Positions 1 through 64,000 of a stretch of 64,000 nt of DNA are shown here, piece by piece. Each line of letters begins with the position of its first letter. Positions within the stretch are counted from its first letter, which is position 1. The DNA is from Bolinopsis microptera (Eukaryota; Ctenophora; Tentaculata; Lobata; Bolinopsidae), in contig NC_087074.1 in assembly GCF_026151205.1 (NCBI RefSeq), forward strand, positions 1,920,001-1,984,000, given 5' to 3'. Under the pieces are notes generated by a model that saw only the letters and a program-made list of their open reading frames with translations, did no database searches and was not told where the DNA came from. The position numbers were made by a program, and so were the translations under genes.

Positions 1-402
1 TCTGGTGTTGGGCCATGCCTTGGGTTGTGGAGCTCATTTCTGCTTCTTATAGGTATAAATTGTGCATTAGGCTAGTTTTAAAGTTGAAAATCGAAAAGTT
101 GCACACGTGGGGACACGCCCAAATTGAAAGAAAATTGCTAAAATCACTGAAAATTGCTGTTTTCGTCATTTTCTGTCAACTTTAGAGTGCCGTTGTGATT
201 ACAGTTCTTCTTGAAATACTTTGAAACTTTGCATGCTTATCAAGCTATATATAAAACAATTACATGCAAAAATTTACGGCGATTCAATATTGGATGCGCA
301 CGCAACGTCCGCTCAAAGTTTGCACGTGCGAAAGGTGAGAATTTTGCTCATTCGTGATTTCCAACAAATTCTGCTTTGCCACGACAGTTTAATGTCATTA
401 TA

Positions 403-1375
403 CAGGGTGAGTTGAAAATAGTGTGTAGAATGTAAAAATCGATAACTTTTTTATGAAGGAGCAAATTTTGAAAGGTGAATTGCTATCAGTTTATAAACGT
501 TACAAATTTCATTCTTGCCTCTCATTTGATTCTAACTCATAATTTGGTTGATTTTTGGCAGTTTTCCAAAAATTCGTAAATTCGTCCTAATGGGGTTCTC
601 AAATCGCGTGCCCTGAAAATCGAGTCTAAAAATCTATCTCCTACTACATTTTTTGAGCAATCACCCTGAAACTTTCAGGATATGTTCTAGGGATCATTTA
701 GAAGAGATGAGCCAGACAGAATTTTGAGAGAGACCTTTAAAAAAAATTTATTCGATTTTGAAAATCGTAGACCTCGAAAAACCATAAAAAAACGAGGTCC
801 AAGATTTTAAAAATCGAATAAAAATTATTTGAAGGCCTATCTCAAAATTATGTCTGGCTCATCTCTTTTAAATGATCCCTAGAACATATCCTGAAAGTTT
901 CAGGGTGATTGCTCAAAAACTGTAGGAGGAGATAGATTTTTAGACTCGATTTTCAGGGCACGCGATCAAAAATCGCTCGCGCAATACAATTATCATACAC
1001 GCGCTGACCTTTGACCAGCATTAATTTCGGCTAGGAACAATATTTTTCCATGGGATCAAAAGCATCTGATAAATATTACTCCCCTCTATCAGAAACAACT
1101 TAAAAGTCGATTTTGAGAACATTTCCACGAAGACCTCCCCTGCCCCCTTAATACAGTCAAGTCGGCTATAGACAATTGTCTTACACGTTATCAACATGTC
1201 CTAGCTAATAAAGGACGATGGGTTGAGCAAATTATTAATTATTAAGTATTTTTATTGTATTATTATAATATTTATATATTTTCATTACCTAAATATGCAA
1301 AAATTAAGTGGAAATTTCATTTATCAAAAAAATTAGAGCCATTTACATTCTACACACTATTTTCAACTCACCCTG
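403..1375. mobile_element. Tc1/mariner-type non-autonomous element, TA duplication
   Basis: Terminal inverted repeats of about 33 bp start CAGGGTGAGTTGAAAATAG on the left and end in its complement at 1375. TA flanks both sides (401-402, 1376-1377). The second copy of the surrounding repeat at about 2925-2940 lacks the element and carries a single TA at the site, which proves the ends. No transposase ORF is present. It contains a partial TTAA-type foldback (about 590-1142). Confidence 0.9.
590..1142. repeat. Foldback element fragment nested in the mariner-type MITE
   Basis: A palindrome centred near 783 pairs 600-780 with 785-965 (CCTGAAAATCGAGTCTAAAA and its complement). The right end CCTGCCCCCTTAA matches the ends of the TTAA-flanked elements in the giant arms (9260-10183), so it is the same family with the left end lost. 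Confidence 0.6.
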
Positions 1376-1569
1376 TATATGAATTTAATGCCAACTTGAA
1401 TAAGTATTAAGTGGCATATTCAGTCAGTGATCGACCGATATGCTTCCCTAAACACAAGGATATGTTTTTAAAGGAAAAATGAAACTTCCTCCTTATTAAT
1501 GAAGATATCAGTTTATATTTCGACTTTATAAAGTACCCTGACATTATAATCAAAAAGAGATGATATTTT

Positions 1570-2084
1570 ACCAAAACCCATAATCATGGGTAGAGTGGAC
1601 CGCTGCCAGTGTCTCTGTTTCCCAAACAAAAGGAAATGATATTAATTTGATTGACCGTTCTCAAATGCAAAATGATACCGAGAATGAAATCGGTCGAGCT
1701 CGCTTTTCCCATTCATTTACAATTGTAATAGATTAAGAAGAACTACCCAAAGGCAGCTGTACTCGGCAATGAAGATTCAATAAACTCCAGCTTGTTCAAT
1801 AAGTAATAACTACCACCCTTGTCCCTTACCCCGAAATACTAGGTATCGACCCGAACGCAACATAAAGAGATTTTTACAGCATCTGATTGATGTAATCAAT
1901 CGAAACTTATTTATTGTTTATACAATTCGTAAGCCGTGAATCAATGGGAAAAGCGAGCGACCGATTTCATTCTCGGTATCATTTTGCATTTGAGAACGGT
2001 CAATCAAATTAATATCATTTCCTTTTGTTTGGGAAAGAGAGACACTGGCAGCGGTCCACTCTACCCATGATTATGGGTTTTGGT
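1570..2084. repeat. ACCAAAACCC foldback element, copy 1
   Basis: The ends ACCAAAACCCATAATCATGG and its complement pair for about 170 bp per arm around a unique loop (about 1740-1900). The same foldback is found at 3137-3611 and 22700-23018. Confidence 0.8.
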
Positions 2085-3611
2085 AAAATATATATATATA
2101 TACATATATTCAGGGATAGACGCTTTGCCAGTCAATTGTAGCCTGTATTTAAGTGTCCATAGATTCAAAAGTATAAAAGATACAGCCATTCCCGACCACA
2201 GATCTTGCAAATAATTGTTTATACTTTAGTTTACATTGTATAAAAAAATTATTTGACGTCATAAACACCCCTTGATGACGTCATCAAGCTAACCGTTTTT
2301 AAAACTTGATTTTTGACAAAGTAATAACTTTTAAAATTAATTTTAAACCATTAAGGAGTAATTTTATTCAAAATCTGAGTAAATTTTCATCTTAGATAAT
2401 TGTTCAAGCATTCTGAAAATCTATCGGAAAGTTTTTCTAGCTTGCTCCTTCATAAAGATATTCGTCATTGAAGTTTGTGCTTTTTTGAAGAATTATTTTA
2501 TAAAAACGTCAATTTTGCGATTTAGTATTCTCTGGTGTTGGGCCATGCCTTGGGTTGTGGAGCTCAGTTCTGCTTTCTATAGGTATAAATTATGCATTAG
2601 GCTAGTTTTAAAGTTGAAAATCGAAAATTTGCACACGTGGGGACACGCCCAAATTGATAGAAAATCGCTAAAATCACTTTAAATTGCTGTTTTCGTCATT
2701 TTCTGTCAACTTTAGAGTGCCGTTGTGATTACAGTTCTTCTTGAAATACTTTGAAACTTTGCATGCTTATCAAGCTATATATAAAACAATTACATGCAAA
2801 AATTTACGGCGATTCAATATTGGATGCGCACGCAACGTCCGCTCAAAGTTTGCACGTGCGAAAGGTGAGAATTTTGCTCATTCGTGATTTCCAACAAATT
2901 CTGCTTTGCCACGACAGTTTAATGTCATTATATATGAATTTAATGCCAACTTGAATGAGTATTAAGTGGCATATTCAGTCAGTGATCGACCGATATGCTT
3001 CCCTAAATACAAGGAAATGTTTTTAAAGGAAAAATTTCGAAATCGTTGAAACTTCCTCCTTATTAATGAAGATATCAGTTTATATTTCGACTTTATAAAG
3101 TACCCTGACATTATAATCAAAAAGAGATGATATTTTACCAAAACCCATAATCATGGGTAGAGTGGACCGCTGTCAGTGTCTCTCTTTCCCAAACAAAAGG
3201 AAATGATATTAATTTGATTGACCGTTCTCAAATGCAAAATGATACCGAGAATGAAATCGGTCGCTCGCTTTTCCCATTCATTTACAATTGTAATAGATTA
3301 AGAAGAACTACCCAAAGGCAGCTGTACTCGGCAATGAAGATTCAATAAACTTCAGCTTGTTCAATAAGTAATAACTACCACCCTTGTCCCTTACCCCAAA
3401 GAGATTGTTACAGCATCTGATTGATGTAATCAATCGAAACTTAATTATACAATTCGTAAGCCGTGAATGAATGGGAAAAGCGAGCGACCGATTTCATTCT
3501 CGGTATCATTTTGCATTTGAGAACGGTCAATCAAATTAATATCATTTCCTTTTGTTTGGGAAAGAGAGACACTGACAGCGGTCCACTCTACCCATGATTA
3601 TGGGTTTTGGT
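2085..3611. repeat. Dispersed repeat R1, copy B
   Basis: Begins with a TA-rich stretch near 2090, carries the block shared with copy A (from 2531), and ends with the foldback 3137-3611. It lies in what would be a downstream intron of paralogue A. Confidence 0.75.
3137..3611. repeat. ACCAAAACCC foldback element, copy 2
   Basis: Same inverted ends as 1570-2084 with a shorter loop. It ends 51 bp before the TSP1 exon of paralogue A. Confidence 0.8.
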
Positions 3612-3661
3612 AAAATTACTGTAAAGGTTTCGAGACTTCCGCTAAAAATACAAATTCCTAC

Positions 3662-4731
3662 CAGGAGCACAGCTCATTTCACACATCTTTGACTTTGTTG
3701 ATACTCCAGCACACGTGCTACCTCTGCAGGACGGGGTGGGGTTATTACAAGTTCTGGAGGTAGTTCGTGTTCCACTAGAATCACTCTCACTCGCACAGGA
3801 ACAAGAGCTCCAATCTCTCCAGACAGACCAACCTCCGTTTACTGCTCCACCTGAATAGTCAATATTCATTAGGTTTGTAGGTTTATAACCTACCAGGACG
3901 CGCGCCGAGTTGGACTTGTTGACGGTCCTGAAAGTGCAGAAACAAATATTTTAGTTTTACGAGTATCACCCGTTAATCATTAAGTAAGTTACGAACTACT
4001 GACCCAAATTATTATTAAAACTATATAAGGTTGTGAATTACTGTCAGTAACAATTATCCTGCCCTTCTTACTGAAATTAGTTACGTTATCCAGTGGCGTA
4101 ACGTTGCCTGTTGGCGCCCCCCCCCCCCCCCGAAAAAGCGCCCCCCTGTTGGCGCCCCCTCCCATTTTGGTGCCCCTCCTTAAAATTGAACAAATTAGGT
4201 GATTTTAGAGTATAACTATACAACGGTAAAATCTCTAAAAAAGTGTGTATCTAGAGCAAAACGCGCAGTTTTGCTAGTACTTTAGTTACGTTTTTGAAAT
4301 TGTCCCACATTCAAACGACGATTTGGCTCCCCCCTAAGACGGCGCCCCCCTCCCCCCGCACAGCGGGGTCAGCGCGGCGGGGTCCTTCGTTACGCCACTG
4401 ACGTTATCTATCAACTGACTGTATACCTACCTCATGACTACGTCACTTTGAGACGTGTCCGAACAACTGGTGTCGAACCATAATGATAATTATAATTTTA
4501 AAGATTGATTCGCGATTTGAAGTGTTAAAGTTTTCAAGGATTTAGAAACATGATGCAGTGGGTTGAAATTTAAAATTAATTCAATTAAAGAATTAATAAT
4601 CGAACAAACTTACAGGAAGTTGATGAACGTCTTCTCGCTGACCCTCTAATATTTATATTAGGAGGTTTTTTAAAGCTCGAGCAGACCGAAACTGCCACAA
4701 AGAGGAATATCCAGGTTATGAATATGTTCAT
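3662..4731 (-). CDS. Secreted TSP1-domain protein, 5' exons (paralogue A, partial)
   Basis: Exon 1 (4731-4614) encodes 39 residues beginning MNIFITWIFLFVAVSVCSS, a typical signal peptide, and ending RRRSSTS; it is followed by a GTAAGT donor. Exon 2 (3850-3662, 189 nt, phase 1-1) begins after ATTCAG and encodes a thrombospondin type 1 repeat. It has the WSVW..WSSCS core, the RTC and CEMSC cysteines, and a GTAGGA donor. The protein should enter the secretory pathway. Later exons must lie beyond the left edge; downstream intron sequence (1-3611) is filled with repeats. Compared with paralogues B and C the signal peptide is unrelated, while the TSP1 exon differs at only a few residues (for example GDW.. 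for GVW..; PTPSCRGS for PVPSCGGS). It could also be a gene fragment, since no third exon is visible. Confidence 0.7.
4091..4400. mobile_element. hAT-type MITE with 8-bp target duplication
   Basis: 310 bp with ends CAGTGGCGTAACG and CGTTACGCCACTG, flanked by perfect direct repeats ACGTTATC (4083-4090 and 4401-4408). The CAGTGGCGTA-type end and 8-bp duplication are hallmarks of hAT elements. The interior has C-runs (GGCGCCCCC) and no ORF. Paralogue C keeps the uninserted sequence near 57815 (CACGTTATTTATCAACTG). Confidence 0.9.
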
Positions 4732-5929
4732 TTCTATCTAGCAGTTTCACATACTGATACAACTGCAGTGTAAATAAGTTAGCAAACTGTTAACTAGAAC
4801 TGTTTTAAATAAATTAATAAAAGTACCTTCGCATTATAAAAGCGGTACGTACAAGTAAACTGTAATTCTTAATTTGGTAAGTAAAGGTTCCATCAATGAT
4901 CAAAGCGAACCGAGTCTTATTAAATACTTTAGTCTTAGAGGCAGAGTCGGATCCAAATCCGGACAAAATTTGTCTATTTGGACATAGATAGCTAAAATCA
5001 AGCGTGGCTCAAAGTGCTGACTGTCCCCAAATTCTGGATAATCGACTGAGAAAATAGCAGCACATCGGGTTTCTCATGTCGAATGTTAAAAGCTAAGTCC
5101 AGTAACCAAGAGCTAGACTAAGAGCACAAGCTTAGGGGTGCAGGTGAAAGAGAACAATGGAAAGTGAAGAAAATCCTTGCTTCTGCTGCTCTCCTATTCT
5201 CTTCTATTGTTTTAAGATCCGTTATAGGATAAGAAGCAGCCCCAATAATCTCGTTCTTTATCTTGGGGGCGTCTAATGGGTACTTATACAGGGCATCTTG
5301 GAATGTTATAAAGAAGGTTTACTTCAATAGTAAACGTTGCAAGTGTATACAAATCGTTAGCTTCGCAAGTTTTCTGAATAATGAGTATGGATGAGAGAAT
5401 ATTAAGCTTTGTTCTGGACTCTGGGTCCCGGTGAGGGCTAGAATCACCGCCGCGCCAGTGCATATTAGTAACTAAACTCTGAAAATACTCGATCAGTAAC
5501 AATATAAAATGGTAAAGGATACCTGATGGGTCATGGGAAGGGACGTTATTACTTCTAGAGACAGTTAGTACTTTAGTATTACCTGTTTTAGGGTTCAGAT
5601 GTGAACTTGGAAGATAGCTGACAGTTTATTAGAGTGTCTATTACTCTACAGTTTGTAATCCAAAGTATAGCTCATTTTGTTGAGCTATACTACCTATTAA
5701 AGAATTAAAATATGTTCATTATGCATTAACATTTCGATTGCTGCGAGCACAAATTTGTGAAAAATTAAAGTCTGTCGGTAAAAATATTATTTTTCACCAT
5801 AAGTTCTTCCTTAAACATGATTAAATAAAACTAATGGTAAGAACTAATGATAGAGAATAAGACTTTTATAAGCTCCCCGCGCGACGCGATCATACACTAG
5901 GCCAGGATGGCCCGATGGCGTTAACCCTT
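4732..5929. other. 5' flank of paralogue A
   Basis: Single-copy-looking DNA between the signal-peptide exon and the giant element's left tip. It should hold the promoter of paralogue A, but no TATA box or other element can be assigned. Short frames here are not convincing. Confidence 0.3.
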
Positions 5930-6065
5930 TCCCTACAAAAAATCTAGCCAGGCTAGCGCAGTTTAGCCAGGCTAAATAGGGTTTCTTAAGCTAGCTAAAT
6001 ATGAGGGTTGGCGCGCCGTAGCCAGGCTAAATATCTGTCTTAAGAATCCAGGATAAATAGCCATC
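5930..6065. repeat. Subterminal motif cluster at left tip
   Basis: The motif TAGCCAGGCTA and close variants (GCCAGGCTAAATA, AGCTAGCTAAATA) recur about five times within 130 bp of the left tip. The same cluster sits in mirror image at 32105-32235. Repeated short motifs just inside the ends are typical of transposase binding sites; that role is inferred. Confidence 0.6.
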
Positions 6066-7234
6066 TTATTTATGAGAGTTAAACTCGCCTAAAAATGACA
6101 GTTGGATGCACGTCGCGCCGCGCTTACTTTTGTCTTTAATATGGTAAAATTCATTCCTCGGTATATAAAATTGGTATCCGCGTGCTACATAAATCCGAGA
6201 AATTTTTTGTATAAAAAAAAAGGGGGACCCCCAACCCATGTAGCTGAGACACCTGACAGCAAGTAGACCGGATATATAGGAGTGGGTCTTGCTTCTGAAC
6301 GGTGCATCAACTACCCGCCGAAGCGGTGGGTTGGGAGTCCCCCCTGGGATCATTTCGTCCGTAAAATACAATATAAAATGGCACAGTAAAATATCCGAGA
6401 ATTTGTGAAAGTTTGACAGAACTTTAGGTCGACCGATGTTTTTAAGGGCTATTATTGTTTATTTTTATCATAAACTGTGTTGGATTTGCTCTGGTATGAT
6501 AGGTGGCATATGTGCGGACATTATTTCCATCCAGTTGTGAAATATTTCCCGCAAATAATGAACATTGTTTCATAATACCCTGGACTGAGCTGAAATCGAT
6601 TAATATTGATAAAAATTGCTATGGTGTATGGAGCAAGTAGTTCAGATCCTGGAAACATTTTGCACTTCGGAGTGGCTGGACATGTTAGTATACAACATGG
6701 CTCCCTACCAAGTCAGCCCAGACATGACTACTGACTCAATCTGGCTTGTGGGCCAGTCGCCGTTCAAATGGTAACTCGATTACAAAAACCGGACAGCATG
6801 AATACTTCCGGTTGTAAATCATATACAAGCCACTTTCCATTTGTTCATAACCTCTAACCTTAATACACAATTAAAATTCTTTGAGGGCATATCAACCAAA
6901 CGTAACCAATGATAATAATACGACATTCCAACGAGCACCGCACTATGCTTTATATTAAGTTTCTGTAACATTATGACATACGATATTTTGTTGGGGAGGC
7001 GACTATCGTTGTGAAGTACTGTACTACTCACGAAGTACTGTAACGATGTTTTCAGCCCAAGAGTCAAGCTAAACTGACGGCTCCCAGATGGCGTATGCAC
7101 ATGTAGGTGAATCGGTCAGTTGGGCCGGTCTGATGAAGACTGAAGTCGTTGGTTGGGCTGTGATTGTATCTGCAAGCAGATATTTGAATTGACTAGATTT
7201 CCACTTGTAGCAATCCGGAAAATCATAGGCCGGC

Positions 7235-7315
7235 ACAGTGCCTGGTATGATCCGCCAACCTAGTGAACCTCCGAGTTACATGCATGGTGCTTTACCAATT
7301 GAGCTATCAGCCCTA
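7235..7315 (-). repeat. tRNA-derived SINE head, left arm
   Basis: The complement of this stretch reads GGGCTGATAGCTCAATTGG, with a good RNA polymerase III A-box (TAGCTCAATTGG), and a degraded B-box (GGTTCACTAGG) about 35 bp later. Stems are decayed, so it is not a functional tRNA. SINE body sequence probably continues toward 7120. Confidence 0.6.
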
Positions 7316-8844
7316 ATAATACCAGACAGCCTAAATTCAGGTTTTAAACTACGTATTTTGTAGTACATTCTAGTTTCTGAAAACTCACTTTTCTTCATTG
7401 ATTAAAATAACAATCAAATTGTATGAAATAATTTGAGGGCATTTCAACCAATCCGATGATAACAATACGACCACCAACTAGGCTTTCAGTTTCTGTAATA
7501 TGACAGGATTTTTTATTGTATAAAAACCAATCCGATGATAATAATACGATAGTCTTGCTCGTTAAGAAGTTGATTTTAATTTAATGATTTTTAGTAGTTT
7601 GATATTTCGAAATGCTTACACGATAAACGCTTTTATATTTCAAAGTGAACCTTATATATAAAGAAGTATTACACAGAGTTTCGAATCTAAAATTGTCACA
7701 AACTTTAAATATTATACGTTCTGCAGATATCGCCAGTCTTATCATATGCCCTTGAAAATTGACTGATATCATAATATCCAATATGTAACTCGTTTTTTGT
7801 TTTCAAATAAGTCCTTCAGCAATCTTAGTATCATAATTCCAGCTGTCGGCTGCGACCACTCGTTAGGGGAAATCATGTTTCTCGGCTGCTACTCTTTAGA
7901 ACTTCGTAGCCTGGATAAAAAGGTGGATTAATTATGGTTTATCTCTTTTTTTTCCATTCTTGATTGTTTAATATTCATAAAGTACAAAGGTGGATATTGA
8001 GGTTGACCCAGCGACCAATTAAATATGAAGGGCAAGAGGAAGCAAATTTAAGTAATATTAACAAACCAGGTGTTTCGCTGTCCTTGCTGTGCGAATTTAT
8101 CTTGTCGACACAGCGGTTCGTGTCAAATTGACCAAATTTGTGAACGCTGAGGAAGAGAATTCGGGTTACAAATTTATACTTTTATAATAAGGTAAGGCAA
8201 TTTATTAAGATACTAGTGTAACCCGGGATTTCACTGCCGTAGTTAAAAAGGGTAGGAGTAAGTAAACAAACAGACCGCAATGAGTAAAAGTAAATCATTA
8301 AAGTATTTAACTGCACGTTATTGAATAAATAAAGATGAATACATATTTTATACATGTAATTTATTCATGTGTCTGTATGGAACTTCGAAGAATGACAAAT
8401 TGATATGAAAGTCTGGTTCTTTGCTGACACCTTTTCTCTTGTAGTAAATTTTTTAAACCGGAAAGTATATATAGGGGGAAGCCAAAGGGTATTTAGGGGT
8501 ACTATATTATGGGGGATTTCCAAAATCCACTAAGGCATTCCCCAAAATACTCCAAAATTACTAAAATACCACCTGTGCCTAGTATGTATTTTTACTGTTT
8601 ACAGATGCTATTCTATGGCGTTATACACTATATATAGAGAATGAGGCATAATTTCAAAGTCCTGAGACATTAGGTTGTTGAATTATGTGGCCGCACCTAT
8701 TTGCGCTCTCGCGATTAGCAATTACAGCACTGCACTTTATACAAGATATCTCGGCTTCCAAAGGAGCTAAATGCTCAACTATCGAACATTGCATAACTGA
8801 ATCCATTATAAGACACTGGTGTTTCGATCTCGATAACCTGTGAA

Positions 8845-9245
8845 CAAGACATATCTGTCTTACAAAACAACTTGAACAGTGTCATAAAATGGTCTGAACG
8901 AAAAATGTGGCACTACACAAAGACAAGTTTGAGTATATGTGTCACAGACACAATCTCGACGCAGTGCTCTCGTCAAACTTCCTTTTGTTAGTGAATTGTA
9001 CCAGTACTCGGTAGCCAAAGACAAGTCACTCGCACCTGTAGGCCAACTAAGAGACCTCGGGGTTCTCGTCTCCAACGATCAATCTTGGCAACCCCACGGC
9101 CCACCATAGCAAACAAGGCTCGACAAAAAACTGCCTGGGTTTTCATTGTCTTTCAAACCAGATCACCAGTTATAATGCTTCAGCTCATGCTTTACAAGTC
9201 GATGGTTCGTAGACCGTAGTCTACTGGAATACTTTGACATTACGC
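8845..9245 (+). pseudogene. LINE reverse transcriptase relic, left arm
   Basis: Across shifted frames the plus strand reads LQNNLNSVIKWSERKNV.LH.DKFEYM.H, then DLGVLVSNDQSW-like sequence, then a WVF.VFQTRSPVIMLQLMLYKS stretch and MVR. This is the classic region behind the catalytic palm of non-LTR reverse transcriptases. Frameshifts and stops make it dead. The minus-strand 71-codon frame at 8860-9075 is its antisense shadow. Confidence 0.7.
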
Positions 9246-9259
9246 TCTACCCAATTTAA

Positions 9260-10183
9260 GGGGACAGGGGGTCTTTATGAAATTTCTCTCGAAATTGATT
9301 TTATAGTTGTTTTTGATAGAGGGGAGTGATATCTACTAGTTGTTTTTGGTCCCATGGAAAAATGTTGTTCCTAGCCGAAATTAACGCCGGTCAAAGGTCA
9401 GCGCTCATGTGTAATTGTATTGCGCGAGCGATTTTCAATCACGCGCCCTGAAAATCGCGTTTAAAAATCCATCTTCTCCTACATTTTTTGAGCAATCACC
9501 TTGAAACTTTCAGGGTATGTTCTAAGGACTATTCAAAAACTTCTGGTCTATCAGAATGTTAAGATAGGCCTTAGAAAAGTTTTTATTCGATTTTGAAAAT
9601 CTTGGACCTCGTTTTTTGACGATTTTTCCAGGTCCAAGATTTTCAAAATCGAATAAAAACTTTTATAAGGCCTATCTTAAAATTCTGATAGACCAGAAGT
9701 TTCTAAATGGTCCTTAGAACATACCCTGAAAGTTTCAAGGTGATTGCTCAAAAAATGTAGGAGAACATAGATTTTTTTTGTATTATAATAATGAATGAAT
9801 AAATTACATTCAATTTCAGCAATGGCCAATTGGCTGACTATAAGGTCGCCTGAACAAACAATTTTTTTAAATAGTCAAGTGATCCTAAAGCATAGCACAA
9901 ATGTGTAATAAGTTAAAAGATTAAAAACTGATTCATGTGATGCATTACGCAGAGCACAGATAAAAAAAGATAGATTTTTAGACTCGATTTTCAGGGTGCG
10001 CGATTGAAAATCGCTCGTGCAATACAATTACACATGAGCGCTGACCTTTGGCCGGCGATAATTTCGGCTAGGAACAAAATTTTTCCATGGGACTAAAAAC
10101 AACTAGTAGATATCACTCCCCTCTATCAGAAACAACTATAAAATCAATTTCGAGAGAAATTTCATAAAGACCCCCCTGCCCCC
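9260..10183. mobile_element. TTAA-flanked foldback element, left arm
   Basis: Flanked by TTAA (9256-9259, 10184-10187) with ends GGGGACAGGGGGTCTTTATG and its complement. It is mostly palindromic around 9625 (AATCTTGGACCTCG.. and complement), with a 200-bp inner insertion at about 9770-9968. TTAA targets are used by piggyBac and Kolobok families; no transposase is present. Confidence 0.75.
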
Positions 10184-10349
10184 TTAATATGATCATTTTG
10201 AAAATTTAAATGTCCAAGTTGAGCATTTAGCTTCTTCACAAGCAGAGATATACTGTATTGTAAAGTGCTGTAGTTGCTAATCACGAGAGCGCAAATAGGT
10301 GCAGCTCACAACTCAACATTCTAAAGGATTCTAAAAATTGGATGATGTT

Positions 10350-10925
10350 TTTAGATGGTGGGAAAAACTCAATGAAACTGGGCCAATGTTGGGCTATTAT
10401 CCCAAGGCAGCCAAGACATGGCTCATTGTTAAAACCACATTGCAAAGAGAAAGCTGAAAAAATGTTCCCAAATATACAGGTATCTGAGGTTGGGCACAGA
10501 TATCTTGGATCATTCATTGGAACTGAGCTGAGGAGGGGACAAAATCATTTGTGGAGAGAAAAGTCGATGAATGGAATAACGACATTAAAGATCTAGCAGA
10601 TATTGCTAAAAGGGAACCTCAGGCAGCTTATTCTGCATTCAACTATGGGTTATCTTAAAGATGGAATTATGTATGCCGAACAACACCTGGCATCAGTCAA
10701 CACCTTAAAAGACTAGAATACAAAATTTAAGAATACTTTAAACCAGCAATATTGGATAGATCTTTTGGAACCGACGAAACTAGCAGAAAACTCTTTGCAT
10801 TACCAGTCAAAGAAGGAGGTCTCGGTATATATGACCTAAGTTTGATGTCTGACCTAGAGTACAAGTACTCATGCCAAGTAACATCAGATCTTACAGAAGC
10901 AATATACAAACAAAACCCAAATTTT
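10350..10925 (+). pseudogene. Second reverse transcriptase relic of a different family, left arm
   Basis: Through frameshifts it reads WWEKLNETGPMLGYYPKAAK and TWLIVK, then KEKAEKMFPNIQVSEVGHRY and LGSFIGTE, DLADIAKREPQAAYSAFNYG, CRTTPGISQHLKRLE, and ETSRKLFALPVKEGGLGIYD. I recognise this as the C-terminal part of reverse transcriptases common in marine invertebrate genomes. Two frameshifts and a stop are visible. Confidence 0.7.
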
Positions 10926-12939
10926 TAATAACTATAAGTCATAAGCATTTTCAACTGAAGCATCCAGCAAAATGGACTGAAACTGGTTTGTGTAAACAAA
11001 ATCAATTAAGGCATTCCCTATAATACCCCTTGGCTTCCCCGATAGTTCTAACCATATGTTCTAACCATATTATATGTTCTAACATAATTATCTGAATGAC
11101 AAACCTTAATTGACTTCATCTTTTAATCAGAATATTCCACCTTTTTTCTGCTGTTGACACTCTTGCCTGACACATGTCACTTTGTGTCTAGAGCTCCTTG
11201 TCCCTAAAGGAATTTTGTTGACCAAGACAGTTAAAGTTAAATACGAATTTCTGGAATCTAAAATCAAAATATATTCACAGATAATTTTTTTAAATAATCA
11301 CAAGTAGGCAGTTGTTAAGTAATACCTTTATCAAGCTGTGAATGCTCATCTCCCTCTTAACACTCCTCAGCATCTTTGTAAACTCTTCCCACCTGAACGA
11401 AAATTTGAAAAGAAAAGCTTCTTACCCGAGGAGTAGTTTAAGCCCCTTTTTACAATATTTGTGTGTTTCCTTCGAAAACAAAGTGGTCCAAGATGAATCA
11501 TAATGGTATTAACAGTTGCACAAGTTAAAATATGTGGATTAGATTGGATTAACAATCAAAGTGAGATTTTGCTTTAATGTACTTCCCAAAAAGGTTCCCA
11601 TCAGTAAAGCTGTAAGTTAATTTAAATATTCAAATCAAATCCATGATCAAACAACAAAAATACCTTTATTTAGTAGAGCCAATGCGTGACTTTAGTGGTG
11701 GATCACACTGTAAACGAAGGTTCTTTACAAAAAATCCGATAGAAATAATCCTTGGCCTTGGCTGACATTGCAAAACTAAACAAGAAATTAAAACTTGTAA
11801 GGTAACTGCTAATGCTACGTACTAGCAAGAAAACAACAATTTCAAGAAAAATTCTGAGCGAGTCTGAACTAAACAAAACAAACCCCGCTGGTCAATACAT
11901 AGGAGGGTGACAGACAATAAATGCAGCAAACAATCTAATATATATGGCGTGAAGATTGGCGCTCGATTCATAAGTGATTCAAAATTTAAAATTAATTGGG
12001 GAGCCGCGCGCAAGAATTAAATATAAAGTTAAAATTCATAAATATGAATTTAGTTGTATTCATAAGTCATTTGAAAATGTTTCAGAAATAAAATAAAGCA
12101 AATAAACAACAATCCTGTACTTAACAAATACAACTGAATTTTAAAAACCAAACTTTACTTTTAATTTTTGAGCTTGCAGCGTGGCTTATTTTATTTACTA
12201 TGTTGAAAGTGCTATAATATTATAATCATGCTTAAGAATTTAAATTTTAAAATGAACCGCGTTTACGGTATGAATTATTTTAAAGTATTATGACAAAAAT
12301 AAAATTAAACAGTTAATTAAAACCAATTTCATACTATTAACTAGTGTGGTTGGTTTTATCCGATTTTTTTAGATTTTTATGGAGGTTGTACCATTGTAAA
12401 ACTTACATTGTGACAGTATAGATGGCGAAATATTTTTGAAAATGGTCCTAACACAGCTTTGATACTAACAATAACATTGGGTGAATAGATTGGGTGAACA
12501 AACTATGAAGCAGGCAATTATATGTGCTCATCCATCATTCTGCATATGTAAGCTCAGTAGTTTAATTGCTGATTCATACTCAATGGTGAATCGATAGAAT
12601 TCATGTGTCGGAGATCTCGTGAGAACACCTTTTAATAATTATAGCCCTCAGGATCGCATTATCCTGATCCGGCCGTAATGTGTATTGAGGTATGCACTAA
12701 TTGTAGTGGTGAACGGTTGCAGCTCAGGCTATGTTTCAGTATAACTATATATCAGAGATCGCAGTATATTTACATTCTACTCGGATTGCAGATTGAAATA
12801 TTTTCCTGTTGGAACCATGACACATGCAGGGGAATACCAAAATATTATTTGTAGTTGTACAACTAATATGATCAATAATTAATAACGGCAACGCTAATTT
12901 GTCCTTATTGGACTTTATTTTTACGGACATAAGTTAATA

Positions 12940-13565
12940 GTTGCTGCAAATGCCAAATGCGTTCATTTTAATGTCCGTTCATTTTAATTTTAATATCCGT
13001 TCGAATATTGGCGGACGTTTTAAATTGTAATTAAATAGACCATTGAGCGGTCGCGTTTATTTTAATGTCCGCTCAAAATTATTCCCGTTCACATTATTTC
13101 CGGTTGCAGTACGGGTAAAATAACGTCCGAATAAAGCTATCCGATAAGCTCAGGCAGAGCTTTCGGACTGCGTAAAACTAAACAACTTGAAACGTTGAAG
13201 AACGCCGTTAAGACATCTGTTGTTAACTCACCTAAAACACAAACATACAGTCCAATGGCGAAGAATTCACAGCCAACTGAGCAAGTCATAAGCTCGGAAA
13301 CGCTCAAAAGCGTAGTAAAACGTGTTGTCGAGAAGAGGACCGCAGTCTAGTCGCAACGTCATTGTATTTGGTCTGTTACAAGGGAGCGAGATATATAGAG
13401 AAGTTATTGACACAGTTAGCGTGATTTTCCAAAACATTGGACAGAAACCGAAGATTGTTGAAGCGTGCAAAATTGCCAGAAAATCTAAGGACAATTTAGT
13501 TACAGCATCATTAATAAATGAGCAATTACGTTATTCGTTTAAGTTATTGCAAAATATTTGATTCC
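12940..13565 (+). pseudogene. ORF1-like retroelement fragment A, left arm
   Basis: From ATG at 13256: MAKNSQPTEQVISSETLKSV, then a frameshift, then RNVIVFGLLQGSEIYREVID and SVIFQNIGQKPKIVEACKIA. The RNVIVFG...IGQKP...A.RIA pattern resembles the ORF1-type or RNA-binding region of LINE-related proteins. Broken by frameshift; upstream 12940-13150 has CTTATCGGA / ATTTTACGGAC motifs shared with fragment B. Confidence 0.5.
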
Positions 13566-13789
13566 AATAAATAAAATCCGCCTTGTGCCGCGTGCGCTAA
13601 TTTACTAATTCTGTACTCGCCTGCGTACACTGTACTGTACAGTGTACAGCAGGAGCAGGCCTGCAGGCATCATGCTACATGCGATTTTACAAATAATGTT
13701 CGACTTCAATTTAGACTTTCAGTTGTTGTAGTTGTACTGTATACTAATTGTGTCGGTTTATATATTTACCAGGCGGCGCTCAAATTGCA

Positions 13790-14466
13790 TGATCAATAAC
13801 GCTAATTTGTCCTTATTGGACTTTATTTTTACGGACATAAGTTAATAGTTGCAAATGCCAGATGCTACAAGTTAAGCACTAGCGTTCATTTTAATGTACG
13901 TTTATTTTAATATCCGTTCGAATTTTGGCGGACGTTTTAAATTGTTAGTAAATAGAGCATTGAGCGGTCACGTTTATTTTAATGTCCTCTCAAAATTATG
14001 GCTACGCCCGTTCACATTATTTCCGGTTGCGGTACGGGTAAAATAACGTCCGAATAAAGCTATCCGATAAACTCAGGCAGAGCTTTCGGACTGTAAAACT
14101 GGACAACTTGAAATGTTGAAGAACGCCGTTAAGACATATACTGTTAATTGTTGACTCACCTAAAACACAAACATACAGTTCAATGGCGAAGAATTCACAG
14201 CCAAAGCTGAGCAAGTCATAAGCTTGGAAACGCTCAAAAGCGTAGTAAAACGTGTTGTTGAGGAAGAGGACCGCAGTCGCAACGTCATTGTATTTGGTCC
14301 GTCACAAGGGAGCGAGATATATAGAGAACTTATTGACACAGTTAGCGAGATTTTTCAAAACATTGGACAGAAACCGAAGATTGTTGAAGCGTGCAGAATT
14401 GCCACGAAATCTAAGGACAATTCAGTTACAGCATCATTAATAAGTGAGCTTACGTTATTCGTTTAA
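13790..14466 (+). pseudogene. ORF1-like retroelement fragment B, left arm
   Basis: Direct repeat of fragment A. It is open from 14224 (METLKSVVKRVVEEEDRSRN, then VIVFGPSQGSEIYRELIDTV) up to the tetranucleotide tract. A frameshift after NSQPK separates it from its own ATG at 14183. Confidence 0.5.
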
Positions 14467-15053
<587 letters not shown>

Positions 15054-15780
15054 ATTTCCGAGCGGCTTAATTAAGAAAACGGTAAGAGTTACGGCAGTCT
15101 CTATATTTACTAGGCGTTTTTAATGCTAAATGTGTTTCACTTTCAGTGTTTATAAACACAAAAGCTGAGGTCCCCAGGTAATGAAACATATTAACATAAT
15201 ATTAATATTATGAATTGGGTCATGCCATGTGAATTTTATATGCTAATCTGCATTCATCACGCTTTTATACTAATAAATTATTCTTATGTAATGAGTAAGC
15301 ACGAGAATTTACCTATGATACTAATACTAATAATAATAATTAGAACCCATAGATTTATTTTTTCTGGCATTACCATTTAGTTGAGTTTGTAGCGTATATA
15401 TGACGCTTTGCCCTTGTCAGAGGGTCTATCATTATGAGTTTAGATTGAAATTGGCTAATCTCCTCTGAATTGAATACAAATAACACACCATTTAGTGACA
15501 AAATTCGTGCTACCCAGGGTCTGCAGGCCACCTGGCCACCCATGATGGGGTGTCATAATCATGTATTTGTAACTTGTGGTGGATCGAACAAGTAGCTTCA
15601 AAACTATTTGGACTGTAATACTAATTTGTAATAGCCCCTAGGCTTATTAAACAACATAACTCATGATGCTAATTTGCTCAAAAGACACTTTTAACACATT
15701 TCTCAAGGTAACTTCATGATAGCTATTAGAGCCTCAGACGTGTTACCGAAGCTCTAATGTTCTACAAAAAAATGTATAAT

Positions 15781-15967
15781 CATGTTTTTGGCTAATACTA
15801 TGACAAAATTAAAAACTACTCTTTTCGTAATTCATTTATTTGCAAAACTTTGATTATCAGAACAGTATTTCAATAATAATAGTAATACTATTTTCCAAAA
15901 GTGCGTATCTATCAAAAGTTTATTAACATCTACTTTCAGTTTATAGATTACACTAATCTTAAGTCTA
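15781..15967. other. Transposase gene 3' flank
   Basis: A short AT-rich stretch between the left arm's inner end and the stop codon. The complement contains AATAAA-like words (for example near 15835), which could serve polyadenylation; nothing firmer is seen. Confidence 0.3.
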
Positions 15968-18900
15968 TTAATCGAAATCCTTAAATAATTCCCTGTTAAA
16001 GGGCGTATCTTTAACTTTCTTCGACTTTGGAGTCGAGTCTGTATCAGTTCTGTACCGCTTGTGCGTTACTCTACCCGAAAACTCTTTCCGTGCAGCTCCT
16101 ATCTGGAGGACACTCATCAATTGAGTGTCTTCAGTCCGTCGTCGTTGAACAGCGTGGGACACAAGTGCGACAGTGTGCTCCACAGATTGACTATGGCAAG
16201 GAATCCTACAAACCAGAGGGGCTTCCCGTATCTTTTCCAGTTCAGCACTTGACATTACGGAGAGGAGGGGAGGGCACGTTACTCGCTCCCACTCATTGTC
16301 GTACGTCTGGAAGAATATCTTCATTGGAACCGGACCGTTCTCTTTCTGAATGAAGGGCAAATTAGTTATTTGATCGGTAAATCGTAATACAAGTGTAATA
16401 ATAATATAACTGAAACAGGGACAGAGTTCGTGGTATATTTGACAGACTAGGTAGACTCAGCAAATTAGTTAACAAATTCTGCATTCTGCTAGTTCAGTAG
16501 AATGAACGCACAGTCTTACTTTTCGTTTGTCAGATTTTGATGCAAAAGCATAATATCGGCAGACTTACTAAGTCTGCCGATCACTTAACATGGTCACTTA
16601 ACATGGTAAAGTATCGTCAAATGGTTTGGAAATCAAACCATTGCATAATTACAATATCACTATAGTTATACATGCTCTATAAACTCACCTCAACTTTCAT
16701 TCTGACCATCTCAAAATATGTCGTACATTTGAAGACTATCTTCGGGCACTTGAAATGTCGGATTCGTCTAGGTCGCCGAACGCCAGACTCTCTTTCAACG
16801 TGCTTGTCCCACTCCTCTGAACGACGAATATTCTTTACGATCCCTATTCCTTTCTCTCGATGGTCTCTGTTGTGATCGCCTGGATAATAAATATGTATAT
16901 AAAGTTTTTTACAATAGATGTAAAATATTGTTGGTTGGATATTGTGTTAAAGTCAAGTGATTCTAAGAGCACCTGCACATTTATAATTTATAACCGCAAG
17001 AATTCGGACGTAAGCACAGAATACCACTACCAGCTGAATATTCACTGCTCTGATAGTAATAGTATCATATTGTTATTTTAAGTGTGCCTAGCTATATTAC
17101 CCACTTTCCGTATTCATTTTGTTGTTGTTGTTATTCTTACCTAGCATGGCGAGTATCACACTCTCGGGATGAGCCATATAGCCGTTCTGTTGTATTGACT
17201 CGAATATGACCTTACGCTCTGCTGGTTCGCAGTGTTCTCTTGTGAACCGTATTTGGTCAAATAGGTGGGCTGGGGCGTCTATTAAGCTGCTCTTCATCTT
17301 GATGTTGGCAAACACCTATTGAGATTTAGTCCGATTTAATAGAAATTCTGAGTAACTTTGGTACTTAAGGGAAACATAGGCTGAACATTCTCTGATTTTC
17401 ATCAATATTGTAAGAGCATTTAAATTTGAATAAACATTAGCAATCAATTCACAAGTGCCAGCACTGTAATCTGATTTTTACCTTGTAATAGACATTTACA
17501 ATAAAGTTGACCATCCTCTCTAAACACTCCGAAATATGGGAGTTGTAGGTAAGATCCCCCGAAATGTAAAATCGGAGGATTCTGGCCCCAAACGTAATCC
17601 ACCGAGCAGTGGAGCAGTTTCCTATCGCGTTATACACGAAGTCGTCGTGTAAACCAGTCTCGACAGTGATGCAGTACTTATACATAAGTTTTGCATCATT
17701 TGACATCTTACTCAGCGTCTGAAAAAAAAACAGATTGTTATTAATTTTAACGTTGCTAGGTAAGAGCTCTATGATTTTGTCGAACATTATCGCAATGATT
17801 GATAAACATGGAACTGCAAAACGGTTCAGTAAGTTATCTTCCCAGCAAATTATAAACGAAGTTACTATCTAACAATAAGATTATCCATTATTAACCATAT
17901 CAATTTTAAATTATATATCACCTCTTGGGGCAGTCGAGGAAAACCTTTGCCAATCTTTTTAAATACTCTAACTGGTTTCAGCCAAAGTTCGTTGGACATA
18001 ATGAAGGGCCCCATAGGTCCGTCAAAGTCACCAGGTGCTGTAATGATATATAATAATGATATACACGTTATTTTGAGTGTAAGTGTAAGAATTAACGATG
18101 ATAATATTAATTGTAAAGTGAAATTTATTGGCGTAGTTATCGAGGAAATCCCTGCAATCGTTATAGTAATAAGGAATGTTTAATACTGTGGAAATTCTAA
18201 ACTGTTATTTTAAAATACTATAACATATCTTCAAATTTAAAATAAATAACACACCCTTGGTACTTCCTCCATAGTGAAAGTACAATTTTCTCAAGGGGAG
18301 TTCCACTTGGTGTAAGAGGCACAGGGCTCTTTGGAGTGTTCGATGTAGCAGAACCTCAAACTCTCGAAAAGCACCTCCCTGAAAATTGTTTATTTTAATA
18401 TGTTTTAACGAACGAAATGGTTGTCTAATAGTATCCAATGCTCAGCTAAAAGATGAAAAGTTCCTTATCTGAAATGAAAAATAAGTTATTTACTTACCAG
18501 ATAGCCAGAATTAACACTAGTGTTGTCTCCACCTATACACAATGTTTTGTCCGTGCTTATCCCTCGACTTTCAAAGTAGTTACACAATCCCAGAGCAAGA
18601 CCTTTACCTGTGGTATGAAGATTAAGTAATCAACAAAGAATCGGCATAAATGTAACATTGTAACTGCAGAACCTATTCCGGAAATCTAATGCAACATTAA
18701 AATGGAACGAGACATATATAACGTTAGTCGTTAGACCGTTTATTATGTACCAATGATCAAAATAACATCGCAATGTATAAAAATATATTCATCTAAGTAT
18801 AATCTTTATCTAGTGCTTACCAGTCGATTGCTCAGGAACAAACATCCCCAAAGGGATCGCACCAGGCTGTTCTACCACAGAGTAGTGGCTCCGTTTCCCC

Positions 18901-20456
18901 ACACTATGTCGTATGTGACCTTTTTCATCTTTTTGGCTCATCCTTATATTCTTATCCTCCTTTCCGTCAAAGAATATTGCTGCAAAATAGCTGTTTTTAA
19001 TCTAAAGCGTACTAATTCTAATGGTAAAGTTAATGTCGCTGTTTATTTTTTAAATTGGTAATATAAACATGTTCAAAAGTTAAAAAATAACCTGGTGAAA
19101 ACATTATATTATGTACAAACCTAACGGAGAACGAGTAGACAGAGCTTCAAGCCTCTTTTTCCCATCTCTTCCACGGATGCTTTCGAGTTTTGACCGGGGA
19201 ACAACATATGGCTGCTGCAGGAGACCACCCTTGTAAAGTTCTTTGCAAAACAATGTTAACGTGCGTGCATTCGACTCCGTGCCGGCAGAATTTCTTTCCA
19301 ACTCAGCTGCCATACCATCCAGATTGCAGTTCAGATAAGTGGACACCGTGACTCTCGGAGTGCTAGCAGAAGAACTGGAAGAGGCTGGTTGATAATCACG
19401 ATCCTTTTCATCTCTCGGGTCAATGTTAGTGTGTTGGCTTGCCGAGTCCTCGCTTATATAAGCCTGTCGTTAACATCATAAGTATATTTTGTATTATTAT
19501 CCGTGATCGGTGATTCAATTAATGGCCGGGCATTTATCTACTATTTAGTGAAAATAAAAGTTGTGTTATGTGATCTCAAATTGTTCATTGCAAACAATCA
19601 ATTACAGTGTCGGCTCAGAGATTAAAATTAATAATTTGACAGTCAATGGTATTAATATTATTTTAGTTTATAAACTTTTAAAATAAATAAGCTATGTTAA
19701 ACAAATAATTCTGTATTCGTATTGAAACGTGCTTACTTGCAATGATGCTGATGTAGTAACGTCACTGAGAGCAGGAGTGATATGATCAATCTGCACAGGG
19801 GCTTCAACTTCAAGTTTCTTCTTGGTGGGTAGGACAGCAAAAGGTTCATTTAGACTGTCGGTGAACTTGTCCATCGTAGACTTTGCCGTCTTAACTGAGA
19901 GACCTCGAAGTTTTGTATTGATGATTTTGATTTTCCTGTAATAGTTTCAAATTACAAACAGCGTAACCAATGTGACAAGAACTATAAAGCATTAACACAA
20001 AATATTAAGTAGTATATATTATATATAGAACAAATTATGAATATCAGTCACGATTGGCAATTATCCACATCGCCCGCATCGGACATGATCGCTAAATGCA
20101 AACTGGATAAACAGAAACTGAATAGATATCAACAAATCGGAAAAATCACTCAGATATGAAGTTTATGATCGGATAGTATGTATGTATATTGCCAACAAAT
20201 ATGAAGCATAAAAATATGCAACTTACCCAGCAATAGTAGGTGAAATTCTACGAACTTCGGACTTTTCTGTGACATCGTACAAAGAAAGCAGGTCAACAGC
20301 AACAGGACGGTAGAAATCAACAATCGAAAGTTTTTTCTTTCTACCAGTGTTGGCTTCTTCGACGAGAAAGAGTAAATGTGATAAAACATGACGTAGCAGA
20401 GTTGGACGGCAAGAGGGATTTAAACGATCTGGTTTAACAAAATCTTCAAGTTTCAT
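15968..20456 (-). CDS. Intact 11-exon putative DDE transposase gene in the core of a giant inverted-repeat element
   Basis: Eleven exons join in one open frame (2262 nt, 753 aa plus TAA): 20456-20227, 19935-19737, 19463-19121, 18979-18821, 18607-18498, 18378-18255, 18037-17922, 17718-17482, 17315-17141, 16879-16689, 16345-15968. All introns have GT/AG ends and phases agree throughout. Visible motifs: IFFDG (Asp262), CIGGDNTSVNSG (Asp338), LLHQVELPLRKL (about 368-379) followed by GDFDGPMGP, and PCHSQSVEHTVALVS (Glu684). Asp-Asp-Glu spacing with a long insert before Glu fits an RNase H-fold DDE transposase. From memory, invertebrate uncharacterised proteins share the pattern DG.xVNTG / ELPLRHL / GP..F.GPIG / CHTQAVE; I cannot name the superfamily. 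The N-terminal 250 residues are polar, with no recognised zinc finger. Inverted arms begin about 190 bp after the stop and about 135 bp before the ATG. A cellular gene captured between inverted repeats is the alternative. Exon structure is strong; function is inferred. Confidence 0.8.
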
Positions 20457-20471
20457 GGTGGGCTCAAAAGT

Positions 20472-20681
20472 TTATAAAAGTGGTGTTATTGATGCAGATG
20501 GCGTTGTTTTATTTATAGTTATATGATTATTGAATATTGAGGCTAATTGTGGGAATTGAGAAGCATAGATATTGGGCACATCAAACGATTTTTTTGCAGG
20601 GCATTTGAACTTCGGTAACAGTAATTTAGAAGTTACCTTGAACAATGTGTTAAAAGTGTCTATTGAGTAAATTAACATCAT
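20472..20681 (-). other. Upstream ORF before the transposase-like gene
   Basis: A 69-codon open frame ends with a TAA only 16 bp before the start codon at 20456. It includes FKCPAKKSFDVPN and is partly covered by the inner end of the right arm. It may be an upstream ORF in the 5' leader, a lost N-terminal exon, or chance. No conserved domain is recognised. Confidence 0.25.
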
Positions 20682-21117
20682 GAGTTATGTCGTTTAATAA
20701 GCTTAAGGGCTATTAAAGTCCAAATTGTTTCGAAGCTAATTGTTCGATCAACCGCAAGTTACATGATTATACCACCCCGTCATGGGTGGGTAGCACTAGC
20801 ACCAATTTGACACTAAATGGTAATTTCAGAAAAAATAAATCCATGAGTTCTAATTATTATTAATAGTAGGTCAATTCTCGTGCTTACTCATTACATAAGA
20901 ATAATTTATTAGTATAAAAACCGTGATGAATGCAGATTAGCATATAAAATTCACATGGCATGACCCAATTCATAATATTAATATTATGTTAATATGTTGC
21001 ATTACCTGGGGACCTCAGCTTTTGTGTTTATAAACAGAATGACAAGTTGAACGCCGCCTAGTAAATATATAGACCACCGTAACTCTTACCGTTTTCTTGA
21101 TTAAGCCGCTTGGAAAT

Positions 21118-21978
<861 letters not shown>

Positions 21979-22019
21979 GCCTGTTCCTGCTGCAGTACAG
22001 TGTACGCAGGCGAGTACAG

Positions 22020-22640
22020 ATTTCCTAGCAATTCTGCACGCTTCAACGATCTTCGGTTTCTGTCCAATGTTTTGAAAAATCTCGCTAACTGTGTCAATAA
22101 GTTTTCTATATATCTCGCTCCCTTGTGACGGACCAAATACAACGACGTTGCGACTGCGGTCCTCTTCCTCAACAACACGTTTTACTACGCTTTTGAGCGT
22201 TTCTGAGATTATGACTTGCTCAGCTTTGGCTGTGAATTCTTCGCCATTGAACTGTATGTTTGTGTTTTAGGTGAGTCAACAATTAACAGTATATGTCTTA
22301 ACGGCGTTCTTCAACATTTCAAGTTGTCCAGTTTTACAGTCCGAAAGCTCTGCCTGAGTTTATCGGATAGCTTTATTCGGACGTTATTTTACCCGTACCG
22401 CAACCGGAAATAATGTGAACGGGCGTAGCCATAATTTTGAGAGGACATTAAAATAAACGTGACCGCTCAATGCTTTATTTACTAACAATTTAAAACGTCC
22501 GCCAAAATTCGAACGGATATTAAAATAAACGGACATTAAAATGAACGCTAGTGCTTAACTTGTAGCATCTGGCATTTGCAACTATTAACTTATGTCCGTA
22601 AAAATAAAGTCCAATAAGGACAAATTAACGTTATTGATCA
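22020..22640 (-). pseudogene. ORF1-like retroelement fragment B, right arm
   Basis: Mirror of 13790-14440. The part next to the tetranucleotide tract differs from the left arm: ATTGCTAGGAAATC, then CAGGCGAGTACA-type sequence instead of the SKDNSVTASLI coding end. Confidence 0.5.
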
Positions 22641-22695
22641 TGCAATTTGAGCGCCGCCTGGTAAATATATAAACCGACACAATTAGTATACAGTA

Positions 22696-24470
22696 TTTGA
22701 CCAAAACCCATAATCATGGGTAGAGTGTACCGCTGCCAGTGTCTCTCTTTTCCAAACAAAAGGAAATGATATTAATTTGAGGAACAGTCCGCTAATGCAA
22801 ATTGATACCGAGAATGAAATCGGTCGCTCGCTTTTTCAAATCAATAAGCTTTATTACAATTCGTAAGCCGTGATCGAATGGAAAAAGCGAGCGACCGATT
22901 TCATTCTCGGTATCAATTTGCATTAGCGGACTGTTCCTCAAATTAATATCATTTCCTTTTGTTTGGAAAAGAGAGACACTGGCAGCGGTACACTCTACCC
23001 ATGATTATGGGTTTTGGTCAAATATCATCTCTTTTTGATTATAATGTCAGGATAATTTACACAGCTAGTCGAAACTTCATTAACAAGGAGGTAATTTCGA
23101 CGATTTCGAAATTCTGCCTTTGAAAACGTTTCCTTGTGTTTAGTTAGGTATTTCTGTCGATAACCGACTGAATATGGCACTTTTTACTCATTCAAGTTGG
23201 CATTAAATTCATATATAATGCCATTTAAATATCGTGGAAAGCAGAATATATTCGAAATCACGAATGAGCAAATTTCTCACCTTTCGCACGTGCAAACTTT
23301 GAGCGGACGTCGCGTGCGCATACAATATTGAATCACCGTAAATTTTTGCATAGTGGTATTTAATATATAGTTTGATAAGCATGCAAAGTTTCAGAAGATT
23401 TCAAAAAGAACTTGGATCACAGCGGGACTCCAAAGTTGATAAAAATCGTGAAAATCAAAATTTTTAGCGATTTTAGCGATTTTAAATGAATTTGGGCGTG
23501 TCCCCACGTGTGCAACTTTTCGATTTTTAACTTTAAAACTAGCCTATAACACAATTTACACCTTTAAGAAGCAAAATTGAGCTCCACAACCCAAGGGATG
23601 GCCCAACACCAGAGAATACTAATTCACAACTTTTGTGTTTTTATAAAATTATTCTTCAAAAAAGCACTAACTTCAATAGCAAATATCTTTATGAAGGAGC
23701 AAGGTAGGAAACTATTCCGGTAGATTTTCGGAATGCTTGAACAATTATCTAAGATGAAAATGTCCTCAGATTTTGAATTAAATTACTTCTTAATAGTGTA
23801 AAATCGATTTAAAAAGTTGTTACTTTGTCAAAAGTCAAGTTTTAAAAACACTTAACTTGATGACGTCATCAAGTGATGATGATGACGTTAAATTATTTTT
23901 CAATACAATGTAAACTAAAGCTTAAACAATTATCTTTAAAACATGTGGTTCGAAATGACTGTATCGTTTATACTTTTGAATCTACGGACACTTAAATGTA
24001 GGCTACAATTGACTGCAAAAAGCGTCTATACATACGTACATATATATCTTCACGACAATCTGTTGTAAAACAGGGGTTCCAGAAAACCCACTTCCCGATA
24101 CTCCTGAAACATGACATTTTTTTTACAGTCGATTTGGACAAGGTCTAGACGCCCTGCAAAGTTTCAGATCTCTAACTCAATTTTAACATGGTTTTTAAGG
24201 CACCTGAATATGGCGATTTTGGGTTTTTTACCTAATTTCGTATAACATGCTGGCGCGTATTTTGCGCAAATTTCTTAAAAACCTCCATACAACTATTTCT
24301 TATTCCTGTCATCTTCAACATTGAATTAGAATGTTTTGAACTTAAATGTACCTGCTGAACTACTTTCGATGAGTCTTAATGCCTGGAAAACAATAAAGGG
24401 GATATAATCGTATAGGGGGTAAATAGTGTTGTGAATATAAGGGCGACGGTAATGCTTGCCAGCATTGTGA
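22696..24470. mobile_element. R1 insertion present only in the right arm
   Basis: The right arm reads ATTAGTATACAGTA, then this 1.78-kb block, then CAACTACAACAACTG. The left arm reads continuously across the same point (reverse complement near 13733). The block holds the ACCAAAACCC foldback (22700-23018) and R1 sequence inverted relative to 2091-3136, plus about 420 bp of unmatched sequence at its far end. It therefore arrived after the arms formed. Confidence 0.8.
22700..23018. repeat. ACCAAAACCC foldback element, copy 3
   Basis: A nearly perfect palindrome of about 320 bp with the same ends as the other two copies and almost no loop. Confidence 0.8.
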
Positions 24471-24639
24471 CAACTACAACAACTGAAAGTCTAAATTGAA
24501 GTCGAACATTATTTGTAAAATCGCATGTAGCATGATGCCTGCAGGCCTGCTCCTGCTGTACACTGTACAGTACAGTGTACGCAGGCGAGTACAGAATTAG
24601 TAAATTAGCGCACGCGGCACAAGGCGGATTTTATTTATT

Positions 24640-25320
24640 GGAATCAAATATTTTGCAATAACTTAAACGAATAACGTAATTGCTCATTTATTAATGACGC
24701 TGTAACTAAATTGTCCTTAGATTTTCTGGCAATTTTGCACGCTTCAACAATCTTCGGTTTCTGTCCAATGTTTTGGAAAATCACGCTAACTGTGTCAATA
24801 ACTTCTCTATATATCTCGCTCCCTTGTAACAGACCAAATACAATGACGTTGCGACTAGACTGCGGTCCTCTTCTTCGACAACACGTTTTACTACGCTTTT
24901 GAGCGTTTCCGAGCTTATGACTTGCTCAGTTGGCTGTGAATTCTTCGCCATTGGACTGTATGTTTGTGTTTTAGGTGAGTTAACAACAGATGTCTTAACG
25001 GCGTTCTTCAACGTTTCAAGTTGTTTAGTTTTACGCAGTCCGAAAGCTCTGCCTGAGCTTATCGGATAGCTTTATTCGGACGTTATTTTACCCGTACTGC
25101 AACCGGAAATAATGTGAACGGGAATAGTTTTGAGCGGACATTAAAATAAACGCGACCGCTCAATGGTCTATTTAATTACAATTTAAAACGTCCGCCAATA
25201 TTCGAACGGATATTAAAATTAAAATGAACGGACATTAAAATGAACGCATTTGGCATTTGCAGCAACTATTAACTTATGTCCGTAAAAATAAAGTCCAATA
25301 AGGACAAATTAGCGTTGCCG
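24640..25320 (-). pseudogene. ORF1-like retroelement fragment A, right arm
   Basis: Mirror of 12940-13565 with the same frameshift after KRVVE. The two fragments are now about 1.8 kb further apart than in the left arm because of the R1 insertion between them. Confidence 0.5.
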
Positions 25321-27344
25321 TTATTAATTATTGATCATATTAGTTGTAGTTGTACAACTACAAATAATATTTTGGTATTCCCCTGCATGTGTCATGGTTC
25401 CAACAGGAAAATATTTCAATCTGCAATCCGAGTAGAATGTAAATATATTGCGATCTCTGATATATAGTTATACTGAAACATAGCCTGAGCTGCAACCGTT
25501 CACCACTACAATTAGTGCATACCTCAATACACATTACGGCCGGATCAGGATAATGCGATCCTGAGGGCTATAATTATTAAAAGGTGTTCTCACGAGATCT
25601 CCGACACATGAATTCTATCGATTCACCATTGAGTATGAATCAGCAATTAAACTACTGAGCTTACATATGCAGAATGATGGATGAGCACATATAATTGCCT
25701 GCTTCATAGTTTGTTCACCCAATCTATTCACCCAATGTTATTGTTAGTATCAAAGCTGTGTTAGGACCATTTTCAAAAATATTTCGCCATCTATACTGTC
25801 ACAATGTAAGTTTTACAATGGTACAACCTCCATAAAAATCTAAAAAAATCGGATAAAACCAACCACACTACTATTAACAAATACAGTTTAATTCATTTTA
25901 AAATTTAACCTTATCTTTTAAATTTTTTGTGTGGCTTATTATTTTATTTCAAAATCGCTCATTAATTTTTGACAACATGGTAATTTGTATTTATCATTAT
26001 TTTGTCATCTTCCTTAAAAACCAGCGGGGTTTATTTTGGAACTCAGCTGAAATTCTTTAGCAATATTATAATATTATAGCAATTTTAACATAGTAAATAA
26101 AATAAGCCACGCTGCAAGCTCAAAAATTAAAAGTAAAGTTTGGTTTTTTAAATTCAGTTGTATTTATTAAGTACAGGATTGTTGTTTATTTGCTTGATTT
26201 TATTTCTGAAACATTGTGAAAATATTTTCAAATGACTTATGAATACAACTAAATTCATATTTATGAATTTTAACTTCACATTTAATTCTTGCGCGCGGCT
26301 CCCCAATTAATTTTAAATTTTGAATCACTTATGAATCGAGCGCCAACCTTCACGCCATATATATTAGATTGTTTGCTGCATTTATTGTCTGTCACCCTCC
26401 TAATGTAATTGACCAGCGGGGTTTGTTTTGTTTAGTTCAGACTCACTCAGAATTTTTCTTGAAATTGTTGTTTTCTTGCTAGTACGTAGCATTAGCAGTT
26501 ACCTTACAAGTTTTAATTTCTTGTTTAGTTTTGCAATGTCAGCCAAGGCCAAGGATTATTTCTATCGAATTTTATGTAAAGAACCGTCGTTTACAGTGTG
26601 ATCCACCACTAAAGTCACGCATTGGCTCTTCTAAATAAAGGTATTTTTGTTTGATCATGGATTTGATTTGAATATTTAAATTAACTTACAGCTTTATTGA
26701 TGGGAACCCTTTTGGGAAGTACATTAAAGCAAAATCTCACTGTGATTGTTAATCCAATCTAATCCACATATTATTACTTGTGCAACTGTTAATACCATTA
26801 TGATTCATCTTGGACCACTTTATTTTCGAAGGAAACCCACAACTATTGTAAAAAGGGGCTTAAATTACTCCTTGGGTAAGAGGCTTTTCTTTTCAAATTT
26901 TCGTTCAGGTTAGAAGAATTTACATATATGCTGAGGAGTGTTACGAGGGAGATGAGCATTCACAGCTTGATAAAGGTATTACTTAACAACTGCCTGCTTG
27001 TGATTATTTAAAAAAATTATCTGTGAATATATTTTGATTTTAGATTCCAGAAATTCGTATTTAACTTTAACTGTCTTGGTCAACAAAATTCCTTTAGGGA
27101 CAAGGAGCTCTAGACACAAAGTGACATATGTCAGGCAAGAGTGTCAACAGCAGAAAAAAGGTGGAATATTCTGATTAAAAGATGAAATCAATTAAGGTTT
27201 GTCATTCAGATAATTATGTTAGAGAATATAATATGGTTAGAACATATGGTTAGAACTATCGGGGAAGCCAAGGGGTATTATAGGGAATGCCTTAATTGAT
27301 TTTGGCAATCCCCCATGATAAAGTTCCCCATAATACCCAAAAAA

Positions 27345-27840
27345 TACACCTCCTTCTTTGACTGGTAATGCAAAGAGTTTTCTGCTAGTTTCGTCGGTTC
27401 CAAAAGATCTATCCAATATTGCTGGTATAAAGGATTCTTGAATTTTGTATTCTAGTCTTTTAAGGTGTTGACTGATGCCAGGTGTTGTTCGGCATACATA
27501 ATTCCATCTTTAAGATAACCCATAGTTGAATGCAGAATAAGCTGCCTGAGGTTCCCTTTTAGCAATATCTGCTAGATCTTCAATGTCGTTATTCCATTCA
27601 TCGACTTTTCTCTCCACAAATGATTTTGTCCCCTCCTCAGCTCAGTTCCAATGAATGATCCAAGATATCTGTGCCCAACCTCAAATACCTGTATATTTGG
27701 GAACATTTTTTCAGCTTTCTCTTTGCAATGTGGTTTTAACAATGAGCCATGCCTTGGCTGCCTTGGGATAATAGCCCAACATTGGCCCAGTTTCATTGAG
27801 TTTTTCCCACCATCTGAGAACATCATCCAATTTTTAGAAT
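27345..27840 (-). pseudogene. Second reverse transcriptase relic, right arm
   Basis: Mirror of 10350-10830. It shares the same disrupting frameshifts in the KEKAEKMFPNIQV region, which shows decay before duplication. The segment coding GLGIYDLSLMSD in the left arm is missing here. Confidence 0.65.
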
Positions 27841-27984
27841 CCTTTAGAATGTTGAGTTGTGAGCTGCACCTATTTGCGCTCTCGTGATTAGCAATTACAG
27901 CACTCTACAATACAGTATATCTCTGCTTGTGAAGAAGCTAAATGCTCAACTTGGACATTTAAATTTTCAAAATGATCATATTAA

Positions 27985-28874
27985 GGGGGCAGGGGGTTCT
28001 TTATGAAATTATTCTCGAAATTGATTTTATAGTTGTTTCTAATAGAGGGGAGTGATATCTACTAGTATTTTTTTGTCCCATGGAAAAAATTTGTTCCTAG
28101 CCGAAATTATCGCCGGCCAAAGGTCAGCGCGCACCCTGAAAATCGAGTCTAAAAATCTATCTTTTTTTATCTGTGCTCTGCGTTATGCATCACATGAATC
28201 AGTTTTTAATCTATTAACTTATTACACATTTGTGCTATGCTTTAGGATCACTTGACTATTTAAAAAAATTGTTTGTTCAGGCCATGACCTTATAGTCAGC
28301 CAATTGGCCATTGCTGAAATTGAATGTAATTTATTCATTCATTATTATAATACAAAAAAAATCTATCTTCTCCTACATTTTTTGAGCAATCACCCTGAAA
28401 CTTTCAGGGTATGTTCTAAGGACCATTTAGAAACTTCTGGTCTATCAGAATTTTAAGATAGGCCTTATAAAAGTTTTTATTCGATTTTGAAAATCTTGGA
28501 CCTGGAAAAATCGTCAAAAAACGAGGTCCAAGATTTTCAAAATCGAATAAAAACTTTTCTAAGGCCTATCTTAACATTCTGATAGACCAGAAGTTTTTGA
28601 ATGGTCCTTAGAACATACCCTGAAAGTTTCAGGGTGATTGCTCGAAAAATGTAGGAGAAGATGGATTTTTAAACGCGATTTTCAGGGCGCGTGATTGAAA
28701 ATCGCTCGCGCAATACAATTACACATGAGCGCTGACCTTTGACCGGCGTTAATTTCGGCTAGGAACAACATTTTTCCATGGGACCAAAAACAACTAATAG
28801 ATATCACTCCCCTCTATCAAAAACAACTATAAAATCAATTTCGAGAGAAATTTCATAAAGACCCCCTGCCCCCC
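27985..28874. mobile_element. TTAA-flanked foldback element, right arm
   Basis: Mirror of 9260-10183, again with TTAA on both sides and the same 200-bp inner insertion (about 28165-28365). Confidence 0.75.
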
Positions 28875-28889
28875 TTAAGTTGGGTAGAG

Positions 28890-29290
28890 CGTAATGTCAA
28901 AGTATTCCAGTAGACTACGGTCTACGAACCATCGACTTGTAAAGCATGAGCTGAAGCATTATAACTGGTGATCTGGTTTGAAAGACAATGAAAACCCAGG
29001 CAGTTTTTTGTCGAGCCTTGTTTGCTATGGTGGGCCGTGGGGTTGCCAAGATTGATCGTTGGAGACGAGAACCCCGAGGTCTCTTAGTTGGCCTACAGGT
29101 GCGAGTGACTTGTCTTTGGCTACCGAGTACTGGTACAATTCACTAACAAAAGGAAGTTTGACGAGAGCACTGCGTCGAGATTGTGTCTGTGACACATATA
29201 CTCAAACTTGTCTTTGTGTAGTGCCACATTTTTCGTTCAGACCATTTTATGACACTGTTCAAGTTGTTTTGTAAGACAGATATGTCTTGT
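28890..29290 (-). pseudogene. LINE reverse transcriptase relic, right arm
   Basis: Mirror of 8845-9245. The antisense 71-codon frame (29059-29274) translates identically in both arms, so at least 216 bp have stayed almost unchanged between arms although the sequence is non-functional. Confidence 0.7.
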
Positions 29291-30825
29291 TCACAGGTTA
29301 TCGAGATCGAAACACCAGTGTCTTATAATGGATTCAGTTATGCAATGTTCGATAGTTGAGCATTTAGCTCCTTTGGAAGCCGAGATATCTTGTATAAAGT
29401 GCAGTGCTGTAATTGCTAATCGCGAGAGCGCAAATAGGTGCGGCCACATAATTCAACAACCTAATGTCTCAGGACTTTGAAATTATGCCTCATTCTCTAT
29501 ATATAGTGTATAACGCCATAGAATAGCATCTGTAAACAGTAAAAATACATACTAGGCACAGGTGGTATTTTAGTAATTTTGGAGTATTTTGGGGAATGCC
29601 TTAGTGGATTTTGGAAATCCCCCATAATATAGTACCCCTAAATACCCTTTGGCTTCCCCCGCCCTATATATACTTTCCGGTTTAAAAAATTTACTACAAG
29701 AGAAAAGGTGTCAGCAAAGAACCAGACTTTCATATCAATTTGTCATTCTTCGAAGTTCCATACAGACACATGAATAAATTACATGTATAAAATATGTATT
29801 CATCTTTATTTATTCAATAACGTGCAGTTAAATACTTTAATGATTTACTTTTACTCATTGCGGTCTGTTTGTTTACTTACTCCTACCCTTTTTAACTACG
29901 GCAGTGAAATCCCGGGTTACACTAGTATCTTAATAAATTGCCTTACCTTATTATAAAAGTATAAATTTGTAACCCGAATTCTCTTCCTCAGCGTTCACAA
30001 ATTTGGTCAATTTGACACGAACCGCTGTGTCGACAAGATAAATTCGCACAGCAAGGACAGCGAGACACCTGGTTTGTTAATATTACTTAAATTTGCTTCC
30101 TCTTGCCCTTCATATTTAATTGGTCGCTGGGTCAACCTCAATATCCACCTTTGTACTTTATGAATATTAAACAATCAAGAATGGAAAAAAAAGAGATAAA
30201 CCATAATTAATCCACCTTTTTATCCAGGCTACGAAGTTCTAAAGAGTAGCAGCCGAGAAACATGATTTTCCCCTAACGAGTGGTCGCAGCCGACAGCTGG
30301 AATTATGATACTAAGATTGCTGAAGGACTTATTTGAAAACAAAAAACGAGTTACATATTGGATATTTTGATATCAGTAAATTTTCAAGGGCATATGATAA
30401 GACTGGCGATATCTGCAGAACGTATAATATTTAAAGTTTGTGACAATTTTAGATTCGAAACTCTGTGTAATACTTCTTTATATATAAGGTTCACTTTGAA
30501 ATATAAAAGCGTTTATCGTGTAAGCATTTCGAAATATCAAACTACTAAAAATCATTAAATTAAAATCAACTTCTTAACGAGCAAGACTATCGTATTATTA
30601 TCATCGGATTGGTTTTTATACAATAAAAAATCCTGTCATATTACAGAAACTGAAAGCCTAGTTGGTGGTCGTATTGTTATCATCGGATTGGTTGAAATGC
30701 CCTCAAATTATTTCATACAATTTGATTGTTATTTTAATCAATGAAGAAAAGTGAGTTTTCAGAAACTAGAATGTACTACAAAATACGTAGTTTAAAACCT
30801 GAATTTAGGCTGTCTGGTATTATTA

Positions 30826-30905
30826 GGGCTGATAGCTCAATTGGTAAAGCACCATGCATGTAACTCGGAGGTTCACTAGGTTGGCGGACCATACCGGGCA
30901 CTGCC
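30826..30905 (+). repeat. tRNA-derived SINE head, right arm
   Basis: Mirror copy of 7235-7315, with the same A-box TAGCTCAATTGG and B-box-like GGTTCACTAGG. It was carried into both arms, so it predates the arm duplication or was copied between arms. Confidence 0.6.
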
Positions 30906-32104
30906 GGCCTATGATTTTCCGGATTGCTACAAGTGGAAATTAGTCAATTCAAATATCTGCTTGCAGATACAATCACAGCCCAACCAACGACTTCAGTCTT
31001 CATCAGACCGGCCCAACTAACTATACCATCAGACCGATTCACCTACATGTGCATACGCCATCTGGGAGCCGTCAGTTTAGCTTGACTCTTGGGTTGAAAA
31101 CATCGTTACAGTACTTCGTGAGTAGTACAGTACTTCACAACGATAATCCGCCTCCCCAACAAAATATCGTATGTCTGATGTCATAATATTACAGAAACTT
31201 AATATAAAGCATAGTGCGGTGCTCGTTGGAATGTCGTATTATTATCATTGGTTACGTTTGGTTGATATGCCCTCAAAGAATTTTAATTGTGTATTAAGCC
31301 AGAGGTTATGAACAAATGGAAAGTGGCTTGTATATGATTTACAATCGGAAGTATTCATGCTGTCCGGTTTTTGTAATCGAGTTACCATTTGAACGGCGAC
31401 TGGCCCACAAGCCAGATTGAGTCAGTAGTCATGTCTGGGCTGACTTGGTAAGGAGCCATGTTGTGTACTAACATGTCCAGCCACTCCGAAGTGCAAAATG
31501 TTTCCAGGATCTGAACTACTGACCAAATGGAAAATTGCTCCATACACCATAGCAATTTTTATCAATATTAATCGATTTCAGCTCAGTCCAGGGTATTATG
31601 AAACAATGTTCATTATTTGCGGGAAATATTTCACAACTGGATGGAAATAATGTCCGCACATATGCCACCTATCATACCAGAGCAAATCCAACACAGTTTA
31701 TGATAAAAATAAACAATAATAGCCCTTGAAAACATCGGTTGATCAAAAGTTCTGTCAAACTTTCACAAATTCTCGGATATTTTACTGTGCCATTTTATAT
31801 TGTATTTTACGGACGAAATGATCCCAGGGGGGACTCCCAACCCACCGCTTCGGCGGGTAGTTGATGCACCGTTCAGAAGCAAGACCCACGCCTATATATC
31901 CGGTCTACTTGCTGTCAGGTGTCTCAGCTACATGGGTTGGGGGTCCCCCTTTTTTTTAAACACAAAATTTCTCGGATTTATGTAGCACGCGGATACCAAT
32001 TTTATATACCGAGGGTAGAATTACACCATATTAAAGACAAAAGTACGCGCGGCGCGACGTCCATCCAACTGTCATTTTTAGGCGAGTTAAACTGTCATAA
32101 ATAA

Positions 32105-32240
32105 GATGGCTATTTATCCTGGATTCTTAAGACAGATATTTAGCCTGGCTACGGCGCGCCAACCCTCATATTTAGCTAGCTTAAGAAACCCTATTTAGCC
32201 TGGCTAAACTGCGCTAGCCTGGCTAGTTTTTTGTAGGGTT
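32105..32240. repeat. Subterminal motif cluster at right tip
   Basis: Mirror of the cluster at 5930-6065. It reads outward through TATTTAGCCTGGCTA repeats to GCTAGCCTGGCTAG and TTTTTTGTAGGG, then changes to unrelated flanking DNA. Confidence 0.6.
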
Positions 32241-33581
32241 ACGTTTATGTGCAGCATCCGGCATCGCATCAATTGAATAATTTTTACGCTGTTCAGTCAT
32301 CAGTGTTCAAGATATGATTATGAGAGCGTGCAAAAGAAAATCTTGACCCTAACCCTTAAATATTAATAGTGTTCTGATATACGAAAAAAGGACCGAGGTG
32401 ATCTTTGTGTGTCACGTGCACCCATCGCCTTGCACCCACCCGATGCCTCTTACGAGGTTCTCAGATAAGCTGAAAACTAATGCACGATTAAGCTCATGAG
32501 TTGGGGCAGCCCATTGGTTTGACAGAGGAACACACAGTTGTTGAGTTAGCTGCACCTTCACTGTCTCGTCTACGAAAAGATGATGAGTCTGAAAAATAGT
32601 CAGTGCACTGTTAGGAAATAGCGTAAGTAAAGGAGCGCACAAGAGATTCTATGTGAGTTTTAATCGTTCCCTATATAACTGCGACATTCTATTCATCACT
32701 ATACATTCGGCCCATTATGCGATCAGGACTGAGCTGTCGAGAATTTTGATCGCCTCTTCCAGAGGTCCTCCAGTAAGCGTCCCTCATATACCCCGCGAGC
32801 TATTACGATTTCTAGTGGAAGAGGCTGACATTTGCCGAGTGCAGTAATGAAGACCGATTAGGCCCACCTGGACAAAGGGACACACAGTGCTGTTTTACTG
32901 GGTGGCGCTCAGAATCTCTATTCTTACATAATAGCCTGGGATCCCCAGGTAAAGTGCTGTTAGGAAATAGTGAACAAAGATGTTTTACACAGATTCACAG
33001 AATATGGTTTTTAAAACTCTCTATACATATATGGATCCATGCCATTTTACTGACACCACAGCATCAACTTTAACGAGACTTTCCGCAAAAACCGTAAAAG
33101 ATATACAACTGAAACTTTTTTGACTGGATCAAATGCTTTAATGACCTTCAAATCAGCATGAAAAAATAAAACATTGGCCAAGGAATAAAAATTTTAGTGC
33201 CCAAATTTGGACTCCCAAGTGATGTCAAAAACGCGAATTAAAGAGGTAATAATTATTTAAGTCTCTCGAGTCTTGACACCACTTTAGGGTTATACGGGTT
33301 CCTGCTAAGATACATTGATGTTATAACTATAAATGAATCGCAATTGTCCGTGTTGTTCTGTAATAGCCTCATTACTGAACAAAATGGAAAACAGCTAGAT
33401 AATCTGGTACAACTGTTAGCTTCTTCAGGATCTCAAATTAAAGTACGTCCTGTTATTGTCTTGTTTTTTGTAAATCTGTCATGTCAGAGTGACCAATTTT
33501 GCATAACATTTTTGAATAAAAAACTTTCTACTAATCAATATGTTTCCTGTCATTATTCGATACTCATATTTAAAGTCTCAC
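32241..33581. other. Flank between giant element and paralogue B
   Basis: Contains the possible terminal exon (32494-32588). From 32960 onward it matches 49140-49745. Plus-strand frames at 32653-32847 and about 33289-33444 look protein-like (LYGFLLRYIDVITINESQL) but have no supported exon partners. Confidence 0.4.
32494..32588 (-). CDS. Possible terminal exon of paralogue B
   Basis: After a good acceptor (CTATTTTTCAG) a phase-1 reading gives DSSSFRRRDSEGAANS and then a Cys-containing tail to TGA (32 codons including the stop). The phase matches the donor at 33581, and no domain is seen. If real, the gene ends just outside the giant inverted element; if not, the gene was truncated by it. Confidence 0.25.
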
Positions 33582-36050
33582 CTCGTTTGTGACAGGTTGG
33601 TACAGTTGTCCAGTTACCGTCTGTTTGACACGAGACCTCCTCTGAGCCAATCAGAGAGAAGCCTGCTAGACACGTGACCATGACAACTGTATTCTCCACA
33701 GCACGCACTTCTTTACTCAGCAGCTGGGAGTTCTCCACGAGCAGCCCTTCACAAAACCGCACTGAGGTTGTTAGTTTTAAATTATGAGGGAACACTGCTC
33801 TCTGCAGAAGTCAAGAAATTTTATGATCGATTTAAGCAATGTTGCTGTTTTATTTTTTACAAGGAACTTATACATACATACCACACTCATCTCTGTTATC
33901 GTTTATCTCTTTCCCCGGACCACAAACTGCACATGCTGTCATATCTTCAGATCTGTAGGTACCCTCTGAACAAGGCTCTGAAATTTAAATATTTTTAACA
34001 AACCTAGAATTTGTTAGTCCGAGCATCATTTCACAGAATCACTCATTTTTGATCAGATTCAAACAATATGTTCTGCGCTCCCAGATAGCTGATATCTTCT
34101 TTCCTTACCACACTGAGTGTTTTGTTGGTTGGAGACAGTTCCCGGAGAACAAGGACTACATTCTCCAGCTCCATCTTGTTCACTGATGTAGTTCTGTTCA
34201 CAGCTTGTACAGTCTGTTAGAGAAGAGTCCCGATATGTACCAGCTTGACATTTATCTGTGGGATAAATTGGATAATTTAACCTATAATCTATATTATACT
34301 GCGATTGAATTTAATAAACGTTCAAGAAACACATCTTTTGCACCACTTGTAAAAATGAAATCACTAGTGCACTTTGATTTTTAACGGGATATCATTGCTC
34401 AGGAAAAAGATAACTTCTTTTCTTACCACACAGAGTGTTTTGTTGGTTGGAGACAGTTCCCGGAGAACAAGGACTGCATTCTCCAGCTCCATCTTGTTCA
34501 CTGATGTAGTTCTGTTCACAGCTTGTACAGTCTGTTAGAGAAGAGTCCCGATATGTACCAGCTTGACATTTATCTGGATGATAAACTGATTAATTCAATT
34601 TATATACTGCGATTAAATTTAATAAACGTTCAAGAAATACATCTTTTGCACCACTTGTAAAAATGAAATGACTAGTGCAATTTGATTTTTAACGGGATAT
34701 CATTGCTCAGGAAAAAGATAACTTCTTTTCTTACCACACAAAGTGTTTTGTTGGTTGGAGACAGTTCCCGGAGAACAAGGACTACATTCTCCAGCTCCAT
34801 CTTGTTCACTGATGTAGTTCTGTTCACATCTTGTACAGTCTGTTAGAGAAGAGTCCCGATATGAACCAGCTTGACATTTCTCTGGGGGATTACCTGGTTA
34901 ACTGACTTTACAATAGTAATATATAAACTATCATTAAAATTGAATATCAGTATAGTTTGTTTAATTCCCTGTGGATATAAACTCCCTCATATCTGGTGTG
35001 ACCATAACTTACCACATCTAGGTTCGGTTGAATACCCGAACTCTATCCCCTCAGTACAAGTAATTGCCTTGTCTCCTCTGAGTTGATATCCTTGGTTACA
35101 AGTGAGAGTAATAACGGTTCCTGATGCAACAGGGAACAAGTTGTTACCAGCCATGTTAGTCCACGTAGTCTTCAGACTGGAACACTCTGGATATTATTAT
35201 GGATTATTTGTCACGTCTTATAAATGTGGATAGACGATACAAGTGTTGACTCGTGACAGTGTTGCTGCCTGTGTACGTTCCACCACAACTATCAGGTGGG
35301 AGTATACTAATGATAATATAAATATAGAAGCATTGTTAAAATATGAGTACTTAATAGCAGTTATGAAACTATTTCACGTCTCCAATAGAAAGTAATATCT
35401 TTTACTGTAAAGTTTTCGAGACTTATATAGGAATACAAATTCCTACCAGGACCACAGCTCATTTCACACATCTCTGACTTTGTTGATGCTCCAACACACG
35501 TACTACCTCCGCAGGACGGGACTGGGTTGTTACAAGTTCTGGAGGTAGTTCGTGTTCCACTAGAATCACTCTCACTCGCACAGGAACAAGAGCTCCAAAC
35601 TCTCCAGACAGACCAACCTCCGTTTACTGCTCCACCTGAATAGTCATCATTCATTAGGTATGTTACGAACTCTTGACCCAGTTCTGTAATGTGCTTATAG
35701 TTATGGCACAATTCACAAGACAACAGTCTTGGGAACATTGGTGCATTTTAGGATCACTAGACTGTCACGTGACATTTTCAACACTATACCATAATGATAA
35801 TTATTATTTTAAAGATTGATTCGCGATTTGATACAACTTAAAGTGTCGACGTTTTTTAGGATTTAGAAACATGATTTAGAAACATGATTGCAGTGGGTAC
35901 GCGTACGGGTTTAAATTAAAGAATTAATAATCGAACAAACTTACATGAAGATGATGAACGTCTCCTCCTAAAAATATCCCAAGAGTTCGAGCAGCATGAG
36001 CAAAACAACAAATCGACAACAACCAGGCAAAACCAAATCTTCATTTTCAT
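33582..36050 (-). CDS. Secreted TSP1 / sushi / GCC2_GCC3 mosaic protein (paralogue B)
   Basis: Eight in-frame exons with GT/AG borders, all internal ones phase 1-1: 36050-35945 signal peptide (MKMKIWFCLVVVDLLFC), 35635-35447 TSP1, 35186-35013 sushi/CCP (four Cys, ending STEPRC), 34881-34735, 34573-34427 and 34255-34109 three GCC2_GCC3 repeats of 49 codons each (KCQAGSYRDSSLTDCT..C...YISEQ.GAGEC.PCSPGT), 33977-33882 a short Cys-rich module (EPCSEGTYRSEDMTACAVC), and 33761-33582 a second sushi module. Symmetric phases explain how modules duplicate without breaking the frame. About 395 residues are visible. The family is extracellular and adhesive or recognition-like; the exact role is unknown. 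The 3' end is unsettled: a possible last exon is at 32588-32494. Confidence 0.85.
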
Positions 36051-36463
36051 CTTTGAATTAACAATGGAAATTTCATACTGATACAGCTTTGTTCATTTCC
36101 TAAATTGGGTGATTATAAATTTGTAGGTTTACAACCTACCAGGACGCGCGCCAAGTTGGACTTTTACAAGTATCACCCGTTAATTATAAATACAAATTTG
36201 ATTGTATTGGTGTCTGCACGGTAATATTGCACGGCCAAGGTAATATTTTCTTTCGTCACAACTTATGTAATAAAGTGTAAAGTGCCGTTGAACGTAGAAT
36301 CGTTGCGCAAAACTTTCGAAATTGCAGCTAAACTCAACACTATGTCCCATGACCAAACACTTCAAAAACACATTATTAGAACTGTGCCGCTATAGTGCCC
36401 GCTTACCGCGCTATTGTCATTTGTCATACCACATACGTTGTATGACCCGCCGCGCATGAGTTT

Positions 36464-36787
36464 ACCTGGGGACCCCATGGGCTATTATGTTCATTAACAT
36501 AGAGATTAGGCGGAATGACAGGCTGAGCGCGGCCCAGTAAGCACGAGTGCGCGGCTCCCCTGTATACAGGGGAGCCGTCAGGGGGAAACGACCGCGTGGG
36601 GGGGGGGGGGTCACAACGTGATACAACCGCGCTACTTAACTGGTCACGTGGGATCACGTGTAGCGTGTCCGCTAGGTCACGCGACCAGCACTGCAGTACT
36701 CATGACTCAGGACGCCAGGAAAGTCAGGGCCTGAGGGCCAGTTGTATCATGTTGTTTATGAACAGAAAAAGCCTGAGGTACCCAGGT
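36464..36787. mobile_element. MITE with ACCTGGGGACC ends
   Basis: The inverted ends are ACCTGGGGACC at 36464 and GGTACCCAGGT at 36787, followed internally by TGTTCAT(A/T)AACA on each side. The same terminus appears at 57342, 15179 (inward-facing) and 21004. A run of 13 or more G lies near 36598. No ORF. Confidence 0.5.
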
Positions 36788-38014
36788 AATTTATTTCGTG
36801 AGTGTGACTCTTTGCTCTTACACACATTTTATTTGACCATTGTTAATGGTCTGGCCCGGCGCGCGCTACTTCGTAGCACTTGCCGTCGGGCCATAACATT
36901 TCGAGAAGAAAGCGGCGCGCGCTACTTCGAAGAAATTTAGACGAGTAACATCCGTCAAACATTTTATCAGTGCACACTACTACAAGTCACAAGGTTTAAC
37001 CTTCCTTATCATTTTAACAGGGGTGTAGAAGTTCGGACATGTTTTAGTAAGTATTCACTACTGGCCCTTTGTCATACGTTGTATGACCCGCCGCGCACGG
37101 GTCAGGACGATAAAGTGTGAAACGACCGTGGGGGTCGCAACGCGAGCGTGCTAAATCACTCTACAGTCGATCTTCGAGATTGTTCTAAAAGGGCCCCCGA
37201 CGGTTGTAACCAACTTCAATCGAAATCAGCGTCTGAAAATACATCGATTGAAATTGGTTTCAACTGTCGGGGGCCCTTTTAGAACAATTTCGAAGATCGA
37301 CTGTAAAGTGATTTAGCACGCTCGCTAATTGAAGCTGCGGCGGAATGCCTTGACAGGCTGAGCGCGTGAGCTCCGCCCAGTAAGAGTCACGAAATAAAAT
37401 GAAGAAACTAACCCAACTGTAGCTGTGAACTGAGCTCGCGGACGAGGTAAAACTCCCCTAAACACTAAAACTCTTGCCATTAATATTATTATTTATATTT
37501 TGAACGACTACCTCATCCGACGTTATTTAACCGGACATTGCGTGAACTGACATAATTTGAACGAACAACGCTCAAGGACGACCACGAAAAATAGTACTAT
37601 ACTTAGATGCTAGAACTAGGTAAAACGCTAAGTCTAACAGTAACTCTAACGTTTAAATTTACGATTACACGATATTGGCATTGCTCTAGTAGGCAAATAT
37701 TAAAACTGGGGCTATAAACCAGGGCCTAATCGTTGACCTTATACTTATAGTTATCGTATACTAATACTAAGCAGTACATATTACTATTACTATTAGTATT
37801 ACTATTAGTAGTATTATAACACTAGTATCATCCTTAGTTGGCCATCGTTAATGGACAAAACTGAAAACTTAGGTAAATTGTATAACGCTAAGTCTAGTTC
37901 TAACGTTTAAACTTAGTCTTAAGTTATTAGTATTACTGTCTAACAATATTATCATCCTTAGTTAGCCATTGTTAATGAGGAAGTAATAGTAGTATACCGC
38001 AGCAGGTGTCCAGT
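36788..38014. other. Intergenic DNA, unit 1
   Basis: No gene seen. Holds the foldback at 37143-37326, a TCATACGTTGTATGA palindromic motif also present at 36425 and 60255, and a stretch 37420-38010 that matches 60790-61780 with indels. Confidence 0.4.
37143..37326. repeat. Foldback element, complete in unit 1
   Basis: Arms of about 80 bp (CGAGCGTGCTAAATCACTCT and complement; AAAAGGGCCCCCGAC and complement) surround a loop near 37235. Unit 2 keeps only one arm (60362-60460). Confidence 0.7.

Positions 38015-38057
<43 letters not shown>
38015..38057. repeat. Poly-G tract
   Basis: 43 consecutive G. The matching tract in unit 2 (61791-61809) is about 18 long and broken by one C. Confidence 0.9.
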
Positions 38058-38059
<2 letters not shown>

Positions 38060-38226
38060 CATTGCATGTAATGTAACTTAAACTTAAAGCAGCCTAACTT
38101 GTAACTGCTAATATTAATAACGATCATGACAACGATAGTAGTAAAAGGATTACTTGCAATTTCTTACAAATACAAACGCTGTTGCATGAAAAACGTAGCC
38201 CTGGAAATACAAGCAGTGCAGTGACA

Positions 38227-38613
38227 GGGGGGGAGCCAAGTAGATATTTGTAGATATTTGTAGATTAAATTTAATGTAGAATGGATAATCCACGAAAAAA
38301 GTGGATAACATTCCACAAATTTATACATTTATCTCAAAAAATTCAGTAGAATTTCTGGGCACATATTTGAGATTACATTTTTTGTAGATAAATGTAGATA
38401 TTTGTAGATTATTATCAATGGATAATTCACGAAAATTCTACAAATTCTACAAATTTATACATTTATCTCCAAAAATTCAGTAGAATTTCTGGGCACATAT
38501 TTGAGATATACATTTTTTGTAGATAAATGTAGATATTTGTAGATTATTGTAAATGGATAATTCACGAAAAAAGTGGATGACATTATCCAAATATCTACAA
38601 AAATCTACTTGGC

Positions 38614-38659
<46 letters not shown>
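38227..38659. mobile_element. MITE with GGGGAGCCAAGTAGATATTT ends, inserted in a minisatellite
   Basis: Ends GGGGGGGAGCCAAGTAGATA and ATCTACTTGGCTCCCC with a long C-run, flanked by AGTGACA (38220-38226, 38660-38666). It is internally repetitive: a TAGATATTTGTAGATT / GGATAATTCACGAAA block occurs twice. Unit 2 has an uninserted minisatellite at 62330. It belongs to the same family as the element at 50432-54982. Confidence 0.75.
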
Positions 38660-39085
38660 AGTGACACTCACAGTAAACCGTAACCCTGGAAACACACGCA
38701 GTGCAGTGACACTCACAGTAAACCGTAACCCTGGAAATACACGCAGTGCAGTGACACACGCAGTAAACCGTAACCCTGGAAATACACGCAGTGCAGTGAC
38801 ACTCACAGTAAACCGTAACCCTGGAAACACACGCAGTGCAGTGACACTCACGGTAAACCGTAACCCTGGAAATACACGCAGTGCAGTGACACTTGCAGTA
38901 AACCGTAACCCTGGAAACACACGCAGTGCAGTGACACACGCAGTAAACCGTAGCCCTGGAAATACACGCAGTGCAATGACACTCACGGTAAACCGTAACC
39001 CTGGAAATACACACAGTGCAGTGACACTCACAGTAAACCGTAACCCTGGAAACACACGCAGTGCAGTGACACTCACAGTAAACCA
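38660..39085. repeat. 45-bp minisatellite
   Basis: About 9.5 copies of a 45-bp unit (GCAGTGACACTCACAGTAAA plus CCGTAACCCTGGAAACACAC..). Because 45 is divisible by three it is open in several frames, which is not coding evidence. Unit 2 holds only about two copies (62318-62400). Confidence 0.95.
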
Positions 39086-40451
<1,366 letters not shown>

Positions 40452-40787
40452 TCAGAACCTGTTGTTATTATGAGGTACGTAGTTGCCGTGCTGATCGTAC
40501 TGCTGAGTGTACTGCTGCTGCTGTTGCTGCTGCTGGAACTGTTGCTGTTGCTGCTGCTGCCTCTGTTGCTGGGCCTGGTGGTACTGCTGCTGGTACTGCT
40601 GGTTGAACTGGGTCTGGTTACTGAACTGGCCCTGCTGAACCTGGGGAACCTGCCCAGTCTGGGTGTACTGCTGGCCCGGAGCGAAGGAGGGTTGGGAGGA
40701 TACGGGGAACTGTTGGGTGGTCTGGTAGGTGGTGGAGGAGTGGGAGGAGGACTGGTATGTGCCTGAACTGCCTGGTTTGTTCTGTTG
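40452..40787 (-). CDS. Gln-rich low-complexity protein, last exon (copy 1)
   Basis: After the acceptor ATATTTCAG an open frame of 111 codons runs to TGA at 40454-40452. It begins QQQNKPGSSGTYQSS, passes through Ser/Thr/Gln-rich stretches (TTYQTTQQFPVSSQPSF) and long Q runs punctuated by Tyr, and ends YDQHGNYVPHNNNRF. The second copy at the window end keeps the frame, which supports real coding. It resembles prion-like or matrix-type QY-rich tails; no family is recognised. Upstream exons fall in or beyond the corrupted stretch starting near 40850. The plus-strand Leu-rich frame over the same DNA is its shadow. Confidence 0.65.
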   Translation of the reverse strand, partial: QQNKPGSSGTYQSSSHSSTTYQTTQQFPVSSQPSFAPGQQYTQTGQVPQVQQGQFSNQTQFNQQYQQQYHQAQQQRQQQQQQQFQQQQQQQQYTQQYDQHGNYVPHNNNRF

Positions 40788-40849
40788 CTGAAATATAGGT
40801 GGTCAGGTGGGGCTAGTGGAGGATTATAACGAGCGTTTTATAGTTTTTC

Positions 40850-43800
40850 TTTGTTTTTTTTGTTGAAAGCCCCTCGCGAGGGGATTGTCTCTAATGGACT
40901 AATTTATTATCTACATCATAATCAGTTAAAAATAAAAAAAAAAAACCCCCCCCAAAGGGGTTATATTTTTTTTTTTATTTGTTTTTTTTGTTTTTAAAGG
41001 GTTTTTTAAATTATGTTTTATTTTGGTACCCCGAAAAAAAATGTTCCCCCCCCACCTTAAAACCCCCCTGGGTTTTCCCCAATGGAAGGGGGGAAAACCC
41101 AAAATTTAGAAAAATTTTAAATAAAAATATCTTTAAACTTTTTTTACTTGCTTACTATTTTTAAACTTTTTTGCTTGTCCTAAAAAAATTTTTTAACTTG
41201 GGGGGAAAACCCCCAAAAAATTTCGGGGTTTTTTTACCCAGGAAGGGGGGTTTTTAGGGGCCCCCCCCCTTCTTTTTTCCCCGGGGGTCCCCCGGTTTTT
41301 TTTCGGGGGTTAACCTCTCTTTTTTGGGGTTTTTGGTTTAAAATTTTTTTTGGTGGGGGTTTTTCCCCCAAAAAGGGCGTTTTTTTTCCACGGGGGCCCC
41401 GTGGCCCCCAAAAAAAAATGGGTGGGGGGGGGAAAATTTGGGTTTTCGGGGGGGGAATTAAAATTTTGTTCAGGGGGATAAATTTTTTTTGCGGGGGGGT
41501 TTTTAATTTTTAAAGGGGGAAGGGGTTTTTTCCAGGGGGTTTAAATTTTCGGGGGGGATTTGGGGGAGGGGGTTTTCCCCCCGGGGGAGGGGAATTTTTT
41601 CCGGGGGAAATTTGGAAATTTGAAAGGGGGGGAAAAAAAAATTTTTTTCCCGGGGGATTTTTTTGGGTTTTGGGGTTTTTCTTTTGGGGAATTTTGTCGG
41701 GGGATTTAATTTTTGGGGGTTTTTTAAATTGGGCCCAGGGGGTTTTTTTTTGGGTTCGGGGGGGTTTTTTAATTTTCGGGGGGATTTTTTTTGGGTTTCC
41801 CCAAAAGGGGGAGGGGTTTTTTTGGGGGGGGGTTTTTTTTTTTGGGGAAATTAATTTTTTGGGGAAGGGGGATTTTTCGGGGGGAAATTTGGTTTTTGGG
41901 GTTGGGGGGGGTTTGTTTGGGTTTTTCGGGGGGTTTGGGGTTTTTCGGGGGGGTTAAAAATTTTTCAGGGTGATTTTTTTTTCGGGGGAATAAAATTTGG
42001 GGGCAGGGGAAAAAATTTTTTCCCGGGGGGTTTGATTTTTTAAAGGGGTTAAATTTGGGTTAAAGGGAAAAAATTTGGGGGGGGGGGGGGAAGGGGGTTT
42101 GGAAGGGGATTTTAAAAATTCCCGGGGGAGGGGAACGGGGGGGGGCCCCTTAAGGGGGGGGTTTTTTTAAAAAGGGGGGGTCGGTTTTGGCCCCGGGAAT
42201 AAAAACGGAAAAGGGCCCTTTAATTTGAAAATTAGTATTAAAAAGGGCCTTATTTTTCTTTTTTTTGGGGGGGAAAATTGGGATTTTTTTCATGTTTTAT
42301 TTTTTTTTACTATTTTTTAGTGTTTTTTAGTTTTTTTAAAGGGCCTTATTTTTTTTTCTTTTTTTTTTTCCCAAACCAAAGGGTTTTTTTATTGCTTTCC
42401 CTTTTTTTTTATTTTTCAGAAAAACAAACCCCCTTTTCCCTTTTGGTTTAAAAAGTGGGGGTTTTTCCCCCCTTTCCCCCCAAAATGGGGGGCCCCCCCC
42501 CCTAATTTAAGGGCCCGGGTTTGTTTCCCCTTTTTTTTAAAAGGGGGGGGTTCCCATTGGTTTGGGGGGTTACAAAATGCCCCCCGAACCCAAAAAGGGG
42601 CAGCGGGAAACCGTCCCGGGGTTGGTTTTTTGGGGTTTTTTTGGGGTTTTTTTGGGGGCTTGTCCTTTTGGTATTTTGCCCCAAAGGGTTTGGTTAGGGG
42701 GGGGGGGTTTTGGGGGGGTTAAATTTTTGGGGTTTTTTTACTTAAAAAACCCAAATTTTTTTTTAAATTTCAAAATTTTCTTTTTACTTTTTTGTTTAAA
42801 ATTTTGGGGGTTTAATATTTTTTTGTTTTAAATTTTTGTTTAATTTTTCCACCCTTTTTTGGGGGTTGGGGGGACGGTTTTTTGGACTTCCCTAAAAAAT
42901 TTTCCTTTTTTTTTTAAAAAGGGTTTTGTTTTTTCGGGGGGAAAATCTTTTTTTTTAAGGTTTCCTTTCCCATTTTCCCCCCCCCAAGGGGGGCCCTTTG
43001 GGGGTTTTTTAAAGGGGGGGGAAATTTCCCATCCCCCGGGGGTTTTAAAAAATTTAAAGCTTTTAAATTGGGTTTTTAATTTCTGGGTTTTTTACCCCCG
43101 GGGGGCCCCAGGGATATGGTAAAAGTTTTTTTAAACCCCAAAAGTGGGGGGGGAGGGGGGGTTTTTTGGGGAAAATTAAATTTAAAAAAATTTTCCCCCA
43201 AGGAAAATTCGTTTTTTAAGAGGTAAAAAACCCCCAAAAAAAAACCGTTTTCAAAAAAAAATTTAAAATTTAGAGGGGTTTCCCAAAAACCCCTTTTTTT
43301 GGGGTTTTTTTAAAAATTTTAAATTTAAAAAAAACAAAAATTTTTAAATTTCCCCCCCAATTAAAAAATTTTTCCTATTTTCCGGGCGGGAATCTTGGGG
43401 GGGGTTTGGGGGGTTTTTTCCCCGGTTTTTAATACCCTTTCCTGGTTTTTGGGAAAAAAAAAGATTTTTATTTAAAAGCTGTTTAAAATTTTAATTTTAA
43501 AAAAGGGGGGGTTTATATTTTCTTTTTTATTTTTTCCCCAGGGTTTGGGAAAAAATTACGGTTTTTTAAAATTTCCCGAAAAAAAAACTATTTTTTTAAA
43601 GGGGGGTTAAAACAGTGTTTTTTTTCCCTTTATTTTAAAATGGGTATAACAGTTTTTTTTTAAATTTAAAACCTTATCAAAAAAGGGGGTAAAAAAGGTT
43701 TTTTTATTTTTCCCTTTTTTCTAAAAAAGGGGTTAAAAACGGGTTTTAAAAATTTTTAAACCCTTATTTTTTAAAAAAGGGGGAAAAAACGGGAAAAGGG

Positions 43801-46800
43801 GGCCATTTTTTAAAGGGGAAAAAAAGGGGGGGAAAAAGGCATTATATTAAAGGGTTTAAAAACAAAAAGGAAATTATTTTTAAAAAGGGGGAAACCGGAA
43901 AGGCCCTTTATTTTTTAAAAGGGTTAATTTTCCCGGGGGGGCCCCCAATTTGGGGGGGAAATTTTGGTTCATTTTTGTTAAAACATTTTTAAAAGGCAAA
44001 AAATTTTTTTACCCCCCTTTTTGGGGCCCGGGGGGGTTTTAAATTGGGTTTTTGGTGTTTTTGTTTGGGGCCCCTGAAAAAAAATGGATTTTTTTTTTCC
44101 TAAAACCAAAATTTTTCACAGGAGGGGGGACCGGGGTTTTTTTTTTTTTTTTCCAAACGGGGACCTTTTTGGGGGGTTCCTTTTGAAAATCTCTTTTAAA
44201 AATTTCCTTTCCAATTTAAGTTTTGGTTTTTGTTTTTTTGAAATTTAAATTCCCTTTAAAAAAAAACCCTTACAAATTTTTTTAATAAAAAAATTTAAAA
44301 ATTTTGGGGGGGGCTTTTTTAAGGGATTTTGGTTTTTTTTACAAAAAAAAAACCCTTCAAACCTTTATTTTTGGGTTGGGGGTTTTTCCTTTTTCGTGTC
44401 CAAAAAAAAAAACATTTAAAATTAAAAAACTTTGGGTTTTTTGGGTTTGAGTTTTTAAAAAACTTTAAAACCCCAAACTTTAATAATTTAAAAAAAAAAT
44501 TTTAAAATTTTGGGGGGTTTTAAAAATAAAAAGGGGGTTTTTTTTTAACAAAAGGAAATTTAAAGGCCTTAATTTTTGGTGTTTTTTTTTCCCTTTTCGT
44601 GTTAAAAAAAAAAACCCTTTTTTAACTTTTTGGGGAAAAATTTTTTATTTTTTTTATTTAAACCAAAGTAGGAATTTTTCCGGGGGCCCACTTTTTTTAA
44701 ACCCGGGAAAAAGGAAAAACCCCCCAAAGGGGGGTTTTCCAAAATTTTTTAGTTTAGGGGGGTTTTTTTTTTGGGGAGGGTTTTTTAAAAGGGATTTTCG
44801 GGGGGAAAAAAAAAACCCCAAAGTTTTTGGTTATTTTTAAAGGGGTTTTCCTTTTCTCGGGGTTTTTCCCTAAAAAAATTTAAAGGGGGAAAATTTAATT
44901 TAAAAAAAATTTTCAAAAAAAGGGAAGTCCCTTTGGTTATTTTTTTAAAACGTTTTTTTTTCCCCCTTTTCCAGGGGTTCCCTTTGGTGGAAAAGATTAA
45001 TAATTACCCCCCCAAAAAAAAATAAATAAAAAAGGATGGGGCTGGTTTTTTTTTGAACCCCCCGTTCCTTTATTTTCTCTTTGGGCCCTTTTTAAATTAA
45101 AATTTAATTTTTAAAAATAACTTTTTGGAAAGGGGGGGTTTTTTTTTTTAAGTGGGAAGGGGGGCCCCCTTTTTTCGTTTTGGGGCTAGATTTTTAAACA
45201 GGGGCCCAAATTTTTTGTTTTTTTTAAAAAAAAAAACGGGGGAAAATTTTTCCACCCAAAATTTTTTTCCCTTTTTCCCACCCACAAAAGGAATTTTTAG
45301 GCAGGTTTTTTGGGTCCCGGGTGGGGGGGCCCCTTTTTTTCCTTTTTTAAAGGGGAAATTTAAATTTTAAGGGCCCCCAAGGTTTTTTTTTGTTTTTTCA
45401 TGGGGGGGGGTTCCCTTTTTTCCCCCGGGTCCACTTTTTTAAGGGAATTTCCCAAAAGTTTTTTCTTTGGGGCCCTTTCCTTGCCTTGGGGGGGGCCCGG
45501 GGGGGGGGGGGGAAAAAAGGATTTTTTTTTAAAATAAAAAAAAATTTTTCTTTTTGTTTTTTTAATAGGGTTTTTAAAAGGGGGGGCCTAAAATTTCTAT
45601 TTTTTTCGGGGGGAATTTAAAAAGGTGGGGGGCCTTTTAAAAAGGTTTTTTTAAAAAAGGGGGCAAAAAATTTTTTTGGGGAAACCCGGTATATAAGTGG
45701 GGGGGGCCTTTTTAAAAAACCTTTAGAAAAAAAACGGGGGCAAAAAAATTTAGTTATTTGGGGGGTTTTTAAAAAGTCCCGGGGGCGTTTTATGGGGAAA
45801 GTAAAAGGGGGGCAAAAATTCAAAGTATCGGTGTTTTTAAATAAATTTGGGGGGGCCTTTTTTAGGGGGGAATTTTTTGGGAAAAAATACAAAGGGGGGT
45901 TTTAAAAAAAAATTTTGAAAATTTGGTTGATTATTAAGGGCCCCGGGGCCCCTTTTTCTCTCCCCCAAGTTTTTTTAAAAAAAATTTTTCCTTGGGGGAA
46001 AATTTTAGGGGGGGGGTTTTTATTTCACCCAAAAAGTTTCCCCGGGGTTTTCCCCCAAACTTTTTTCCTTTTTTGGGGGTTTGGGGGGGTTTTTTAAAAC
46101 CAAATGGTTTCGCGAAAGGGAAAAAAAAAACGGGGTTTTGTTTTTTTTGGGGTTTTGGGTCACCCGGGGGGGGGGAAAAGGGAAAATTTTTTCCCCCTTT
46201 AGGGGGGTTTTTTTTTTTAAAAGGGGAAAAAATGGGTTTTTTTTTAAAATTTGGGAAAAAAAAAAATTTTCCCATTGCTCGGGGGGAAATTTAAGGGGGG
46301 AAATTTTCCCCCAAAAGGGGTTTAATTTTTTTATTTAAACTTTTTTTTTTTAAAGCTTTTTTGGGAATATTTTTTTTTCTACCCCCCGGGGGGAAATTTT
46401 CCCCAAAATTTTTACGGGGGGGGGGATTACGCCCCAGGGGTTCTCCCCGGGAGGTTCATTTTTTTTTAAATCAAACTTTTCTCGAAAATAATGGATTGGG
46501 AAATCGTAGATTTTAAAAATGTCAAGTAGGCAGTTAGGGAGAAAACATTTTTTCCCAGGAAAGGTAATTTTTTTTCACAACCTTTTTCCCCTTTTACGGG
46601 GGGAATGAAAAAGGGGGGGTTTTTAGGGGGGGAAAATTTAAAAAACAAATACATTCAACCCCCCATTTCATGGGGGGGGGCTCTTCGGGGGGGGGGGGGC
46701 TCTTAAAAACCGGGGGTAGGACCATTTAATTTATTTCGAGGATTGTTCAAATTTTTAACCTTCTTTTACGCTGGGGAAAAAAACCTCGGTTTTTAATGGG

Positions 46801-49140
46801 CCTTTTGAAAAAAAAAAAAAGCTTTGGGGGATTTTTTTTTAAAGGGGGGGGGCCCTTGGGTTTTTTTTATTTTAATCGGGGCCTTTTGTACCTTCTGGAG
46901 GCAGGGATTTTTAAAATTTTATTAAGGGGGACCCTTGGGTTTTTTTTTTTTAATCGGGAATTTTTTTTTACCTTTCTAGGGGGGCGGGGAAAAACTTTTT
47001 TTTTCGTCCAGCTCTGGGGGAAAAACGGCCAAAATTTTATTTTGTTTTTTTTATGTTTTAAATTTTTTTTAATTTTTCCCCGAAAATCTGTAAAAAAAAA
47101 TTTTTTTGAAGGAAAAAAAGTTCGTGTTTAAAATTTAAAATTTTTGTGTTATTTTTAATTTAAATTTGGGTTTTAAAAAAAAGGGGTTTTCCCCAATTTT
47201 ATATTTTTGGTTTTAAAAGATTTTTTATAAAAAATGATGATCGTAAAACCGAGAAAATTTTTTTAAGGACGGATTTTTTAGAAAACCCCTAAAAGGGGGG
47301 GAATTTTTGGGGGAAGGGTCAATTAATTTGGGGAATCGGGGCTGCTGACACTTTTTTTCCCCCTTTTTGTCCCATTTTATTGGGGAATCTAAAAAAAATT
47401 TGACTTTCAAAAAAAAATTTTAAGGGTTTTCAGCTTGTTTTTTAAAGAAAAGGGTTTGCGCTGGCTGTGATTAGGGGGCGGGGTTTTTTTGCCTTTAAAA
47501 CCCCAAAAGGGCCGAAATGTTGGGTTTTTTTTTTCGGGGGGCTGTTTTTTTGGGGGAGGGGGTTCGGGTTTACTGCAAAAAAAATTTTTTACCCAAAAAA
47601 CCCAGCCCAAAATTTTTTCAATTTATTCCAAGGGGAAAAAAAAAACAAACGGGAAAAAAAAAAAAAAATCTTTCTCTGCATTAAAAAAATTTTCCTTTTG
47701 CTACACGGGGCAGAAGGGGACATTTTTTTTCCCCACACTCAAATACCCCCGGTTTTGTTTGGGATAACTTTTGGGGGGGAAGACAAAAATTTTTTTTTAA
47801 AAAATATTTTTTTATTCTGTTGTACTTGTAAAAAAATTAAAAAGTATTTAATAAAAAAAAAAAAGGGGTGAAAATTTTTTCTCGAAAAAAAAAATTTCCC
47901 CCCCATTTTTTATTTTTACAAAACCCTTTTAAAATGCACTTAAACCACGGGGGAAAACAGGTTTGGGCCCCTGACAGGGTTGCCCACGGGGACAGGGTCC
48001 CCAAAATTTTGGGGGAACGGGTTTGCCCCCCAAAAAAGGGGGGTTCCCCCCCAGGGGACAGGGGTGCCCAATGGGGGGTCCCCCCCAATGGGGGGGGGTT
48101 TGGGCCCATGGCGGGGGGGCCCCGGGGGACAGGGTGCCCACTGGGACGGGGGGCCCCCACTGGGGGGGTTTGGCCCAGGGGCCCCGGGGTTGCCCCCAGG
48201 GGGCCCAGGTTGCCCCACGGGCCCCAGGGTGTTCCATGCGGGTTTTTGCCCCCACGGGGGCGGGGGGTTGCCCACGGACGGGGTTTGGGGGCCCCCATGA
48301 CGGGGGGGTTTTTCCCCCCATTTTGGGCAGGGTCCCCCCCACTGGGGGGGGGGGGTTTTGCCCCATGGGGCGGTTTTTGCCCATTTGCACGGGGGCAGGG
48401 GGGGGGGGGGCCCCCTGGGGGGGGTGCCCACTGCCACGAAAAATTTGTGGGGGGGGCCCCACCGGGGGCAGGGTTGGGCCCACGGGGGGAAAGGGGCCAA
48501 GGGTTGCCCCACTGGGGGCCCAGGGGTTTTTTCCTTGGGCAGAAGTTGCCCCCGGGGAAAAAGGGGGGGCCCATTTTTTAAGGGGGGGGCCCCCCACATG
48601 GGACACCGCCCAAAATAAATTTGGGGGTCTTTTTCCACGTTTCCCCCGTTGTTTTTTACCATGGTTTTACACGTGATTTTTAATTAAAAATGAGGTTTTT
48701 ATAAAAAAGCTCAGATAATTTTTTTATAGAGGGGCTCTTACTATTTTTTTTTTTTTGGGGGGGGGGGGACCAAAAAGCAATGCCCTGGGGGGGGGGACAT
48801 TGTGGGGTCTTTTTAACCTGGGGAAATTTTGCTTTTTTTAAGGGGGAAAATTTCCATAAAAATTAAACGAAAAGTAGAAATTTTTGCCCCAGTACCCCCC
48901 CACTATCTTTTTTATTTTTACGGGGGGGTTTTAAAAATCTTTTACTCCCTTAAAATGTTTTAACTTGCCAAGGGGGTAAAAAAAAACCCCCCCACAGTGG
49001 GATTTTAGTTTTATATTGTGATGGTTTTGGGGGTTGCCGACTTTGCGGGATTCAAAATAAGTTTCAGATTAGATTTGGGAATTTAGTTTTAAAAAGGGGC
49101 AGGCTAAAAAAAAAAAACCTTTTCCCACATCTTTCTTGAA
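40850..49140. other. Corrupted homopolymer-run sequence (probable failed consensus)
   Basis: About 8.3 kb in which nearly every base sits in a run of three or more (GGGG, TTTT, AAAA, CCCC strings), unlike the rest of the window. The change is gradual at 40840-41000 and again at 48660-49140. 49140-49700 then matches 32960-33560 but with many one-base losses. This looks like low-coverage or mis-called long-read sequence, not biology. Frames in it are ignored. Confidence 0.8.
47930..48610. repeat. GC-rich degenerate tandem pattern inside the corrupted region
   Basis: Recurrent GGGACAGGG(T)TGCCCA(C/T)GGGG-like units, roughly 16-25 bp, suggest a real GC-rich satellite or minisatellite beneath the poor consensus. 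Proline/glycine frames over 200 codons here come from base composition. Confidence 0.5.
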
Positions 49141-49745
49141 ATAGTTGAACAAAGATGTTTTACACAGTTACAAAATATGGTTTTAAAAACTCTCTATAAC
49201 ATATAAGGATCCATCCATTTTACTGACCCCACAGCATCAACTTTAACGAACATTCCGCAAAACCGTAAAAGATATACAACTGAAACTTGTTTGACTGTTC
49301 AAAAGCTTTAATGATCATTCAAATCACCATGAAAAAATAAACATAGGCCAGGAATAAAAATTTTAGTGCCCCAATGTTGACCTCCGCAAGTGATTCAAAA
49401 ACGGAATTAAAGAGGTATAATTAATTAAGTCCTCTCTATTCTTGACACCACTTTAGGGTTATACGGGATCCTGCTAAGATACATGAATTATAACTAAAAT
49501 GATCGCAATTGTACCGTGTTGGTCGTAATAGCCACAATACTGAACAAAAGAAAACACAAGATAATCTGGTACACTGTAAGCTTCTTCAGGATCTCAAACT
49601 AAAGTCCTTCCTGATATTTAGGTCGTGTTTTTGTAAATCTGCATGGTCAGAGTGACCAATTATTGCCATAACTTTTTGAATATAAAACTTTCTACTAAAT
49701 AAAAAAATAGTTGGATGTCGTTTGCTCTACAGTTCAAAGTCTCAC

Positions 49746-52700
49746 CTCGTTTGTGACAGTTGGTACAGTTGTCCAGGTTCCATCTGTTTGACACGAGACC
49801 TGCTCTGAGCCAATCAGAGAGTACCCTGCCAGACACGAGACCATGACAACTGTATTCTCCACAGCACGCACTTCTTTACCCAGCAGCTGGGAGTTCTCCA
49901 CGAGCAGCCCTTCACAAGACCGCACTGAGGTTGTTAGTTTTAATGAGCGAACTCTGCTCTCAGAAGTCAAGAAATTTTGTGAACGAGTTCCTGATGCTGT
50001 CTTCTTTTTTACAGGAAATTGATAGCAATATAACGTACCACACTCATCTCTGTTATCGTTTATCTGTTTCCCCGGACCACAAACTGCACATGCTGTCATA
50101 TCTTCAGATCTGTAGGTACCCTCTGAACAAGGCTCTGAAATTTAAATATTTTTAACAAACCTAGAATTTGTTAGTCCGAGCATCATTTCACAGAATCACT
50201 CATTTTTGATCAGATTCAAACAATATGTTCTGCGCTCCCAGATAGCTGATAACTTCTTTCCTTACCACACAAAGTGTTTTGTTGGTTGGAGACAGTTCCC
50301 GGAGAACAAGGACTGCATTCTCCAGCTCCACCTTGTTCACTGATGTAGTTCTGTTCACAGCTTGTACAGTCTGTTAGAGAAGAGTCCCGATATGAACCAG
50401 CTTGACATTTATCTGTGGGATCAATTGGGTAGGGGGGGGCCAAGTGGATATTTGTAGATATTTGTAGAATGTCATCCACTTTTTTCGTGAATTATCCATT
50501 GACAATAATCTACAAATATCTACATTTATCTACAAAAAATGTATAGAAATTTGTGTGATTTCTTATCCATTACATGTTTTATCTATTGGATTCCAGAAAG
50601 CTTCCAGTAATCATACATGTCATTAAATACCTGAATTAGGTTCCATATTTGATGTAACCACTCATCTATAATTTCATCAAGGACAACCCCTATATGCTTG
50701 CCTATACTTCTCTCAGTGCTTTGAATCTGACTGTCCGTCAAGATCCTTCACTTGTTCTGGATCTGTCCTGCTTATACTAGTATTTTTTGAGAGAAGGATA
50801 TTCAGCCACAGGACTTTTTCTGAAGAGTGTCCATTTTCTAGCTGAGGCTTTCTTAGACAAGGATTTTAGTCCAGAGCAGAGAGTAGAAAAGGCTTGGTAC
50901 TGCAAGTCTTTTTTTGTTCTCTGGAAATCTAATATAACTGATAGTTGTCAGTTTATAACTTGGCAGACGTTTAAAGATCTGAAATGTACTTGCGATGGAC
51001 TCATTCTCTATCTCCTTTTTCTGCAAAAGTAACAACATACCTACTAGGATCTGATGCTAATGAACAACTCTTTGCTTGGATTCGAACTGGTATCTTTGCT
51101 GGTCGCCGCACAAATCTCGATGCCATAACTTTAGCATACGGCTGCGAGAAAAGAAATCTTCGCTCAGAGCTCGCTCTTGCAGATGACATGACAGCCTATG
51201 CCCATTCCCGTGGACGCAGTATTTTCAGGGAAGAAGTTCCACTACCACACGAGACATGGAAGAATGACACGAAGGAGGTCCACGATTTGAGTTCAAGTGA
51301 CATCAAAATAGATAGCTTGAAGAAAGCCATGGAACGAGGTACCAAGGCTGTCGTGGACGATGGTAAGAAGTTCAAGTTACCTTTCCTGCAAATATTTGAA
51401 GATGAAAACATCATCCGATTGAATGAGAGGAGGATATAAATGACCCTGCAGAGTTGACTGAGTGTGAGAATGATGAAGTGGACTGTCCCACTTGCACTGA
51501 TGATACTTATAATATGTTAGAATCGGAGGAGGCAGATTCGGAGGCAGCAACTGAGGTCAGCACAACCCTCTTCGGAACGATCGACATAAGATCGGCAGAA
51601 ACTCTGTTGCTGAACGGGGGAAAAACTAATTTTGGGGATTTTAGCATCAGCATTCGATCAAGAAAGCGGAGCTGAGAGAGTTCAAATGTTCATGATTTGT
51701 TCGGAGCGAACAAAAACTGTTACAGAAATAACATTTAGATGGTTCATCCTCCTTCTCATCCTTCTCAGTGTTCCTACTCATCCTCTTCCTCATCCTGACA
51801 TCCTCCTCCTTATCATCCTCCTCAGACCTCCTCTTCTTCAGGAGGGGGGGGGGGATTTTAGCATCAGCTTTCGATCAAGAAAGCGAAGCTGAGGGAGTTC
51901 AAATGTCATGATTTCCAAGAGTCGGGTTAAGTTTGTTTCGCAAAACTATACTCCAGCAAAGTTTGCATGTCCTGCAGGACGGCTCAAGATAAATTCATAC
52001 TAATTTCACAAAGCAATGATCTCTTGCCCATGAGGTGATTACGAAATAGTCAACCACACTGCTCCTTATCCTCCTTGGTCCTCTTCCTCCTCCCAAGTCT
52101 TCCACCTCCTTATCCTCCTCCTCCTCCTCCTCCTCCTCCTCCTCCTCCTCCTCCTCCTCCTCCTCCTCCTCAGTCCTCCTACACCTCCTCCTCCTCCTCA
52201 GTCCTTCTTCTCCTCAGTCCTTCTCCTCCTCAGTCCTCCTCAACCTCCTCCTCCTCCTCTTCAATCATCCTCCTCCGCAGTCCGGAGTGAACAAAAACTG
52301 TTACGGAAATGACATTTAGATGGTTCATCCTCCTTCTCATCCTTCTCAGTGTTCCTACTCATCCTCTTCCTCATCCTGACATCCTCCTCCTTATCATCCT
52401 CCTCAGACCTCCTCTTCCTCAGTCCTCCTCTTCCTCCGTCCTCCTCACCCTCTTCCACCTTATCCTCAGTCCTCCTCTTCCTCAGTCCTCTTCCTCAGTC
52501 ATCCTTCCCTCCTCAGTCCTCCTCAGTCATCGCATGTACATTGTACAGTTCCTTCTCAGTCCTCCGTCTCCCCATCCGCATCCTCCTCCTCAGAAAGCGG
52601 ACATTTTTACAGGCCTCCTCCTCCTAAGTCTTCCTCCTCAGTCCCCCTCCTCCTAACTCTTCCTCCTCAGTCTCCCTCCTCCTAACTCTTCCTCCTCGGT

Positions 52701-54610
52701 CCCCCTCCTCCTAACTCTTCCTCCTCATTCCCCCTCCTCCTAACTCTTCCTCCTCAGTCCTCCTCCTAACTCTTCCTCCTCAGTCCTTCTCTTCACAGTC
52801 CTCCTCAACCTCCTTCCCTCCTCCTCAGTCCTCCTCAAACTCCTCCTCCTCAGTCATCGCATGTACAGTTCCTTTTCAGTCCTCCGTCTCCCCATCCGCA
52901 TCCTCTTCCTCAGAAAGCGGACAAAAACGGACATAAACGGATACAAACGGACAAAAACTCTCACGGAAATAACATTTAGATGCTTCCCCCTCCTCCTTCT
53001 CCACTCCTCCTCCTTCCCCCATCATCCTCCTCAGTCCTACACCTCCTCCTAAGTCCTCCTCCTCAGTCCCCTCCTCAGTCCTCCTTCTTCCCAGTCATTC
53101 TCCTTCTCCTCAGTCCTCCTCCTCCTCAGTCCTCTCCTTCTCAGTCCTACTGATCCTCCTGAGTATTTTTCCTCCCCCTCTTCCTCAGTCCTCCTCAACC
53201 TCCTCCCCCTCCACCTCACCTTCAGTCCTCTTCTTCCTCAGTCCTCCTCCTCAGTTATCCTTTTCCTCCTCAGTTCTCCTCAGTCCTCGCTTGTACAGTT
53301 TCTTCTCAGTCCTCCGTCTCCCCATCCGCAAGCGGACAAAAATGGACAAAAACGGACAAAAACTGTTACGGAAATAAAATTTAGATGCTTCCTTCTCCCC
53401 TACTCTTCCTTCTCTTCCTCCTTCCCCTCATCCTCCTCCTCAGTCCTCCTTCTCCTAAGTCCTTCTCCTGATCCTCCTTACTCTTCCTCCTCAGTCCTCC
53501 TCTTCCTAACTTCCTCCTCAGTCCACCTCCTCCTTAATCTTCCTCCTCAGTCCCCCTCCTCCTAACACTTCCTCCTCAGTCCCCCTCCTTCTGATTCTTC
53601 CTCCTCAGTCCCCCTCCTAACTCTTCCTCCCCAGTCATTCTCCTCCTCTTTTCCTCCTCAGTCCTCTCCTTTTCAGTCCTACTGATCCTCTTGAGTGTTT
53701 TTCCTCCTCAGTCCTCTTCCGTCCTCCTCTTCCTCAGTCCTCCTCAACCTCCTCCACCTCTTTCTCAGTCCTCTTTTTCCTCAGTCCCCCTCCTCCTAAC
53801 ACTTCCTCCTCAGTCCCCCTCCTTCTGATTCTTCCTCCTCAGTCCCCCTCCTAACTCTTCCTCCCCAGTCATTCTCCTCCTCTTTTCCTCCTCAGTCCTC
53901 TCCTTTTCAGTCCTACTGATCCTCTTGAGTGTTTTTCCTCCTCAGTCCTCTTCCGTCCTCCTCTTCCTCAGTCCTCCTCAACCTCCTCCACCTCTTTCTC
54001 AGTCCTCTTTTTCCTCAGTCCTCCTCCTCCTCAGTCATCCTCTTCCTCCTCAGTCCTTATATGTACGACACATTCTCATTTCTCATTTCTGAAAACAGTA
54101 TTCCTATTTTTTTTCCTAATTACATGATGGCGTTTATTCAAAGGGCATATACTAGGATAGACCTCTGCCTCGGTCAAAAAAGCACCCCACGGCTTCCCTC
54201 GGCCTCGGTCTTAACTAAGATGGCACTCCTCGGCCTCGGCTATTAAGATAAAAAAGTACCCCTCGGCCTTGCCCTAAGCCGATCAGTGATCCTCATCCTC
54301 CTCAATATTCCTCCTTAGTCCTCCTCCTCCTCCCCAGTCCTCATCCTCCTCCTCCTCTTCCTTCTCAGTCCTCATCCTCTTCCTCCTTCTCCTCAGTCCT
54401 CCTCCTCAGTTCTCCTCTTCCTTCTCCTCAGTCCCCTCCTTCTCCACAGTCCTCCTAGCCTCCTCTTCCACCTCCTCCTCCTCATTCCACCTTGTGACAA
54501 TTTTATTTTGCCATATTTAACAGTACCTCTTTTATCTCTCCCTAGTCAGGCGGATGGCATGGTTGGAAGTTCAGACTGACAACACCGGTACTAGAGATCA
54601 GAACTTTAGT

Positions 54611-54652
<42 letters not shown>

Positions 54653-57600
54653 CGCCGCCCCCCCATAATATGCAACATTAAATTAGATAGTTCCACCCTT
54701 TTAGATCATTGCTTTTCTCTATTGTATGATAGTGTTTATGGACCATAATCTCCATGTAAATACACTCAAATAAACATAGAAGAACTGTACAAGTAGTCAG
54801 ATAATATCATTAAAGCACTTAGCATATATAAAACGTGATGAAATTGAAGTTAATGCCCAGAAATTCTACTGAATTTTTGGAGATAAATGTAGATATTTGT
54901 AGAATGTCATCCACTTTTTTCGTGGATTATCCATTCTACATTAATCTACAAATATCTACAAATATCCACTTGGCCCCCCCCCTGGGTAATTTAATCTATA
55001 TACTGAGATTAATGAATATTTAAGGAACCTGGAATATACCTCTAGGACCTCAGGTACAAAATTGAAATGACTTGCACATTTTGAAATTCTTAACAGGATA
55101 TCATTGCTCAGGAAAAAGATAACTTCTTTCCTTACCACACAGAGTGTTTTGTTGGTTGGAGACAGTTCCTGGAGAACAAGGACTGCATTCTCCAGCTCCA
55201 TCTTGTTCACTGATGTAGTTCTGTTCACAGCTTGTACATACTGTCAGAGAAGAGTCCCGATATGTACCAGCTTGACATTTATCTGTGGGATCAATTGGGT
55301 AATTTAATCTATATACTGAGATTAACGAATATTTAAGGAACCTGGAATATACCTCTAGGACCCCAGGTAAAAAATTGAAATGACTACTGCGCCTCGATTT
55401 TTAACGGGAAACCATTGCTCCGGAAAAAGGATACTTGATTCCTTACCACACAGAGTGTTTTGTTGGTTGGAGACAGTTCCCGGAGAACAAGGACTACATT
55501 CTCCAGCTCCATCTTGTTCACTGATGTAGTTCTGTTCACAGCTTGTACAGTCTGTTAGAGAAGTGTCCCGATATGAACCAGCTTGACATTTATCTGGATG
55601 ATAAACTGATTAATTCAATTTATATACTGCGATTAAATTTAATAAACGTTCAAGAAATACATCTTTTGCACCACTTGTAAAAATGAAATGACTAGTGCAA
55701 TTTGATTTTTAACGGGATATCATTGCTCAGGAAAAAGATAACTTCTTTCCTTACCACACAGAGTGTTTTGTTGGTTGGAGACAGTTCCCGGAGAACAAGG
55801 ACTACATTCTCCAGCTCCATCTTGTTCACTGTTGTAGTTCTGTTCACATCTTGTACAGTCTGTTAGAGAAGAGTCCCGATATGTACCAGCTTGACATTTA
55901 TCTGTGGGATCAATTGGGTAATTTAATCTATAATCTATATTATACTGCGATTAAAGTTAAAAAACGTTCCAGAAACACATCTTTTGCACCACTTTTAAAA
56001 ATGAAATCACTAGTGCACTTTGATTTTTAACAGGATATCATTGCTCAGGAAAAAGATAACTTCTTTTCTTACCACACAAAGTGTTTTGTTGGTTGGAGAC
56101 AGTTCCCGGAGAACAAGGACTGCATTCTCCAGCTCCACCTTGTTCACTGATGTAGTTCTGTTCACATCTTGTACAGTCTTTTAGAGAAGTCTCCCGATAT
56201 GTACCAGCTTGACATTTATCTGGATGATAAACTGATTAATTCAATTTATATACTGCGATTAAATTTAATAAACGTTCAAGAAATACATCTTTTGCACCAC
56301 TTGTAAAAATGAAATGACTAGTGCAATTTGATTTTTAACGGGATGTCATTGCTCAGGAAAAAGATAACTTCTTTCCTTACCACACAGAGTGTTTTGTTGG
56401 TTGGAGACAGTTCCCGGAGAACAAGGACTACATTCTCCAGCTCCATCTTGTTCACTGATGTAGTTCTGTTCACAGCTTGTACAGTCTGTTAGAGAAGAGT
56501 CCCGATATGTACCAGCTTGACATTTATCTGGGGGATTACCTGGTTAACTGACTTTACAATAATAATATATAAACTACCATTAAAATTGAATATCAGTATA
56601 GTTTGTTTAATCTCCTGTGGATATAAACTCCCTCATATCTGGTGTGACCAGAACTTACCACATCTAGGTTGGGTTGAATACCCGAACTCTCTCCCCTCAG
56701 TACAAGTAATTGCCTTATCTCCTCTGATTTGGTATCCTTGGTTACAAGTGAGAGTAATAACGGTTCCTGATGCAACAGGGAACAAGTTGTTACCAGCCAT
56801 GTTAGTCCACGTAGTCTTCAGATTTATACACGCTGGATATGATTATGGATTATTTGTCACGACTTATAAATGTGGTTAATGGCGGAGAGACGATACAAGT
56901 GTTGACTGGTGACAGTACAATGTTGCTGCCTGTGTACGTTCCACCACAACTATCAGGTACGTCGGAGTATACTAATCATAATATAAATATAGAGGCATAG
57001 TTGAAATATTAGTACTTAATAGCATTAGCAGTTAAGTTATGAAACTATTCCACGTCTCCAATAGAAAGTAATATCTTTTACTGTAAAGGTTTCGAGACTT
57101 TCCCTAAAAAATACAAATTCCTACCAGGACCACAGCTCATTTCACACATCTCTGACTTTGTTGATGCTCCAGTACACGTGTTACCTCCGCAGGACGGGAC
57201 TGGATTATTACAAGTTTTGGAAGTAGTTCGTGTTCCACTAGAATCACTCTCACTCGCACAGGAACAAGAGCTCCAACCTCTCCAAACAGACCACCCTCCG
57301 TTTACTGCACCACCTGAATAGTCATCATTAGTAGGTAAGTTACCTGGGGACCTCAGGCTATCATGTTCATAAACATAGAGATTCGGCGGAATGACAGGCT
57401 GAGCGCGGCCCAGTAAGTAGGTAAGGTACGAACTCCTGACCCAGTTCTGTAATGTGCTTATGGCACAAGGTACATTGTACAAGTCACAAAACAACAGTGA
57501 ACAGTCTACAGTCTTGTCGCGCTGCACTATACTGGACCGCGCCGCGCATCAAATAATTCTTCTCGCAACCACAGTAGATCGGCAAAATGCACCACTGGCA

Positions 57601-58389
57601 CTGGGCCTCGCCGAGCTGCGAAGGATTGAATCAATTTATTCAGTTTGAGGAACATTGGTGAATTTTAGGATGACTAGACTGTCACGTGACATTTTTAACG
57701 CTCGTACATTTTAAGTTTAAGTTTAATCGTGACAAATTATTATTAAATGTTAAAACTATATAAGTGATAAGGTTGTGAACTGTGAATTATCCTGCCCTTC
57801 TTACCAAAATAAGTCACGTTATTTATCAACTGACTGTATACCTATATCTCGTGACTTGTTATAATTATTGATTATACGTTGTAAATGTATGACCCGACCG
57901 TACCCGCCTTGATTCACGATGTCAATCCTTCGCATCTCGCCGATCTGCATACGTGGTTGCGAGAAGAATTATTTGATGCGCGGCGCGACCCAGTAGTGCA
58001 TCGCGCTACAAGTACCCGCCTTGCACGAGTGCGCGGCTCCCCCTGTATCGCGATACTACGCGTAGTCTAGTGAAAGTTGAAACGACGCGACAATGGGGGT
58101 CACGACGTGACTACGTCGCTTTAACATTTAACTTTAAGACAACGTGTCCGAACAACTGGCGTCGTACCATAATGATAATTATAATTTTAAAGATTGAATT
58201 GCGATTTGAAGTTTTTTAGGATTTAGATTTAGAAACATAATATGATGCAGTGGGTTTAAATTTAAGAATTAATAATCGAATAAACTTACATGAAGATGAT
58301 GAACGTCTTCTCCCAAGCCTTATAAAAGAGTTCGAGCAGCAAAACAACAAATCGACAACAACCAGGCAAAACCAAATCTTCATTTTCAT
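49746..58389 (-). CDS. Secreted TSP1 / sushi / GCC2_GCC3 mosaic protein (paralogue C, expanded, one frameshift)
   Basis: Same architecture as the gene at 33582-36050: 58389-58290 signal peptide (33 codons, MKMKIWFCLVVVDLLFCC), 57313-57125 TSP1, 56832-56659 sushi, then six 147-nt GCC2_GCC3 exons (56527-56381, 56219-56073, 55901-55755, 55593-55447, 55282-55136, 50412-50266), 50134-50039 short Cys-rich module, and 49924-49746 second sushi module. Copy B has only three GCC2_GCC3 exons. The last sushi exon is 179 nt instead of 180: one C is missing in the TGT codon after CCAAC, shifting the frame. It lies beside poor-quality sequence, so a consensus error is likely. A 4.55-kb transposon sits in the intron between the fifth and sixth repeat exons. 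Extracellular role inferred. Confidence 0.8.
50790..51672 (+). pseudogene. Decayed transposase C-terminal region
   Basis: Three frames joined by single-base shifts. 50790-51030: FLKSVHFLAEAFLDKDFSPE, then WYCKSFFVLWKSN, then TWQTFKDLKCTCDGLILYLL. 51010-51437: LLGSDANEQLFAWIRTG, GRRTNLDAITLAYGCEKRN, then an acidic tail. 51440-51672: ECENDEVDCPTCTDDTYN. NEQLFAW..TG..AGRRTN is plausibly the region around the last catalytic acid of a DDE transposase. The family is not identified. It is inside the inverted ends, so it is probably the element's own gene, now dead. Confidence 0.5.
51680..54520. repeat. CCTCCT/CTCAGT-rich degenerate minisatellite
   Basis: Pyrimidine-rich repeats (CCTCCTCAGTCCTCCT and variants, a pure CTC run at 52105-52170) are interspersed with four copies of a short unit containing AACATTTAGATG (51735, 52307, 52970, 53375). 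A block of about 220 bp is duplicated in tandem (about 53565-53785 and 53790-54015). Pro/Ser-rich frames are not genes. Confidence 0.85.
54613..54663. repeat. Poly-C tract
   Basis: About 40 C in a row followed by CGCGCCGCCCCCC, within the 4.55-kb element. Confidence 0.9.
57342..57416. mobile_element. Short ACCTGGGGACC insertion with 9-bp direct flanks
   Basis: 75 bp from ACCTGGGGACCTCAGG to GCGGCCCAGTAA, bracketed by GTAGGTAAG on both sides (57331-57339 and 57417-57425). Unit 1 lacks it at the matching site (about 35655), where TTAGGTATGTTACGAAC reads straight through. Confidence 0.6.
57535..57640. repeat. Short dispersed repeat R2, copy 1 (inverted)
   Basis: GCGCCGCGCATCAAATAATT, CTTCTCGCAACC and GAGCTGCGAAGGATTGA match the complement of 57905-58005. 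All three copies lie 5' of or within the first intron of paralogue C. No coding. Confidence 0.6.
57905..58005. repeat. Short dispersed repeat R2, copy 2
   Basis: GATTCACGATGTCAATCCTT, CGCATCTCGCCGATCTGC and TTGCGAGAAGAATTATTTGA, then GCGCGGCGCGACCCAGTAGT. Third copy at 59968-60084. Confidence 0.6.
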
Positions 58390-59967
58390 CTTTGAATTTC
58401 ACAATGCAAATTTCATACAGCTTTGCTCATTTGCTTAAATTTAATTGGGTGATTTAGATTATAAATACAAATTTGATTAGTTCTTTATATTTATAATTGC
58501 ACGGTAATATATTTTTTAATTCCGTTGGTGGTTGGACTTTGAATCGTTGCACAAAACTAATACGATTACTGAACTCATGACCAAAACTCAACTTTTTTAA
58601 ATTATAACTGCGCCGCGTCCAAGACTCCCCGCTATACCCTGATACCCCAACCCGCTTACCGCGCTACTGGTCACGTGGGATCACGTGTCGCGTGTCCGAG
58701 GTCACGCGAGCAGCACTGCAGTTATACTCATGAGGACGCGGCGGGAAAGTCAGGGCCTGAGGGCCGGTAAGGAATACTAAAACATGTCCGAACTGCACTG
58801 TTACAGTTATGAGTTACACACTACACCCCGTTAAAAGAAAGATAAGGAAAGAGAAGCCTTGTAGCTGTAGGCGGTGCACGATAAAAATAAAGTTGCTCAG
58901 ATTTTCAAAATTTTTGTACCATCGTTTTCTAGAGACTGTGAGAATTTTCACAGTGCCAAATTTATTATACCTTTTTGGAATGATCAGCGAGTTTCGCCTA
59001 GGTGCCATATTTGATGGTGCGCGGCTTTTGGAGCAAAATTAGGTGTAAAAGTCGCGTAATTTGACGAAATTCGTTGATTTTTGTCGTATTATTCTGTCAT
59101 ATCTTCGGTTCCTGAACATGAATCATGCTGAAAATTTGTCAGAACCTTCCAATCATACTTAACTACCGAACCTAATTTAGTTGGGAGAGATTGGCCTTGA
59201 TTAAGAGGTCTAAAAATGACAAAATAGGTATAAATTCGTTGATAACTCAAATTCTGACCATCTAAATTGCTCAAACTAAATTAGGTTCAGTAGAACATAA
59301 GTGTTTACGTAAGCTGACCAAATTTCAACAAAATTGTTATATGGGAAGTATTATAACTTTTCAATTGTTTCCAAAATAATGTGCTGGCCGAAATAAGAGC
59401 TAAAAACCATTCAATGGTCAGCGCGCGCGTCTTATTGTCGATGGCGCACTGCCTAGTAGCTGTAGGGTTACAGTGGAGTTCCCAACTACGAGTGAAAACT
59501 GAGAGGTGGCGCGCCTGAAAGGTGGCGCGGTGTATGCAGAGTATATGCGATAATTCAAACGTAATGAAAGCTAATGAAAAGCTAATTGCTAATGTCAGCC
59601 GCGCCACCTCTCAGTTTTCACTCGTATGTCGTAGGTGGGATCACTTCAGTTCCACTGTTACACGACATTTGTCCGACAGCACTATTTTCGTGTGTTTGAA
59701 ATGATATCTCAAGTTTGGCACATAGAAATTTATCCAAACTTGCACGAATTATTTGTCTTAAAGCTATTTTACTTATATCTAGAAAGTTTCAAGAAAATCG
59801 TATCGTTGGATCTCCAGATATATGCTTTGGAACCACTGAAAACCACCGAATTGGATATATTTTTTGTGTTTAAGGAAATTAAATATCTTAAACTTGGCTC
59901 ATATAGAAACTTGCTCAAACTTACACATATTTTTTGTCCTATAACCACCATACTTTATGGAAAGTTT
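58390..59967. other. 5' flank of paralogue C and unit-2-specific DNA
   Basis: 58390-58790 resembles the 5' flank of paralogue B and should include its promoter. From about 58800 to 60250 there is no counterpart in unit 1. It contains an inverted pair (CTGAGAGGTGGCGCG at about 59500 and its complement at about 59600) and AT-rich DNA without a convincing gene. Confidence 0.4.
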
Positions 59968-60084
59968 TGATTCACGATGTCAATCCTTCGCAGCTCGGTG
60001 AGGCCCAGTGGTGCATCTCGCCGATCTACGTTGCGAGAAGAATTATTTGATGCGCGGCGCGGCCCAGTAGTGCATCGCACTACA
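59968..60084. repeat. Short dispersed repeat R2, copy 3
   Basis: Same opening GATTCACGATGTCAATCCTT and same end GGCGCGGCCCAGTAGTGCAT as copy 2, with a rearranged middle (GAGGCCCAGTGGTGCATC). Confidence 0.6.
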
Positions 60085-60569
60085 ATGGAAAGTTTTAAGA
60101 AAATCGTACGGTAGGATCCGACATAAACTATTGTCCAAATAACCTATTTTCTGATTCGGACAGATGTCGCGCCCAATATTCTAGCTGTAGTAGTGTGAAA
60201 TGATAAAATGTTTGTATAAGAGTCACGAAATAGATTGTATCACGTTCGTGCGCGGCGGGTCATACAACGTATGACAAGAAATAGATTAGCTGGGGACCCC
60301 GGACCTTAAGCTTTTTTACATTCCATTCATAAACTAATTGAAGCTGCGGCGGAATGACACGAGCGTGCTAAATCACTCTACAGTCGATCTTCGAGATTGT
60401 TCTAAAAGGGTCCCCGACAGTTGAAACCAACTTCAATCGATGTATTTTCGGACGCTGATTCCGAATCACCCCCCATGACATAGGGTTAAAATGCTCCCCT
60501 GATGAGATATTGGCGAAAAACTGTCTCGATCACGTGATATGACCGTATAAGGAATTTAGTCAAATTTCT

Positions 60570-60655
60570 CAATAGGGTTAGGGTTTCAGCATATGCTTTT
60601 GTTAAGGATTGGGTTAGGGTTAGGGTTGGGATCAGATTACAGGGTTAGGGTTTCG
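60570..60655. repeat. Interstitial TTAGGG motifs
   Basis: GGGTTAGGGTTAGGGTTGGG plus isolated AGGGTTAGGGTTTC copies, about seven imperfect telomere-type hexamers. They are too few and scattered for a chromosome end. Confidence 0.7.
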
Positions 60656-60923
60656 AATAGTCGTTCAGGACCAGCTAGAGAAGGGGTTGAAAAAGTCACG
60701 TGACAGTCGAGTGTAGAGTGATTAATCATCATCCGGAATGACAAGCTGAGCGCAGCTCGGTGCCCAATAAGATAAGAGTCGCGAAATAAAGTAAGGAAAC
60801 TGTCACAACTGTATAGTAGCTGTGAACTGTGAACTGACCTCGCAGACGCGACGAAGTATTAAATCTCCCCTAAACACTAAAACTCTTGCCATTGATATTT
60901 ATATTTATATATAGTACTACTAC

Positions 60924-61075
60924 TATACCTTATCCGACGGTATTTTACCGGACATTGCGTGAACTGACATAATTTGAACGAACAACGATCGAGGGTTCAT
61001 CTACGTCTACTTAGGACGTCCACCAAAATTTGAACGTCTAATTAATGTCTGTTCAAATAAATTCCGATAAGGTAA
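60924..61075. repeat. Short inverted-end repeat (TACCTTATCCGA)
   Basis: Begins TACCTTATCCGACGGTATTT and ends AATTCCGATAAGGTA. Only the first half is present in unit 1 (37509-37570). Related CTTATCGGA..ATTTTAC words occur in the ORF1-like blocks of the giant arms. Confidence 0.45.
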
Positions 61076-61079
61076 ACTA

Positions 61080-61790
61080 CTATAAGTATACTTAGGTAAA
61101 ACGCTTAGTCTAACAGTTGCTCTAACCAGAGCCCTCTCGCTTGCAGTAGACTATTTTACTTGTGATCCAAACGCAGTACGCGCAGACTCATGGCTATGTG
61201 AATTCTAACACTAACACTACACACTAACAGTAACACTAACTCTTAACGTTTAAATTTACGATTACACGATAATATTGGCATTGCCGCATTGCTCTTAGGC
61301 AGATATTCAAACCCTATACTTATAGTTTATAGTTATCGTATAGTTGTACTTCACCTCACCATGTGCTTTCGCGTCACTGCAAGCGCAAGGGCTTAGGGCT
61401 CTGGACAGATAAAATCGTATACTAATACTAACAGACTTTAACAGTAAATATTATTATTACTATTACATATTAGTATTATTATAACATTAGTATCATCCTT
61501 AGTTGGCTATTTGTTACACGTTGCATATGGCATTGTGGCATACCTCTAGCTCTGTCTTGTGTCTCTCGCCGGCCAGCCGCGCAAACAAAAGGGGTTGCAG
61601 CGTGTGTCCAGTTGGCCATTGTTAATGAAAAAAACATGCTATTACTTGGGTAAAATGCTAAGTCTAACTCTAACGTTTAAACTTAGTCTTACGTTATTAG
61701 TATTACTGTCTAACAATATTATCATCCTTATATAGTTAGCCATTGTTAATGAGGAAGTAATAGTAGTATACCGCAGCAGGTGTCCAGTGG
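61080..61790. other. Intergenic DNA, unit 2
   Basis: No gene seen. AT-rich, alignable in pieces with 37610-38014, with extra segments around 61130-61200 and 61350-61430. Confidence 0.35.
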
Positions 61791-61832
61791 GGGGGGGGGG
61801 GGCGGGGGTTCATTGCATGTAATGTAACTTAA

Positions 61833-62191
61833 CATTACCCGAGGCTCCAGCATAACGAGCATGTGCCTAAAACATAAATGCAAATGTTAATGATGTTTCG
61901 AATGTCTTAAAAGTCAAAGCTACATTTGTATAACCATAACCTTGAAGTAACTTGGGATGATAAGAATTGGTCTTGTACAATATTAAAAGCTTTTAATATT
62001 GTACATGACCAATTCTTATCATCCCAAGTTACTTCAAGGTTATGCTTTAAGTTTAAGCCGCGCAGAAGGTGTCAATACATCAGTTTGGTTGGCCAAATGC
62101 CAAAAGCTAACAACTTACTTTTAAAAGTAAGTTGTTAGCTTTTGGCATTTGGCCAACCAAACTGATGTATTGACACCTTCTGCGCGGCTTA
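61833..62191. mobile_element. Insertion made of two back-to-back palindromes
   Basis: Unit 1 reads AATGTAACTTAAACTTAAAG near 38080. Unit 2 has 359 extra bases at this point. They contain palindrome 1 (61935-62044, centre AAAAGCTTTT, one mismatch) and palindrome 2 (62049-62196, centre ACTTTTAAAAGT, apparently perfect, 148 bp). No ORF survives both arms. Confidence 0.8.
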
Positions 62192-62317
62192 AACTTAAAG
62201 CAGCCTAACTTGTAACTGCTAATATAAATATTAATAACGATCATGACAACGATGGTAGTAAAAGGATTATTTGTAATTTCTTACAAACGCTGTTGCATGA
62301 AAAACGTAAACCTCGCC

Positions 62318-62400
62318 CTGGAAATACACGCAGTGCAGTGACACTCACAGTAAACCGTAGCCCTGGAAACACACACAGTGCAGTGACACACGCAGTAAAA
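62318..62400. repeat. 45-bp minisatellite, unit 2 (about two copies)
   Basis: Same unit as 38660-39085 and lacking the MITE found in unit 1. Confidence 0.9.
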
Positions 62401-62804
62401 CATTAAAGCCTCATCCCTTTTATTAAGCAGAACAAAACTAGGCAAGGCAGGCAAGGCGCGCTGACCACTTGCCTTTGCTTAAGATGCAACGATTTGTCAG
62501 GTTTCTAGTTGCTATGGTGACCAGAACATGTGGCTCGGGCGCCTTTAACAGGTGTTCAATCAAGAAAGAATTGTCCGTACTTACTTAATCACACATTGTA
62601 ATGCTAATCTTAAAGGATAGTAGGCTTGGTGACTTATTATGTATTATAGTCTTTAAACGTATTTAATTTCCATAAATCATGTTATAATTGAGGAGTCTCT
62701 GATTAGAAGAGGCTCCAGGAATGTGAAGATAATGAAACATTCATTAGCCTTGGTAAGAGATACGCAATTTGTAATTGGTAAAGTTACAGTTACAGTTACA
62801 GGTG

Positions 62805-62862
62805 CAGTACCAGTACCAGTACCAGTACCAGTACCAGTACCAGTACCAGTACCAGTACCAGT
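62805..62862. repeat. (CCAGTA)n array, unit 2
   Basis: About nine hexamer copies, against 14-15 in unit 1. Confidence 0.95.
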
Positions 62863-63687
62863 TCCTGGCCCGCAAGAATTCGTACCTTTCGTGCATCGTA
62901 AAATGAAAAAGAGAATACAGTTACTTCCGATAACAGCTTTCAAGGGATACAAGTTAATTCCATACACATGATAGAAATACAACATTTAAAAAATAAAATA
63001 AAATATTATAAGAAGAAAATTAAACCATGGTAGGCATAATTAATTAAACGAGATATCATTCAACATCTGATCTGGCCATTCCTGCCTCTCGAACATATTA
63101 TGTAATGATAGCAGTTAACTGTAGACTATTTAGACTACATTTAACATAAAATTTTATAATTCTATAAATATCCGGGAAGATCGAATTCTGTAGGCCAGGA
63201 CATCAGTTTTATTTCGACCACAACTATTCCAACTACCACTCAACAACAAACGTTAATCTGCAACAAGATATCATATATTACCGTCTAAAAATTTTTATGA
63301 AGGAGTAAGATATCATAAAAATAAAATGTGCTGCAAGAATTATGTAAACAGGAATTAAGCATACAGTTTTATCGCGTAAAGGATACGAGCATATTAATAT
63401 AATAACAGTTTTTGAAAAAGCTTATCAACTCCATCGATTTCTGTCAATTCAAAAGCTTAACTTGAGTTCACTAATGATAATAAATTTAAAAATAGAGGCC
63501 CGGCCCCTCTAACAAGTCGCATATTGAAACTAACTCATACGAAACGAGTCTCTCCTTATATGGGCATCACGTGTCTCTCCCAGTTCTTGAATATCATTCC
63601 ATCAAACAATTCGAATACAGCCCAGTTCTACAGATCAGGTTAATTCCTTATATGGGCATCACGTTACACTGTGTCAGCACAGATCCA
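62863..63687. other. 3' flank of the Gln-rich gene, unit 2
   Basis: Collinear with 39614-40451 with scattered substitutions and small indels; no independent gene. Confidence 0.4.
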
Positions 63688-64000
63688 TCAGAACCTGTTG
63701 TTATTATGAGGTACGTAGTTGCCGTGCTGATCGTACTGCTGAGTGTACTGCTGCTGCTGTTGCTGCTGCTGGAACTGTTGCTGTTGCTGCTGCTGCCTCT
63801 GTTGCTGGGCCTGGTGGTACTGCTGCTGGTACTGCTGGTTGAACTGGGTCTGGTTACTGAACTGGCCCTGCTGAACCTGGGGAACCTGCCCAGTCTGGGT
63901 GTACTGCTGGCCCGGAGCGAAGGAGGGTTGGGAAGATACGGGGAACTGTTGGGTGGTCTGGTAGGTGGTGGAGGAGTGGGAGGAGGACTGGTATGTGCCT
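63688..64000 (-). CDS. Gln-rich low-complexity protein, last exon (copy 2, cut by window edge)
   Basis: Nearly identical to the exon at 40452-40787, with the same TGA (63690-63688) and the same YDQHGNYVPHNNNRF end. The visible part covers 104 codons; the acceptor lies just past 64000. The flanking 3' sequence (62640-63690) also matches 39350-40450, so the whole locus is duplicated. Confidence 0.65.
   Translation of the reverse strand, partial: GTYQSSSHSSTTYQTTQQFPVSSQPSFAPGQQYTQTGQVPQVQQGQFSNQTQFNQQYQQQYHQAQQQRQQQQQQQFQQQQQQQQYTQQYDQHGNYVPHNNNRF

Follow-up and report, generated by a model that had tools for sequence, protein, structure and literature searches.

Organization of the locus

The window analyzed here is a 64,000-bp stretch of the Bolinopsis microptera genome (contig NC_087074.1, positions 1,920,001 to 1,984,000), and it contains a 26-kb mirror-image block with a single gene near its center. 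In a self-BLAST of the window, mirrored sequence runs inward from 5931 and 32238 to 15381 and 20812, in blocks of 4,935 bp (97.0% identity), 1,258 bp (95.7%), 1,401 bp (99.3%), and 1,328 bp (95.2%), all with E = 0, and a weaker stretch (80%) extends to 15715 and 20629. This bears out the long inverted arms described in a sequence-only reading of the same DNA, which had also held that one gene fills the core and that mirrored sequence begins within 200 bp of both its ends. The core does contain one gene (15968..20456, minus strand). Given the reach of the weaker stretch, the distance from the gene to mirrored sequence is ~170 bp on the ATG side and ~250 bp beyond the stop codon, close to the 200 bp proposed. 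The arms themselves are made up of two distinct elements, with the boundary at 12342 and 25870.

The inner element

The inner transposon occupies 12342..25870 and has the tips TAGTGTGGTTGG, with TAGTGTGGTTGGTTTTATCCG inverted at its two ends, and inverted repeats of ~3 kb. The left repeat (12342..15381) includes a GTCT array at 14467–15053, and the right repeat (20812..25870) an ACAG array at 21119–21978; the arms carry tandem duplicates as well as this 4-bp array. The right repeat is interrupted at about 22696..24469 by a high-copy 1.77-kb repeat that inserted later, and another copy of the element, C1, is uninterrupted at this point. Near-full copies of the 1.77-kb repeat number at least 40 genome-wide, a lower bound, as 40 of 2,131 candidates were scored.

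In the 264.7-Mb genome the inner tip 21-mer forms 12 convergent pairs and leaves one orphan, and a reversed control gave none. The same ends are present in all six other copies that were read, and the sequence flanking these copies contains no stretch of 250 bp or longer that matches the outer arms. In the window the element is flanked by the 8-bp target duplication CTATTAAC, on the plus strand at 12334..12341 and 25871..25878. Such duplications are exact in 11 of the 12 pairs, with a length of 9 bp in seven and 8 bp in four (the window, C12, C8, and C9c); in C13b a 9-bp duplication appears only after a one-base offset. Foldback elements are characterized by long inverted terminal repeats that contain internal repeats, by target duplications, and by dispersed copies sharing their ends, and the architecture of the inner element is of this type. 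A preference for palindromic targets was considered and rejected: at the 12 joined target sites, complementarity at the center (38 of 136 positions) lies within the range obtained at shifted positions (24 to 43 of 136–140), so the inner element gives no palindromic-target signal.

The core gene and its protein

The core gene, with exons placed by hand, has 11 exons and ten introns, all GT-AG, and encodes 753 amino acids. It contains no internal stop, in agreement with the earlier description of it as undamaged, and the core has no other gene of appreciable size. The gene lies inside ten of the 12 tip pairs, and no copy was detected in the other two (C8 and C13b). The reading frame is open in four of five fully readable copies, and a dN/dS of 0.25 over 752 codons, measured against one relative, indicates that the gene is under purifying selection. 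Near-identical copies in the genome point to recent activity of the inner transposon; the sequence-only reading had considered recent activity possible for a single giant transposon.

The protein has no match in Pfam, at thresholds of E ≤ 1 over its full length and E ≤ 10 for its core, nor does it match any NCBIfam or PDB family. Among the Pfam models, those for the MULE-type transposase domain, the hAT transposase domain, and P-type transposases with a THAP domain all failed to match. A PDB profile search gave three rows, none better than E 0.67, and these, like the rows of another search (E 0.064 or worse), were taken as chance; the Pfam rows for relatives (bpX3, E 0.21; SSXT, E 0.15) fall below curated cut-offs. 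A search of viral contigs with the protein found no relative, and a plasmid search with part of one distant relative likewise found none. Two aspartates (D262 and D338) and a CxxH motif at 367 are invariant across four divergent sequences, and a proposed glutamate (E684) is kept in the only three that reach that position. The resulting D-x75-D...CxxH pattern, conserved among relatives, suggests that the protein may be a DDE-type transposase. As the protein has no curated homolog, the case for transposase activity is built on its location between the tips and on this motif pattern. The gene belongs to a family in which at least 66 stretches of the genome match the central domain of a relative, as would be expected of a mobile-element gene.

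A reading that treats the core gene as a passenger, or as a gene captured from the host, and has some other transposase move the inner element draws on its ten introns, the lack of a match to curated transposase families, and the two tip pairs in which no gene copy was detected. We consider it unlikely, since it must accommodate the presence of this one sizeable gene in all the remaining pairs, a gene family with so many matching stretches, and the invariance of D, D, and CxxH among divergent sequences.

The outer element

The outer element is delimited by self-BLAST and by recurring tip pairs. In its left part (5931..12341) the arm spans 5931–12241, and the remaining 100 bp belong to the loop and end in the left target duplication. 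The right part (25871..32238) opens with the right target duplication, continues through 171 bp of loop, and closes with the arm at 26050–32238. The tip CCCTACAAAAAA is present both at 5931 and at 32238; just past it on the right, one T is missing, and TT is found at both outer ends. A 16-mer of this tip has 15 matches in the genome, among which are four convergent pairs besides that of the window; the reversed control gave none. The two flanking bases agree in five of five pairs, the window (TT) included. The sequence-only reading had held that the block would be an inverted duplication if its tips never recurred elsewhere and its flanks showed a segmental inversion with no empty site; on the recurring convergent tips with their matching 2-bp flanks, a segmental inversion is rejected.

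One outer relative, C4, was read whole. It is 14.9 kb long, with 7-kb arms ~99% identical, it lacks the inner element, and it has no ORF longer than 136 amino acids from stop to stop. It is collinear with the window in patches, mostly at 65%–80% identity, and over the first 400 bp only about half of the positions are identical. We take the outer element to be a non-autonomous DNA transposon, nearly all palindrome and without an evident gene, the lack of a transposase gene in the family being judged on the C4 copy alone. An autonomous partner was sought through the exact 12-base tip (64 genome sites, against 65 for the reversed control), and no convergent pair within 40 kb was found beyond the five known, a search that altered tips would escape. 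A 14.4-kb block lying in the loop of outer copy C6 was considered as a partner and rejected, since inverted tips of its own and a 5-bp duplication mark it as a foreign insert.

An alternative would confine mobility to the inner part and explain the outer part as ordinary DNA duplicated in inverted orientation. In its favor, of the 15 exact 16-mer tips, six lack a partner, not counting the left tip in the window; the 9 kb read around the C10 tip show only one arm; and no cognate transposase was found. Against this, each of the five tip pairs encloses a block with matching 2-bp flanks, and C4 and the window, though diverged, have a common tip and a collinear mirrored design, so that we regard such a duplication as very improbable.

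Probable nesting of two transposons

We conclude, with a probability of roughly 85%, that the 26-kb mirror-image block is two nested DNA transposons, the younger inside the older: an autonomous foldback-type inner element within a non-autonomous palindromic outer element. The sequence-only reading is supported in that the block is transposon DNA; its view of one giant element driven by the core gene is not supported. The element to which that gene belongs ends at 12342 and 25870 and has its own tips and its own 8–9-bp duplications, and the outer 5931–32238 element is a separate family whose one relative read whole lacks the gene. A single 26-kb transposon with 10-kb inverted repeats, suggested by arms that are continuous at low resolution and by the central position of the gene, is scarcely credible and is rejected on the recurrence of the inner boundary together with target duplications: the inner ends are found without the outer arms in every other copy read, CTATTAAC flanks them here, the two tip types differ, and C4 lacks the inner element.

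In the nested arrangement, the spliced core gene would encode a transposase that recognizes the TAGTGTGG tips, excises the element, and reinserts it by staggered cuts; the boundaries and the 8–9-bp duplications are observed, and the catalysis is our inference. The outer element, whose boundaries and 2-bp duplications are likewise observed, would be moved in trans by a separate transposase. The inner element presumably landed in the 271-bp loop of the outer element, and the common 1.77-kb repeat entered the inner right arm afterwards.

Many differences between copies are common to both arms (seven of 13 columns among inner copies, with six of 13 in one arm only, and four of four at the outer tips), so the arms of a copy appear to be homogenized in both families. 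An exception is seen at the outer tips in the window itself, where the left tip is nearer to the C10 copy (one of 398 positions differs) than to the right tip (12 of 398). Arms may at times be rewritten to match, most simply by gene conversion between them. A more far-reaching proposal is rather unlikely: that the outer family consists of giant mobile palindromes moving via a self-annealed single-strand (hairpin) intermediate, with one arm recopied from the other at transposition, the 7-kb arms being kept matched while copies diverge and a 2-bp duplication being left, and that the inner gene represents a transposase superfamily without a curated model, present in many places in the genome.

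Comparison with known systems

Elements of the hAT type have the motif order D, D, CxxH, RW, late E, follow the YARNG rule at their tips, and make 8-bp target duplications. The inner element resembles them in this order of motifs and in its tip TAGTG, which fits YARNG, and it differs in that seven of its 12 duplications are 9 bp long and in the lack of a hAT model match. P-element models do not match the inner protein either. Duplications of 8 or 9 bp fall within the 8–11 bp of Mutator/MULE elements.

Published systems offer several partial parallels. Tm1 of root-knot nematodes (PMC3169594) and Tetris of Drosophila virilis (PMC4079207) are described as having, like the inner element, long composite inverted repeats with internal repeats, and target duplications of 8–10 bp, near those of the inner element, whereas the outer element makes 2-bp duplications. 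Tm1 also has gene-bearing and gene-free copies, as in the inner family; Tm1-A is given as 2.6 kb with a 496-aa product (PMC3169594), whereas the inner element has ~3-kb arms and an 11-exon gene with no Mutator model match. MULE and Rehavkus elements share with the inner element unusually long inverted repeats and 8–11-bp duplications (9 bp in Rehavkus). Their repeats are reported at up to 500 bp, or up to 1,193 bp (text) and 1,527 bp (table) (PMC6446971, PMC13359780); the ~3-kb inner arms exceed these, and there is no MULE model match.

The outer element is similar in design to the longest, foldback-like copy of Galileo (P superfamily) in Drosophila willistoni, which is reported to be 9,021 bp long, to have arms of 4,246 and 4,680 bp, and to lack a transposase segment (PMC4168063). 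Galileo makes 7–8-bp duplications at a palindromic target (PMC4168063), whereas here they are 2 bp (outer) and 8–9 bp (inner), and the inner target is not palindromic. Teratorn (41–182 kb, with about 90 other genes) is likewise described as having long inverted repeats and terminal repeats at more than one level (PMC6431247), as in the nested block; here, in contrast, two unrelated tips mark two separate insertions. No description of the element was found in the literature searched, as judged by titles and the openings of abstracts. What is unusual here is an unplaced transposase, as the core gene appears to encode, together with a large palindrome.

Implications

Behind a long mirror-image block there can be nested mobile elements instead of one giant element or an inversion. 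The locus also points to what may be a recently active family of multi-exon transposase genes that has no Pfam model and that routine annotation would miss. Near-identical copies with clean target duplications provide material on how multi-kilobase palindromes move and stay symmetric.

Two nested elements

Self-comparison of the window (positions 1920001–1984000 of contig C3, in a genome of 264.65 Mb and 232 contigs) places the mirrored arms from 5931/32238 inward to 15381/20812, with a weaker mirrored extension (80%) as far as 15715/20629. The DNA is eukaryotic, judging by its introns and repeats. The sequence-only reading had proposed inverted arms around an intact spliced gene, all belonging to one 26-kb transposon. 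The arms are confirmed by self-comparison and the gene by an open frame of 11 exons in the single-copy core; the single element is not, since its inner ends recur without the outer arms in all six copies examined. A 2-kb core query matched the genome at full length in seven other places (98%–100%) and partially in some more. In ~30 kb around six of these seven (5,000 bases are masked in two, C9a and C3b), similarity to the window starts at 12340–12342 and stops at the mirrored position every time, and the flanks contain no outer-arm similarity of 250 bp or more. The mirrored arms are thus two separate elements, an inner gene-bearing transposon (12342–25870) and an outer near-palindromic one (5931–12341 and 25871–32238) that the inner splits.

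The inner element ends in TAGTGTGGTTGGTTTTATCCG in inverted orientation. This 21-mer has 25 exact matches genome-wide, forming 12 convergent pairs spaced 5.7 to 22.2 kb apart plus one orphan; its reversed control has none. Exact target duplications flank 11 of the 12 pairs (9 bp in seven, 8 bp in four), the window's being the 8-bp CTATTAAC. The one on C1, within a tandem repeat, is less certain, and at the C13b pair an exact duplication is absent, 9 bp fitting only with one base skipped. The target sites on C8, C9c, and C12 lie in or within ~30 bp of sequence close to TGACGATGTCAAT, perhaps a common target repeat.

The sequence-only reading suggested looking for other copies with the same tips, and the outer tips do recur elsewhere. 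CCCTACAAAAAATCTA has 15 exact matches: the window's left tip, four further convergent pairs (C4, C5, C6, and C8), and six more sites. Its reversed control has none in the genome; the window's right tip is one T short. The flanking two bases agree at all five pairs (TT in the window, CA on C4, TT on C5, CA on C6, TG on C8). Cut to 12 bases the tip is unspecific (64 sites versus 65 for the reversed control), yet within 40 kb it forms no convergent pair other than these five. The C4 copy (14,877 bp), the only one examined whole, has ~7-kb arms, 98.9%–99.6% identical, around an 887-bp spacer of 24% GC, with no ORF longer than 136 aa and without the inner element. Its arms and loop are collinear with the window's in patches, mostly 65%–80% identical, with no similarity left between them; aligned end to end, the first 400 bp agree at only about half of their positions. 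A 14.4-kb block (C6:15782268–15796702; loci L032 and L033) lies in the C6 loop; its inverted ends, CACT...AGTG, are its own and have GCGCGCAGTGTTGTGACC in common, and it has a 5-bp duplication, AGATT. Of the five paired outer copies, two therefore carry a foreign transposon in the loop, which may reflect chance or preference.

The outer element, with TT at its ends, would have arrived first, and the inner would then have entered its loop, leaving 100 bp of it on the left and, past the duplication, 171 bp on the right. The inner right arm was probably invaded later by a 1.77-kb repeat that has at least 40 near-full copies in the genome; the C1 copy's right arm is uninterrupted at that point. 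The inner arms also contain repeated fragments of a presumably LINE-like open frame (14164–14466, 22018–22266, and 24644–25071; RNVIVFGPSQGSEIY and similar), a unit duplicated within each arm. Elsewhere in the window, direct repeats ~16–23 kb apart with 89%–94% identity link 32964–40764 to 49138–64000 (for instance, 34091–35666 with 55737–57343, and 38988–40764 with 62306–64000), built partly of a 308-bp tandem repeat. GC skew is strong, at +0.25 to +0.29 over the 8 kb of 40001–48000, and −0.71 over the 2 kb of 52001–54000, a C/T-rich tandem array of ~29-bp units.

The core gene and its product

The core gene (15968..20456, minus strand) has 11 exons, placed by hand, with GT-AG introns and an open frame of 753 aa. 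It is present in ten of the 12 inner pairs. For the other two, C8 (5.7 kb) and C13b (22.2 kb), there was no core-DNA match with all 17 candidates scored and no protein match among the 60 of 259 candidates scored; C13b contains a stretch of a distant relative. Among the five fully readable copies (window, C1, C12, C9b, and C4), exons, splice sites, and frame are all intact in four, small indels shifting the frame on C1. In the masked copies, gaps occur in two of six readable exons (C9a) and none of seven (C3b). L044, a relative on C7, shares the 11-exon structure, its third acceptor being placed only approximately, and has 88% protein identity, with dS 0.25, dN 0.064, and a ratio of 0.25 over 752 codons. 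The open frames among the copies, the intact splicing, and this ratio show that selection has maintained frame and splicing.

The protein matched no Pfam, NCBIfam, or PDB family. A more distant relative on C1 has ~30% identity, and at least 66 stretches of the genome, several per gene, match its central domain (E ≤ 0.01). FDG, GxDxTSxN, and CxxH are invariant across four sequences (D262, D338, and CxxH at 367 in the core protein), and E684 is kept in three, the only ones of the four aligned to extend that far. We read the product as a putative DDE-type transposase of unplaced superfamily. By the motif-order and tip rules of hAT elements, its motif order and the inner tip TAGTG resemble hAT; the duplication length resembles MULE. 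L065 (C9:273500–274100), a distant relative with no Pfam match, lies in a stop-free frame of 507 aa, and intronless genes thus seem to be part of the wider family.

Homogenisation of arms

Aligned to each other, the window's outer arms show 116 mismatches in 6131 positions and 238 gap columns. Among 14 inner arms, taken from seven copies, 13 of the first 540 columns are gap-free and variable; seven have a state common to both arms of each copy, some being changes private to one copy, and six show single-arm differences. Within each of C4, C5, and C8 the two arms have identical 400-bp outer tips, and all four between-copy differences are present in both arms. A comparison of C4 with C6 across 717 bp close to the loop, with three columns at the alignment edge set aside, gives three sites common to both arms and one that is not. 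Independent mutation of the arms would not yield such arm-shared sites. Yet of 398 positions in the left outer tip of the window, 1 differs from the C10 copy and 12 from the window's own right outer tip, although over 4.8–4.9 kb the left arm is closer to the right (97.0%) than to C10 (96.4%). By these comparisons homogenisation does occur, though not constantly. Conversion between arms is the simplest reading, and recopying through a hairpin intermediate a bolder and less probable one.

Comparison with known elements

Foldback-type elements with composite arms and 8–10-bp duplications are already described in passages of PMC3169594 and PMC4079207. Galileo reaches 9,021 bp with 4.2–4.7-kb arms and no gene (PMC4168063). 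For MULE inverted repeats, passages of PMC6446971 give lengths up to 500 bp, and those of PMC13359780 up to 1,193 bp in the text or 1,527 bp in tabulated form. The outer element, in which no gene was seen, forms a larger palindrome and duplicates 2 bp of target; the inner one is of foldback type and carries an unplaced putative transposase.
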